Shown here one piece after another: positions 1 to 51,819 of a DNA stretch of 51,819 bases. This DNA comes from Trichormus sp. M33_DOE_039. GTDB lineage: Bacteria; Cyanobacteriota; Cyanobacteriia; Cyanobacteriales; Nostocaceae. The stretch spans positions 1-51,819 of the forward strand of contig DVDT01000059.1 of assembly GCA_015296085.1 (NCBI GenBank), written 5' to 3'. Both the position numbers and the translations under genes were made by a program. Below the pieces are notes generated by a model, which saw only the letters and a list, made by a program, of their open reading frames with translations, was not told the DNA's origin and did not search any database. Position 1 is the first letter of the stretch; each line of letters begins with the position of its first letter.

Positions 1-1446
1 CGATACGAGCAAGAATTAATCAAAGTCCTGCAATGGGAGTATCCACTTAGCGAACATAGCCGTAAAGGGTTAAAGAATTATCAGCAGATGCTAAAACTCA
101 GGGATGAGGATGTAACTCTGCTTGAGGAGCAAGTCACAGCAAAAGAGCAAGAAAAGCGGCAAGATAAAGTTACAAGCCTGATCAACGAAGCAGATCGTTT
201 ACGCGAAGAGAAAAAGTTTGAGGAAGCAGCTCTCAAATACCAAGCAGCCATCCGTCTTGACCCAAACTCCGTACTCGCTCACACTGGCTTGGGGTTGGCG
301 TTGCGCCAGCTAGGTAGGCTAGAAGAAGCGATCGCTAGCTACCAAGCAGCCATCCGTCTTGACCCAAACTTTGCAATCGCTCACAATAACTTGGGGACTG
401 CACTGGGCTATCAAGGGAGACTGGTAGCTGCGATCGCCAGCTATCAGACGGCATTGCATCTCGAACCAAACTTGGCAAATGCTCATAATAACCTGGGGTT
501 AGTGTTATACAAACAAGGGAAGCTAGAAGCAGCAATCGCTAGCTGCCAAACCGCCCTGCGTCTCGACCCAAACTATGCAATGGCTCACAGTTACTTGGGG
601 TTAGTACTGTCTGCTCAAGGGAAGCTAGAAGCAGCAATCGCTAGCTGCCAAACCGCCCTGCGTCTCGACCCAAACTTGGCAGAGGCTCATAATGGCCTGG
701 GGTTAGTGCTGTACGAGCAGGGGAAGCTAAAAGACGCAATCGCTAGCTACCAAACCGCCCTGCGCCTTGACCCAAACTTGGCAATCGCTCACAATAATTT
801 GGGGTTAGCACTGGAAGAACAAGGAAAGCTAGAAGCAGCAATCGCTAGCTACCAAACCGCCCTGCGCCTCGACCCCAATTCGGCAAATGCTCATTATAAC
901 CTGGGGACTGCGCTACATGAGCAAGGGAAGCTAGAAGCAGCGATCGCTAGCTACCAAACCACCCTGCGCCTCGACCCAAATTTGGCAAATGCTCACAACT
1001 ACTTGGGGTTAGCACTGTACGAGCAAGGAAAGTTAGAAGCAGCAATTACCAGCTACCAAACAGCCCTCCGTCTTGACCCAAACAATGCAACCACTCACTA
1101 TACTCTAGGGGTTGCACTGTACGAGCAAGGGAAACTAGAAGCAGCGATCATCAGCTATCAAACAACCCTGCGCCTCGACCCAAACAATGCAACCGCTCAC
1201 AATAATTTGGGGTTAGCACTGGAAGAACAAGGAAAGCTAGAAGCAGCGATTGTCAGCTATCAAACAGCCCTGCGCCTCGACCCCAATTCGGCAAATGCTC
1301 ATTATAACCTGGGGACTGCGCTACATGAGCAAGGGAAGTTGGAACAAGCGATCGCAGAACTAGAAATAGCTGTTCGTCTCGAACCTACTAACACTCTGTT
1401 TCGTGACAACTTAGAGATTATTAGGAATAAGAAAAAGGGTTTTTAG
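1..1446 (+). CDS. TPR-repeat protein, 5' end outside the window
   Basis: The reading frame is open from base 1. The first ATG at 88 lies inside a continuous coding frame, so the gene probably starts left of the window. From 88 on it encodes 452 residues: a charged helical stretch (about 1-35), then about 12 tetratricopeptide repeats of 34 residues with the recurring motif A-I-A-S-Y-Q-x-A-L-R-L-D-P-N. TPR arrays are protein-protein interaction scaffolds; the partner cannot be told from sequence. The repeat DNA is nearly identical from unit to unit (102-base period), which suggests recent expansion or gene conversion. The residues before the ATG (motif L-Q-W-E-Y-P-L) resemble segments ahead of TPR arrays in large cyanobacterial signalling proteins; that is recall, not proof. 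No link to the pigment genes is evident. Confidence 0.85.
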   Translation, partial: RYEQELIKVLQWEYPLSEHSRKGLKNYQQMLKLRDEDVTLLEEQVTAKEQEKRQDKVTSLINEADRLREEKKFEEAALKYQAAIRLDPNSVLAHTGLGLALRQLGRLEEAIASYQAAIRLDPNFAIAHNNLGTALGYQGRLVAAIASYQTALHLEPNLANAHNNLGLVLYKQGKLEAAIASCQTALRLDPNYAMAHSYLGLVLSAQGKLEAAIASCQTALRLDPNLAEAHNGLGLVLYEQGKLKDAIASYQTALRLDPNLAIAHNNLGLALEEQGKLEAAIASYQTALRLDPNSANAHYNLGTALHEQGKLEAAIASYQTTLRLDPNLANAHNYLGLALYEQGKLEAAITSYQTALRLDPNNATTHYTLGVALYEQGKLEAAIISYQTTLRLDPNNATAHNNLGLALEEQGKLEAAIVSYQTALRLDPNSANAHYNLGTALHEQGKLEQAIAELEIAVRLEPTNTLFRDNLEIIRNKKKGF

Positions 1447-1545
1447 GGACGTTTATTGAGTTAATAAAATATTCTCAATTTCTTTTATTGCAAAGGTATG
1501 CGATCAATTGTAATCTTGTGTGCATTAAATTCCACCAAACAAAAT

Positions 1546-1597
1546 TACCAGGATAGTGATGAGCTACGCTCTAACCTAGGCGATCGCCATCCTGGTA
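1546..1597. terminator. Inverted repeat between convergent genes
   Basis: Perfect 9-base arms (TACCAGGAT and ATCCTGGTA) around a 34-base loop that contains a HIP1-like GGCGATCGCC. It lies between the convergent TPR gene and pcyA, so a two-way terminator is plausible. The long loop and missing T-run keep this tentative. Confidence 0.35.
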
Positions 1598-1622
1598 TGA
1601 CACAAATTCATTGAGGATAATC

Positions 1623-2366
1623 TCAAGCTACATAATCGAAGAGCATAGTAGTCATGTAGCGATCTGCCCACTCTGTACCAAAAGATTTTTCTAGCACGCG
1701 CCGAGTTTTATCATTTTGTTGCTGCTTTGTACAGTAATGGCGTTGTCCTGCTAACACTTTCGAGATGTCGAGATTTGAGGTTAGGGGTGTTTCTGTACTA
1801 GCAATTTGACAATGGATAGTTAAAAAATCCCGCACCCGATTCAGAAACATATCTTCTTCTTCAGGGTTTCCTGGACGGACAAATAGACAAAATTCCGAAA
1901 AGATATCACCCCAAGCTGGTAAATCTCGTGGTTGGGAAAACGGTAATTCTGACAAAACCGACAACTGTGGATAGTAGCGTTCTGGTAGAGTGCGATCGCT
2001 ACTAATTGGAGACAAATCAGCGATCGCCGCACTAATCGCCCCACCACGCCCACCTACCAAATCTGTACCAAAGATAGGAAGTGCATATTCAGGATTAGGG
2101 AACATGACACAGTGCAGAATGTCTAAACCATTGCCAACTTGAGCCAATTCTAAATGCAGTTTGCGAAACTGTGGAGTTTGGTAACAATGATTTTCGATGA
2201 TTAGCCTTTCACCTTCCAAGTGACCTTCAACGTAGCCTAAACCTTCTGGAATCGAGTAAGGGGAGAGATCCAGGTATTTTTGCCAAATTTCTTCAATGGA
2301 ATCCGCCAACCTGTGGATTAGGGAATGCTGACGGCTTCTTAACGACGCTTGCATAGAATTCAACAT
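1623..2366 (-). CDS. pcyA: Phycocyanobilin:ferredoxin oxidoreductase
   Basis: 247 residues, the usual PcyA length. PcyA reduces biliverdin IXalpha with four electrons from ferredoxin to 3Z-phycocyanobilin, the chromophore of phycocyanin, allophycocyanin and cyanobacteriochromes. The family is recognisable from the core around G-N-G-L-D-I-L-H-C-V-M-F-P-N-P, the F-G-T-D-L-V-G-G-R-G-G segment and the E-x-x-M-F-L-N-R-V-R region. The frame extends 20 codons further to an ATG at 2426, but that ATG lies inside an L-box, so the start is placed at 2366, preceded by AAAGAGAAG; an ATG at 2354 is an alternative. The gene lies 100 bases downstream of rcaC on the same strand but has its own RcaC site, so it can be induced separately in red light. 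Its product is needed by both photoreceptors encoded nearby. Confidence 0.93.
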   Translation of the reverse strand: MLNSMQASLRSRQHSLIHRLADSIEEIWQKYLDLSPYSIPEGLGYVEGHLEGERLIIENHCYQTPQFRKLHLELAQVGNGLDILHCVMFPNPEYALPIFGTDLVGGRGGAISAAIADLSPISSDRTLPERYYPQLSVLSELPFSQPRDLPAWGDIFSEFCLFVRPGNPEEEDMFLNRVRDFLTIHCQIASTETPLTSNLDISKVLAGQRHYCTKQQQNDKTRRVLEKSFGTEWADRYMTTMLFDYVA

Positions 2367-2408
2367 ACGCTTCTCTTTGAGTATAGGATTAATACTTACC
2401 TTATTGTT

Positions 2409-2426
2409 CGTGCAAAATGTGTGCAT
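2409..2426 (-). promoter_or_regulatory. L-box (RcaC site) of pcyA
   Basis: On the minus strand it reads ATGCACA-CATT-TTGCACG, a 7-4-7 direct repeat matching the RcaC L-box TTGCACA-N4-TTGCACA as I recall it. It is on the same strand as pcyA and ends 42 bases before the chosen start. Candidate -10 elements are TATTAAT (2388-2394) and TATACT (2380-2385), so the box abuts or replaces the -35 region, as expected for an OmpR/PhoB-class activator. RcaC activation of pcyA in red light is inferred from Fremyella. Confidence 0.8.
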
Positions 2427-2466
2427 TCTTGGGGATTGGGGACTGGGGATTGGGACTATTGACTAA

Positions 2467-4416
2467 TCAACTTGCCCATGCTTTTACTCTTTGTAAACGC
2501 CTGAGAATGCGGTTAGCTAGTTCTACTCCCATCACGGGTTTACACAGATAATCATCTGCACCGACCGTAAACGCTTGATTCTGACTGCTGGAATCTGTCA
2601 ACACGCTCAGAAATAATACGGGCAATCTCTGCCAATGAGGGTCACTGCGGAGAATCTGACAGAGTTCAAATCCATTAATCTGTGGCATATTCACATCTAA
2701 AACTAACGCATCGGGGGTGACAGCTTGCAGTAAATTCCAAAATTGTTGCGGATCGGCTAGGGTTGTCACCTTAAATCCCCAAGGTTTGAGCAAGGTAGGC
2801 AGAGTACGTAACCATTCTTGATCATCATCTAAAATCATCACCTTGTTGGGGACTTCTGGAGTTCTTAACAAATTGACTACGGCATCAATTACCTGTTCTG
2901 GAGGAGTTTGTCCTGTTAAAAACAGCTGTCCACCCCGGCGCATGACTTGCAAGCGATCGCTCAAATCACCGCGATCGCCCATAATAATAATTGGCAACTC
3001 AGGATAACGGTGTTTAAATGTCTGCAATGTCTCCCAAAAATTACTGACTTCAAAGGCAGATTGATCAGTTACGGCTGAGGGTGATAAGGTGTGGGAAAAC
3101 CTCAACAAAACTACATCAGGATTTTGACCTAAAGTATCAAAAGCAGACTCTGTTATCTTCAAAGCTTGAGTCGCATCCAACACTGGCGCAATCTCCAAGC
3201 GAATTCCCCTACTAGCCGCCACACCAACTATAGATTGATTAAACTCAGCATCCGCACTCACAATTAGTAACAGGGGTGACTGTCCTGCGGGAAGTTGAGA
3301 CATTTGAATCAGTTTTGTCTGCTCAATGTCTTGCTGAAGAGCCGCGACTAAAGTTTTCATCAACGGCGCGTGTTTCGGTTGCAGAGGTTCGCGTCCCCCC
3401 AACCAATACTCTAATTGACGTGCGATGTGCATGGTCTTGGTTAATCCAAACACTCCCAACGTCCCCGCTAGTTTGTGAGCTACCTGTTGCGCCTGTGCTT
3501 GTTGTGGCGGCGTGAGTTGATTGGTTTGTAAGTCTCTGACAGTTTGTAACAGCACTGTCATCTGGTCGAGGCTTTTCGGTTGCGTTGTTTTCCAAGTATC
3601 GTTGAGAAAAGCCAGATATTGTTGCTGGGAATCTGGCGGCGGTTGTGGGGAGTCTTTCAAAGCTGCTGTGGATTTAGCTACACCAGCACCCCGCATCTGA
3701 TTTTCTGGAGTTGTGGTAATGCGAGCAGTTGATTCTTCTGTACTAGGTGCTTTCAGGTAGTAACCCCTTCCGTGCATAGTGGCGATAAAATCATGGGGCG
3801 CACCCGCAGCCACCAACTTATGTCGCACCCGCCGAATATGGGAACGTACCGTGGCTTCCGATGGAAATTCTTCCGAAGACCATAATCTATCTAAAAGTTC
3901 TTCAGTGCTGAAAACGTGCTGACAGTCTCGCAGTAGAACTTCTAGTAAATCATATTCCATCGTTGTCAGATTCAGGGGACAACCATTGTAAGTCACTTCG
4001 CAAGTGCTGGGATTCAGGAGCAAGTCACCCCAAGTCAGCAGGGGAAAAGGATTAGCACTGCCTCGCCTCAGTAATGCCCGAATTCTGGCAATTAGTTCTA
4101 CAGGGTCGAAAGGTTTGACTACATAATCATCTGCGCCTGCATCTAATCCCTGGACTTTGGCAGTAATAGTATCTTGAGCCGTCAGTAGGAGAATTGGCTG
4201 AGTGTATCCTTGTGTTCGGAAACGCTTACACAAACTGATACCATCCAACTTGGGTAGCATGATATCCAAGACAATCAGGTCATACTCAAACGTAGACCCA
4301 TAAGTCCATCCCATTTCCCCATCTTTGACAGTATCTACAATATAATGATGGGTCGCTAAATTCCTAGTGAGGACTTTGATTAATAAATCGTCATCTTCCA
4401 CAAGCAAGATTTTCAT
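2467..4416 (-). CDS. rcaC: Response regulator RcaC
   Basis: 649 residues with the four-part RcaC architecture: receiver 1 (about 1-118, phospho-acceptor D51), OmpR/PhoB winged helix (about 125-222), proline/glutamine-rich linker, histidine phosphotransfer domain (about 265-365, H314 in A-H-K-L-A-G-T), a degenerate receiver-like stretch (about 380-518) and receiver 2 (about 523-645, D574). RcaC is the DNA-binding output of the RcaE-RcaF relay in chromatic acclimation. In red light it binds L-boxes, activating phycocyanin-2 and pcyA genes and repressing the cpeC operon. The ATG at 4416 is preferred over an upstream in-frame TTG (4431) because it gives the canonical M-K-I-L-L-V-E-D-D receiver start and leaves 8 bases after the rcaF stop; the ribosome site is weak, suggesting translational coupling to rcaF. 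Confidence 0.95.
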   Translation of the reverse strand: MKILLVEDDDLLIKVLTRNLATHHYIVDTVKDGEMGWTYGSTFEYDLIVLDIMLPKLDGISLCKRFRTQGYTQPILLLTAQDTITAKVQGLDAGADDYVVKPFDPVELIARIRALLRRGSANPFPLLTWGDLLLNPSTCEVTYNGCPLNLTTMEYDLLEVLLRDCQHVFSTEELLDRLWSSEEFPSEATVRSHIRRVRHKLVAAGAPHDFIATMHGRGYYLKAPSTEESTARITTTPENQMRGAGVAKSTAALKDSPQPPPDSQQQYLAFLNDTWKTTQPKSLDQMTVLLQTVRDLQTNQLTPPQQAQAQQVAHKLAGTLGVFGLTKTMHIARQLEYWLGGREPLQPKHAPLMKTLVAALQQDIEQTKLIQMSQLPAGQSPLLLIVSADAEFNQSIVGVAASRGIRLEIAPVLDATQALKITESAFDTLGQNPDVVLLRFSHTLSPSAVTDQSAFEVSNFWETLQTFKHRYPELPIIIMGDRGDLSDRLQVMRRGGQLFLTGQTPPEQVIDAVVNLLRTPEVPNKVMILDDDQEWLRTLPTLLKPWGFKVTTLADPQQFWNLLQAVTPDALVLDVNMPQINGFELCQILRSDPHWQRLPVLFLSVLTDSSSQNQAFTVGADDYLCKPVMGVELANRILRRLQRVKAWAS

Positions 4417-4424
4417 TGATGCGG

Positions 4425-4796
4425 CTACCAATGGAGAATTCTAGTAATTTGCTCTGGCAGATCCAAAGAGTTAAAGGGCTTGGTAATGACACCACTGACT
4501 CCCAAATCATTGAACTGACGCTTTTCCGCCGTTTGTGCTTTGGCTGTTAAGAGAATGACGGGAATTTTTTCTGTCTCAGCACGGGACTGGAGTTCCTTAA
4601 ATGTAGCAATTCCATCCATTTCTGGCATCATTACATCTAACAAAATTACATCAGGTTTTGCGGTTTGGGCAGTTTGAATGCCCTCCGAACCAGAACTAGC
4701 CGTGAAAACTTCCCAACCCGCCGACATTTTGATGCCAAACTGCACGACGGTTTGAATGGTTTCTTCATCATCAATAATTAAAATCCGCTTAGGCAT
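4425..4796 (-). CDS. rcaF: Single-domain response regulator RcaF
   Basis: 123 residues, a single CheY-like receiver with the acidic pair D9-D10, phospho-acceptor D54 (L-L-D-V-M-M-P-E-M-D-G) and the conserved K in T-K-P-F. In the Fremyella system it carries phosphate between the photoreceptor kinase RcaE and the HPt domain of RcaC. Size and position, between rcaE (97 bases upstream) and rcaC (8 bases downstream), match the known rca genes. The start is supported by GGGGAG seven bases upstream. Alone it would be just another receiver; context makes the call. Confidence 0.93.
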   Translation of the reverse strand: MPKRILIIDDEETIQTVVQFGIKMSAGWEVFTASSGSEGIQTAQTAKPDVILLDVMMPEMDGIATFKELQSRAETEKIPVILLTAKAQTAEKRQFNDLGVSGVITKPFNSLDLPEQITRILHW

Positions 4797-4893
4797 AGCT
4801 CCCCTACCAATTCAAAATTCAAAATAGTCCACGGCTAGGCTTACGCCTGTGTAGCAAAGGTTTGCGTCTAAAAAATTCAAAATTCAGCATTGA

Positions 4894-7026
4894 CTATTGT
4901 GCCGCTTCGCTAACAGCACTCAGTACTGAATTAGGTAATGTGAATGCAAAGGTACTGCCACGCCCTGGCGTACTCTCAGCCCAAATTCTGCCGTTGTGTT
5001 GTTCGATAATTTTGCGACAGATAGTTAGTCCTAAACCAGTACCACCTTTTTTGCGGGAATCTGATGAATCCACTTGTTGAAAGCGTTCAAAGATCCGTTC
5101 GAGTTGATCTGCAGGAATACCTTGTCCTTCATCTCGCACCCGAAACACCCCTTCTCTAAGGAATTTTGAGGGGGTTTGCCCTTGTTCAACGGTTAGCCAA
5201 ACAGTACCCCCTGGTGATGAAAACTTGATCGCATTACTAATTAAATTGGTTAAAGCTTGCAATATATAGTCAGCATCAGCCCATACTGAGATTTCCTGTG
5301 GTTGTTTAACTAAAGTTACTTCGTGCTGCTGTGCCATTGCTTGCATTGCTTCTGCGGCTTGAGTAATCAAGCTGGCTGCATTGCAAGCTTGTCGTTCCAT
5401 GACGACTTTACCGGACTCAATCCTTTGGAGATCAAGCACGTTATTGACTAAGCGCACCAGCCGTTCTGTGCTTTCATCGGCAATAGACAGCATTTGTTGT
5501 CCTTCGCTGGAAAGATTGCCCAATCTTCCTGTCGCCAATATTTTCAAAGCACTGTGTAACGATGTGAGAGGAGTTCGCAGTTCATGACTAATCACAGAAA
5601 TGAATTCGTCTTTCATCCGTTCAATGGCTTTGCGATCGCTAATATCGCTACTCAAGGCAAAAAATCCCTTTACTGTTTTCTGCCCATCTAGATGTGGGAT
5701 ATATGTCACATCAACAGATCGCAAATTTCCATTCTTCAAGACGATATCATTTTCATAGATGACAGCTTGTCCAGATAACGCTGTTTCCACATACGCCTGC
5801 ATTCTTTGGTAACAATCTTCTCCCCAAACCTGGCAAAGATGACAACCATAAATTTCGCTAGGAGTCTGTCCCAACCAATCATAGTAGGCTTCATTGTTAA
5901 AACGATAACGTTGTTGCTCGTCTACATAAGCAATCAACACTGGTAAGGCATTAGTAATTAAGCGCAATTGCTCTTCACTTTGGCGTAAAGCTGCTTCTGC
6001 TTGCATCCGCACATTGATTTCCTCTTGCAATTCGGCGGTGCGAGCTGCGACAACTTCTTCTAAGCGTTCTAATAGTTGCGCTTGAGATAGAGCAATACTG
6101 ATTTGATCTGCTAATTGTTGCATCAGTTCCAACTCAAAATCCACCCAATGGCGATCGCTGTTACATTGGTGTGCGATTAACAATCCCCACAGATGATTCT
6201 GAGAAGTGTTGAGACTCTGGACAATGGGAACAATCAGTTTGGCTTTGATATTGAACTGCTCGACAAATTCCACCAAACAATCTGCTAAACCAGCAGTAGG
6301 ATCATGAACATTAGCGATCGCTCTGACTCTTCCTTGAGCATACAGTTGTCGATACTCCTCTGGAAAAACTTCCTGGGGAAATTCCATATCCATCAGGGAG
6401 GGATAGTCGGTTACAACCGATTCGCTTATGGTTTTACCTGTACCGTCTGGTAATACGTGATAAATTAACACGCGATCAGCTTGGAGAATCCGTTGCACTT
6501 CCGTAACGGTGGTATGAAGAATTTCCTTAAGTTGTAGCGACTGACGAATATTGAGTGTGACTTCTGAAAATAATTCCACTCGCTGTTGCTGCTGTCTCAA
6601 TTCTGCCTGCATGGATTCCCGACGCTGACTAATATCTCGTAACAGCAACAGATGACAGTGGGGCAGAACATTTGGTGTTAAAGTATATTCCACCTCTCTC
6701 TGGACATGGCTAGAAGATGAGACTAATAGTTCTCCAATCAATGATTGTCCCAGTGGAAAACTTTCAGCGTTATGTCCCGCAGCGATGAAATTAGATAAGG
6801 CTTGTTTTTTGAGTTTTTTACGCGGTAAGCCTAGCAAATCGCAAGCAGCATTGTTCATCTCTACGAAACAACCTTGATCATTAATCAGTGCGATCGCCGC
6901 AGGCGGGGCGCAGCCCATCGCGTCATGGGTGTTCTGAAACAAAGTTTTAATCAGACGCTTGTAAGCTTTTCGCTGCTGCTTAGATTTTTTTGAGCTAGAT
7001 TGTCGCTTTGAAGAACGTTTAGACAC
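4894..7026 (-). CDS. rcaE: Green/red cyanobacteriochrome histidine kinase RcaE
   Basis: 710 residues from a GTG start: basic N-terminus, PAS (about 30-135), bilin-binding GAF (about 150-318), coiled-coil linker, PAS (about 350-465), HisKA with H481 in S-H-E-L-R-T-P-L, and HATPase_c (about 575-700; N-box around N594, G-T-G-L-G-L). The GAF has the chromophore cysteine C288 (A-H-Q-C). E219, L251 and K263 lie at a constant offset of two from the protochromic residues I recall for Fremyella RcaE (E217, L249, K261), which also supports the GTG start. RcaE senses the green/red ratio and is an active kinase in red light, feeding RcaF and RcaC. Codons 37-44 come from an interspersed palindromic repeat inserted in frame in the first PAS domain. 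Convergence of motif, architecture and neighbours makes the call firm. Confidence 0.95.
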   Translation of the reverse strand: MSKRSSKRQSSSKKSKQQRKAYKRLIKTLFQNTHDAMGCAPPAAIALINDQGCFVEMNNAACDLLGLPRKKLKKQALSNFIAAGHNAESFPLGQSLIGELLVSSSSHVQREVEYTLTPNVLPHCHLLLLRDISQRRESMQAELRQQQQRVELFSEVTLNIRQSLQLKEILHTTVTEVQRILQADRVLIYHVLPDGTGKTISESVVTDYPSLMDMEFPQEVFPEEYRQLYAQGRVRAIANVHDPTAGLADCLVEFVEQFNIKAKLIVPIVQSLNTSQNHLWGLLIAHQCNSDRHWVDFELELMQQLADQISIALSQAQLLERLEEVVAARTAELQEEINVRMQAEAALRQSEEQLRLITNALPVLIAYVDEQQRYRFNNEAYYDWLGQTPSEIYGCHLCQVWGEDCYQRMQAYVETALSGQAVIYENDIVLKNGNLRSVDVTYIPHLDGQKTVKGFFALSSDISDRKAIERMKDEFISVISHELRTPLTSLHSALKILATGRLGNLSSEGQQMLSIADESTERLVRLVNNVLDLQRIESGKVVMERQACNAASLITQAAEAMQAMAQQHEVTLVKQPQEISVWADADYILQALTNLISNAIKFSSPGGTVWLTVEQGQTPSKFLREGVFRVRDEGQGIPADQLERIFERFQQVDSSDSRKKGGTGLGLTICRKIIEQHNGRIWAESTPGRGSTFAFTLPNSVLSAVSEAAQ
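6890..6935. repeat. Interspersed palindromic repeat inside rcaE
   Basis: 46 bases that match 7639-7684 at 43 positions. The core is GCGATCGCCGCAGG followed by GGGGCGCAGCCCATCGC. In the rcaE frame the insert-like core encodes M-G-C-A-P-P-A-A between T-H-D-A and I-A-L-I. Confidence 0.75.
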
Positions 7027-7261
7027 CTACATCTATATACAGGGGGACATTTCCATTGTTTACTTAAGCGATCAAAACTTCAAATCTTATAAAGTTAATG
7101 TTGGAAAATTTAACATTTTGTATAAGTCTGCACTAATACGCGTAAATTGGCGAAGGAATTGAGATTGGAAAAGTATTAAAAGCAGATGGGAATTTTATAA
7201 CTAGCTGAGAGTCATACTTTTAATGTCTGCATTTGTTTTTTTATCAGTGGAATTAAAGAAC

Positions 7262-7548
7262 CAGGACTTACGCATCCAGGCTGTCTGTTGAGACGGGGTG
7301 TAAGGTAGGGCTAATTCATGTTCTACAGAGAAAAATCAGACTCTTAATTTCTGCGTAGCCTACTTAGCGAAACAAAATAATCAAGGAACAAAAGTATTGG
7401 ATTCCTAAATTTTCTCTGGCTACAAAGAATCAGCCCTAGGGTGTAAGGGGGTAAGGGTGTAGGGGTGTAAGGGTTTTAAATATTTACACCCCTATACCCC
7501 TATACCCTTCTCCAAACCCTTGATTTTTCGTTTTCATGCGTAAGTCCT
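7262..7548. mobile_element. MITE-like element, about 287 bases
   Basis: Perfect 13-base terminal inverted repeats: AGGACTTACGCAT at 7263-7275 and its complement at 7536-7548. The flanks share AAGAAC (7256-7261 and 7549-7554), a likely target duplication. The interior has no gene and includes a GGGTGTA-type heptamer array facing its own complement (about 7439-7510), able to form a large hairpin. No transposase, so non-autonomous. Confidence 0.65.
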
Positions 7549-7638
7549 AAGAACTATTCTTTCTAAGTGGGTGATGTAATCAATTCACTCCCCTTCTCTG
7601 CAAGATACTACGCTAACGTCGCTTCTGTTCATGATTGA

Positions 7639-7684
7639 GCGATCGCCGCAGGTGGGGCGCAGCCCATCGCGTTATGGTTGTTCT
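7639..7684. repeat. Second copy of the 46-base repeat found in rcaE
   Basis: Differs from 6890-6935 at only three positions and has the same orientation. A shorter relative (GGTGGGGCGTAGCCCATCGC) is at 11337-11356 inside another gene. Confidence 0.75.
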
Positions 7685-7826
7685 CATGCAAAAGATGTGA
7701 AATTCGTCAAGGATTTATATAGAATCAAGATATTTCCAGGCAATGTAGCATTAAATTAAATGTTTCCTGATTGTATCTTGCATCCCTGATTAATCCATTA
7801 AACTTTTCAACACTAAGGACAAGATT

Positions 7827-8675
7827 ATGCCATTTGTGCTGATCCGAGGGACTTTTGAGCCGACGAGTGGGAACCCCGATGGAGATTCAGTTCGATTTCA
7901 GGCAGAGGATGATACATTGTTTAATAAGTTAGAGGGGCGAATTGAATTCAAGAGTAATGGACAAGTTCAGCTTCGCTACGAAGGCATAGATGCTCTTGAA
8001 AAAGCCGCGATTCAACCATTCTCTTCAAACGCCACCCAACAGAATCTACAATTACTTGGGGGTAATCAATCTGGGTTACCAGGGTATATCTTATCTAACC
8101 ATACTGACGGCAATGGTCGTCCTGTTTGTTTTGTCTTTACTGGTGAACCACCAAATTGGAACAATACCGGAAGAGGGGATGAACTTCAAACAGACTTGCT
8201 GCGTCAAAGCATCAACTACAAATTGCTCCAAGAGGGATATGTCTACCCCATGTTTTATGAAACCCTCTATAAAGAGTTGCGGGATGAGATGGTGGCTGCA
8301 ACGGAAGAAGCACGAGCTGCAAATCGTGAAATTTGGTCTGCTGATCTTTCAATGAATGGGTTTCAAGTAGACATCCCTCCCATACTCTCAGCGTTACCAC
8401 CTATCTTTCCTAAGCTTTGGCGGCGTTTGGAAACGTTTTATCAACGTCCATCTAACCGCAATAAAGGAATTGATGAGTTTCTTCAATGGTTATCTAGAGG
8501 AAAAGATCGGCTGTTTACCGTTCCTGATCAACGTTGGATTAAGTTTTCCACTGCGCTGCAAGCGGATGGAAACAAGCTAAAAATGCTGTACAAACCTGAA
8601 GAAATGTTGTTTGAATCAGATGTCCGTTTAGAGCGTCTGGCTGTTAGTATCGCTACGTCTTCTATCTTTGTATAA
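7827..8675 (+). CDS. SNase-like (thermonuclease-fold) protein
   Basis: 282 residues. The N-terminal half has staphylococcal-nuclease-like features: P-D-G-D-S-V-R-F (about 17-25), the strand Q-L-R-Y-E-G-I-D-A-L-E (about 48-58) and A-N-R-E-I-W-S (about 165-171), the positions where SNase proteins carry metal-binding aspartates, the first catalytic arginine region and the helix after the second arginine. The C-terminal 100 residues match nothing I recognise and have no membrane segment. No signal peptide is evident, so it is probably cytoplasmic. The start ATG is preceded by AAGGAC. It stands alone on the plus strand. Nuclease activity is inferred from fold motifs only; all catalytic residues could not be confirmed. 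Confidence 0.65.
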   Translation: MPFVLIRGTFEPTSGNPDGDSVRFQAEDDTLFNKLEGRIEFKSNGQVQLRYEGIDALEKAAIQPFSSNATQQNLQLLGGNQSGLPGYILSNHTDGNGRPVCFVFTGEPPNWNNTGRGDELQTDLLRQSINYKLLQEGYVYPMFYETLYKELRDEMVAATEEARAANREIWSADLSMNGFQVDIPPILSALPPIFPKLWRRLETFYQRPSNRNKGIDEFLQWLSRGKDRLFTVPDQRWIKFSTALQADGNKLKMLYKPEEMLFESDVRLERLAVSIATSSIFV

Positions 8676-8955
8676 GCATCTTTGATCACAAACCACTGGT
8701 AGAACACTAGGGGCAAATTTTTTAGTGCGCAGCTATGGAAACTGCTGTTTAACCACGCTGTAAATTAAGCGGGGACGATAACCGTAGCTAGGCGGCTAAA
8801 AAACTATTGGTTTATCATTACCCTGACACTACAAGCTAACAAGTTGACAACTTCAATACATACAGATCATCTAAGAGTGATTGGATGCTTTAGGCTATCT
8901 ATGGTAAATGATTGAAAGTGTCAGCCAGAACTGAGTACAAAGGAGTGATGAACCG

Positions 8956-10161
8956 ATGATTCCCCGTAAACGTCTTGACATTACTTGGGCAGATATGCTG
9001 TCAGGAATGGGATATTGTCTGCGATCGCATGACCGTAGCACAGTTGAGCAGAGACTTGAGCGTTTATGGTCTGAAAATGGGTTCATCCTTCCCTGTCTGT
9101 CTGTGCGTAGTGGCTTCGATGCACTCCTGCAAGCACTTAAGTTCGAGCCAGAAACTGAAATTTTAGTTTCGGCAATCACCATTCGTGGGATGACGAGTAT
9201 TATTGAGGCTCATAATCTTGTTCCCGTTCCAGTTGATATAGATTGCACCCAACTGGCTGTGCGTCCTGAGTCGATGGCTAAAGCAGTCACTTCACGCACA
9301 AAAGCGATTTTGGTAGCTCACTTGTTTGGTAGCCGTATGCCAATGGAAGCAATTGTGCATTTTGCTCAAGCGCATAACCTCCTCGTCATTGAAGATTGCG
9401 CCCAAGCTTATGCAGGTCATGAGTATCGCGGACATCCTCAGAGCGATGTGGTTTTGTTTAGCTTTGGGCCTATCAAGACGGCAACAGCACTGGCTGGAGG
9501 CATTCTACAGTTTCGAGAGGCTTCACTCTGTACAGCGACCCGCTTATGTCAGGAGCAGTGGCCTGTTCAAAGTCGCCTGCACTTTTTGGCACGCATTTTG
9601 AAGTATTCTCTACTCATAATGCTGTCTTACCCTAGGACTTATAGTATTTTTATTGGTGTATGTTCGGCACTCAAGCTGAATCATGATCGCATTATTAGTC
9701 AAAGCGTCCGAGGATTTTCCGGCGACAACTTCTTGAAACAGATTCGCCAAAGACCGTCCTCTGCTCTTTTATCTCTTGTGGAACGCCGCATCAGACGATT
9801 CAACCCCGATAGAATTGTTGAACGTGTGAAGCTAGCAGAACAGTTAATCAAACTGACACCTTCTTTAAAGCGACCGGGTATTCAAGCATCCCATCACACT
9901 CACTGGGTTTTTCCAATTTTATGTGACTGTCCAGAACAGTTGATGCAATATTTATGGACTCAGGGTTTTGATGCAACCCAAGGAGGATCGAGTCTATCCG
10001 TCATCGAGCCGCCAGCGCATCGTCCTGAAATGAATCCTGTAGAAGCTAAACAGTTTTTTGAGCAGTTACTTTATCTTCCCATCTACATCGGGATATCATC
10101 GCAGGATATTGAACGATTGGCTTGTGCGTTGAATGAATGTGATCTTGTCAAGCGTGTTTGA
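8956..10161 (+). CDS. DegT/DnrJ/EryC1/StrS-family aminotransferase-like protein
   Basis: 401 residues with the fold-type-I PLP layout of sugar aminotransferases: S-G-F-D-A-L-L-Q-A-L (about 52-61) as the cofactor phosphate loop, V-I-E-D-C-A-Q-A (about 150-157) with the aspartate that pairs with the PLP nitrogen, and S-F-G-P-I-K-T (about 174-180) with the candidate Schiff-base lysine. The family usually makes amino-deoxy sugars for polysaccharides or antibiotics. The usual G-E-G-G after the lysine is here A-L-A-G-G, so the protein is a divergent member. The start is supported by AAGGAG 10 bases upstream. No sugar-nucleotide genes are adjacent, so the substrate is unknown. Confidence 0.75.
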   Translation: MIPRKRLDITWADMLSGMGYCLRSHDRSTVEQRLERLWSENGFILPCLSVRSGFDALLQALKFEPETEILVSAITIRGMTSIIEAHNLVPVPVDIDCTQLAVRPESMAKAVTSRTKAILVAHLFGSRMPMEAIVHFAQAHNLLVIEDCAQAYAGHEYRGHPQSDVVLFSFGPIKTATALAGGILQFREASLCTATRLCQEQWPVQSRLHFLARILKYSLLIMLSYPRTYSIFIGVCSALKLNHDRIISQSVRGFSGDNFLKQIRQRPSSALLSLVERRIRRFNPDRIVERVKLAEQLIKLTPSLKRPGIQASHHTHWVFPILCDCPEQLMQYLWTQGFDATQGGSSLSVIEPPAHRPEMNPVEAKQFFEQLLYLPIYIGISSQDIERLACALNECDLVKRV

Positions 10162-10269
10162 TGAAATTGCTTTTCAGTCACCGTTAAGGTTAGGCATGAT
10201 CAATTAACGTAAAAGCCTGTATATAAATAATATGTATCCATACCATGCTTTCACATAGAGGCGGTCAAG

Positions 10270-10875
10270 ATGCGGGAATTGACATATTATGTGGCTTGTA
10301 GCGTAGATGGATTTATTGCTCACAACGACGGTTCACACGACGGCTTTTCCCTAGATAGTGAATATTTAGCAGACTTGTTTACCACTTTTCCTGAGACTTG
10401 TCCATCTCACCTTCGGGACATAATGAGTATCAACGCTGAGAATCATTGGTTTGATGTCGTTCTCATGGGACGAAAGACATATGAGGTAGGTTTGAAGAAT
10501 GGGATAACAAATCCTTACTCACATATGAAACAGTATCTCTTTTCACGCACTATGCAAAAAAGTCCAGATGAGAATGTTGAACTTGTTTCAGAAAATGCTG
10601 TTGAATTAGTCACAGAGCTAAAAAGAGCAGGGGGTAAAGGCATTTGGCTCTGTGGTGGAGGGAATTTAGCTACAACGCTTTTCGCTCACAATTTAGTTGA
10701 TCATCTCATCCTGAAGATAAATCCATTTTTGATGGGTTCAGGCATTCCGCTATTTTCTGGAGTGATTCAGCAAACTGCTTTAGAACTGACCAACAATAAG
10801 ATTTATGAAAACGGAGTCTTGGTACTCCACTATAGAGTGATACCAATTCCAGAAAAGAATGCGACATATGTATAG
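10270..10875 (+). CDS. Dihydrofolate reductase-like (RibD C-terminal family) protein
   Basis: 201 residues similar to the YyaP/YwjB branch of the DHFR fold: start Y-Y-V-A-C-S-V-D-G-F-I-A, the V-L-M-G-R-K-T-Y-E segment (about 64-72) and the nucleotide-binding W-L-C-G-G-G-N-L-A (about 129-137), then G-S-G-I-P-L-F. These proteins bind NADPH but the substrate is generally unknown, and few are true folate enzymes. The start follows GAGGCGG. It is monocistronic, with about 100 bases on the 5' side and 200 on the 3' side. Confidence 0.8.
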   Translation: MRELTYYVACSVDGFIAHNDGSHDGFSLDSEYLADLFTTFPETCPSHLRDIMSINAENHWFDVVLMGRKTYEVGLKNGITNPYSHMKQYLFSRTMQKSPDENVELVSENAVELVTELKRAGGKGIWLCGGGNLATTLFAHNLVDHLILKINPFLMGSGIPLFSGVIQQTALELTNNKIYENGVLVLHYRVIPIPEKNATYV

Positions 10876-11082
10876 GTTAGGTTTCATCCCTCAATCAAAC
10901 CTATATTTGTAGCGATAATTTTTCAAATTGGTATTACTAACAATAACTCTCTTGCTTCCACAGACTCAAAAGCTTGCCATCATGCTTTCGTTTCCTTGTC
11001 CACTAAAAACTGTTTGTCAGTAGCGATCGCCAAATAAATATAGAATGAAACCTGCAACCTTTGAGCAACAAATGTAACTACT

Positions 11083-11580
11083 TTGAATAACAAAATATTA
11101 GGGCGGATGCTGCTCGCTCATAACTTTGATGTTTCTAGTGAAATCGTACCAGCCCTCAGTCGAGAAGAATTTGCGGAAGTGTTTCAAGCGGGATTGAGTG
11201 CCTATGAACACCTGCAATGTAGATTAGTGAATCATCCTCACTGGACTGTGGAAATTCTATTCCCTACCAACGAATTTTCACCACAGCAAGTTGGAAATCT
11301 CTGCGCTCAAGCTCTAGCAGAAAAACGGCGGACTACGGTGGGGCGTAGCCCATCGCAGCAAATAAGCACGGATACTTTCCCAGAAATTCTAATTTTAGGC
11401 GGTATCAAAACTACTCCTCCCACCAGCGATTCTCCTGATGCTCTCCAACCAGGAAACTGGGGGGTAGATGTGGTAGAGACTCGCTCTGGTGAAGCATTTT
11501 TGCAAGCGATCGCCTGGGATGCTACCATCGCCCAAAAACCAGCCGATAGTATTTTCAAGGTTGAACTCAAGGTAAATTGA
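11083..11580 (+). CDS. DUF2656-like cyanobacterial protein
   Basis: 165 residues. G-R-M-L-L-A-H-N-F-D-V near the start, A-L-S-R-E-E-F-A, P-H-W-T-V-E and the end I-A-W-D-A-T-I-A-Q-K-P resemble the cyanobacterial DUF2656 family as I remember it; no function is established. The frame opens at a TTG (11083); an ATG at 11107 would remove eight residues. Codons around 85-91 (V-G-R-S-P-S) come from a GGTGGGGCGTAGCCCATCGC repeat, apparently inserted in frame without breaking the gene. It heads a same-strand series with the ankyrin and HEAT genes before cpeC. Confidence 0.6.
   Translation: MNNKILGRMLLAHNFDVSSEIVPALSREEFAEVFQAGLSAYEHLQCRLVNHPHWTVEILFPTNEFSPQQVGNLCAQALAEKRRTTVGRSPSQQISTDTFPEILILGGIKTTPPTSDSPDALQPGNWGVDVVETRSGEAFLQAIAWDATIAQKPADSIFKVELKVN
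11337..11356. repeat. Short interspersed repeat inside the DUF2656-like gene
   Basis: GGTGGGGCGTAGCCCATCGC, one mismatch from the core of the repeats at 6890 and 7639. It sits in frame in the gene's middle, where related proteins probably have a variable loop. Confidence 0.6.
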
Positions 11581-11646
11581 CCACTAGGGTAATGAAGTCG
11601 AAATAGACTTCCGACTGCCGATTTTATTTATTTTTGACTTTTTAAA

Positions 11647-12351
11647 ATGGCTTCTCTTAACGAAAATCTCATCCGCATGATTATCAAAGGTGACACTACT
11701 GCTGTAGAAAGCTTATTAGCTCAAGGCGCAGATGCGAATACTACCGGTGGTGTCACAGCCGTGGGAGCTAGTAATACAGCCTTGATGTGGGCAGCCACAG
11801 AAGGTTATCTCGATATTGTGGAACTATTATTAACACATCATGCGGATGTGAATGCCAAAAATCCCGCAGGCTACACGCCGTTAATGTTTGCAGCAGAAGG
11901 CGATCGCCGACATATTGTTTCATTGTTGCTGGATCATGGTGCTAGTATCAGCGATCGCAATTCCTACGGTGAAACCGTGCTGATGACAATGGCGCGGCGC
12001 GGTCAAACGGATATTGTGCAACGCTTAGTCGAGATGGGTTCTGAGGTGAATGCCACCAATAAAATTGGTGATACAGCCTTGTACTTAGCAACAGATAATG
12101 GGCATACGTACACTGTCAAGGCATTGATTGAACTAGGTGCAACAGTGAATACAGCTAATCTTGGTGGTTGGACTCCTCTGATGATGGCAGCTGCAAAAGG
12201 CGATTTGGAAACGATGATACTGTTGTTAGCAAATGGTGCAGACTTCCGTCCTCAGAATCGCTGGGGTGCAACAGCGTTGAGTGAAGCTCGTAATTCCTTC
12301 CGTTCTGCTCAAGCGGTAGATTTGTTAATCCAAGCCGGGGCGACGGAGTGA
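11647..12351 (+). CDS. Ankyrin-repeat protein
   Basis: 234 residues made almost entirely of about six ankyrin repeats (33-residue period, motifs such as G-Y-T-P-L-M-F-A-A-E-G and A-L-M-W-A-A-T-E-G, with V-N-A or V-N-T at repeat ends). No signal peptide, membrane segment or catalytic domain, so a soluble interaction protein. It starts 66 bases after the DUF2656-like gene and is followed 112 bases on by the HEAT-repeat gene; the three may be cotranscribed. A link with phycobilisome maturation is suggested only by position. Confidence 0.85.
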   Translation: MASLNENLIRMIIKGDTTAVESLLAQGADANTTGGVTAVGASNTALMWAATEGYLDIVELLLTHHADVNAKNPAGYTPLMFAAEGDRRHIVSLLLDHGASISDRNSYGETVLMTMARRGQTDIVQRLVEMGSEVNATNKIGDTALYLATDNGHTYTVKALIELGATVNTANLGGWTPLMMAAAKGDLETMILLLANGADFRPQNRWGATALSEARNSFRSAQAVDLLIQAGATE

Positions 12352-12463
12352 AGAGGCAGTGAAAATATGTTGATTATCTTGGCTCTGGTGCTTTGAATAA
12401 TTGAATTTTGTGAATTCCGTGAAATAATTTTGGATTTTGAATTAATTCCAGAGTGGGATAATT

Positions 12464-13150
12464 ATGGATACTCATCGCCTCACTGAATTAGAATCGTTGC
12501 TTAGGTTTGGTGCGCTTGACCAACGTAAAGCGGCTTTGGATGAATTGGCTCAATGTCCTGCTGATTTAGCCCTACCTATTTTGCAAAGATTGGCAGTTGA
12601 TCAAGATTTTCTCTGTCGCCGCTTGGCGGTGATGGGCTTAGGCAATCATCGCACGGCTACATCCCTACAAATTCTCAAAGACCTGCTCCAGCGAGAGTCT
12701 GATGATAATGTGCTGGCAGAAATCGCCAATTCACTGTTTGAATTTGGTGATGAATCTGTGCCATTACTCCAACAGTTGTTTGAGCGCGATCGCAATTGGC
12801 TGACTCGGCAGACCATTCTCTCAATTCTCATGGAAGCGAATCAGGATGATGTCCTGCTAGCAGTAATTCGCCAAGCATTACAAGACGAGACACAAACAGT
12901 CAAAGAAACCGGTATTTTAGCATTGGGTAGTTTGCTGAAAGGGAATTTGCAGCAACAAGCCCTAGACTTGCTCAGTGAATTAGCACAAGCCAACGATTGG
13001 CGCGATCGCTGGCGTTCTGCCACGGCTCTAAGTCTGTCATCAGACCCCAGAGCCAAACTGCTGCTAGCCAAACTCCAACAGGACGAGAATCATTACGTCG
13101 TCGCAGCTGCCTTGGAAGGGAGTTTGCCCAAGGAAGAGACTGGGGATTAA
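12464..13150 (+). CDS. HEAT-repeat protein, PBS-lyase-like
   Basis: 228 residues of HEAT-like helical repeats (A-L-P-I-L-Q-R-L-A, L-C-R-R-L-A-V-M-G-L-G, T-G-I-L-A-L-G-S-L-L, W-R-S-A-T-A-L-S-L-S). The same repeat type builds E/F-type phycobilin lyases (CpcE/F, CpeY/Z, CpeF) and NblB, which explains common automatic lyase labels. It has no obvious equivalent of a specific lyase that I can assign, and the size is in the CpeZ/NblB range. Location about 500 bases upstream of cpeC on the same strand makes a role in phycoerythrin assembly possible but unproven. Confidence 0.75.
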   Translation: MDTHRLTELESLLRFGALDQRKAALDELAQCPADLALPILQRLAVDQDFLCRRLAVMGLGNHRTATSLQILKDLLQRESDDNVLAEIANSLFEFGDESVPLLQQLFERDRNWLTRQTILSILMEANQDDVLLAVIRQALQDETQTVKETGILALGSLLKGNLQQQALDLLSELAQANDWRDRWRSATALSLSSDPRAKLLLAKLQQDENHYVVAAALEGSLPKEETGD

Positions 13151-13234
13151 GGACTAGGGATTGGGATGACGCTTTGGTGAGCAGGGGAGGCAGAGGTTTA
13201 GAGGGGTAAAAATGCAATATTCTGACTTGAAAAA

Positions 13235-13278
13235 GGGGTGTAGGGGTGTAGGGGCGTAAGGGTATAGGGGTGTAAGGG
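13235..13278. repeat. Short heptamer-like tandem repeat
   Basis: Degenerate repeats of GGGGTGTA/GGGGCGTA/GGGTATA, similar to the array inside the element at 7439-7480. This is the STRR-type low-complexity sequence common in heterocystous cyanobacteria. Confidence 0.65.
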
Positions 13279-13367
13279 AAAGACTTTTTCATGTTTTCTT
13301 ATGTACGCAGTTCATGACGGCTCTTTAGTCCATGCCTCATGCCCAGTCCCCACTGATCAGAATCGTT

Positions 13368-13385
13368 TGTGCAAAATAAGTGCAA
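13368..13385 (-). promoter_or_regulatory. L-box (RcaC site) of the cpeC operon
   Basis: Plus strand TGTGCAA-AATA-AGTGCAA; minus strand TTGCACT-TATT-TTGCACA, a 7-4-7 direct repeat with one mismatch to the L-box consensus I recall. It is oriented opposite to cpeC. A candidate -10, TATATC at 13397-13402, places the -35 region inside the box, so bound RcaC would block polymerase. This fits red-light repression. Confidence 0.85.
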
Positions 13386-13400
13386 AATCATCCAACTATA

Positions 13401-13420
13401 TCAAGATTTACAAATCTTGA
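13401..13420. promoter_or_regulatory. Perfect 9-base palindrome just downstream of the L-box
   Basis: Arms TCAAGATTT and AAATCTTGA separated by two bases. It starts 15 bases after the L-box and overlaps the predicted transcription start. Either a dimer-binding operator or a hairpin at the very 5' end of the cpeC mRNA. Confidence 0.5.
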
Positions 13421-13462
13421 CGCTCATCTTTGCTCCCTCATAAGAAAATTGATCATAACAAA

Positions 13463-13568
13463 GCGTATGAAACGCCTAAAAAGCTTGAGCATCCTGGGAA
13501 TCAGAATTGCCATTCTCACAGAATACGGCAGTTTGGATTCAAGCAAATCAATCCATTGATCTGATTTG
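13463..13568 (+). promoter_or_regulatory. Structured 5' leader of cpeC (possible attenuator)
   Basis: Between the L-box promoter and cpeC lie about 240 untranslated bases with no credible gene. Three hairpins are visible: GCGT/ACGC (13463-13475); TTGCC-ATTCT facing AGAAT-(AC)-GGCAG (13507-13531) followed by TTT; and CAAATCA-ATC facing GAT-C-TGATTTG (13544-13568). In Fremyella a cpeC leader stem-loop and IF3alpha mediate Rca-independent (Cgi) repression in red light. Assigning that role to any of these hairpins is inference. Confidence 0.5.
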
Positions 13569-13646
13569 TCTGGATGAACAATCTGAAATTGCTTTACATT
13601 TTGAAACAATTTTCTGAAAAACTTTCGCTAACAGGAGATACAATTA

Positions 13647-14507
13647 ATGCCATTTGGACCAGCTTCTCGTCTGGGAGTCAGCCTGTTTGATGAAACCCCT
13701 CCCGTTGAGTGGGTGTCTGGTAACTCACTAGAAGAAGCAGAAACAATCATTCGGGCAGTCTATAGGCAAGTATTAGGTAATGCCTATGTCATGGAAAGCG
13801 AACGGCTCGCTGTACCAGAATCCCAGTTTAAAGCGGGTGACTTGAGCGTTCGTGAGTTTGTCCGAGCAGTGGCTAAATCAGAACTCTATCGTTCTCGCTT
13901 TTTCACCAGCTGTGCGCGCTACCGAGCGATCGAACTCAACTTCCGCCACCTGTTGGGTCGTGCGCCACTGGATTTAGAAGAAATGCGGGGACATAGCACC
14001 ATTCTCGATACCCAAGGATTTGAAGCTGAGATTGATTCCTATCTCGACAGCGACGAGTATCAATCTACCTTTGGGGAAAATATCGTTCCCTACATCCGGG
14101 GTTACAAAACAGAAGCCTGCACTAGCATGGTGCAGTTTACTCACACCTTCCAATTGGTACGGGGTGCGGCTAGCAGCAGCTTGAAGGGAGACTTGGCTGG
14201 CAAGAGTCCCAAACTCAACGCCCTAGTCATCCAGTCCACACCAACCTCAGTGATTTCTCCTGCTGGCGATGGAGCGACCTTCCGCACACCACCAGTAGCT
14301 TCTCGTAGTCGCCACGGTGTTGATGCTAGTGCAGGTGGTAAAGTTTACCGCATTGAAGTTACAGGTTATCGCGCCAAAACCTTCAACAACATCTCCAAGT
14401 TCCGCCGCTCCAACCAAGTATTTCTCGTGCCATACGATAAGCTCTCTCAAGAGTATCAGAGAATTCACCAACAGGGGGGTGTGATTGCCAGTATTACTGC
14501 TGTATAA
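13647..14507 (+). CDS. cpeC: Phycoerythrin-associated rod linker CpeC
   Basis: 286 residues: a PBS linker domain (pfam00427, about 25-160; I-I-R-A-V-Y-R-Q-V-L-G-N, V-R-E-F-V-R-A-V-A-K-S, E-L-N-F-R-H-L-L-G-R-A-P) and a C-terminal CpcD-type domain (about 230-286, ending R-I-H-Q-Q-G-G-V-I-A-S-I). It sits in the central cavity of phycoerythrin hexamers and joins the first PE disc to the rod. AGGAG lies nine bases before the ATG. It is the first gene of a seven-gene operon whose order matches Fremyella cpeCDESTR with one insertion. Expected regulation: repression by RcaC through the L-box in red light. A fossil of a second cpeC 3' end lies at 20672-20746. Confidence 0.93.
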   Translation: MPFGPASRLGVSLFDETPPVEWVSGNSLEEAETIIRAVYRQVLGNAYVMESERLAVPESQFKAGDLSVREFVRAVAKSELYRSRFFTSCARYRAIELNFRHLLGRAPLDLEEMRGHSTILDTQGFEAEIDSYLDSDEYQSTFGENIVPYIRGYKTEACTSMVQFTHTFQLVRGAASSSLKGDLAGKSPKLNALVIQSTPTSVISPAGDGATFRTPPVASRSRHGVDASAGGKVYRIEVTGYRAKTFNNISKFRRSNQVFLVPYDKLSQEYQRIHQQGGVIASITAV

Positions 14508-14547
14508 ATTGGCTGCAAACTTATAAAAATTGAGGAGATAGATTGCT

Positions 14548-15297
14548 ATGGCATCCCAGACAATCCTGGAACTGTGGCCTAGTGGTAGTTTAGAAGAAAT
14601 TCAAACTATCATCCGTGCAGTTTATAAACAAGTATTAGGCAATCCTCACATCATGGAGAGTGAGCGGTTGGTGACAGCAGAATCACAATTGTGCGATCGC
14701 TCCATCACCGTGCGAGAATTTGTCCGCGCTGTTGCCAAATCTGAGTTCTATCGTACCCGCTACTTCGAGTCCTGCGCTCCCTATCGGTTTGTAGAACTCA
14801 ACTTCCTGCACTTACTTGGTCGCGCACCCCAGGATCAAAGAGAAGTTTCCGAACATATTGTTCGCACTGTAGCTGAAGGCTACGATGCTGAAATTGACTC
14901 TTACATTGATAGCAGCGAATATCAAGCCGCCTTTGGCGAAAACGTAGTACCCTACTATCGCGGCAAAAACAGCGAAGCAAATAGCAAGCAGGTTGGCTAC
15001 AACCGTATATTTGCTCTTGATCGCGGCCCTGCTCAGATTGATAGTGCAGTTAAATCTGCTCAATTGGTCTACGCAGTTGCTACCAACAGTGCGAACGAAA
15101 TTAAAGCTTCTTCGGCCACTGTCATCGGTTCTGGCACTGAAAAACGTTTCAAAATCGTGGTCAAAGGTTCTAAATTCGACAGCCCAAGACGCATCAGTAC
15201 AAATGAGTACATCGTTCCTGCGAGTAAAATGACCCCCCAAATTCAACGCATCAATCGTACTTCTGGCAAAATTGTCAGCATTACTGAAATTGCGTAA
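14548..15297 (+). CDS. cpeD: Phycoerythrin-associated rod linker CpeD
   Basis: 249 residues: PBS linker domain (about 12-150) and CpcD-like C-terminal domain (about 190-249, ending V-S-I-T-E-I-A). In Fremyella CpeD and CpeE attach the more distal phycoerythrin hexamers. The ATG follows GAGGAG by nine bases; the gene starts 40 bases after cpeC. Assignment as CpeD rather than CpeE rests on gene order. The following interval carries two strong hairpins that could lower read-through into cpeE. Confidence 0.9.
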   Translation: MASQTILELWPSGSLEEIQTIIRAVYKQVLGNPHIMESERLVTAESQLCDRSITVREFVRAVAKSEFYRTRYFESCAPYRFVELNFLHLLGRAPQDQREVSEHIVRTVAEGYDAEIDSYIDSSEYQAAFGENVVPYYRGKNSEANSKQVGYNRIFALDRGPAQIDSAVKSAQLVYAVATNSANEIKASSATVIGSGTEKRFKIVVKGSKFDSPRRISTNEYIVPASKMTPQIQRINRTSGKIVSITEIA

Positions 15298-15305
15298 AGT
15301 TTAAC

Positions 15306-15326
15306 AGGATGGGCATAGCCCATCCT
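15306..15326 (+). terminator. Hairpin after cpeD
   Basis: Perfect 9-base stem AGGATGGGC/GCCCATCCT with a three-base loop, followed after ten bases by a run of six T. It resembles a partial terminator or a 3'-end-protecting stem inside the operon. Confidence 0.55.
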
Positions 15327-15361
15327 AAAATAATGCTTTTTTAATAAAACACCAGTCCATG

Positions 15362-15414
15362 AAAAAGGCAAAAGTAAAAAGTGAAAAGTGAAAAATTTTT
15401 TCTTTTGCCTTTTT
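15362..15414. repeat. 13-base inverted repeat between cpeD and cpeE
   Basis: AAAAAGGCAAAAG at 15362-15374 and its exact complement at 15402-15414 around a purine-rich 27-base loop. With the hairpin at 15306 it makes this the most structured junction of the operon; role in linker stoichiometry is inferred. Confidence 0.45.
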
Positions 15415-15486
15415 ACTTCTTCATCCCCAATCTCTGGCAATTTTTCAAAAAAATCACAAGACAATCCTAAATTTAGGAGGCTTAAT

Positions 15487-16242
15487 ATGGCACTTTGGAT
15501 AGAAGCCGAATCCCTGGAGTTACGTGCCAATGCTACTGAGGATGATCTGCAGATCATCATTCGAGCCGTGTATCGACAGGTGTTGGGTAATGCTCACATC
15601 TTCGATAATCAACGGCTCGCCAGTGCAGAGTCACAATTACGGCATGGTGATATTACCGTCAGAGAATTTGTCCGCGCTGTGGCTCAATCTGACTTATATC
15701 GTTCTCTATTTTTTGAAACCTCCTCTCCTTACCGTTTTATTGAACTGAATTTTAAGCATTTGTTGGGACGCGCTCCGCAAGATCAGGCAGAAATTGCAGA
15801 ACACGTGCAGATTTATAACACACAGGGTTACGCAGCAGAAATCAACTCCTACATTGACAGTGATGAATATATCAGGAGTTTCGGTGATCATATTGCACCC
15901 TCTGCCCGTGGTAATCGTACCCAAACTGGGGTCAAAAATGTTGGCTTCAATCGCACCTTTGCCTTAATGCGGGGGTTTGCTGCTAATGATGTAGGCAAAT
16001 CGGCCAAATTGATTAGTGACATTGGCAGTAACTTAGCAACCAAAATTATTACCCCTTTAGGCGGTGGTGCTGTTAGCAATACAGGGAAACGTTTCCGTGT
16101 TGCTGTCTCGAAGGCTAATTTCGGTCGTCGGGTAACTCAAAGCGTGGCGACCTTTAACGTGGAATACAACCAACTATCACAAAAAATTCAGAGCATCCAA
16201 AAAACTGGCGGCAAAATTTTGAGCATTACGGAAATAGCTTAA
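15487..16242 (+). CDS. cpeE: Phycoerythrin-associated rod linker CpeE
   Basis: 251 residues, PBS linker domain (about 18-155) plus CpcD-like domain (about 195-251, ending L-S-I-T-E-I-A). The frame is open further upstream to 15388, but the ATG at 15487 is preceded by AGGAGG at ideal spacing and gives an N-terminus (M-A-L-W-I) like that of other rod linkers, so it is taken as the start. Close paralogue of CpeD. It lies 189 bases downstream of cpeD, after two hairpins. Confidence 0.9.
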   Translation: MALWIEAESLELRANATEDDLQIIIRAVYRQVLGNAHIFDNQRLASAESQLRHGDITVREFVRAVAQSDLYRSLFFETSSPYRFIELNFKHLLGRAPQDQAEIAEHVQIYNTQGYAAEINSYIDSDEYIRSFGDHIAPSARGNRTQTGVKNVGFNRTFALMRGFAANDVGKSAKLISDIGSNLATKIITPLGGGAVSNTGKRFRVAVSKANFGRRVTQSVATFNVEYNQLSQKIQSIQKTGGKILSITEIA

Positions 16243-16505
16243 AGTAAAACCGCTAAAAGTTTGTAGATAGATGGTCTATTGGCAAAAATTCACTCACAAA
16301 ACTACTGCTAAACATGACAATTTTTCAAAATTCAATCAAAAATACAAACTCTAAAACTAGGATTTGAATCTGACTTGCTTAATTTTGAATTTTGAATTGC
16401 TCTCACTGGTTATCAAGCCGCAATTCTTTTAGTGATTGCCTCGCTTGTCCATAGATTCAGGTTGATGATAAGTTGCTTACAACATCAAATTTAAAGGTGA
16501 TTTGT

Positions 16506-16937
16506 ATGGCAACCACAATTATTGCTCCTGGCAATTTTAGTGAATACAGTAGTTGCCGAGTCAAGATTACAGTCACAGGTGGCTGTCATCAAGGAATAAT
16601 GAGGAAAGGTGCATACACAAAGACAATTCCTTATAATTGTCTTTCTCAAACAATTCAAGGTATTCATCGCCTTGGGGGAAAGATTACCCACATCACCTTA
16701 TTAATTTCCCAGACTCCATTTTCCCAGATTGAGTGCGTACAGCAGCCACTATCTACAATAGTTCCCGGTGATGTTCAAGCTGCCGTACATCATCCTGAAT
16801 CGAGCTTGTCATTACCCCAACCACAGGAACAGAATCATTCTGAGCCAACAAACGCAATTAAAGTTCAACCAGAATCACTACCGAGAGCGATCGCAATTTT
16901 CCAATCCGGTGATTACACCTTTATAGATGAGTGGTAA
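16506..16937 (+). CDS. Small CpcD-domain linker with C-terminal tail
   Basis: 143 residues. Residues about 12-70 form a CpcD-like domain (R-V-K-I-T-V-T-G, I-P-Y-N-C-L-S-Q-T-I-Q-G-I-H-R-L-G-G-K-I), as in 9-kDa rod-capping linkers and the C-termini of CpeC/D/E. No pfam00427 domain is present. The remaining 70 residues are a polar, proline/glutamine-rich tail ending in a short conserved-looking segment (R-A-I-A-I-F-Q-S-G-D). The ATG at 16506 follows AAAGGTGA. The gene sits between cpeE and cpeS, where the classical cpeCDESTR operon has none as far as I recall. A role as phycoerythrin rod cap is inferred. Confidence 0.75.
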   Translation: MATTIIAPGNFSEYSSCRVKITVTGGCHQGIMRKGAYTKTIPYNCLSQTIQGIHRLGGKITHITLLISQTPFSQIECVQQPLSTIVPGDVQAAVHHPESSLSLPQPQEQNHSEPTNAIKVQPESLPRAIAIFQSGDYTFIDEW

Positions 16938-17090
16938 TCAACAAGTCAAAAAAGGTGTACAGAATTAACCTGAAATTTCATTTCAGTTTTTTCTTCTACC
17001 TTAATTCAAACCAGGATTTTCTATTTCAGAAATCAAAATTTTTATATTCCATACCAAAACAAATAACTATAAACGGAAATTCAAAAGTTG

Positions 17091-17621
17091 ATGGATATTC
17101 AGGAGTTTGTTGCAAATTCGATTGGGCGTTGGCGATCGCAACGCAGCGCACATCATTTAGCTTTCAGTCACTTTGAAGCTGTACAGTCTGAGATTGATAT
17201 TGTGGCTCTCTCAGTCCATGATCCAGCAGTGATTGACCTATGTAAAAGCTATAATATTGACCCTCAAGCAGCAGTTTCTCCATTTCGGATGAGTTGGGAA
17301 GGTCAATCAGACTGGGACGATGGTGAAGTTAAAGGCAGTTGCGTCTTAGTTCCTATTCCTGATCCTGATGATGCTCATCGTGGTAAACTCCTGCGTGATC
17401 AAGGCTATGCGGAAACAATTGCCGCAGCTGGCGACTATTACTTAACGGCAGACGGCACATTTGTGCTGACTACTGCCTATGAACGCGCCGCCGCTGAAGA
17501 AAAAATCTGGTTTGTCAATCCCAATGTCCGTTGTCGGGTTTCACTCATCAAAACTAGTGCAGGGACAGGAGTTGTCACCGCCTCATTTTCCTCAGAAATT
17601 CGCCAAGGTGTTCAGAATTAA
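17091..17621 (+). CDS. cpeS: S-type phycobiliprotein lyase CpeS
   Basis: 176 residues, the CpcS/CpeS lipocalin-like fold family: M-D-I-Q-E-F-V-A-N-S-I-G-R-W-R-S-Q-R start, S-W-E-G-Q-S-D-W-D (about 65-73), R-A-A-A-E-E-K-I-W-F-V-N-P-N-V-R-C-R. S-type lyases attach a bilin to the equivalent of Cys82; CpeS attaches phycoerythrobilin to phycoerythrin beta-Cys82. A TTG lies directly upstream of the ATG chosen here. Position after the linkers and before cpeT matches the operon. Specificity (PEB) is inferred from context. Confidence 0.92.
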   Translation: MDIQEFVANSIGRWRSQRSAHHLAFSHFEAVQSEIDIVALSVHDPAVIDLCKSYNIDPQAAVSPFRMSWEGQSDWDDGEVKGSCVLVPIPDPDDAHRGKLLRDQGYAETIAAAGDYYLTADGTFVLTTAYERAAAEEKIWFVNPNVRCRVSLIKTSAGTGVVTASFSSEIRQGVQN

Positions 17622-17786
17622 ACTATAGCTATTCAAAATTCAAAATAACCTAGGGAACCTTGCTACAAAATTGTATTTTGTACTGTCTATTTCTGCTCAT
17701 TTATGACTGAAAACGGAGAGGATTTAAGTCGTATAAATTGATTTACGAAGCATTAATTTTGAATTTTGAGTTGGGAGCGAAGCATA

Positions 17787-18410
17787 GTGACTTCTTCAAT
17801 ATCACATATCTGCGAGACTACATTGAATAATTTAGTTACCCTGGCACGTTGGATGGCGGGAGATTTCAGTAATTATCAGCAAGCATCGGAAAATCCTAAA
17901 GATTACGCCCATATCCACGTCTTTTTTCGTCCCTTACCCTTTGAGTTCTTCTCTGGAATTGGGATGTATTCCGAACAGGTTTATGACTATGACTTGTGGC
18001 GACCTTATCGTCAGGGAGTACATCGTTTAGTTGATCAAGGCGATCAAATTTACATAGAAAACTACAGTTTAAAAAACGCCATGTTTTACGCGGGAGCAGC
18101 CCGTGATTTAAACATTCTCAAAACCATTACTCCAGATTGTATTGAACGCCGATATCACTGCTCAATGGTGTTTAAACGAGAAGGCGATCGCTTTCAAGGC
18201 AGTGTCGAACCAGGCAACCGCTGCTTAATTGAAAAAAATGGCTGTCAAACTTATCTAGATAGCTATGTGGAAATCACAGAAAGCACCTGGGTAAGCCTCG
18301 ATAGAGGTATGGATGTCAATACACATCAACAAGTTTGGGGATCTACATTTGGCCCATTGCGGTTTACAAAGCGGGAGAGTTTCGCTCATGAAGTCCCAAA
18401 TATCTTGTGA
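17787..18410 (+). CDS. cpeT: CpeT/CpcT-family protein
   Basis: 207 residues from a GTG preceded by GGGAG; an in-frame TTG at 17766 is less likely. Motifs: L-A-R-W-M-A-G-D-F-S-N, H-I-H-V-F-F-R-P-L-P and Y-D-Y-D-L-W-R-P-Y-R-Q-G-V-H-R typify the CpcT/CpeT beta-barrel family. CpcT attaches phycocyanobilin to beta-Cys155 of phycocyanin; CpeT in phycoerythrin operons is thought to act on PEB or as a chaperone-like bilin carrier. Its last 23 bases overlap the start of cpeR, implying translational coupling. Confidence 0.9.
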   Translation: MTSSISHICETTLNNLVTLARWMAGDFSNYQQASENPKDYAHIHVFFRPLPFEFFSGIGMYSEQVYDYDLWRPYRQGVHRLVDQGDQIYIENYSLKNAMFYAGAARDLNILKTITPDCIERRYHCSMVFKREGDRFQGSVEPGNRCLIEKNGCQTYLDSYVEITESTWVSLDRGMDVNTHQQVWGSTFGPLRFTKRESFAHEVPNIL

Positions 18411-18753
18411 TGTATCTCTGCCAAATCTGGAATCTCTGAAAACAAATATGCTGCCCCCAGAAGCGCAGAAAAAAATGCAGTGCTGGATTCGTAGCAGGCA
18501 TTTAATTTGTTCAGGTAATTTTTTCGTTTTTGAAACTGTAGATTACAGTGCCGTTGAAAGATTTTCCCAATGTGTGGAAGTCTTGGGAGGTACTGTTATA
18601 TCTGTTGATCCGATTGACAAAATTTGGATGGGTGATCATCGTCAAGTGATTCTCTATCAAGCCAAAGCAAGTTTACATACACCTTGCCACAAACTAAAAC
18701 AATATTGGCTGAAATACGGTAGTTTTCGCACCCGATTTGATGGGCAGGCATGA
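18388..18753 (+). CDS. cpeR: Phycoerythrin regulator CpeR
   Basis: 121 residues, last gene of the operon. CpeR is the activator required for cpeBA expression in Fremyella and is encoded at the end of cpeCDESTR. The core matches the second copy at 20895: C-W-I-R-S-R-H-L-I-C-S, F-F-V-F-E-T-V-D-Y-S, W-M-G-D-H-R-Q-V-I-L-Y and Y-G-S-F-R-T-R-F-D. The start ATG lies inside the end of cpeT after GGGAGAG; an ATG at 18448 would give a 101-residue form. No known DNA-binding motif is visible. Because it is cotranscribed with cpeC, RcaC repression would also shut off cpeBA indirectly. Confidence 0.88.
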   Translation: MKSQISCDVSLPNLESLKTNMLPPEAQKKMQCWIRSRHLICSGNFFVFETVDYSAVERFSQCVEVLGGTVISVDPIDKIWMGDHRQVILYQAKASLHTPCHKLKQYWLKYGSFRTRFDGQA

Positions 18754-18959
18754 AATAATTCGTATGTGATCACAGGAAGAACATAGCGAGAATTTTGTGT
18801 CTGCTTTGTATTAGTCTCCTTGCTCAAATCAATATTTAACAACTCCCGATACAGGAATTAAATGGCATGCAAGTAATATTTAAATGACAAATTTACTCAC
18901 CTTGATACCTGTAGTTATTAGACAATAAGTATCAAAGTTTCACTATTATCAAAAAACCC

Positions 18960-19340
18960 ATGCTACAGATAGATCAATCTGCCTTGAAAGCTCGCAATAT
19001 ATTACTTACTATGTTTGTCGTGCTTTGTATCCTAGATGCTACGTTAGTGTTCATTGCACGGGATAGATGGGCTATTGGACGTATATTACTAACAATTGTA
19101 GTCATGTACTTTGTTCTACAGGGGCGAAAATGGGCAAAGTGGCTCATGATGGGTATCTGTAGTTTTGTGATTGTCGTCCTAATAACAATGGTTATTGCAT
19201 TGAGATCAAAGCTCTCCACTGTCCTCATTCTAGGGAGTTTAATTATGTCCGCTCTCAGTACCATCATTCTTATCTATATGGCGAGTAGCAAAGATTTAAA
19301 TTCTTACTTCTCTTGGAAAAGGCAAAATTATTCTCAATGA
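18960..19340 (+). CDS. Four-helix membrane protein of unknown function
   Basis: 126 residues with about four hydrophobic segments (about 12-32, 38-54, 58-80, 83-108) joined by short charged loops. I recognise no family. No clear ribosome site precedes the ATG. It sits alone between the cpe operon and ccaR, convergent with ccaR, and ends at a strong shared terminator. Its place inside the chromatic-acclimation region may be incidental. Confidence 0.65.
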   Translation: MLQIDQSALKARNILLTMFVVLCILDATLVFIARDRWAIGRILLTIVVMYFVLQGRKWAKWLMMGICSFVIVVLITMVIALRSKLSTVLILGSLIMSALSTIILIYMASSKDLNSYFSWKRQNYSQ

Positions 19341-19370
19341 GCAGGTGAAGAATTACAGAGTTTAATTTCA

Positions 19371-19416
19371 TAGAGGTCAGAAACTGCGTCTTAGTTTACG
19401 CGGTTTCTGACCTCTA
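19371..19416. terminator. Strong two-way terminator
   Basis: Perfect 14-base arms, 5' arm TAGAGGTCAGAAAC (19371-19384) and complement at 19403-19416, with further pairing in the loop (GCGT/ACGC). It lies between the convergent membrane-protein gene and ccaR and overlaps the ccaR stop codon. Confidence 0.85.
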
Positions 19417-20091
19417 CTTATTTTGATTGAGGCGATAACCTATGCTGTGAACCGTCTCAATCAGCTCCTCTGCTGCTCCCGCAGCTTTCAGTTTTTGCCT
19501 GAGACCCCGAATATGAACCTTGACCGTATGTTCTTCTGGAGGAGATTCTAACGCCCAGATATGTTCAATAATCACACGACGACTGAGAACGCGGCGACCA
19601 TTCCGTAACAGCAGTTCTAAGATACCGTACTCTTTGGGTGTCAGATGGATGGGAGTTGACCCATAGCTGACCTCATAAGTGCTGGGATTGAGACGTAACT
19701 CGCCCCATTCTAAAATCGGTGGTGATGTCATACACCCACGACGCAGTAAGGCACGAATGCGAGCAAATAGTTTTTGTAAATCAACTGGTTTAACTACGTA
19801 GTCATCTGCACCCACATCTAAGCCATTAATTTCATCATTGATTGTGTCGCAGGCCGTGAGCATCAGGATAGGCCAATGATAACCGTGCGATCGCAAACGA
19901 TGACAAAGGCTAATTCCATCTAATTCCGGCAACATCACATCTAATAACAGCAAATCATAATTTAGGGCTTTCACTTGATGCCAGGCAGCTTCTCCATCAT
20001 GCACAACATCAACCACATAAAGCTGGTCGTTCAGAGCTTCTGCTAAGGTTTCTGCAAGGCTTACATCATCTTCAACTAGGAGAATCCTCAT
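19414..20091 (-). CDS. ccaR: Response regulator CcaR
   Basis: 225 residues, OmpR/PhoB class: receiver (about 1-117; D8-D9, phospho-acceptor D51, K101 in V-V-K-P) and winged-helix DNA-binding domain (about 128-222, V-K-V-H-I-R-G-L-R-Q-K-L and G-Y-R-L). CcaR is the partner of the green-light-activated kinase CcaS and binds a direct-repeat G-box. Assignment rests on family plus three local facts: a G-box 515 bases upstream, cpcL downstream of that box, and a CcaS-type kinase after cpcL. It is transcribed away from its target operon. It resembles the N-terminal half of RcaC but lacks the HPt and second receiver. Confidence 0.9.
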   Translation of the reverse strand: MRILLVEDDVSLAETLAEALNDQLYVVDVVHDGEAAWHQVKALNYDLLLLDVMLPELDGISLCHRLRSHGYHWPILMLTACDTINDEINGLDVGADDYVVKPVDLQKLFARIRALLRRGCMTSPPILEWGELRLNPSTYEVSYGSTPIHLTPKEYGILELLLRNGRRVLSRRVIIEHIWALESPPEEHTVKVHIRGLRQKLKAAGAAEELIETVHSIGYRLNQNK

Positions 20092-20605
20092 AGAATATCG
20101 GGATTAGGTTGGGAAACTCTGCGTCTTTAGACCTGAAAGGAAAAACCAACAGAGACTTTTATCAGCTTAATTTTTAAAGGCAGTGGGCATAGCTCACCCC
20201 TGACAATTTTACGAGAATTTTTACACTGAATTGGGGTATGGGGCATTGGGCATTGGAAATAGTTTTGTTGACAAAAGAAACATTCCTCTTCCTTGTCACC
20301 CTTCTCTACGAGAGGCTGCGCCAACGGGTGACGCTTCTGCGTCGCTAACGTCGGTCGCACCCCTCCGGGAAGGCTTACGCCAACATGGGGGAAAGCACGG
20401 CAGTTTCTTTAAGTCGGCGAAGCCGACGACACGTGCTGCAAGTCGGCAAAGCCGCCCAACGCAGTGTCTTCCCAACAGACTGCCTCCCCTACGTACCCGT
20501 CGCCGACTCACCTATATTCTTCGCAGAATTTATTACACACCATATGTGCCTAAAATTTCTCAAATAAATATCACAAAATATTAAACTTTATTGATTTTGC
20601 TAATT
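20092..20605. other. Repeat-rich interval between ccaR and the G-box
   Basis: No credible gene. Bases about 20,300-20,510 are built of repeats seen across Nostocales genomes: an AGAGGCTGCGCCAACGGGTG-type segment and two copies of AAGTCGGC(G/A)AAGCCG. A relative of the second type (AGTCGGCAGAGCCGCCCAACG) lies at 45,015-45,035. The ccaR promoter should be in the first 150 bases. Confidence 0.5.
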
Positions 20606-20628
20606 CTTTCCGATTTCTTTACCGTTTT
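20606..20628 (+). promoter_or_regulatory. G-box (CcaR site)
   Basis: CTTTCCGATTT followed at once by CTTTACCGTTTT, a tandem direct repeat matching the CcaR G-box I recall from Synechocystis and Nostoc (CTTTNCGATTT repeated). A possible -10, TATCTAG, is at 20659-20665. The site faces the second cpeR-type gene and cpcL, the expected green-light targets. Confidence 0.82.
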
Positions 20629-20671
20629 CTGATCAGTTTCCTTACTGGTCGTATGAGATTATCTAGGCTGA

Positions 20672-20746
20672 GAGGCTGTTGGGAATGAAGTTATTCCTCA
20701 GATTCACAAACAGGGTGATGTAATTGCCAGTATCACCTCGATTTAA
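20672..20746 (+). pseudogene. cpeC: 3' remnant of a second cpeC
   Basis: The 24 codons before the TAA at 20744 read E-A-V-G-N-E-V-I-P-Q and then I-H-K-Q-G-D-V-I-A-S-I-T-S-I. The intact CpeC ends I-H-Q-Q-G-G-V-I-A-S-I-T-A-V (10 of 14 identical). An in-frame TGA at 20669 and missing linker domain show it is only the tail of a lost gene. It lies just downstream of the G-box, where Nostoc punctiforme has cpeC of its CcaR-controlled cpeC-cpcG2-cpeR1 operon. Confidence 0.85.
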
Positions 20747-20894
20747 ACTAGTCGGTCTAGTTTTTGAGTTTACGTGATACCAAGTTGAGTTGTGCGATCG
20801 CATTACAGACGAATGAGATTGCTTGCTTCCACTCCGTCGCAGGAAAAAGAGCAACTTGGGATGAAAACTTATACCAAAGTTCCTTAAAGCCAAT

Positions 20895-21251
20895 ATGAGT
20901 CTAGCAACACCCCACCAGGGCGATTTGATTAAAACTCCCGTTGAAATACTGCCCTCCACCGCGGAAAAAAAGTTGCAATCTTGGATTCGCACTCGCCATG
21001 TCATTTGTTCGAGAAACTTTTTTATCTTTGAGACAGTAGATTATTCCGCTCTAGAAAGGTTTTCTGAGTGTATTACGGCATTAGGAGGAACACTCATTTC
21101 TGTAGACTCGATTGGCAAAGTTTGGATAGGTTATCATCGTCAAGTAATTTTGTATCGCGCCAAAGCCAGTTTGCACACTCCTCATCATGATTTAAGACAA
21201 TATTGGCTCAAATGCGGCAGTTTTCGGACGAGATTTGATCAACAAGTTTAA
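20895..21251 (+). CDS. cpeR: Second CpeR-family regulator
   Basis: 118 residues, paralogue of the CpeR at 18388; shared blocks include F-F-I-F-E-T-V-D-Y-S-A, H-R-Q-V-I-L-Y and K-A-S-L-H-T-P. It follows the cpeC fossil (148 bases) and precedes cpcL (185 bases), so it is expected to be induced by CcaR in green light. As an activator of cpeBA it could tie the Cca system to phycoerythrin synthesis. No strong ribosome site precedes the ATG. Functional equivalence of the two copies is not known. Confidence 0.85.
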   Translation: MSLATPHQGDLIKTPVEILPSTAEKKLQSWIRTRHVICSRNFFIFETVDYSALERFSECITALGGTLISVDSIGKVWIGYHRQVILYRAKASLHTPHHDLRQYWLKCGSFRTRFDQQV

Positions 21252-21436
21252 TGGGAAGCAGGCTACGCACTCCTCAGTAAGACCAATTGCATCTTCCCAG
21301 GTTAATGCCAACATGGAGCTTTCTCCCACAACTGCACTGTCTCACAGCAAAAGATACCTTTCTCCTACACCTCCTTGCAGGTTAGGGAAGCCGAGGAAAA
21401 AACCTATTGAAATTTAGCTGACTAGGGAGAAATTTT

Positions 21437-22192
21437 ATGCCGATTCCTTTATTAGAGTATGCCCCCTTATCGCAAAATCATCGCGTCGCGGGATTTGAGA
21501 TTCCGGGTGATGAGCAGCCAAGAATTTACACAACAGAAAATCTGCTAGCTGCCTCAGATATGGATATGTTAATCATGGCAGCTTATCGGCAGATTTTTAA
21601 TGAACAACAGATGCTCGATAGCTATCGTCAGCGATTTTTAGAGTCTCAGTTACGTGCTGGTCAAATTACAGCCAGAGACTTTATTCGGGGATTGGTGATG
21701 TCCGATTCCTTTCGACGACTCATTTACGACAGTAATAATAACTATCGATTTGTAGAGATTTGCGTTCAGAGGCTTTTGGGTCGTAACGTCTATAGCGATC
21801 GCGAAAAGCTCGCTTGGTCAACAGTACTGGCAACCAAAGGACTAAAAGGCTTAATTGATGCTTTAATCAATACTGAAGAATACCTCAGCAACTTCGGCTA
21901 TGATACTGTTCCTTATCAACGCCGCCGTATCTTACCTCAACACGCTCAAGGAGAACTACCATTTGCGCGCATGGCGCGTTATGGGGAAGATTATCGCAAC
22001 AAGTTGCCTCTACCTCGTCGTTCTATCCGTCCTATTCCCACTGGAATTTTTGACGAATTTGAACCTTTTAACCTCTATACATTCATCCAACGTGCTGATT
22101 GGAAGACCAGCTTTAGTTTAATAGGTTTTTTCATCACACTAGCTATTCTTTTCGTGCTGTTTGCAGAAGCAAATAACTTGTTCTTGGGCTAA
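21437..22192 (+). CDS. cpcL: Membrane-anchored rod linker CpcL (CpcG2 type)
   Basis: 251 residues. The N-terminal PBS linker domain (about 20-190; P-L-L-E-Y-A-P start, [26 protein letters not shown]) is of the CpcG type. The C-terminus lacks the core-binding segment and ends in one hydrophobic helix (about 227-249, [14 protein letters not shown]), the hallmark of CpcL. CpcL ties phycocyanin rods to the membrane and delivers energy mainly to photosystem I. The ATG follows AGGGAGA. It lies between the second cpeR and ccaS. Confidence 0.93.
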
Positions 22193-22276
22193 GGGACACA
22201 AGGTAGAAGCTGATAGTTTAGTTTTTTTCCCTACACCCTTACTCCCCACTAACAAGTCTGTTTCGTTGCTACCAAA

Positions 22277-24868
22277 ATGGGAATCGTACTGAGTTTATTG
22301 TTGTTATTAGGCATCTACTATTTGTTGCAACGACAAATTTGGCAGCGTCGTAGGGCAGAGACTTTGCTGCGACAACAAAGCGATCGCGAACGCTTGGTAA
22401 CTCAGATTGCCCAACAAATTCGCCAATCTCTGGATCTAGATCAGGTGCTAGCAACAACAGTAGAGGAAGTGCAACGCTTTCTAGCAGCTGATCGCGTCCT
22501 CATCTATCGTTTGTGGAACAATGGCACAGGTAGTGCTATTCACGAAACTGTTTTACCACCTTATCCCCAGGTTTTAGGGGAAACCTTCCCAGAAGAGGTT
22601 TTTCCTACAGAGTACCATCAAGCCTACTCCCTAGGGAAAACCCTCACCATTACCAACGTACAGCAAGTAGATATCCCGGCTTGTTTGGTAGATTTTGTGC
22701 AACGGTTTGGAGTGCAAGCAAAGTTGGTAGTCCCAATTATCCAAGAACATCGGGACAACGTTGAAGATAGTACTGCTCATGTTCCCTATCTCTGGGGATT
22801 ATTGATTGCTCATCAGTGCAGTAGTCCTCGTCAGTGGGCAACTTGGGAAGTGGAATTGATGCAGCAACTAGCCACGCAAGTAGCGATCGCTATTCAACAG
22901 TCGGAACTCTACACACAACTCCAACAACTCAACACCGAACTTGAACGACGGGTACAACAACGTACAGCGGAATTAGCCAGTGCTAATACTGCTTTACGGG
23001 CAGAAATTGTTGAACGACAGCGTACTGAGTTAGCTTTGCGTCACACCAACGACACGCTACAAGCCTTGGTCAAAGCTTCTCCCCGTGCAATTGTCATGCT
23101 AGATCGAGAGGGTAAGGTGAAAATATGGAATCCGGCGGCACAGCAAATGTTTGGCTGGACGGAAGCAGAGGTACTGAATTGCCCTAATCCCATTGGTTTA
23201 GAAAACTATCCCACACTGCAAAGGAGCGTTTTGCAAGGGACGACATATTCCCGGTTAGAATTTCGCCAACAGAAAAAAGACGGTACTCCCATAGATATTA
23301 TCTTTTCCGCCGCTCCCCTCCTAGATAGCGATGGACAAATCGGTGGGATTGTGGCGGTAATTGCTGACATTACGGAACAAAAACAACAAGCCGAACAAGT
23401 CAGGCTGCTGCAATCGGTGGTAGTGAATACCAATGATGCGATTTTAATTACTGAAGCAGATTCGATTGATGAACCTGGCCCTCGTATTCTTTATGTCAAT
23501 GAAGCCTTCACAAGAATTACAGGCTATCAACCGGATGAAGTTTTAGGCAGAACTCCCCGCATTTTACAGGGGCCGAAAACTGATCGGGCAGAATTGGACA
23601 AAATTCGCTCGGCATTGTCAAATTGGCAACCTGTGACTGTTGAGGTGATCAACTATCGCAAGGATGGCACAGAATTTTGGAATGAATTCAGCATTGTACC
23701 TGTGGCCGATCGCCAGGGTTGGTATACTCATTGGATTGCTGTGCAGCGTGATACAACTGGACGCAAACAAGTAGAACAGGCACTACGTCAAAGTGAAGAA
23801 CGTTGGCGATCGCTAATTGAAAATGCTTTAGACATTATTATGATTCTCGATCCCGATGGCACTATAGGTTACGTGAGTCCCTCGGTGGTGAAAATCCTCG
23901 GTTATCCAGTGATGGATCTGGTGGGTCAAAACGTCATGGCACTAGTTCACCCAGATGATTTGATCACGACAAGCGATCGCCTCACTGATACTAGGCAAAG
24001 TTCAGAGTTAACACGCCCCATCGAGTTTCGCTATTGCCATCATGACGGTTCTTGGCACATTTTAGAAGCCATCAGTCAGTCTTTTGCAGACAGTGCGGCT
24101 ATTGTGCGGATTATGGTGAATGCTCGTGACATTACAGAACGGAAGCGGCTGGATGAAATTCGCTTGGCACTAGCAAGAGAGAAAGAACTCAATGCCTTGA
24201 AAACTCGCTTCTTTGCAATGGCATCCCATGAATTTCGGACTCCCCTCAGCACTGCCCTGGCGGCGGCGCAAGTTTTGGAAACTTGTCAAGATGAATGGGA
24301 TACATCCGCCAAAAGACTGAGAAATCTGCACCGGATTCAAGATGCTGTCAAGCATATGGTACAGTTACTTGACGATATTTTAACTATCAATCGCGCCGAA
24401 GCGGGGAAACTAGCATTTAATCCCCAACCCTTAGATTTAGAAATATATTGTCGTGATTTCGTTGAAGAAATTCAGCAGAGTTTAGGTAGTCAGCACACAA
24501 TCAGGTTTACCTGTCAGGGTAGATCCATACCTGTTTGTATGGATGCAAAATTATTGCGCTCTATTTTATCGAACTTGCTATCCAATGCCATTAAGTATTC
24601 CCCAGACGGAGGGATTGTGCATTTGAGGTTGGATTTTCAGATGGAGCAGATGATCCTCGCTGTTCAGGATCAAGGCATTGGGATATCCCCAGAAGATCAA
24701 AAGCAGTTGTTTGAACCTTTTCATCGGGGTAAGAATGTCCGCACTATTCCTGGTACTGGTTTGGGATTAGTAGTGGTAAAAAAATGTGTAGACTTACATC
24801 AAGGTAATATTCGTATCTTCAGCAAAGTGGGCATTGGTACGACTTGCTTTGTAACACTGCCATTGTGA
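22277..24868 (+). CDS. ccaS: Green/red cyanobacteriochrome histidine kinase CcaS
   Basis: 863 residues: N-terminal membrane helix (2-18), bilin-binding GAF (about 38-212), coiled coil, three PAS domains (about 258-368, 375-498, 503-625), HisKA with H651 (S-H-E-F-R-T-P-L) and HATPase_c (about 740-863). The chromophore cysteine is C181 (A-H-Q-C). E107, L137 and K149 align with the protochromic triad of RcaE, so the same green/red chemistry is expected. In Nostoc and Synechocystis CcaS is activated by green light and phosphorylates CcaR. The second PAS is LOV-like (G-R-T-P-R-I-L-Q-G-P) but lacks the flavin-reactive cysteine. It starts 84 bases after cpcL without a clear ribosome site. Confidence 0.93.
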   Translation: MGIVLSLLLLLGIYYLLQRQIWQRRRAETLLRQQSDRERLVTQIAQQIRQSLDLDQVLATTVEEVQRFLAADRVLIYRLWNNGTGSAIHETVLPPYPQVLGETFPEEVFPTEYHQAYSLGKTLTITNVQQVDIPACLVDFVQRFGVQAKLVVPIIQEHRDNVEDSTAHVPYLWGLLIAHQCSSPRQWATWEVELMQQLATQVAIAIQQSELYTQLQQLNTELERRVQQRTAELASANTALRAEIVERQRTELALRHTNDTLQALVKASPRAIVMLDREGKVKIWNPAAQQMFGWTEAEVLNCPNPIGLENYPTLQRSVLQGTTYSRLEFRQQKKDGTPIDIIFSAAPLLDSDGQIGGIVAVIADITEQKQQAEQVRLLQSVVVNTNDAILITEADSIDEPGPRILYVNEAFTRITGYQPDEVLGRTPRILQGPKTDRAELDKIRSALSNWQPVTVEVINYRKDGTEFWNEFSIVPVADRQGWYTHWIAVQRDTTGRKQVEQALRQSEERWRSLIENALDIIMILDPDGTIGYVSPSVVKILGYPVMDLVGQNVMALVHPDDLITTSDRLTDTRQSSELTRPIEFRYCHHDGSWHILEAISQSFADSAAIVRIMVNARDITERKRLDEIRLALAREKELNALKTRFFAMASHEFRTPLSTALAAAQVLETCQDEWDTSAKRLRNLHRIQDAVKHMVQLLDDILTINRAEAGKLAFNPQPLDLEIYCRDFVEEIQQSLGSQHTIRFTCQGRSIPVCMDAKLLRSILSNLLSNAIKYSPDGGIVHLRLDFQMEQMILAVQDQGIGISPEDQKQLFEPFHRGKNVRTIPGTGLGLVVVKKCVDLHQGNIRIFSKVGIGTTCFVTLPL

Positions 24869-25176
24869 GCGATCGCATTTACTGCTTTACTTTTAGTGTT
24901 AGCCACTACAAACATTTTGTAGTCTGTGTTGATACAATTCTCATTTAAAGTAGGTTTGAGTGAGCATAAATTTTCCCCATTTGGCCAGTCGATTGTACTT
25001 GCCTCTATTTTTGCATTAAACCTCTAAGCCTTTTCGGGAAAGCGTTTCACCACTCCTCAACTACTCAATTAAGATATGTAATGTTTATCAAACTAAATCG
25101 AATAATTCTTCCCCTTCTCCCTTATGATTATGATAACTTTGTAAGATTTCGTTAAGGAAAGGGAGATTTTGTATCC
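24869..25176. other. Promoter region of cpcG
   Basis: 308 bases without a gene. It should hold the cpcG promoter and leader; no L-box or G-box was seen. GGGAGA at 25160-25165 serves the cpcG GTG start. Confidence 0.45.
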
Positions 25177-25932
25177 GTGGCACTTCCTCTTTTAGAATAT
25201 TCCCCTAAGTCCCAAAACCAACGGGTAGCAAGTTTTGAAGTTCCTGGAGATGAGCAGCCCAGGACTTACTCTACAGAAAACCTACTTTCCCCAACAGATT
25301 TAGATAATCTGATTGAAGCAGCCTATCGCCAGATTTTTTTCCATGCCTTTGCTGCTGATCGTGAGCGTTTCTTAGAATCTCAGCTGCGTAGTGGTCAGAT
25401 CACAGTACGTGATTTTATTCGTGGATTGTTGTTATCTAACACCTACAAGCGTAGTTTCTACGACCTCAATAGCAACTATCGTTTCGTAGAACAAACAGTA
25501 CAACGTGTTCTCGGTCGTGATGTTTACGACAACCGGGAAAAACTAGCTTGGTCAATTGTCGTAGCAACAAAAGGCCTCAAAGGCTTCGTTGATGACTTAC
25601 TCAACTCTGATGAGTATTTAGAAGCTTTTGGGTATGATATCGTACCTTATCAACGTCGCCGAGTCCTACCTGGACGTTCAGAAGGTGAACGGCCTTTCAA
25701 TATCACATCTCCTCGTTACGATGAATACTATCGTGCTAAACTTGGCTTCCCACAATTCGTTTGGCAAACCACTGTTCGCAGCTATGTTGCTCCAGACAGA
25801 CAGGCTAAAGCTGGTAGCCCATCTCTGTTCTTAGATATGGCACGGAGTATCAATCCCCAAGTTAACGCACCTCAACGTCTCTCTGTACAAAACATTGATA
25901 TTGAGAGATCCGTTCCTTATCGCGGCAGATAA
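25177..25932 (+). CDS. cpcG: Phycobilisome rod-core linker CpcG
   Basis: 251 residues from GTG with AAGGAAAGGGAGA upstream. PBS linker domain (about 20-190) very like that of CpcL (shared P-G-D-E-Q-P-R, V-P-Y-Q-R-R-R), but the C-terminus is soluble ([18 protein letters not shown]), as in core-binding CpcG1. It joins rods to the allophycocyanin core of standard hemidiscoidal phycobilisomes. Its own upstream region and terminator make it monocistronic. Having core-type and membrane-type paralogues side by side suggests local duplication. Confidence 0.92.
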
Positions 25933-25974
25933 GATAATCTGAAAATCCACCAAATTTTAGATTTTAAATTTTGC

Positions 25975-26013
25975 GGAAAGTCTGATCGGAGAAAGCCTTT
26001 GATCAGACTTTTC
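25975..26013. terminator. Terminator hairpin after cpcG
   Basis: Arms AAAGTCTGATC (25977-25987) and GATCAGACTTT (26001-26011), extended by GG/CC, loop of 13 bases. There is no long T-run directly after it. Confidence 0.7.
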
Positions 26014-26190
26014 CAGAAGGATTTTGAACTTTCAATCCAAAATCCAGAATTTAAAATCACTTATTTTTTTTAATAAAATAGAAAAAGATAACTGTTAGTA
26101 AAATCCGGCATAAATCAAGAAAACACCTAAAAAATAAGCTTTATTTCTTTTAACTTTTGCCTTTTTTGACGATTGATAAATCTCAGGCAT

Positions 26191-26613
26191 TCAAGCACAT
26201 TCATCATTATTATCGGAACTGAATCCTAGTTCCAAAAGAGCTTTGCGGATTTTCGCTTTAGAAGGACGAACCTTAGGAACAGCTAGTCCCATTTCTCTAG
26301 CAGTTTCAAATAGATCACGCATTAATATATCAAGAGAAATGTCGTCTGCATCTTCAGGAAGCGGCTGAATTCTGGCTTCGTAGGCTAATGTATAAAGTTC
26401 TAAGTGATGTTTTCCCATCACTCTAGCAAGTTTTCTTAAAGTTTCAGGTGTAGGACAAGTTCCCTTAAAGCAAGCACCTCTGAGTCGAGGTTGGGGAACA
26501 CCCGACAAATCCGCCAGACGGTTCATACTGATACCTTGTTCTTCTAAGTATTGAAGAATGAATCGTCCTAAAGGGGAGCAATCTTCAGCTTTTATTTGCA
26601 ACCTTGCTGGCAT
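26191..26613 (-). CDS. XRE-like helix-turn-helix protein
   Basis: 140 residues. Residues about 15-75 look like an XRE/Cro helix-turn-helix (F-I-L-Q-Y-L-E-E-Q-G-I-S-M-N-R-L-A-D-L-S-G-V-P-Q, then T-P-E-T-L-R-K-L-A-R-V-M-G). The C-terminal half is acidic then basic, without a known domain. Likely a DNA-binding regulator; target unknown. It lies 83 bases downstream of the pseudouridine synthase gene's start region on the same strand's 3' side and faces cpcG tail to tail. Confidence 0.7.
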   Translation of the reverse strand: MPARLQIKAEDCSPLGRFILQYLEEQGISMNRLADLSGVPQPRLRGACFKGTCPTPETLRKLARVMGKHHLELYTLAYEARIQPLPEDADDISLDILMRDLFETAREMGLAVPKVRPSKAKIRKALLELGFSSDNNDECA

Positions 26614-26692
26614 TTTTCGGTATCAGGAAAATCTAAATATCTACAATATAGCGGAATCAAAGGCATTACGCATAATCTTGATGGGTGATAGG

Positions 26693-27679
26693 TTACAGGT
26701 TAGAGGATCTGCGTCTGAGAACTTCTAACAGTGTGGTAAAAGTTGGTGGTGGCGTTGCTGTAACTGCAATCCACTCTTGGGAGATGGGATGCTGCAACTT
26801 TAATCGCCAAGCGTGGAGTGCTTGACCTGGTAAATTTACTCCTACGGAACGGCCGGAAGCATAGAGAAGATCCCCAACAATCGGATGACCAATCTTGGCA
26901 CTGTGGACACGAATTTGGTGTGTGCGTCCGGTTTCAAGTTGAAAATGAATCAGTGTATAGTTACCGAGACGTTCTTGTATTTGCCAATGGGTGATTGCTG
27001 TTCTCCCACCTTGGTCTACAGGAACAACGGCCATTTTCTTGCGGTCTTGGGGATGACGACCGATGGGTAAATCTACTGTCCCACTAGTAGTTTTTGGCGC
27101 ACCATAAACCACACCTAAATATTCGCGGCGTGCAGTTTTGGCTTGGAGTTGTGCTTGTAGGTGTTGATAGGCGAGATCAGTTTTAGCGATCGCGATCGCT
27201 CCTGTAGTATCTTTATCTAAGCGATGCACAATTCCGGGTCTCTGCACACCTCCAATACCAGGGAGATTTGGACAATGTGCAAGTAAAGCATTAACTAATG
27301 TCCCATCGGGATGTCCCGGTGCAGGATGAACAACTAACCCAGCAGGCTTGTTGAGAATGAGTAACTGTTCATCCTCGTAGAGAATATCTAAAGGTATGTT
27401 TTCAGCTTTTAGTTCTAATGGTTGCGCTTCTGGAATTTCTAAAGTTATGCGATCGCCTACTTTGACATTGATCTTTTTAGATGTGCAGACATTGCCATTA
27501 ATTTGCACTTTGCTTTGTTCAATTAACTGCTGAATCCGAGAACGAGATAAATCTGGTAACTCTTCAGCTAGGTAACGGTCAAGACGTGCGCTATCTTCTT
27601 CAACTTGTAAAAAGAAATTGTTCACCATTGAGTTTTGATATTCCAAATTGTTTGGTATTGTCTGCCATTGGCTGTTCAT
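26693..27679 (-). CDS. RluA-family (RluD-like) pseudouridine synthase
   Basis: 328 residues: S4 RNA-binding domain (about 30-95, R-L-D-R-Y-L-A-E-E-L-P-D-L-S-R-S-R) and the catalytic domain with H-R-L-D-K-D-T-T-G-A (catalytic aspartate, about 155), G-R-T-H-Q-I-R-V-H and H-A-W-R-L. Converts specific uridines in large-subunit rRNA to pseudouridine; S4 plus this domain is the RluC/RluD layout, exact site not assignable. The frame opens at a GTG three bases earlier; the ATG at 27679 is chosen, and an internal ATG at 27628 is also possible. Confidence 0.9.
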   Translation of the reverse strand: MNSQWQTIPNNLEYQNSMVNNFFLQVEEDSARLDRYLAEELPDLSRSRIQQLIEQSKVQINGNVCTSKKINVKVGDRITLEIPEAQPLELKAENIPLDILYEDEQLLILNKPAGLVVHPAPGHPDGTLVNALLAHCPNLPGIGGVQRPGIVHRLDKDTTGAIAIAKTDLAYQHLQAQLQAKTARREYLGVVYGAPKTTSGTVDLPIGRHPQDRKKMAVVPVDQGGRTAITHWQIQERLGNYTLIHFQLETGRTHQIRVHSAKIGHPIVGDLLYASGRSVGVNLPGQALHAWRLKLQHPISQEWIAVTATPPPTFTTLLEVLRRRSSNL

Positions 27680-28369
27680 CACTTTCAGGATAGATGATGC
27701 CTTTGGATGTGGAAGATGGTAACTGAGTAACCATTGCTATAAACCCAAGTTCACAAGTGACTTGGTTAATTTTAACGAATTACACTACAAAACTATGAGT
27801 GAAAAGCAAACATGAAAGTATCTTGCCCTTACACTCCTATATCCTCACTCCCTACTCCCTTTTCCAGCCTAGGGTTTACATCCCGTTTTTTTCATAAAAA
27901 CTAAGTATTTTAAAACACTTGTGATTTTTAAGTATTATCGTTACGAGGCTCAATTTTAGGTTATTTCTATTTAAGTAATAAAGCGAAAAAATATATTTTT
28001 GCTACTGATGGGTTTGAGCCAATATCTCTAATTTTAGAAATTGCTGTACTGTTAGATTGGTGAAATTAACGAAAGATACAGAAAAAATAGCTGATTTTTG
28101 GGAAAATTTTTCCTGGTGATCAGTAATTATTCTGCTGTTTAATATGGGAATGCAATTGCTTTCAGGGTAAGTTGCATTTACAAAGGTTAGTGCTGAGTGG
28201 CTCATACAAATTAGCAAATTGTGAGCCGCAAACAAACGTGCTGACTAAAATTTTACTTGCTCTGTCAATTAAGCGATCGCAGTTATAAAAAGATACCTTA
28301 AAAATCCGGCAAAATTTGTTGCTACTTCATATTTATATAATATTAAATTTTTTTCGCTGAGTGCCACAC
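27680..28369. other. 690-base interval without a supported gene
   Basis: AT-rich and divergent-promoter-bearing, between the pseudouridine synthase (minus) and the PATAN regulator (plus). A 77-codon minus-strand frame (28002-28235) has no ribosome site or recognisable features and is not called. One HIP1 site, no strong hairpin. Confidence 0.45.
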
Positions 28370-29476
28370 ATGAAAACACTGCCTATTAGTAGATACAGAT
28401 TTTTCCAGAAAATCCAACCGCTATCACTTTTAAAAAAAATCACTGGTAAGACTGTAACTGGCTGTTTACAGGTGTTCAGCACTTCTGGTGCTTGGTCAAT
28501 CTATGTAGATGAGGGTAGACTGATTTATGCTTGTTACTCAGAAAGAATGTTTGAACCACTTTACAGACATTTACAGAGTTTGAGTCAGGAAATTAGCACC
28601 TTACCTAAAGAAATTAATGATCAGCTACGAGTAATATTTGAGACGGGTATTGAAAATCAATCGATACCAAACCCGGACTATCTGGCGATTTGTTGGTTAG
28701 TCAATCAAAAATACATCAGTCCTTCACAAGCCGCCATGCTTATAGAACATTTGGCGTTGGAAGTTTTACAGACATTTCTAATTTTAGAAGAAGGTAGTTA
28801 TGAGTTTATTCCAGAAAGTTTTTTAGATGACTTGCCTAAGTTCTGTTACTTAAATTTGCGCTTACTGGTGGAACAATGTCAACAACGCGGACACGTTTAC
28901 GACGGATTGCATAGAGAAACAGATGTTTCTGAAACATCTCCATATAAAAATAATATGCAATCAACACTCAATAGTAGGTCAAATTATCATAGCTATACCA
29001 AACCAAGACCTGAACCACGATTACCAAAAATCGATTCTAAACGCTACCCATCTCAGTCTTTAAATCTTAATAATACCTACCAGTCAAGTTCATCCAATGA
29101 TACCGAGAGAAAAATCTATAAAATATTTTGTATTGATGATAATTTAAATGTATTAAATAGTATAAAGATTTTTTTAGATGAGCAAATATTTTCCATGATT
29201 GGAGCAACAGATCCCTTAAAAGCTTTAATGGAAATATTGCATACAAAACCAGACATAATTTTATTAGATGTTGATCTGCCTAATTTAGATGGTTATGAAC
29301 TATGTTCTTTATTACGTAAACATGCTTATTTTAAAAATACACCTGTGATTATGATGACTGCAAAAGCAAGGCTAATTGATAAAGCTAGAGCTAAAATAGT
29401 GGGATCATCAGGATATTTAATTAAACCGTTTGCTCACAGTGATTTACTCAAAGTTATTTTTAAACACATTGTTTAA
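28370..29476 (+). CDS. PATAN-domain response regulator (PatA/PixG type)
   Basis: 368 residues: N-terminal PATAN/DUF4388 region (about 1-170; G-C-L-Q-V-F-S-T-S-G-A-W-S-I-Y-V-D-E-G-R-L-I-Y-A), polar linker and C-terminal receiver (about 245-368; F-C-I-D-D, phospho-acceptor in L-L-D-V-D-L-P, K in L-I-K-P-F). Such proteins act in type-IV-pilus phototaxis (PixG) or heterocyst patterning (PatA). A GTG nine bases upstream could also start it. The following gene is a single receiver, as in pixG-pixH, but no CheW, MCP or CheA gene follows. Confidence 0.85.
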   Translation: MKTLPISRYRFFQKIQPLSLLKKITGKTVTGCLQVFSTSGAWSIYVDEGRLIYACYSERMFEPLYRHLQSLSQEISTLPKEINDQLRVIFETGIENQSIPNPDYLAICWLVNQKYISPSQAAMLIEHLALEVLQTFLILEEGSYEFIPESFLDDLPKFCYLNLRLLVEQCQQRGHVYDGLHRETDVSETSPYKNNMQSTLNSRSNYHSYTKPRPEPRLPKIDSKRYPSQSLNLNNTYQSSSSNDTERKIYKIFCIDDNLNVLNSIKIFLDEQIFSMIGATDPLKALMEILHTKPDIILLDVDLPNLDGYELCSLLRKHAYFKNTPVIMMTAKARLIDKARAKIVGSSGYLIKPFAHSDLLKVIFKHIV

Positions 29477-29532
29477 TGATTATTGACTAAATCAAATGCC
29501 TGATGTAAACCTATCATGATGGAGAATCAGGA

Positions 29533-29901
29533 TTGAGTATTATTTGTGTGGGAAAAGTTTTAATTATTCAAGACTCTCTGAGTGAATTAGATTCCATCAG
29601 TAATTATTTAGAAGATCAGGGATATGAAATTATTAAAACTCATAGAGCTAAAGCTGGCTTAGAAATTGCTTTAGAAGTGAGGCCTACGGCAATTATCACT
29701 GATGTAGTGATGCCAGGAAGAAGCGGATTTGAGTTATGTCGCTTTTTTAAAAGTCATTATATTTATCAAAATATTCCGATTGTAGTTTGTAGTGCGTATA
29801 ATCAAGAAATTTACCGGATGTGGGCTAGAAAGCAAGGTGCTGATGCTTACTTTACTAGACCATTTGTAGTCGAGGATTTGTTGAATGCGATTCAGGCTTA
29901 A
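29533..29901 (+). CDS. Single-domain receiver (PixH/CheY-like)
   Basis: 122 residues from a TTG preceded by GGAGAATCAGGA; a GTG at 29548 is an alternative. Receiver features: V-L-I-I-Q-D-S, phospho-acceptor in I-I-T-D-V-V-M-P-G, V-V-C-S-A and the F-T-R-P-F segment, where the usual lysine is arginine. The first acidic pair is reduced to Q-D. Both changes suggest weakened or altered phosphotransfer. It is 56 bases downstream of the PATAN regulator and probably cotranscribed. Confidence 0.8.
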   Translation: MSIICVGKVLIIQDSLSELDSISNYLEDQGYEIIKTHRAKAGLEIALEVRPTAIITDVVMPGRSGFELCRFFKSHYIYQNIPIVVCSAYNQEIYRMWARKQGADAYFTRPFVVEDLLNAIQA

Positions 29902-29928
29902 AGCACGCAGAGGCAAGAAAGGGGAATA

Positions 29929-30756
29929 TCACCCCCATACATCAGTAAGACGACTCCATTCATTCCAAGAACCGTCATAGTTGCGAACATTTGGATAGCC
30001 GAGTAAATACTTTAAGACAAACCAAGTATACCCAGAACGTCCGCCAATAGCGCAGTAGGGAAATATTTCCTGATCCGCAGTAATACCTTTACTCTCGTAA
30101 AGAGTCTTCAATTCGTTGGCTGATTTGAAAGTGCCATCCTCGTTTAAGGTCAGGATATGCTCAATGTTAACTGCGCCGGGAATATGTCCAGCCCGTTCAT
30201 TTTTTTTGGGGGGTTGATTAAAAAACCACTCACCACCGTATTCTTGAGGTGTGCGAACATCTAATAAGATGCGATCGCTTCTACTAATGGATGCTTGAAC
30301 TTCTGGATGTAACACTCTCAATTCAGAATTAAGAGCTTGAGCTTGATATGGAACTGGTGAAAATGTTGATAAATCTGAAGCCAGTGGGCGACTTTCTGAT
30401 TGCCATTTCTGATATCCACCATTGAGGACTTTGACATGAGCATGTCCGAATAATTTTAATAGCCAAAAAATCCAACCTCCTGTTCCTGGATAACTACCAT
30501 AGGCAATCACTGTTGTCTCGTTGGTAATACCTGATCGCGACATCAGTTTGGCAAAGGCGATCGCATCTAAATTCATGCTCAAATCTGGCAATAATATGTC
30601 TGTAAAAATATTCCAAAATACAGCCCCAGGAATGTGAGCATTTTTGTATGGTTCTGGACTTGTATCAACTTCAATGATGCGAAGATTTGGATCATTGAGA
30701 TGATTGGCTAACCAATCAGTATCTACTACAACTTCAGGGTAAGCATACTGGGACAT
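29929..30756 (-). CDS. Two-domain rhodanese (thiosulfate sulfurtransferase type)
   Basis: 275 residues: an N-terminal rhodanese domain lacking the cysteine (A-Y-G-S-Y-P-G-T-G-G) and a catalytic C-terminal domain with the loop C-A-I-G-G-R-S-G (about 236-243) and L-L-D-V-R-T-P-Q-E-Y. Transfers sulfane sulfur from thiosulfate or mercaptopyruvate to cyanide or thiols; the loop looks more like TST than MST. The ATG at 30756 is chosen over an upstream TTG. It is divergent from the LuxR-type regulator, with 124 bases between. Confidence 0.9.
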   Translation of the reverse strand: MSQYAYPEVVVDTDWLANHLNDPNLRIIEVDTSPEPYKNAHIPGAVFWNIFTDILLPDLSMNLDAIAFAKLMSRSGITNETTVIAYGSYPGTGGWIFWLLKLFGHAHVKVLNGGYQKWQSESRPLASDLSTFSPVPYQAQALNSELRVLHPEVQASISRSDRILLDVRTPQEYGGEWFFNQPPKKNERAGHIPGAVNIEHILTLNEDGTFKSANELKTLYESKGITADQEIFPYCAIGGRSGYTWFVLKYLLGYPNVRNYDGSWNEWSRLTDVWG

Positions 30757-30880
30757 GATTTTTCTCAAAATGTTAAAGTTTTCTTGGACAGTTAATTTAT
30801 GAGCAATTTCCCGTCCACAGCTAAAATAAGGCTCATCTCTTGACCAAGCCTAGTCCTCGATCGAGTACACTTTGCGAATC

Positions 30881-31648
30881 ATGGCGAACTTACAATCCGT
30901 ATTTCAAACCATCATCCACGCAAGAAATGAACAGGAGTTAAAATCCCTGATTTTTCCTGAATTGAGTGATTATTTTGCCGCCAAACGGTCAGGATTATTT
31001 TTTCTAGAGCAACTTCCTTTGCTGGATAGTAGGTTGCAAAGGGTGATGCAGTTTGCTTTATCTACTAAACGTAATCCTGTTGTGCGCTACTTAGTAGAAC
31101 GGCATACCCCTGTTCACGAAGCTTTAGTGATTTCACCGAAAGCATGGCAGTTGATTTGTCCACGGGCAGATCATTGGCACGTTATGGTAGGGCCAATTGT
31201 GAATCAAGGTCAATTAGTGGGTGTGATTGCTTTTACGCGTGCGATTGGGATGCCGGCATTTGATACACAGAATTTGCTGGATGTGAGTGCGCTATGTCTG
31301 CATTTATCGGCTTGGGTGGCGACAGTGCGATCGCAAAATTTAGCCAAAGGTAAATTACTACACCAAGATTTCTCAAAAAATCACTTAACACCCCGTGAGA
31401 TGGAAATTGCTCAATTAGTTGCTCAGGGCCGGACAAATGCCCAAATTGGGGCTGAACTGTGGATTACTGAAAATTCAGTGAAACAAGCTTTAAAACGAAT
31501 GTTCCGTAAACTGGAAGTTTCGTCTCGTGCTGAGATGGTAGCTCACTTGTCTGTCGGTATTCAACGCTCTTATTCTTCTAGCTTTGGGGGTTATGCTGGT
31601 CTACTAATCCCAAATCCTGAATCAGAATTTCCTCAGATCCCAAGGTAA
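30881..31648 (+). CDS. LuxR-type regulator with N-terminal GAF-like domain
   Basis: 255 residues. The C-terminal region has a LuxR/FixJ helix-turn-helix (about 165-230; L-T-P-R-E-M-E-I-A-Q-L-V-A-Q-G-R-T-N-A-Q-I-G, V-K-Q-A-L-K-R-M-F-R-K-L). The N-terminal 150 residues look GAF-like (F-A-A-K-R-S-G-L-F-F-L, V-G-P-I-V-N-Q-G-Q-L-V-G-V-I-A-F) without a receiver. Likely a transcription factor sensing a small molecule or redox state. The ATG at 30881 is preferred over a TTG nine bases earlier. Target unknown. Confidence 0.85.
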   Translation: MANLQSVFQTIIHARNEQELKSLIFPELSDYFAAKRSGLFFLEQLPLLDSRLQRVMQFALSTKRNPVVRYLVERHTPVHEALVISPKAWQLICPRADHWHVMVGPIVNQGQLVGVIAFTRAIGMPAFDTQNLLDVSALCLHLSAWVATVRSQNLAKGKLLHQDFSKNHLTPREMEIAQLVAQGRTNAQIGAELWITENSVKQALKRMFRKLEVSSRAEMVAHLSVGIQRSYSSSFGGYAGLLIPNPESEFPQIPR

Positions 31649-31903
31649 TGTTTAGTGCTGCTTCTACCATAGTCAAACCTCTTAAACTGAAATTTTACTT
31701 AATCACGATATCCGAAAGATAAGTATGCGACGTTTCAGCTTACCTTATAAGGTGTGCAACCGCTATATAGTACTGTAAATATCAAGGTATCATGACATTT
31801 GTTAGTTCATTTGAACTATAAAAGTTTCACATGAGCCTCTAAGTAAATAGTTGTTTCTTAGATTGGGATAGTTGCGAGTCAATCCCAAATTTTGTGTTAG
31901 TCA

Positions 31904-32683
31904 TCAAACAGGACGACAACTAGATAAAATACTGTGCATATTTACTACTGAGCCAATAACAGCGATCGCAGGCGCGTCAAATCCAGTTTTTTCTACCAGT
32001 TCTACAATATTTCTCAACTCACCAATTAACTCTTCTTGTTCAGGACGTGTTCCCCAACGCACTAAAGCAATTGGTGTCTCTGAACTCAATCCCGCCTGAG
32101 TTAACTCTTCTACAATGTAAGACAGATTGTGAATCCCCATGTAAATAACAATTGTCTCTGAACCGTGAGCGATCGCTTGCCAATCTACTTTCGGTCTATA
32201 CTTACCCGCGGCTTCGTGACCAGTAACAAAAGTGACTGAGGAGCTATATAATCTATGAGTCAAAGGTATACCTGCATAGGCTGGGGCAGCAATACCCGAT
32301 GTAATTCCCGGCACCACTTCAACCGGCACACCTGCGGCTACTAAATCAGCCATTTCTTCACCACCACGGCCAAAAATAAAGGGATCGCCACCTTTTAGCC
32401 TGACAACAATGGTGTGTTCCTGTGCTTTTTCGATTAGTGTTTGGGTAGTTTCGTCTTGTAAAAGTGAATGTCTTCCCCGCCTCTTACCAGCGTTGATTTG
32501 CTCGGCTTGGGGATTAATCATCGCTAAAATTGCTGGACTAACCAAAGCATCATAAATCACGACATCGGCACATTCTAAAATACTCTTACCTTTAAGTGTC
32601 ATGAGTCCTGGATCTCCTGGCCCCGCACCGACTAAGTAAACTTTGCCTAAACTTTTTTGAGCTTCGTTGTCTGTGCAGTTCAT
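31904..32683 (-). CDS. cobA: Uroporphyrinogen-III C-methyltransferase
   Basis: 259 residues with the SUMT hallmarks V-G-A-G-P-G-D-P-G-L-M-T (about 17-28), V-V-R-L-K-G-G-D-P-F-I-F-G-R-G-G-E-E (about 92-109) and V-P-G-I-T-S-G-I-A-A-P-A-Y-A-G-I-P-L-T-H-R. It transfers two methyl groups from S-adenosylmethionine to uroporphyrinogen III, making precorrin-2 for siroheme and cobalamin. Size is that of a stand-alone CobA, not a CysG fusion. Its ATG overlaps the stop of the upstream chelatase gene by four bases, so the two are translationally coupled. Confidence 0.95.
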   Translation of the reverse strand: MNCTDNEAQKSLGKVYLVGAGPGDPGLMTLKGKSILECADVVIYDALVSPAILAMINPQAEQINAGKRRGRHSLLQDETTQTLIEKAQEHTIVVRLKGGDPFIFGRGGEEMADLVAAGVPVEVVPGITSGIAAPAYAGIPLTHRLYSSSVTFVTGHEAAGKYRPKVDWQAIAHGSETIVIYMGIHNLSYIVEELTQAGLSSETPIALVRWGTRPEQEELIGELRNIVELVEKTGFDAPAIAVIGSVVNMHSILSSCRPV

Positions 32684-33393
32684 GCGTGAATTAAATCCCC
32701 AATCAAAATAGCTAATTCGTCACTTGCTCCTAAAGGTGCAGCTAAGTAAAAACTCACCCCAGGGAATTGTAATTTTAACTCGTCAACTGCTTGAGCGATC
32801 GCATCGGTTATGCCACCTGGGAATAGAAAATATGGCAAAATTGCAATTTCTTGCTTGCCAAAGGTGACTAACTCTTGTATCCGTGATTCTAAAGTCGGTG
32901 CTACAGACCAATAGGCAGTCACTAATCCCAAATTCGCCGCTATAGTTTCTATGGGCTGTTGTGAACCAGGACGACGGCTACCATGAGATAACAAAATTCC
33001 TGCGTCGGCTTTGATGGTAGCTAGTTGCTGTTGAAAAAACCTCTGTAAATTGGGATGACTTCCTAAATATGGTTGTAAGTCAATTGTGATATCTTCACCC
33101 ACAGCCTGTTTTGCTAGTGCGACCTCCGCCGGAATATCCGTCATGACATGGACACCAGAAAGCAAAAATATCGGCATAATTTTGAGGCGACGACATCCCA
33201 GCAGCACAGCACTTTGAGCAAATTGCTTAATCTGCTCATGTAAAGGTTCAGGATTGACTTCTAAAGAGGCTGTACCTACAAACTTTTCTGGTATTTGCAA
33301 TTTATTCGCCACCAGTTTTGCTAGTTGCTGCATAGCAATTTCTGGACGAGGGTCGCGGCTTCCATGAGATACCAGCAAGTAGGCAGATGACAT
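32680..33393 (-). CDS. Sirohydrochlorin chelatase (SirB/CbiX type)
   Basis: 237 residues containing two CbiX repeats, each with the metal-ligand motif S-H-G-S-R (about 9-13 and 138-142), plus L-L-S-G-V-H-V-M-T-D-I-P. Inserts iron (siroheme) or cobalt into sirohydrochlorin. Overlap with cobA points to siroheme synthesis for nitrite and sulfite reductases. The precorrin-2 dehydrogenase step is not encoded here. The two-repeat form is the usual one in cyanobacteria. Confidence 0.92.
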   Translation of the reverse strand: MSSAYLLVSHGSRDPRPEIAMQQLAKLVANKLQIPEKFVGTASLEVNPEPLHEQIKQFAQSAVLLGCRRLKIMPIFLLSGVHVMTDIPAEVALAKQAVGEDITIDLQPYLGSHPNLQRFFQQQLATIKADAGILLSHGSRRPGSQQPIETIAANLGLVTAYWSVAPTLESRIQELVTFGKQEIAILPYFLFPGGITDAIAQAVDELKLQFPGVSFYLAAPLGASDELAILIGDLIHA

Positions 33394-33599
33394 AAATTCA
33401 AAAATTAGAACTTTTGGTGACTGTTGTTACTATCTTACAGAATATTAAGTAAAGATTTTTTCACGTAGAGGCGCAGTGAAAAGTCGGAGCGGAGGTTTCC
33501 TCTGTAGATACTTTGCGTCTTGCCGCAGGCATCTGAACTTTTCAAGACAGAGACGCAAAGAAAAAGAGTTGGTCTTCTCCGCGTTCCTCTGCGTTTACT

Positions 33600-33727
33600 G
33601 GCGTTGCTGATTAGTAGGATGATTTTTGTCTCACGCATACTGCTTCGCAGAACCCGCAGGGTAGGCGCAAAGACGCAAAGAATCAATAGTACAAAAGTCC
33701 CAAGTCATCCCGCATTTATGCAACGCC
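33600..33727. mobile_element. MITE-like element, copy A
   Basis: 128 bases bounded by imperfect terminal repeats starting GGCGTTGC and ending GCAACGCC, with inner GGATGA/TCATCC blocks. Flanked by CGTTTACT (33592-33599) and CGTTTACC (33728-33735), an 8-base duplication with one change. The internal segment GCATACTGCTTCGCAGAACC is identical to copy B. It lies directly at the 3' end of the kinase-GUN4 gene. The rest of the 33,394-33,730 gap holds only AGACGCAAAG-type repeats. Confidence 0.75.
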
Positions 33728-33730
33728 CGT

Positions 33731-35104
33731 TTACCTTTGCGCCTCTTTGCGTTCACAACTCCCTAACCTTGCCGCCACCGCGTCTATATGTCGCCACCAC
33801 TGCGTCCCACCAGCCCAAGCACGCGAAGGAAAATTCCCCTCTGGGAATGACTGATAGAAAGGAAATTGCCAACTGGGGGGAGAATTAGAATTATATAGAT
33901 GCCAACCAACCGTCGCACAAAATCTTACATAGTCACAGTCAACACTTTCATAGATTTGCTTCTGCACACTAAAACCAAAACGCCCTTGACTGTATTTGAG
34001 CCACAATTGGTCAATGATTTGTAGATCCTCACAGGGTAACTTAGCAATATCGCTCATAAAGAAATAACTGCCTATCGGCTTAGATAAAGCCTGACACATC
34101 ACCACCCAAGTTTCTTGGTCTGCGAGTTGCCATTGGTTGATGGCGAGTAAATCCCGCAGTTTGTGGTAGTCAACTCCTACCGCAGAGTTGAGGGTAGTAA
34201 CTGGCTGTTGTTTAACGGTTCGGGAGCAGGAATTAAGGGCTTGTAAAACTTCAGCCGCAGATTTGTAGCGTTGAGAGAGGGCATTTTGTAGCAATTGGTC
34301 AATAACTTCGCCGAGTTGTTTGCTGATAGTGTTCCCTGATAATAGATAATCACGCCAAACCCAGCGATCGCAACTCACATCAAACAAATCAAACGGGGAA
34401 ATGTCGGTTAATAAATGGATGCAAGTCACACCTAAACTGTAAAGGTCACTCGCTGGTAGTGCTTTTCCCCTGGTTTGTTCAGGTGGCATATATTCGGGAG
34501 AGCCTATGGTAGTACCTGTTTTGAGTAAAGCTGTAGCTGTAATGTGTTTAGCAACCCCAAAATCAATTAAAACTAAGTCACCTGTAGTAGAACTGCGAAT
34601 GATATTAGCTGGCTTGATGTCCCGATGAATAATTTGCTGGTCATGGATAAATTGCAGCACTGGCAATAAATCTTTGAGGAGTTGCTGGATTTGTTGTTCG
34701 TTGAAGACTCCATTTTGTTGCAATTCCTCTTGAAGAGTCATTCCAGGAATCCATTCTTCCACTAAATACAGTTGATTTCCCTGTTCAAAGTACCCCAACA
34801 GTTTTGGTATTTGTGGATGTTTTAACTCATCTAAACGCACCGCTTCCTGGCGGAATAATTTCACTGCTTGATGACAATTACGATCATACTGGGCTGGAAA
34901 ATGAAATTGTTTGATGACGCACCTGGGTTGAGAGGGAAGTTGCTCATCTACAGCCAAAAATGTTATGCCAAAGCCACCCTGACCAATACGCCGCAATAGA
35001 TGATAACGGTGATTGAGTGAAAGTTGTTCACCGCATTTGAGACAAACTTGAGCCTTAGCGGGGTTTTGGGAATATGAACAGCTAACATGAGGACAGAGTT
35101 TCAT
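33731..35104 (-). CDS. Serine/threonine kinase-GUN4 fusion
   Basis: 457 residues: N-terminal cysteine pairs (C-P...C, C-L-K-C, about 4-26) that look like a zinc ribbon, a Hanks-type kinase domain (about 35-290; I-G-Q-G-G-F-G-I-T-F, H-R-D-I-K-P-A-N-I, I-D-F-G-V-A-K) and a C-terminal GUN4 domain (about 315-450; V-D-Y-H-K-L-R-D-L-L, W-Q-L-A-D-Q-E-T, Y-S-Q-G-R-F-G-F-S-V-Q). GUN4 binds Mg-protoporphyrin and its precursor and stimulates Mg-chelatase. The fusion suggests a kinase tuned by tetrapyrrole. The ATG at 35104 is used; an earlier TTG is possible. The stop codon lies inside the duplicated target of MITE copy A, so the last residues may be altered. Confidence 0.92.
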   Translation of the reverse strand: MKLCPHVSCSYSQNPAKAQVCLKCGEQLSLNHRYHLLRRIGQGGFGITFLAVDEQLPSQPRCVIKQFHFPAQYDRNCHQAVKLFRQEAVRLDELKHPQIPKLLGYFEQGNQLYLVEEWIPGMTLQEELQQNGVFNEQQIQQLLKDLLPVLQFIHDQQIIHRDIKPANIIRSSTTGDLVLIDFGVAKHITATALLKTGTTIGSPEYMPPEQTRGKALPASDLYSLGVTCIHLLTDISPFDLFDVSCDRWVWRDYLLSGNTISKQLGEVIDQLLQNALSQRYKSAAEVLQALNSCSRTVKQQPVTTLNSAVGVDYHKLRDLLAINQWQLADQETWVVMCQALSKPIGSYFFMSDIAKLPCEDLQIIDQLWLKYSQGRFGFSVQKQIYESVDCDYVRFCATVGWHLYNSNSPPSWQFPFYQSFPEGNFPSRAWAGGTQWWRHIDAVAARLGSCERKEAQR

Positions 35105-35193
35105 CACAAGCAATTTTTCTGGGCTGAGATTATGATTCCCAAATATTTTTGATCTCTTGCCCTAACTTTCCCTGTAACCTGTTCTCTTCTACC

Positions 35194-35577
35194 CTATTGT
35201 TGCTCGGCACTATAAGTATAAAAGTTGTTAAATGCACCTACAGTTTCAAATCTGTAAGAAGGTATCCAGTTGTTGACCTTAAATTCTGTCCGATACACAC
35301 TAAAGAAAATTAAGTCTTGCCGTTCGGTTGTGAGTGAAAGGAGTTGCCGCATTTGGGGGTTAGCAGAATCTATCAGTTTGTCACAGTTAGTATTGATTAA
35401 CCTCTCTATGAGTTTCGATGTTTGATTGCAGACATCTTTTTTTAGGTATGATGTTAGTTGCAGGGCTGCATAATCTTCATAAGCCGACTGATTAGGATTT
35501 GTATTTGCCATAACTACTCCCAACACAGCCGCTAGTCCAATAGAACTAACATATGCCAGAATATTCCATAACTTCAT
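35194..35577 (-). CDS. DUF4359-like small membrane-anchored protein
   Basis: 127 residues with an N-terminal hydrophobic segment (about 5-25) followed by T-N-P-N-Q-S-A-Y-E-D-Y-A-A, as in the cyanobacterial DUF4359 family that I recall. Two cysteines (about 51 and 65) could form a disulfide outside the cytoplasm. Function unknown. It is 80 bases upstream of the kinase-GUN4 gene on the same strand. Confidence 0.7.
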   Translation of the reverse strand: MKLWNILAYVSSIGLAAVLGVVMANTNPNQSAYEDYAALQLTSYLKKDVCNQTSKLIERLINTNCDKLIDSANPQMRQLLSLTTERQDLIFFSVYRTEFKVNNWIPSYRFETVGAFNNFYTYSAEQQ

Positions 35578-35701
35578 ATTTGCTTGCGTTAACTCCTTAG
35601 ATATCGATTAAGTTCCCAGACTTGGAATTAATAAAGTCCGTTCCTCCCAAAAATCTCTTGATCAATTTCAAAAATCAGTGCTATAATAGCAAATGTCAGA
35701 T

Positions 35702-35775
35702 GGCGAGCGTAGCCAAGTGGTTAAGGCAGTGGTTTGTGGTACCACCATCCGTGGGTTCGAGTCCCATCGTTCGCC
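35702..35775 (+). tRNA. tRNA-His (GTG)
   Basis: Complete cloverleaf. Acceptor GCGAGCG (35703-35709) pairs with CGTTCGC (35768-35774); the extra G-1 at 35702 faces C73 at 35775, a feature specific to tRNA-His. D stem GCC/GGC, anticodon stem GTGGT/ACCAC with loop TTGTGGT (anticodon GTG), T stem GTGGG/CCCAT with TTCGAGT. CCA is not encoded. Confidence 0.97.
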
Positions 35776-35881
35776 CTTCAAGCAACTCATGAGTACCAAC
35801 CAACGAGTCTTATCTATAGTTTAGTTGGGAATAATATAGCCGATACAATATCAAAGAATAAAGAGAGTTATTTAATTAAAT

Positions 35882-36018
35882 GGCGTTGCTGATTAATGGG
35901 ATGATTTATGTTTCGCGCATACTGCTTCGCAGAACCCGCAGGGTAGGCGCAAAGACGCAAAAAATCGATAGTTTACTTTGCTAAAAAAGCTTAATTCATC
36001 CCGCATTTATGCAACACC
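35882..36018. mobile_element. MITE-like element, copy B
   Basis: 137 bases, same family as 33,600-33,727: starts GGCGTTGCTGATTA, ends GCAACACC, same internal core. Flanked by perfect 8-base duplications AATTAAAT (35874-35881 and 36019-36026). No coding capacity. Confidence 0.8.
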
Positions 36019-36148
36019 AATTAAATTAGTTAATTAAGAAAGGCAGAAGGCAGAAGATTTATAAATTATTTCTTACTTCCATAATAATGGAAGCAGATAA
36101 ATGTCAAGTCTGCTTCCAAAGATTTGTATTAAACTCACAGCCAAATTG

Positions 36149-36265
36149 TTAGAACAGTCCGAGTAGGAAGATAATAGTCAAACCACAGAAAGCCAGTAAG
36201 GAAATAATTAAGATATTGCCTATACTGTGGTCATTAGTTGTGATTTTCTGGGTATTTTCAGCCAT
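36149..36265 (-). CDS. 38-residue single-helix membrane protein
   Basis: A short frame with a polar N-terminus (M-A-E-N-T-Q-K-I) and one hydrophobic helix (I-L-I-I-S-L-L-A-F-C-G-L-T-I-I-F-L-L-G). Size and layout are those of small photosystem or cytochrome subunits, but it matches none I can name. A G-rich stretch (GTGGGG) lies 10-15 bases upstream. Called because codons are consistent and the interval is otherwise empty; it could be chance. Confidence 0.55.
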   Translation of the reverse strand: MAENTQKITTNDHSIGNILIISLLAFCGLTIIFLLGLF

Positions 36266-36517
36266 AAGAATCGACCCCACTTCTATGACAATTTGTTATC
36301 AACAGTTTTACAACTGTGTTGATAGTAACTTTAATGTACCATTGACAATTGGTGATTGTGCCATTGTGTACTGGAGCGATCGCAAATCGTAATCTCAGTT
36401 TTTGAGTGTACTAAAGTGTGTCTCGCGATCTATGCACAGAAAAGTTAGCATATAATTTGTGCTTTGATCATATTGGTATCAATCCCCACGCAGAATGCAA
36501 TCAGACAAGCGATCGCT

Positions 36518-38671
36518 ATGCTTCAGTACCCCAATCTCGAACAAGCGTTAAAATATCACTTCGGTTATGATAACTTCCGTCCAGGACAACGACAAATTAT
36601 TGAAGATGCGCTGCAAAATCGGGATTTATTGGTAGTGATGCCTACAGGTGGGGGAAAGTCTTTGTGCTTTCAGTTACCTGCATTAATGAAATCAGGGCTA
36701 ACTGTGGTGGTGTCACCGTTAATTGCATTGATGCAAGACCAAGTAGAAGCACTGCGAAATAATAATATCTCGGCTACCTTCCTCAATAGTAGTTTGAACG
36801 CGTATCAAGTGCGATCGCGGGAAGATGCCATCCTCAACAGTAAGGTAAGATTACTCTACGTCGCCCCGGAACGCCTATTGAGTGAAAGGTTTCTACCATT
36901 TCTCGATTTAGTCAATGAGAGAATTGGCATATCTATATTTGCAATCGACGAAGCACACTGCGTTTCTGAGTGGGGACACGACTTTCGCCCCGAATATCGT
37001 CAGTTGAAATCTCTACGGAAGCGTTACTCCAATGTTCCGATGCTTGCGCTTACCGCCACCGCTACAGATCGCGTCCGGGCTGATATTATTCAACAGTTAG
37101 GCTTAAAACAGCCGAGTATTCACATTGCTAGTTTTAATCGGCAAAATCTTTATTACGAAGTCCGTGCTAAAAGTAAACAGGCTTACGCTGAGTTATTAGA
37201 ACTAGTTAGAGACACTGAAGGTTCAGTGATTATTTATTGTTTAACTCGAAAAAAAGTCGAAGAACTAACCTTTAAACTGCAAAATGATAAGGTTGCTGTA
37301 TTACCTTATCATGCCGGATTACCTGATGAAGAACGCAGTAGAAATCAAACACGATTTATTCGGGATGATGTGCGGGTAATGGTGGCAACTATTGCCTTCG
37401 GGATGGGAATTAATAAACCCGATGTACGGTTAGTTATTCACTTTGATATCCCCCGAAACTTGGAGAGTTACTATCAAGAATCAGGTAGGGCTGGTCGTGA
37501 TGGCGAACCATCACGATGTACAATATTTTTTAGTTTTGCTGATATTAAAACTATTGAATGGAGTATTGAACAAAAAACTGATCCTCAAGAACAATTGATT
37601 GCTAGGCAACAACTCCGGCAGATGATAGATTATGCCGAGGGGACAGATTGCCGTCGTACAATTCAATTAGGTTATTTTGGTGAACGCTTTTTAGGTAATT
37701 GTAGTAACTGTGATAATTGTTGCCATCCCAAACCGTTAGAAGATTGGACAATTGAAGCCATGAAGTTTTTATCTTGTGTGGCGCGATGTAAAGAAAGATT
37801 TGGGATGCTACATATTATTGATGTTTTGCGCGGGGCAAAAAAAGAGAAGATTACACAATATGAACACGATAAACTTTCTACCTACGGTATAGGTAAAGAT
37901 AGAACTGTAGATGAGTGGCGAATGTTGGGGCGATCGCTGTTACATCAAGGGTTATTAGAACAAACTGCTGATGGCTATTCTGTACTGAAATTAAATACGT
38001 TAAGTTGGGAAGTTATGCGTCGCCAACGCCAAGTTTTATTATCTGTTCCTGTAGCGCAGAAGGTGCGGTTAGTACCAGATAATCCAAAAGCAGAAGTTGC
38101 AGAAGCATTGTTACACAGATTGCGATCGCTGCGTAAACAATTAGCTGATGAACAGTCTGTACCACCTTACGTAGTCTTTCATGATTCTACGTTGAAACTG
38201 ATGGCACAGGTACAGCCGAAAAACTTAGCTGAATTCGGTAAACTTTCTGGTGTAGGTAGTCACAAACTCGCCCAATATGGGGAAAAGTTCTTGTCAGAAA
38301 TTCGCACGTATCATCAAGAACAAAATACAACAGCTAAATCTGCTAGTTATACACCTTCACTCAGTTTAGTTTCTGGGACTGAATTGCAGACTTTACAGTT
38401 GCATCAACAAGGCTTAAATATTGCTCAGATTGCCCAAAAGCGCAATCTGAGTCCGGCTACTATTGCTAGTCATCTGGAAAAACTGATTGAAAAAAATCAG
38501 CCTGTTGACTTGAATCAATTAGTCCCTTTGGAACATCAGCAAAAAATTTGGCAAGTTTTAGAAGTGCTGGGCGATATTCCTTTAACACCAATTAAGGAAC
38601 AGTTAGGCGATAGTTATACCTTTGATGAGATTCGCCTAGTAAGGGAAAAGTGGCGGCGACAACGCAAATAA
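36518..38671 (+). CDS. recQ: ATP-dependent DNA helicase RecQ
   Basis: 717 residues: helicase core (about 12-340; M-P-T-G-G-G-K-S Walker A, D-E-A-H-C box, Q-E-S-G-R-A-G-R-D-G motif VI), zinc-binding RQC region (cysteines about 380-410: C-R-R, C-S-N-C-D-N-C-C), HRDC (about 525-605) and a C-terminal helix-turn-helix segment (G-L-N-I-A-Q-I-A-Q-K-R-N-L-S-P-A-T). Unwinds recombination and replication intermediates with 3'-5' polarity. The frame is open 18 codons upstream to a TTG; the ATG at 36518 (M-L-Q-Y-P-N-L-E-Q-A-L) is the natural start for the family. Confidence 0.95.
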   Translation: MLQYPNLEQALKYHFGYDNFRPGQRQIIEDALQNRDLLVVMPTGGGKSLCFQLPALMKSGLTVVVSPLIALMQDQVEALRNNNISATFLNSSLNAYQVRSREDAILNSKVRLLYVAPERLLSERFLPFLDLVNERIGISIFAIDEAHCVSEWGHDFRPEYRQLKSLRKRYSNVPMLALTATATDRVRADIIQQLGLKQPSIHIASFNRQNLYYEVRAKSKQAYAELLELVRDTEGSVIIYCLTRKKVEELTFKLQNDKVAVLPYHAGLPDEERSRNQTRFIRDDVRVMVATIAFGMGINKPDVRLVIHFDIPRNLESYYQESGRAGRDGEPSRCTIFFSFADIKTIEWSIEQKTDPQEQLIARQQLRQMIDYAEGTDCRRTIQLGYFGERFLGNCSNCDNCCHPKPLEDWTIEAMKFLSCVARCKERFGMLHIIDVLRGAKKEKITQYEHDKLSTYGIGKDRTVDEWRMLGRSLLHQGLLEQTADGYSVLKLNTLSWEVMRRQRQVLLSVPVAQKVRLVPDNPKAEVAEALLHRLRSLRKQLADEQSVPPYVVFHDSTLKLMAQVQPKNLAEFGKLSGVGSHKLAQYGEKFLSEIRTYHQEQNTTAKSASYTPSLSLVSGTELQTLQLHQQGLNIAQIAQKRNLSPATIASHLEKLIEKNQPVDLNQLVPLEHQQKIWQVLEVLGDIPLTPIKEQLGDSYTFDEIRLVREKWRRQRK

Positions 38672-38739
38672 TTGAAGGGGATAGAGGAGAGATAAGAGTC
38701 AAAAAATTTGAATTGAGGATTTTAGTAAAGTTTAAACTC

Positions 38740-38773
38740 TAGGGTGGGTTAAGGCAACGTATAACACACCCTA
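38740..38773. terminator. Hairpin after recQ
   Basis: TAGGGTG and CACCCTA arms around 20 bases (GGTTAAGGCAACG-type repeat seen at many Nostocales gene ends). Likely terminator between recQ and the convergent small gene at 38,862. Confidence 0.5.
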
Positions 38774-38861
38774 TTGAATATTCACTAGTTTTTGGCTCAG
38801 CTGGTAGCTTTTTTTGGTGATTTGTGATTGCTAATTTTCCAGAAGCGATCGCTTGCTGCGA

Positions 38862-39041
38862 TCAAGAAGCTATATCCACATAGCTGGGAATACTAGAAAC
38901 GGTATCATTTGCCTCCATCTCCGACTGGGATGAGACAGGATTTTCAGTGTTTTCGGCTAAAACTACAGACAGTAGCTTTGGCAACACAAGACATATAACC
39001 GTATTCAGCAGAGTCAAGAGCATACTATCCATCAAACTCAT
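38862..39041 (-). CDS. 59-residue small membrane protein
   Basis: Starts M-S-L-M-D-S-M-L-L-T-L-L-N, one hydrophobic helix (about 7-29, with C-L-V-L-P-K-L-L-S) and a polar acidic tail. GAGGGG lies eight bases before the ATG. I know no family. A degenerate relative sits at 39,404-39,652 on the same strand (L-L-T-L-x-N, C-L-x-L-P-K-L-L-S shared), which argues that the frame is a real gene. Topology suggests a single-pass protein. Confidence 0.65.
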   Translation of the reverse strand: MSLMDSMLLTLLNTVICLVLPKLLSVVLAENTENPVSSQSEMEANDTVSSIPSYVDIAS

Positions 39042-39403
39042 AGACCTACCCCTCTTTGCAAATTTTTAGTGTAATTCTCATCTTAGTGCGAATTACAAGT
39101 TGCATCAGTAACTACACATTTTGATTTTCTTCTGATAACTATAAGCTTAGTCTATATATATTTTTGTTAAGCATTTTTTCTATCTATACTCTTGTTTAAA
39201 AAAATACCAATGTAGAGGTACAAGGGCGAAAATTAATAATGAAAAATACCTTGCAAATGCACTTCATTAAACCTCATTGACAAAGTTGGAGTTTGAAGTG
39301 ATTGCAAGGTAATAAATATTAACTATTAACTAAATATTCATCGAATTGATGTTAGTAAAAATTCATGTTCAATTATGCAGAGACTACAATCGGAGAGAGT
39401 TTA
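39042..39403. other. 362-base interval between two small related genes
   Basis: AT-rich, no gene supported on either strand. It should hold the promoter of the 59-residue protein gene (minus strand). No strong hairpin or known operator seen. Confidence 0.4.
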
Positions 39404-39652
39404 TCAATTCGGAGAACATTTATCACAAAAATGTGGGCTGAATTTACAAAACTGACTACCTGTTAATGTGTAAGTTGTGCAGTATGGAAAACTAGTAATT
39501 CCATTGTTACTTGGCAGTAGTTTTGCACCATTGGGTAACTTGTGAAGTCGTTTGCTTTGAGGTGGAGATAAAATCAATGATAAAAGCTTGGGTAATCCCA
39601 AACAGGCGATAACATTGATCAGCGTTAGCAAGAAAGCGTCTAGTAAATCTAT
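39404..39652 (-). pseudogene. Degenerate paralogue of the 59-residue membrane protein
   Basis: Aligned with the gene at 38,862: I-D-L-L-D-A-F-L-L-T-L-I-N-V-I-A-C-L-G-L-P-K-L-L-S against M-S-L-M-D-S and so on. The aligned start codon is ATA (39650-39652), preceded by a good GGGGGTG; no ATG is present, only a TTG at 39631. The C-terminal part is longer, cysteine-containing and unlike the paralogue. Either a decaying copy or a gene using TTG. Confidence 0.5.
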
Positions 39653-40014
39653 AGGTAATCACCCCCATGCAATAATTAGGTGGTCGCTATTGATAGTCCC
39701 AAATTGGATTTAGCAGTCAGAATTCTCAAGTCAGACCAGTTGCCAATATCAGCAGATGATTGCACTGATGAGTTTACCAACGATACCAAATACTGATAAA
39801 TCATCAGTTCTGACTTCTATGAACTGAATCCCTAGCGCATAACTATTGATTTTAATCTATATCAATCAACTCCACCATAAGTATATGTCAATCCTAATGT
39901 TAAAGTTGTGAAACTGACTACATAGTAGGTGATGTAGTTATAGAGAAACGGTATTGTAGCGTAATAGCAGAATCAATTTAGACGAAACCGATTTTGAAAT
40001 TGAGGTGATATTTA
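39653..40014. other. Upstream region of the acyl-ACP synthetase gene
   Basis: 362 bases, no gene supported. GAGGTGA at 40001-40007 is the ribosome site of the next gene. The divergent promoters must lie here; no recognisable operator. Confidence 0.4.
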
Positions 40015-41991
40015 ATGGTTAACATCCAAGCGGGGTCTTCTCTGTTAGCTAACATTAGCAAACAAGAAAGTTTATCAATACAGCGTTTAGTAGATTACTC
40101 CAGTGTAGAGTCGCTCTCAGAAATTTGGCCATTGGCAGCCAAAGAATTTGGTCACATCGTGGCACTGCACAACCCCCACATCAAACCAGAAGTAAAAATT
40201 ACCTATACTCAGCTAGCAGACAACATTCAACAATTTGCGGCAGGTTTACAAGCCTTGGGAGTGCAAACAGGCGATCGCATTTCTCTGATTGCAGACAATA
40301 GCCCGCGCTGGTTTATTGCTGATCAAGGTATCATTACTGCTGGGGCAGTGGACGCAGTGCGGAGTTCCCAAGCAGAACGAGAAGAACTTTTATTTATAGT
40401 GGGCAATAGTGGTAGTACGGCGTTAGTAGTCGAAGATTTAAAAACACTCCAGAAACTGCGAGAACGCCTCAACGACTTACCAATCCAGTTCATCATCTTA
40501 CTTTCTGATGAAGCACCACCTGCCGAGGAGACTATCAAAATCCTCAACTATAACCAATTACTAGACCTGGGTAGTAACCATACTTTAGTTAGAGTCAAAC
40601 AGACTGCCGACAACCTTGCTACTTTAATTTACACCTCCGGGACTACAGGGAAACCCAAAGGTGTCATGTTATCTCATGGGAACTTGCTGCACCAAGTCAA
40701 AACCCTAGGGACAGTAGTACAACCCCAACCAGGAAATATAGTGTTGAGTATTCTTCCCACTTGGCACAGCTACGAACGTAGTGGTGAATATTTCTTACTT
40801 TCTCAAGGTTGTACACAGGTTTACACGAATATACGTTCTGTTAAAAAAGATTTAAAAGACTTCAAACCTCATTACATGATCGCTGTTCCTAGATTGTGGG
40901 AATCCATTCATGAAGGTGTGCAGAAGCAGTTCCGCGAACAACCAGCCAAAAAGCAACGTCTGATTTACTTTTTACTGGGTGTGAGTGAGAGATATATTAA
41001 AGCCAAGAGAATAGCCGCAGGCTTAAGTTTAGATCATCTCCATGCGTCACCAGTGCAGAAATTAGCCGCTAAGGTAGTCGCAACTGCTTTGTCTCCTATC
41101 CACAAACTAGGAGAGAAACAAGTTTACGCCAAAGTCCGGGAAGCTACTGGAGGACGTTTCAAGCACATAATTAGCGGTGGTGGTGCATTACCCCGACATA
41201 TAGATACATTTTTTGAAATTGTCGGTGTAGAAATTTTACAAGGTTACGGTTTAACAGAAACTTCTCCTGTAACTAATGCCCGTCGTCCTTGGCACAATTT
41301 GCGCGGTTCATCCGGACAACCAATAGCGGGTACAGAAGTGAAAATTGTAGACCCAGAAACTCGCAGACCTTTACCAAACGGCCAACGAGGTTTGGTGTTG
41401 TTGCGAGGCCCACAAATCATGCAAGGTTATTACCAAAATCCCGAAGCCACAGCCAAAGTCATTGATGCTGAGGGTTGGTTTGATAGCGGTGACTTAGGCT
41501 GGGTAACGCCATATAATGACCTAGTGCTGACGGGTAGGGCTAAAGATACAATTGTCTTGACCAATGGGGAAAATATCGAGCCGCAACCCATCGAGGACGC
41601 TTGCTTGCGATCGCCCTACATCGACCAAATTATGCTAGTTGGACAAGACCAACGTTGTATCGGTGCTTTGATCGTCCCCAACATAGAAGCCTTGGAAAAA
41701 TGGGCTGAGGGTCAAAATCTCACTTTAGTCACAGAGGAAAATAATTTAACCTCTTCATCAAGTGAAACCATTACCCTGGAGAGTAAAATGATCCAGGATT
41801 TATTCCGGCAAGAATTGAATCGGGAAGTGCAGAACCGTCCGGGTTATCGTCCAGATGACCGTATAGGGCCATTTAAACTGATTCAAGAGCAATTTTCTAT
41901 GGAAAACGGCTTATTGACACAAACGCTAAAAATCCGGCGGCACGTTGTCATGGAACGCTACCAAGCTATAATTGCCGCCATGTTTGCCTAA
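40015..41991 (+). CDS. aas: Long-chain acyl-ACP synthetase (AMP-forming)
   Basis: 658 residues of the adenylate-forming family: P-loop-like Y-T-S-G-T-T-G-K-P-K-G-V (about 207-218), Y-G-L-T-E-T-S-P (about 420-427), G-W-F-D-S-G-D-L-G (about 490-498) and the C-terminal K-D-T-I-V-L-T-N-G-E-N-I-E-P. Cyanobacteria normally carry one such enzyme, Aas, which re-activates free fatty acids from membrane turnover to acyl-ACP. Substrate (ACP rather than CoA) is from cyanobacterial knowledge. The start follows TTGAGGTGA. The YlqD gene starts 41 bases downstream. Confidence 0.9.
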   Translation: MVNIQAGSSLLANISKQESLSIQRLVDYSSVESLSEIWPLAAKEFGHIVALHNPHIKPEVKITYTQLADNIQQFAAGLQALGVQTGDRISLIADNSPRWFIADQGIITAGAVDAVRSSQAEREELLFIVGNSGSTALVVEDLKTLQKLRERLNDLPIQFIILLSDEAPPAEETIKILNYNQLLDLGSNHTLVRVKQTADNLATLIYTSGTTGKPKGVMLSHGNLLHQVKTLGTVVQPQPGNIVLSILPTWHSYERSGEYFLLSQGCTQVYTNIRSVKKDLKDFKPHYMIAVPRLWESIHEGVQKQFREQPAKKQRLIYFLLGVSERYIKAKRIAAGLSLDHLHASPVQKLAAKVVATALSPIHKLGEKQVYAKVREATGGRFKHIISGGGALPRHIDTFFEIVGVEILQGYGLTETSPVTNARRPWHNLRGSSGQPIAGTEVKIVDPETRRPLPNGQRGLVLLRGPQIMQGYYQNPEATAKVIDAEGWFDSGDLGWVTPYNDLVLTGRAKDTIVLTNGENIEPQPIEDACLRSPYIDQIMLVGQDQRCIGALIVPNIEALEKWAEGQNLTLVTEENNLTSSSSETITLESKMIQDLFRQELNREVQNRPGYRPDDRIGPFKLIQEQFSMENGLLTQTLKIRRHVVMERYQAIIAAMFA

Positions 41992-42032
41992 TAATTCCAC
42001 ATTGCAAACTATAGAGTGAACGTGAAACTTTT

Positions 42033-42485
42033 ATGACAGATGTCTCCAATCCTAATTTGCTTCTAAAGCGCGTCGTTAACGTCAAAGTCATCGTTACCCC
42101 CCTCTGGAAAGAGGAAGTGCAACAACAACTGCAAGCCCAGATCAACCAACTTGATCAGCAATTGCAACAGTTGGACGTTGAAGGGCAAAGAGCGATCTCC
42201 GCTATTCAAAAACAAAGCCTCCAGCCACCAGGCCCCCAAACCCTCCAACAAATCGATAACATCCAACTACAAGTTAATCAAAAGAAAAGCGAATTCTTAG
42301 AACAGAAAAACCAAATGCTGCAAAATCTTCAGCAGGTACAATTGCTGGAGTTGGATCAAGAAGTCAATCAATTTCAAATGGAAGGTTTCTTCCGTGTCGA
42401 ACGGGGCGATAACTTAATTAGCAAAATGCAAGTTGAAATCGTTCTCCGGGATGGAGTTGTTGAAGACATTCGTGGCGATGTCTAA
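42033..42485 (+). CDS. YlqD-family coiled-coil protein
   Basis: 150 residues: N-terminal K-R-V-V-N-V-K-V-I-V-T-P-L-W-K, a long glutamine/leucine-rich coiled coil (about 30-120), and C-terminal R-V-E-R-G-D-N-L and V-E-I-V-L-R-D-G-V-V. This matches the YlqD family of cyanobacteria and Firmicutes; function unknown. Short distance to aas suggests cotranscription. Confidence 0.85.
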   Translation: MTDVSNPNLLLKRVVNVKVIVTPLWKEEVQQQLQAQINQLDQQLQQLDVEGQRAISAIQKQSLQPPGPQTLQQIDNIQLQVNQKKSEFLEQKNQMLQNLQQVQLLELDQEVNQFQMEGFFRVERGDNLISKMQVEIVLRDGVVEDIRGDV

Positions 42486-42565
42486 AAGAGATAGGGGACA
42501 GGGGATAGGGAAAACTTGTTTACCTGTACATTTCCTCTATTGATCAACCTAGTTTGTGGGAATTC

Positions 42566-43186
42566 TTAATTTTGTACTAAGGATTCCCTAGACTGTTTAT
42601 GACAGTTATCAGACCCACCCTTCGCTTGATTGGTGGGAGTTTTTAATTTGGGACTGGGGATTTGGGATTGTGAATTGCCCTTTGGGGTAGGGTTTGTAGT
42701 TGAGCATTGAACTTGAGAACCTACCCAAACAATTCGCCAAATCGGGGGCGAATTTGATAGGAGCGATCGCCCGAAGCTATTCATCTCTAATCTATATTTC
42801 ACCACCTCAGATGCAGCACCCTGCGAGGTTGTTTGAATCACCATTACTAACGCCTGATGCGGCTGTGGATATGCAACCTCTATTTGGCGATCGCTTCTTG
42901 TGGGTTTGACATCATCCAAAAAATTTACAGCTAGTGTTTTTGGATCACTCCCCTGCACAGGAGAGTTAATATTTTCCAAAGGTATATTTTTATATTCAGC
43001 GCGTTCCAAGTCTTCCACCACTTCTTGAGTTTGTTGTACAGATGACAATTGTTGCGGTGGTTGAGGAATATTGATATTTTCTACAATTGGCATTGCGGTT
43101 TGATGCTGCATCATATAGAAACCAGCAGCAGCAGTAGCAAAAACACTGAGTATTAAAATCACGAAGAATTTCAGTTTTACTGACAT
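42566..43186 (-). CDS. Membrane-anchored or secreted protein of unknown function
   Basis: 206 residues with an N-terminal hydrophobic helix (about 6-26) after a K-rich start, then a polar region with a small folded-looking middle (about 80-155; A-L-V-M-V-I-Q-T-T, P-P-I-W-R-I-V-W-V-G) and a low-complexity, proline/serine-rich tail. No family recognised. Convergent with the YlqD gene, ending 80 bases from it. Confidence 0.65.
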   Translation of the reverse strand: MSVKLKFFVILILSVFATAAAGFYMMQHQTAMPIVENINIPQPPQQLSSVQQTQEVVEDLERAEYKNIPLENINSPVQGSDPKTLAVNFLDDVKPTRSDRQIEVAYPQPHQALVMVIQTTSQGAASEVVKYRLEMNSFGRSLLSNSPPIWRIVWVGSQVQCSTTNPTPKGNSQSQIPSPKLKTPTNQAKGGSDNCHKQSRESLVQN

Positions 43187-43584
43187 AAAACTAAACAGGT
43201 ATTTTTCAAATCAATAGCCAAAAGCTAAAACTCTAAACTTTATGATTTTTTAACTATCTTCAGATGTTAACTTGATTTTCGACAACATAAGAGTCTGTAA
43301 TAATTGGTCACAAGCAATACAAAACTATATAAAAACCTGGTGTGAATTGTGAAAAACTCATAAATTATTGAGCGATCGCCAGCACCAAAAGCGAATTAGC
43401 ATGAAAGCATAGACATAAAGGTCGCCAGGATGTTCCAAGGAAGCAGGGCATAGTCCCCAGTCCCTAGTCTCCAGTCTCCGGTTTAAAATAGAAAATCTTA
43501 ACGATAAAACTCTCTAGCCAAGATACAATTCGATCTGGCAAAAGCTGTTAAAGTCCATAAACCCATTGATTCTAGAACCACCAT
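43187..43584. other. 398-base divergent promoter region
   Basis: Between the membrane-anchored protein (minus) and the dehydrogenase E2 gene (plus). One HIP1 site and CCCCAGTCCC-type low-complexity sequence; no gene or clear operator seen. Confidence 0.4.
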
Positions 43585-44880
43585 ATGAGCATTCACGAAA
43601 TATTCATGCCAGCCCTGAGTTCCACCATGACTGAAGGTAAAATCGTTTCCTGGGTAAAATCGCCAGGAGACAAAGTGGAAAAAGGCGAAACAGTGGTGGT
43701 TGTGGAGTCAGATAAGGCAGATATGGATGTAGAAACCTTCTATGAAGGGTATCTCGCACATATCGTAGTGCAAGCCGGTAACAGCGCGCCTGTAGGAGCG
43801 GCGATCGCTTATGTTGCTGAAACTGAAGCCGAAATTGAAGCAGCCAAATCTATGGGCAATTCCGGTGGCGCGGCAGCTGCTACCCCTACCCCTGAACCAA
43901 TTCCAGCTACCATTTCAGTAGGTGCAACCAGTACAGTATCTCAAAATGGCTCTAACCACAAAGAAGGTAGACTCGTAGCATCGCCAAGGGCGCGAAAGTT
44001 AGCCAAAGAACTAAAAGTAGATTTGAACAGCCTCAAAGGTAGTGGCCCTCACGGTCGGATTGTCGCTGATGATGTTGAATCTGCTACTGGTAAAACTCCT
44101 GCACCTGCTGCTCCCACGACTCCCGCACCAAGTATTGCTCCAGTCGCAACCCCAGCACCTCGGACGGCTGCACCCGCACCCACACCTGCACCAGTAGCAG
44201 CCGTTCCCGGTCAAATTGCCCCATTCAACACTCTGCAAAATGCCGTCATTCGGAATATGGTTGCTAGCCTAGCAGTACCAGAATTCCGTGTGGGTTATAC
44301 AATCACCACTGATGGATTAGACAAACTTTACAAACAAATTAAATCCAAGGGCGTAACGATGACAGCCCTGCTGGCGAAAGCGGTAGCAGTGACGTTACAA
44401 AAACACCCACTTTTAAATGCTAGTTATTCAGATCAAGGTGTTGTTTACCACTCCGACATCAATATTTCTGTAGCTGTAGCAATGGATGACGGCGGTTTAA
44501 TTACACCCGTATTAAAAAATGCTGATCAAGTAGACATTTACTCACTCTCACGCAACTGGAAATCTCTTGTAGATCGCGCCAGATCTAAACAACTGCAACC
44601 AGATGAATACAACAGTGGGACTTTCACCCTGTCCAACTTAGGAATGTTTGGTGTAGATACATTCGATGCCATTTTACCCCCCGGACAAGGTTCTATTTTA
44701 GCGATCGGTGCATCTCGTCCCCAAGTTGTAGCCAGCCCAGATGGTTTATTTGCAGTCCGCCAACAAATGCAGGTCAATATCACTTGCGACCACCGCATTA
44801 TTTACGGCGCACACGCAGCAGCGTTTTTACAAGATTTAGCTAAATTGATTGAAACTGACGCTCAATCTTTGACGCTTTAA
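43585..44880 (+). CDS. Dihydrolipoamide acetyltransferase (pyruvate dehydrogenase E2)
   Basis: 431 residues: lipoyl domain (1-77; lipoyl lysine K44 in S-D-K-A-D-M-D-V-E), proline/alanine-rich linker, E1/E3-binding domain (about 131-168; A-S-P-R-A-R-K-L-A-K-E), second linker rich in A-P-T, and catalytic domain (about 210-431; D-H-R-I-I-Y-G-A, with histidine and the position after it changed to I-I-Y). Transfers acetyl from E1 to coenzyme A in the pyruvate dehydrogenase complex. Length and D-K-A-D-M-D-V-E motif match the cyanobacterial enzyme. Monocistronic; a repeat follows. Confidence 0.93.
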   Translation: MSIHEIFMPALSSTMTEGKIVSWVKSPGDKVEKGETVVVVESDKADMDVETFYEGYLAHIVVQAGNSAPVGAAIAYVAETEAEIEAAKSMGNSGGAAAATPTPEPIPATISVGATSTVSQNGSNHKEGRLVASPRARKLAKELKVDLNSLKGSGPHGRIVADDVESATGKTPAPAAPTTPAPSIAPVATPAPRTAAPAPTPAPVAAVPGQIAPFNTLQNAVIRNMVASLAVPEFRVGYTITTDGLDKLYKQIKSKGVTMTALLAKAVAVTLQKHPLLNASYSDQGVVYHSDINISVAVAMDDGGLITPVLKNADQVDIYSLSRNWKSLVDRARSKQLQPDEYNSGTFTLSNLGMFGVDTFDAILPPGQGSILAIGASRPQVVASPDGLFAVRQQMQVNITCDHRIIYGAHAAAFLQDLAKLIETDAQSLTL

Positions 44881-44945
44881 GGGAACAGGTGACAGATAAA
44901 CTGAGGTGTACACACAAGTCTGAACGCCTGATCCAGCATCGTTAT

Positions 44946-45072
44946 GATCCCCCCTAACCCCCCTTGAGAAAGGGGGGAACAAGAAAACAATCAAAGTCCA
45001 CGGCAGTTGCTTTAAGTCGGCAGAGCCGCCCAACGCACTGCCTCCCCTTTTTAAAGGGGATTTAGGGGGCTC
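44946..45072. repeat. GATCCCCC-type inverted-repeat element
   Basis: Begins GATCCCCCCTAACCCCCC and ends with AAGGGGATTTAGGGGGCTC; the middle carries an AGTCGGCAGAGCCGCC segment. Same family as 47,055-47,130, 50,816-50,890 and 51,301-51,383. It fills much of the 349-base gap between the E2 gene and hcp. Confidence 0.7.
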
Positions 45073-45159
45073 AAGCCACATTTTGCACTCATCAAAAAGA
45101 TGTGTGTACACAATAAGCTACAAGTTACGGAAAGAAAGACTATCACTTTTTCCCTACTC

Positions 45160-45173
45160 TTGACTTAGATCAA
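45160..45173. promoter_or_regulatory. FNR/CRP-family-like site upstream of hcp
   Basis: TTGAC-TTAG-ATCAA, extended to CTTGA...TCAAG, one base off the FNR consensus TTGAT-N4-ATCAA. It ends 56 bases before the hcp ATG. A weak -10 (TACGCT, about 45,196-45,201) would put the site centre near -41.5. Regulation by a CRP/FNR-type protein is inferred. Confidence 0.6.
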
Positions 45174-45229
45174 GGATTTCTCCACAAGCAAACAATACGC
45201 TGGAAGCATGAAGAGTTGAGAAAGAAACT

Positions 45230-46864
45230 ATGTTCTGTAACCAGTGTGAACAAACTACCCGTGGCGATGTCTGTCATCAGTGGGGAGCATGTGGTAAAAG
45301 TCCTGAAGTCGATGCTTTGCAAGATTTGTTAGTGCATTGTTTGCGGGGATTATCTCAAGTCGCGCTACAAGCTAAGTCTTTGGGAATTTCCAGCCGTGAT
45401 AGCGATGAGTTCACCTGTGAAATGCTCTTCTCCACGCTGACAAATGTGAACTTTGCCGCCGATGATTTTGTGGCGTTCATTAATCGCGCGATCGCTTTAC
45501 GTGATAGTCTCAAGTTACAAATTCAAGCTACAGGTAACGCTGTTGTTGATTCTGCAATTGCTAATTTTCAACCTGCTAGTAACCTCCAACAACAAATTCA
45601 GCAGGGAAAAGACTTAGAATTTGAGTTTATCAGTCAATCAGCTAAAAATATAGATATTTTCTCCCTCAAGCTGACAGTATTATATGGACTCAAAGGTGTA
45701 GCTGCTTATGCCTTCCATGCTTTGGAACTTAACCAGCATGATGAAGAACTCTACAGATTTTTCCATGAAGTGTTGGCGCACCTGGACGACCAAGATAAAA
45801 GCTTACAGCATTGGTTAGATTTAGCCCTGCAAGTTGGACAAATGAACCTGAAAGCAATGGAATTACTCGATGCTGGCAATACAGAAACCTTCGGTCATCC
45901 TACCCCGACATCTGTACCTCTGGGACATATTGCAGGTAAAGCCATCCTGGTTTCTGGACACGATTTATTAGCCTTGAAAGCGATTCTTGAACAAACAGTG
46001 GGAACTGATATTAAAGTTTATACCCACGGTGAATTACTGCCAGCACATGGATATCCCAAATTAAAGCAGACTTATCCGCACCTTTACGGACATTACGGTA
46101 CTGCATGGCAAAATCAAACACATGAATTTGAAAAATTTCCTGGTGCGATCGCCATGACTACTAATTGTCTCATGCCTCCCCATGAATCTTACAAACATAA
46201 GGTATTCACACTGGGGCCTGTTGGTTTTCCTGGTTTGCCAAATATCAGCATTCGTGACGTTTCGCCGATAATTGAGAAAGCTTTAGAACTACCGGGATTT
46301 GTGGATGAAAAAGACGGCGGTAATGTAACTACAGGTTTTGCGCGCAATGCCGTGTTGAGTGTCGCTGATACAGTAATTGAGGGAGTGAAGCAAGGTCAAA
46401 TCAAACACTTCTTCTTGGTTGGTGGTTGTGATGGTGCAAAACCAGGACGCAATTACTACACCGATTTAGTGGAACAAATGCCGAATGATTGTATTGTTTT
46501 AACGTTAGGTTGTGGCAAGTTCCGCTTCTTTGACAAAAATCTGGGTGATATCGGCGGAATTCCGCGACTCTTGGATTTAGGTCAATGTAACGATGCTTAC
46601 TCAGCGATTCAGATTGCTGTAGCTTTAGCTAATGCGTTTGGTGTCAGTGTCAATCAATTGCCATTATCTTTAGTATTGTCTTGGTATGAACAGAAAGCCA
46701 TTGCGGTTCTGTTGACACTGCTGCACCTTGGTATTCAAAATATCCGCATCGGCCCCACACTGCCGGCTTTCCTTACGCCTAATGTAGTGAAGTTACTGTC
46801 AGAAACCTACAATCTCAAGCTGATTACTACCCCCGAACAAGATTTAGCAGCGTGTTTGGCATAA
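45230..46864 (+). CDS. hcp: Hybrid cluster protein (hydroxylamine reductase)
   Basis: 544 residues. N-terminal cysteines C3, C6, C15 and C21 ligate the first iron-sulfur cluster; the C-terminal part carries the hybrid-cluster ligands (G-G-C-D-G-A-K, about 400; L-G-C-G-K-F-R, about 428; G-Q-C-N-D-A, about 455). Family members reduce hydroxylamine to ammonia and in enterics act as NO reductase or nitrosylase. Gene is monocistronic with an FNR-like site in front and a strong terminator behind. No NADH-dependent partner (hcr) is adjacent. Confidence 0.95.
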   Translation: MFCNQCEQTTRGDVCHQWGACGKSPEVDALQDLLVHCLRGLSQVALQAKSLGISSRDSDEFTCEMLFSTLTNVNFAADDFVAFINRAIALRDSLKLQIQATGNAVVDSAIANFQPASNLQQQIQQGKDLEFEFISQSAKNIDIFSLKLTVLYGLKGVAAYAFHALELNQHDEELYRFFHEVLAHLDDQDKSLQHWLDLALQVGQMNLKAMELLDAGNTETFGHPTPTSVPLGHIAGKAILVSGHDLLALKAILEQTVGTDIKVYTHGELLPAHGYPKLKQTYPHLYGHYGTAWQNQTHEFEKFPGAIAMTTNCLMPPHESYKHKVFTLGPVGFPGLPNISIRDVSPIIEKALELPGFVDEKDGGNVTTGFARNAVLSVADTVIEGVKQGQIKHFFLVGGCDGAKPGRNYYTDLVEQMPNDCIVLTLGCGKFRFFDKNLGDIGGIPRLLDLGQCNDAYSAIQIAVALANAFGVSVNQLPLSLVLSWYEQKAIAVLLTLLHLGIQNIRIGPTLPAFLTPNVVKLLSETYNLKLITTPEQDLAACLA

Positions 46865-46894
46865 ATCAATTAAATATTCTTCATGACAAACAAT

Positions 46895-46934
46895 AACCCT
46901 GATTTCTGCGAGAAGTCGGGGTTCTGCGTTTTTT
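46895..46934 (+). terminator. Rho-independent terminator of hcp
   Basis: 13-base stem AACCCTGATTTCT/AGAAGTCGGGGTT (with two G-T pairs), GCG loop, followed by CTGCGTTTTTT. Starts 31 bases after the hcp stop codon. Confidence 0.88.
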
Positions 46935-47012
46935 GGTGTTCAGAACTTGAATAGTGAAGATTGATACAAGCTAAATTATTAGTTAGCTCAATTTCTTTGC
47001 TGCGTGTCTAAG

Positions 47013-47173
47013 AGAATGTTTGAAAAGTCCCTAGTGATGTAGCAAATATTTTTAGATCCCCCTAAATCCCCCTTAAAAAGGGGGACTTTAATTCTGATTC
47101 CCCCCTTTTTAAGGGGGGTTAGGGGGGATCTGAATGTACTTAAAGTTACAGCCGAACACTTTTCAAACACCCT
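47013..47173. mobile_element. MITE-like element upstream of the LRR-ROCO-TIR gene
   Basis: 161 bases with 16-base terminal inverted repeats (AG, two variable bases, TGTTTGAAAAGT) and 5-base flanking duplications CTAAG (47008-47012 and 47174-47178). The interior is a GATCCCCC-type palindrome (47,055-47,130). It ends 43 bases before the next gene's ATG, so it may supply or disrupt its promoter. Confidence 0.75.
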
Positions 47174-47215
47174 CTAAGCAGCAACTCGTCGTCAGACCTG
47201 TGTAACAACCCCCAA

Positions 47216-50107
47216 ATGACTAACGAAGAACTGCTGCAAATTATTGCACAAGCTGCCAAAGACAATGTGACAGAATTAGACCTTTCTGGCAAAGGTTTAA
47301 AAACACTACCACCGGAAATTGGACAACTGGTCAACCTGCGATCGCTCAACCTTAGTAGTAATCAACTGAGCAGTCTGCCACCGAAAATTGTCCAACTGCT
47401 CAACCTACGATCGCTCAACCTCAACAGTAATAAACTGAGCAGTCTGCCATTAGAAATTGGACACCTGGTCAACCTGCAAACGCTCGACCTCTACAACAAT
47501 CAACTGAGCAGTCTGCCACCGGAATTTGGACAACTGGTCAAACTGCAAACGCTCGACCTCAGCAGTAATCAATTGAGCAGTCTGCCACTGGAAATTGTCC
47601 AACTGGTCAACCTGCAAACGCTCGACTTCAACTACAATCAACTGAGCAGTCTGCCACCGGAATTGAGACAACTGGTCAACCTGCAAACGCTCTACCTCAT
47701 CGGTAATCAACTGAGCAGTCTGCCACCGGAATTGGAACAACTGGTCAACCTACAATCGCTTGACCTCAGCTTTAATCAACTGAGCAGTCTGCCACCGGAA
47801 ATTGTCCAACTGGTCAACCTGCAAACGCTCTACCTCATTGCTAATCAACTGAGCAGTCTGCCACCGGAAATTCGGCAACTAAAAAACCTGAAAAAACTTG
47901 ATCTTCGTAGAAATCCAGTCCCCATTCCCCCAGAAATTTTGGGGTCGAAAGAATTGTATGAAGATCCTGGTGATGTAAATGAAATCCTTGATTTCTATTT
48001 CCGGGTACAAGACCCATCTGAAACCGAACCTTTATATGAAGCCAAATTCTTAATTGTTGGCGAAGGGGGAGCAGGTAAAACATCTTTAGCCAAGAAAATC
48101 AAAGACGAAAATTACCAACTCCAACCTAATGAAAAATCAACCGAAGGTATTGAGGTGATCCGTTGGCACTTTACCCAACCCAACGGTAAAGATTTTCGAG
48201 TGAATATCTGGGATTTTGGCGGACAGGAAATTTATCACCAAACTCATCAATTCTTTCTCAGCAAGCGTTCTCTCTATGCTTTATTAGCAGATGACCGCAG
48301 AGAAAACACAGATTTTTACTGGTGGATTAACGTTGTCAAACTCCTCAGCGATAATAGTCCAGTTCTGATCATCAAAAACGAAAAACAAGACCGTCAATGT
48401 GAAGTCAACGAACGCCAGTTGCGCGGACAATTCACCAATCTGGAAAAAATTCTGGCTACTAACTTAGAAAATAATCGCGGTTTAGCAGAAATTAAAGACG
48501 CAATTCAGCTTTACATCAGCAGACTTCCCCATGTTGGGACACCGCTACCAAAACTCTGGGTGAGAGTCAGAGCCGCATTAGAAAACTACTCCCGTAATTA
48601 CATCACCCAAGAAGAATACTGCAATCTTTGCCGAGTCAATAATTTAAAAGACCGCAAAGATATGCTGCGGTTGAGCAGCTATTTACACGACCTCGGTGTT
48701 TTTCTCCACTTCCAAGATGATGCCACACTCAAACACTACGTCATACTCAAACCAGAATGGGGAACTACTGCGGTTTACAAAGTTTTAGATAATGATACTG
48801 TCAAGCAAAACCTGGGTTGTTTTACACGAGATGACCTTAAAGATATTTGGCAAGATGATGAATATGCCGAAATGCGAGATGAACTGCTGCAATTAATGAT
48901 GCGGTTCAAATTGTGTTACGAAATTCCTAGTCGTCCCGGTACTTACATCACGCCGCAATTGCTTTCCATTGAACAACCTGATTATACCTGGGACGACACC
49001 AACAATTTAATACTTCGCTACACCTATGACTTCATGCCAAAAGGTATGATCACCCGTTTTATTGTGGAAACACACCCTTGGATTGAACAGCAAAAACTCG
49101 TTTGGAAAACAGGCGTTGTTCTCCACAAAGACCAAACCCGCGCCGAAGTCATAGAAAATTACAATCAACGAGAAATTAAAATCCGTGTAGCCGGAAACCG
49201 CAAAAAAGAACTCATGGCAGTTGTCACCCATGAACTAGAAAAAATCCACAATTCTTATGAACGTTTGCAATATCAAACTCTAGTTCCCTGTAACTGTGAA
49301 ATGTGCGTAAATCTGCCAATTCCTCATTTTTATTCTTTGGACTCACTCAACAAACGTTTAAACGCTCGTCGCTACCAAGTTGAGTGTGACAAAAGCTATC
49401 AGATGGTAGATGTTCGCAGGTTAATTGATGATGTGATGTTCACATCCGAACGAGAATATGGGGAAGTTAATCCTCAAGTTACACGCTTACAAAAGCAACT
49501 AGAACAAGAGAGGGAACAACCTAAAATGACTAATTCATCTATATCAGAATATGAAAAAGAGATTTTTATCTCTTATGCTTGGGGTGGAGAAAGTGAAACC
49601 TATGCCAATCGCTTAGACGAAGTTTTACAAGCCAAAGGTATCACTATCATTCGAGATAAGCGAGACTTGGGTTATAAAGGTCTAATCAAAGCTTTCATGA
49701 AAAAGATTGGACGCGGTAAATGTGTAATTGCTGTGATTAGTGATAAATATTTAAAATCACCTAACTGTATGTTTGAACTGGTGCAAATTGCTAATAACGG
49801 TGAATTTTATAACCGAATTTTCCCGATTATGTTAGCAGATGCCCAAATTTATAAACCTATTGAAAGAATTAAATATATTAAACATTGGGAAGACGAAATT
49901 CAACAATTAGAAGAAGCAATCAAAAGCGTTTCTCCTGCTAATTTACAGGGATTGAGAGAAGAAATAGATCAATATACCGAAATTCGCAAGACAATCGCCG
50001 AACTTACCAACCTGCTTAAAGATATGAACACCCTCACCCCCGACATTCACAGCGAGTCAGAATTTGAGGAATTATTGCAGGCGATTAGCAAGCGTTTAGA
50101 TGAGTAA
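47216..50107 (+). CDS. LRR-ROCO GTPase with C-terminal TIR domain
   Basis: 963 residues: about ten 23-residue leucine-rich repeats (about 17-245, N-Q-L-S-S-L-P-P-E), Roc GTPase (about 272-440; P-loop G-E-G-G-A-G-K-T, about 280-287; switch W-D-F-G-G-Q-E, about 332), COR region (about 450-740), short coiled coil, and a TIR domain (about 779-900; I-F-I-S-Y-A-W-G-G; the glutamate in M-F-E-L-V-Q is the likely catalytic residue). ROCO proteins are GTP-regulated dimers; bacterial TIR domains often cleave NAD+ in anti-phage systems. The LRR DNA repeats with a 69-base period almost unchanged. It stands alone. A sensor-switch-effector defence protein is inferred. Confidence 0.93.
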   Translation: MTNEELLQIIAQAAKDNVTELDLSGKGLKTLPPEIGQLVNLRSLNLSSNQLSSLPPKIVQLLNLRSLNLNSNKLSSLPLEIGHLVNLQTLDLYNNQLSSLPPEFGQLVKLQTLDLSSNQLSSLPLEIVQLVNLQTLDFNYNQLSSLPPELRQLVNLQTLYLIGNQLSSLPPELEQLVNLQSLDLSFNQLSSLPPEIVQLVNLQTLYLIANQLSSLPPEIRQLKNLKKLDLRRNPVPIPPEILGSKELYEDPGDVNEILDFYFRVQDPSETEPLYEAKFLIVGEGGAGKTSLAKKIKDENYQLQPNEKSTEGIEVIRWHFTQPNGKDFRVNIWDFGGQEIYHQTHQFFLSKRSLYALLADDRRENTDFYWWINVVKLLSDNSPVLIIKNEKQDRQCEVNERQLRGQFTNLEKILATNLENNRGLAEIKDAIQLYISRLPHVGTPLPKLWVRVRAALENYSRNYITQEEYCNLCRVNNLKDRKDMLRLSSYLHDLGVFLHFQDDATLKHYVILKPEWGTTAVYKVLDNDTVKQNLGCFTRDDLKDIWQDDEYAEMRDELLQLMMRFKLCYEIPSRPGTYITPQLLSIEQPDYTWDDTNNLILRYTYDFMPKGMITRFIVETHPWIEQQKLVWKTGVVLHKDQTRAEVIENYNQREIKIRVAGNRKKELMAVVTHELEKIHNSYERLQYQTLVPCNCEMCVNLPIPHFYSLDSLNKRLNARRYQVECDKSYQMVDVRRLIDDVMFTSEREYGEVNPQVTRLQKQLEQEREQPKMTNSSISEYEKEIFISYAWGGESETYANRLDEVLQAKGITIIRDKRDLGYKGLIKAFMKKIGRGKCVIAVISDKYLKSPNCMFELVQIANNGEFYNRIFPIMLADAQIYKPIERIKYIKHWEDEIQQLEEAIKSVSPANLQGLREEIDQYTEIRKTIAELTNLLKDMNTLTPDIHSESEFEELLQAISKRLDE

Positions 50108-50163
50108 AATTAGATGTCATGTAGGTTGAGTTGACGTAAAGATATCCAACACCAAAAATAAAT

Positions 50164-50190
50164 GTTGGGTTGCGCTACGCTTCACCCAAC
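50164..50190. terminator. Hairpin between convergent genes
   Basis: GTTGGGT and ACCCAAC arms around 13 bases (GCGCTACGCTTC type repeat), between the LRR-ROCO-TIR gene and the convergent coiled-coil gene. Also a common interspersed repeat, so function is uncertain. Confidence 0.5.
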
Positions 50191-50217
50191 CTACATTTCA
50201 CCGTCATCTGCTATAGT

Positions 50218-50604
50218 TCATGCCGTTGTTGTTGACTCCACAGGTGTCACCATAGACTTAGCTACTGATGGACGGGGTTTTTTTCGGTCTGATTTGCGCG
50301 TTCCACCAGCCATCCCATATTCATCACTATTTTTGCCATAGTGAGACGCAACACCTAATAAAATATGCTCAGAATAATCATTCAAAGCACGTTCCGCTTC
50401 TAGTAAGGCATTCTGCGTTTTTTCTACTATTGCTCGTGCTTGATTATAAGCTGCTAACTTGTCTCGTAAGTCACTAACCATATTTTTGTAAGCAGTGACT
50501 GACAAGCCATTACCAAAATCTAAGTCAGAGTTAATTGTCTGCAATCTTTCAATCCGACGTTCAGCTTTAGTCAGTGCAATTGAGTCTCGTCTCCTTTGCG
50601 ACAT
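50218..50604 (-). CDS. Coiled-coil protein of unknown function
   Basis: 128 residues, helical and charged throughout: basic start (S-Q-R-R-R-D-S-I-A-L), coiled coil (about 15-80), then a glycine/serine and lysine-rich tail (G-G-T-R-K-S-D-R-K-K-P-R-P). No known domain. The basic tail might bind nucleic acid. Convergent with the LRR-ROCO-TIR gene. Confidence 0.7.
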   Translation of the reverse strand: MSQRRRDSIALTKAERRIERLQTINSDLDFGNGLSVTAYKNMVSDLRDKLAAYNQARAIVEKTQNALLEAERALNDYSEHILLGVASHYGKNSDEYGMAGGTRKSDRKKPRPSVAKSMVTPVESTTTA

Positions 50605-50935
50605 AAGATTTTCCTTTTGGTAATGTAGTGAATATAGAGAACTAATTTTTTCACACTTAGTTCTTTAGCTACCACTAGAATACGCAATCAGCAGATGTAC
50701 TAGCTTGAGTAAAGCTACAGAATTTTTTAAGTATTTAGATTGAGCAGTTATAAGTAGATTTGCTGTTTAGATAAGGTATATGAGTTAAAAGAAACACCGT
50801 GTGCTAGTTGTTTTGATGCCTCTAAATCCCCTTTTTTAAGAGGGACTTTGAATCTATTCCCCCCTTTTTTAAGGGGGGTTAGGGGGGATCAAAACAATGT
50901 TTTCAAAGATTCTAGGCGGATAAACACTAGCAAAT
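50605..50935. other. 331-base interval carrying a repeat
   Basis: No gene supported. The promoter of the coiled-coil gene should be in the first 100 bases; bases 50,808-50,897 are a repeat element that ends 38 bases before the DUF559 gene. Confidence 0.45.
50808..50897. repeat. GATCCCCC-type element with 10-base terminal repeats
   Basis: TTGTTTTGAT (50808-50817) and its exact complement (50888-50897) enclose a TAAATCCCC...GGGGTTAGGGGGGATC palindrome with central CTTTGAATC. Same core as 47,055-47,130 but different ends. Confidence 0.65.
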
Positions 50936-51322
50936 ATGACTAAAAACCTCAAAACTGGTGATTTTCATTTACCTTACAATCCAAAGCTTGTAGAAAGAGC
51001 AAAAAAACTTCGCAAAAACATGACCCCAGCAGAAAAAAAGTTATGGTGTGAGTATCTGAAAGGTTTTCAATTTCGGGTTTTAAGACAACGACCAATTCAT
51101 CATTTTATAGTTGATTTCTACTGTCCCAATTTACAACTAGTCATTGAAATTGATGGGAATAGCCATTTTACAGATGAAGGTCAAGATTATGATATGGAGA
51201 GAACACAGATTCTGGAAGGCTATGGTTTGAGAGTTATTAGGTTTACAAATAGTCAAGTTTTAAATCAGTTTAATAGTGTGTGTCAGCAGATACAGGATTT
51301 GATCCCCCCTAACCCCCCTTAA
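50936..51322 (+). CDS. DUF559 (endonuclease-like) protein with repeat-derived C-terminus
   Basis: 128 residues. Motifs M-T-P-A-E-K-K-L-W (about 29-37), F-I-V-D-F-Y-C-P (about 58-65), L-V-I-E-I-D-G-N-S-H (about 69-78) and R-V-I-R-F-T-N are those of DUF559, a PD-(D/E)xK-type very-short-patch-repair-like nuclease family with conserved aspartates and E-I-D. The last six or seven residues (I-P-P-N-P-P) are encoded by the repeat at 51,301, so the original 3' end was replaced or read through. Likely stand-alone nuclease of unknown role. Confidence 0.85.
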   Translation: MTKNLKTGDFHLPYNPKLVERAKKLRKNMTPAEKKLWCEYLKGFQFRVLRQRPIHHFIVDFYCPNLQLVIEIDGNSHFTDEGQDYDMERTQILEGYGLRVIRFTNSQVLNQFNSVCQQIQDLIPPNPP

Positions 51323-51383
51323 AAAAGGGGGGAACAAGAAACAAAATCAAAGTCCCCCTTTTTAAGGGAGATTTAGGGGGATC
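51301..51383. repeat. GATCCCCC-type element overlapping a gene end
   Basis: Starts GATCCCCCCTAACCCCCC, ends with GGGAGATTTAGGGGGATC, centre GGAACAAGAAACAAAATC. It overlaps the last 22 bases of the DUF559 gene and supplies its stop codon. Confidence 0.7.
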
Positions 51384-51449
51384 TAGCCACATTTTCCACC
51401 TAGTACCCAGATATATGTACACTGTAGCTTTAAGGAAATAAGAAAAAAA

Positions 51450-51486
51450 TCAAAGTCCCCCTTTTTAAGGGGGATTTAGGGGGATC
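51450..51486. repeat. Half copy of the GATCCCCC element
   Basis: TCAAAGTCCCCCTTTTTAAG followed by GGGGATTTAGGGGGATC, i.e. the right half of the 51,301-51,383 element without its left half. Confidence 0.6.
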
Positions 51487-51517
51487 AGAGTTTCAATCAC
51501 AAGCCGCACATCCCGCA

Positions 51518-51677
51518 AATTAGATTCACGAATTCTCAATCAGATTCACGACTCAAAAATTAAATTCACGAGTTGTAAATCAGATTTACGAGTTCTAAAT
51601 CAGATTTACAACTCAAAAATTAGATTCACGAGTTCTAAATCAGATTTACGACTCAAAAATTAGATTCACGAATCGTA
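51518..51677. repeat. Eight-unit, 20-base tandem repeat
   Basis: Eight uninterrupted units of exactly 20 bases with consensus AAT-Y-AGATT-Y-ACGA and a 6-base suffix that is mostly GTTCTA or CTCAAA. No spacers, so not CRISPR; 20 is not a multiple of three and no gene covers it. Confidence 0.85.
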
Positions 51678-51819
51678 TATTAACCTGAGTTCGGGATAAG
51701 AAATCCTCGAAACCCTTGAGTTCTCGTTGTTCGGTCTGAAGCTATGTTTTCATCTATTCTCAATAAAGCATGTTGTTGAGATTAATCTCATTTGTGAAAC
51801 TTAGTGACAAAATGATTCC

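Follow-up and report, generated by a model that had tools for sequence, protein, structure and literature searches.

A probable hybrid chromatic-acclimation locus joining two green/red light-sensing systems in a Trichormus genome

Introduction

The chromatic acclimation of Fremyella diplosiphon (CA3) relies on RcaE, RcaF and RcaC (RcaEFC), with L-boxes at pcyA and cpc2 and, in reversed orientation, at the phycoerythrin linker operon. The CcaSR locus of Nostoc punctiforme (CA2) carries cpeR in its G-box operon, and the CA4 islands of marine Synechococcus involve other genes and colours. In Pleurocapsa sp. PCC 7319, a hybrid said to have been described by Otsu et al. in 2022, RcaEFC and CcaSR reportedly share one cell, with Cca acting on cpcL and Rca on phycocyanin.

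According to PMC8256508 and PMC9415938, RcaE-RcaC is active in red light and CcaS-CcaR in green light, and RcaE undergoes a protochromic photocycle with phycocyanobilin, the product of PcyA (PMC8112840). PMC8256508 also covers the roles of the L-box, including the repression of pebAB of PCC 7335 from a reversed and more distant L-box, and gives the letters of the Synechocystis G-box; in Synechocystis 6803, the CcaR G-box operon of the CcaSR locus includes cpcL (PMC8256508 and PMC12461855). In PMC9415938, both sensors were counted in three of 65 genomes, CcaS and RcaE are both present in Calothrix NIES-2100, C. brevissima NIES-22 and Calothrix 336/3, and cpcL was found in 14 of 27 CA3 strains, mostly in RcaE-modulated operons or near bilin-synthesis genes. 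The presence of two systems in one genome is already known (Calothrix, Pleurocapsa), and their tight linkage is rare.

Here, we analyzed such a linkage in Trichormus sp. M33_DOE_039 (this genome, G000). The window, i.e., the whole stretch of DNA that was analyzed (51,819 nucleotides), is the entire contig C113 of a 7.02-Mb genome assembled into 116 contigs.

Results

Gene content of the island

The original prediction of two complete green/red systems in a 24-kb island (positions 1623-25932) was confirmed: all the genes it named are present as open, full-length ORFs, namely pcyA-rcaC-rcaF-rcaE, cpeCDE-S-T-R, ccaR, a second cpeR, cpcL, ccaS and cpcG. Families were assigned from Pfam, NCBIfam and PDB matches. 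CpeR1 and CpeR2 had no match in Pfam or NCBIfam, and we presume their names from position, mutual similarity and what is known of the family.

The Rca cluster lies on the minus strand and consists of pcyA (1623..2426; phycocyanobilin:ferredoxin oxidoreductase, NCBIfam NF002760, 351 bits against a cut-off of 206), rcaC (2467..4431; receiver, DNA-binding Trans_reg_C, Hpt and receiver domains in Pfam), rcaF (4425..4796; a single receiver with 92-97% identity in seven relatives) and rcaE (4894..7026; green/red cyanobacteriochrome histidine kinase). It is followed on the plus strand by DUF2656, ankyrin and HEAT/NblB-like genes (11083..13150), which often sit between rcaE and cpeC; the DUF2656 and ankyrin genes (11083-12351) occupy this interval in several loci. 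The phycoerythrin operon, also on the plus strand, comprises the linker genes cpeC, cpeD and cpeE (13647..16242; 92-97% identity in the relative G010), a short CpcD-domain gene (16473..16937; Pfam), the lyase genes cpeS and cpeT (17088..18410; both above Pfam cut-offs) and cpeR1 (ORF 18313..18753, with the true start inside; conserved in relatives). CpcD domains are found in the three cpe linkers and in this fourth short gene. The operon is followed by u18960 (18960..19340, plus strand), which encodes a 126-aa hydrophobic protein without Pfam match and adjoins ccaR in G068 too.

A terminator-like hairpin of 19 pairs (19371..19416, plus strand), identified by our terminator scan, separates the cpe operon from ccaR (19414..20091, minus strand), an OmpR-class response regulator gene whose product was aligned with 11 other CcaRs. 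The rest of the Cca arm is on the plus strand: cpeR2 (20895..21251; ORF, supported by relatives), cpcL (21437..22192; a rod-membrane linker of the CpcG family with a hydrophobic C-terminal segment, judged by eye), ccaS (22277..24868; green/red cyanobacteriochrome histidine kinase by structure match and Pfam) and cpcG (25177..25932; a rod-core linker of the CpcG family without hydrophobic C-terminal segment). Two minus-strand genes come next, u26191 (26191..26613), which adjoins cpcG and encodes an HTH_3 protein, and the flank gene rluA (26693..27682), where antenna-locus types differ between congeners. The HTH_3 protein is a candidate regulator of phycoerythrin genes.

Outside the island, cpeBA was found on contig C73 (CpeB 320 bits and CpeA 300 bits, both over cut-off), beside a cpeS-like gene and a further CpcG-family linker whose end is hydrophobic (C73:34790-38677). 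Within the window, the segment 20231-20584, between ccaR and the G-box described below, looks like an interspersed repeat that yields a spurious ORF; positions 47216-50107 encode a Roc-COR protein that also has leucine-rich repeats and a TIR domain; and Rfam at the gathering threshold returned only one tRNA.

Sensors

Pfam domains follow the order PAS, GAF, PAS, HisKA and HATPase in RcaE, and GAF, three PAS, HisKA and HATPase in CcaS. The GAF domain of RcaE matched the solved chains 8k9o (E 1.7e-103) and 7ckv, which is named RcaE (E 5.8e-88), and the same two chains were the best solved matches of the CcaS GAF domain (4.7e-50 and 2.4e-44). Alignments showed that the GAF cysteine is kept in both proteins (residue 250 of RcaE and residue 136 of CcaS), as are a Glu, a Leu and a Lys that we take to be the protochromic triad of green/red sensors. 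The locus presents the components of CA3, i.e., RcaE with a green/red GAF domain, bilin cysteine and kinase core in one cluster with RcaF and RcaC (REC-DBD-Hpt-REC), and those of CcaSR, i.e., CcaS with a green/red GAF domain and bilin cysteine beside ccaR. Both systems are open and complete in one genome, as in a CA3/CcaSR hybrid.

Predicted regulatory sites

We searched the whole genome for the L-box pattern with up to two mismatches and found 63 places (29 forward and 34 reverse), against 14 (6 and 8) for the reversed-pattern control. The sole perfect match, at C14:29160, precedes a phycocyanin beta gene (310 bits, cut-off 279) by about 360 bp. A site with one mismatch lies about 260 bp upstream of the start of cpeC and points in the opposite direction (13368..13385, minus strand); it occupies the same place in several relatives. 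The other one-mismatch site of the genome, on C107, falls within a coding region and was dropped. Finally, a site with two mismatches lies at pcyA in the direction of the gene (2409..2426, minus strand), and L-box-like sites with 0-2 mismatches were found at pcyA in G010, G021, G001, G539, G642, G059 and G093. Because the first ATG of the pcyA ORF (2426) falls within this site, the true start of the gene is probably near 2366. By sequence match, the CA3 sites are present at cpc2 (forward, 0 mismatches), pcyA (forward, 2) and the phycoerythrin operon (reversed, 1). In the window alone, six L-box-like sites with up to three mismatches were counted, which is not above shuffled sequences (mean 7.97), and the case for these sites therefore rests on their position and on the same sites in relatives.

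A CcaR G-box with two mismatches to the Synechocystis site is predicted at 20606..20627 (plus strand), upstream of cpeR2-cpcL-ccaS, as in other CcaSR loci with cpcL and cpeR. It is the only place in the genome with two mismatches or fewer, and one other place has three. Its letters are identical in G033, G021 and G068, and about 35 bp of conserved sequence come next. A loose search for G-box half-sites in the window yielded 18 against 29 in shuffles, i.e., below chance. Promoter and terminator scans gave totals close to those of shuffles or lower (10 against 13.3 and 4 against 6.1, with similar outcomes in further scans), and only the 19-pair hairpin was used.

The original prediction assigned pcyA and the phycoerythrin operon to Rca, and CpcL and the second CpeR to Cca. 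The L-box-like and G-box matches make this assignment likely. It also held that the two systems act with opposite sign, which agrees with what is known of the sensors. The resulting outputs would not be opposed, since a repressing reversed L-box on cpeC and an activating G-box on cpeR2-cpcL would give the same green-light output from both arms.

Frequency of both systems and of their linkage

Using RcaE as query on a family sample of 217 genomes (E<=1e-65), we detected RcaE in 24 genomes and both sensors in at least six, a lower bound because the query was RcaE with a limited number of scored candidates. CcaS was confirmed in the five other family genomes with both sensors by 69-85% matches to ccaS and by the presence of ccaR in their loci. 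An order sample of 388 genomes contained 39 with RcaE (E<=1e-61), 57 with CcaS (E<=1e-67) and 11 with both, and a class sample of 388 genomes contained 63 (E<=1e-61), 40 (E<=1e-64) and 19, respectively. These samples overlap, and a recount gave 32 genomes with both sensors. This count leaves aside the second GAF matches of G027, G060, G121 and G124 (query residues 1-165); the CcaS query returned no CcaS-type match in G060 or G124.

The two sensors were on one contig in 9 of the 32 genomes and on different contigs in 23, where they might still be near each other across a break. Their GAF domains are 15.9 kb apart in this genome. The distances are 40 kb in G539, 116 kb in G642, 268 kb in G021, 0.7 Mb in G705, 1.3 Mb in G068, 2.3 Mb in G677, 4.6 Mb in G331 and 4.7 Mb in G801, so that only this genome has both systems within 25 kb on one contig. 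Such rarity would be expected if both systems were present by descent and their closeness here were a coincidence without functional or evolutionary meaning. We consider this unlikely, because ccaR and cpcL remain beside cpe and rca genes in G010 and G012, and G033, G602 and G801 have cpe genes next to ccaR.

Layout in relatives

In G010, rcaEFC, cpe, ccaR, cpcL, cpcG and rluA are contiguous in a single 6.99-Mb contig, without ccaS. This same rca-cpe-ccaR-cpcL-cpcG order rules out an assembly artefact, a reservation attached to the original prediction, and indicates that the linkage is real. The island is repeated in G010 and G012 without detected ccaS or intact cpeR2, and in G001 also without ccaR and without a G-box at up to four mismatches. 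Other relatives present parts of this arrangement: cpeCDESTR is joined to ccaR-cpcL-ccaS in G033, with rca elsewhere; ccaR-cpeR2-cpcL-ccaS-cpcG-u26191 lies far from rca in G021 and G068; and cpe genes adjoin ccaR in G602 and G801, with no rca within the 20 kb read. The cpeC gene of G602 has a G-box with three mismatches. In G033, several kb of sequence separate rcaE, rcaF and rcaC from one another, and together they take up more than 10 kb.

Among 26 cyanobacterial loci (L014-L039, of which L038 is not an RcaE), cpe genes were found beside rcaE in ten (L014-L019, L024, L026, L037 and L039) within flanks of up to 10 kb that were often ended by contig ends. A perfect L-box and phycocyanin-type genes come after pcyA in G010 and G001; this genome has that operon on C14.

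The rluA side of the island

The rluA gene was found in all 13 genomes of the genus. On its 3' side, phycocyanin-type genes of the rod antenna are present in the nine congeners without RcaE: each has one or more phycobilisome rod-linker genes, and seven (not G003 and G004) have cpcG copies within the stretch read. Reading was extended in three of them and showed two phycobiliprotein sets each in G009 and G008 and a single set in G011. The second set of G009 is above the phycocyanin cut-off (beta 321 against 279 bits), and its first pair falls below (251 against 279 and 253 against 269); judging from the usual gene order, this pair is presumably pec. In the four RcaE-bearing genomes, rluA adjoins u26191 and cpcG, and u26191 is found in none of the other nine. 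One branch of an unrooted tree of the flank parts the nine genomes from the four with a support of 80 (58 for rluA alone). A clean two-sided swap between rod cluster and island was rejected, as only the rluA side is shared. In G539, rluA also lies next to cpe genes (68%, in the other relative orientation), which was taken as coincidence.

The original prediction further suggested that the linked genes form a module that might move or evolve together. It is conceivable that the linkage reflects a selected module transferred between strains in one piece: the layout is common to this genome, G010, G012 and, without ccaR, G001, and u26191 and the flank tree both separate exactly these four genomes from the other nine. 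In addition, island gene trees group G001 with other genera (rcaC 87, rcaE 91), a placement that would not be predicted from simple vertical inheritance inside the genus. The proposal was not supported, however. Of the other 31 genomes with both sensors, 8 have arms separated by 40 kb to megabases and 23 have them on different contigs, and the three RcaE-bearing congeners keep the layout while their Cca arm is eroded. Moreover, the left side of the island, which here ends 1.6 kb short of the end of the contig, is not the same in G010, and no integrase or transposase family was detected among the window proteins scanned with Pfam or NCBIfam (the ORFs other than short overlapping ones), unlike what a mobile antenna island would present. 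Overall, transfer as one piece appears quite unlikely.

Decay of the Cca arm in congeners

The other three congeners with RcaE yielded no CcaS and retain cpeR2 only as a relic; their CcaR is either an accelerated orphan (G010 and G012) or gone (G001). The cpeR2 relics are located upstream of cpcL (78-84% over 86-93 bp; E 7e-17 to 9e-21 in a 1540-base subject set) and match cpeR1 more weakly or not at all; G033 has a shorter relic (E 4e-6). No ccaS lies between cpcL and cpcG in G010 and G001, and no CcaS-type match was obtained in these genomes at E<=1e-53. In G001, where cpcL follows the L-box operon, the expected ccaS position is taken by a gene of the amine-oxidase family (Pfam PF01593). The loss is less certain in G012, which was checked with the RcaE query only, because its contig breaks between cpcL and cpcG and its assembly is 93% complete.

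This genome probably shows a trace of loss as well. A stretch of 15 aa downstream of the G-box (20699..20746, plus strand) is probably what remains of the 3' end of a cpeC-type linker gene (tblastn E 6e-5; it scores 53, and the best of 300 shuffles 40); the phycoerythrin linker gene of CA2 G-box operons is represented here by this probable 3' relic only. The corresponding score is slightly above shuffles in G021 (50 against 45); candidates in G068, G033, G014, G010 and G012 did not exceed shuffles and were rejected.

The orphan CcaR of G010 has accumulated 25 unique changes against 2 in this genome (relative-rate test, p 5.6e-6), and its stem branch measures 0.245 against 0.052. The difference in ccaR held in all eight relative-rate comparisons (p from 5.6e-6 to 9e-4). 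Nine other genes gave two tests at p 0.031 (cpcL in G012/G014 and u26191 in G012/G068) and all others above 0.05. Between this genome and G010, dS is 0.97 for ccaR, 0.90 for cpcL and 0.44-0.80 for ten other genes, so that part of the CcaR acceleration may not be relaxed selection. These values also hinted at a transfer of the Cca block into this genome, which was rejected as the trees gave no support. Five CcaS-bearing family members share 182 invariant ccaR sites. Both orphans are changed at 16 of these, which amounts to 4 of the 11 sites in helix alpha-1 and 12 of the 171 others (Fisher p 0.009, for a region chosen after looking). Both orphans keep the phospho-acceptor Asp, and most of the stretch after the G-box is kept too. 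We detected no terminator-like hairpin between u18960 and ccaR in G010. In G001, the scan placed one inside cpeR1 and none between u18960 and cpcL. Our literature search found no report of an orphan CcaR or of CcaR with gene loss.

Alternatively, ccaS and cpeR2 could have been gained recently in this genome beside an older orphan ccaR, given that two congeners have ccaR with no detected ccaS and that ccaR dS to G010 is high. This scenario is very improbable: cpeR2 relics are present in all three congeners, the order ccaR-cpeR2-cpcL-ccaS-cpcG is the same in G021 and G068, and ccaR and cpcL of this genome split off with those of G010 and G012 at a support of 99 (unrooted).

Discussion

From the observed gene content, site matches, linkage, relics and missing genes, we conclude that the region is probably a hybrid chromatic-acclimation locus built from two known green/red systems, in which an older CcaSR locus was joined to an RcaEFC cluster and control is passing to Rca. 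The locus resembles F. diplosiphon CA3 in the layout of sites by sequence match, with the addition of a CcaSR arm. As in CA2 and CA1 CcaSR loci, it has a CcaR G-box operon with cpcL, and with cpeR as in CA2; unlike in those loci, the linker gene is apparently a relic and the neighbouring phycoerythrin operon has an L-box-like site. Compared to Pleurocapsa sp. PCC 7319, the arms are linked, the L-box-like site is on the phycoerythrin operon and the G-box operon includes a second cpeR. G068 shares the order ccaR-cpeR2-cpcL-ccaS-cpcG, but its arms are 1.3 Mb apart. The presence of both sensors is shared with the Calothrix strains above (PMC9415938). Light-colour genes are also grouped in one island in the CA4 islands of marine Synechococcus (PMC3877281); in contrast to those islands, this locus bears no sign of mobility.

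Family knowledge lets us infer the light sign, phosphotransfer and regulation as follows. In red light, RcaE would phosphorylate RcaC via RcaF, and RcaC would activate pcyA and the phycocyanin operon on C14 through forward L-boxes and repress cpeCDESTR through the reversed one. In green light, this repression would end, and CcaS-CcaR would activate cpeR2-cpcL via the single G-box, as well as ccaS itself if the operon reads on. The combined output would be more phycoerythrin and CpcL rods in green light and more phycocyanin in red light.

The hybrid may have originated from an older CcaSR operon of CA2 type beside a phycoerythrin operon, here also adjoining the RcaEFC/pcyA cluster of CA3. Because RcaC would already give green induction of phycoerythrin, the CcaR regulon (linker gene, cpeR2, ccaS and ccaR) could shrink, presumably to different extents among relatives, with this genome keeping it nearly whole. 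We tentatively suggest that linkage let one sensor take over the genes of the other, that the Cca arm decayed stepwise and that the rluA side serves as an antenna-locus address, a combination that is possible rather than probable. The phycoerythrin operon beside the old CcaR locus would have come under RcaC, and the CcaR arm would then have decayed in an order of losses that the same family knowledge suggests. This genome would retain both arms, separated by a strong terminator. In G010 and G012, CcaR would be an orphan whose changes are densest in the helix that should contact kinases, and the G-box would be altered. In G001, CcaR, G-box and terminator would be gone and cpcL would have run into the L-box operon. 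The rluA-proximal site would be an address for either a phycocyanin-type rod cluster or a phycoerythrin/colour-sensing island.

The rewiring of colour-sensing circuits has mostly been inferred from distant strains, and a single genus with the same gene order seems to show its stages. Congeners seem to lose one sensor while the target gene stays, so that linked genes may be traced through a change of controller. Finally, the orphan CcaR could show a response regulator drifting or finding a new kinase, which bears on the use of CcaSR as an optogenetic tool.
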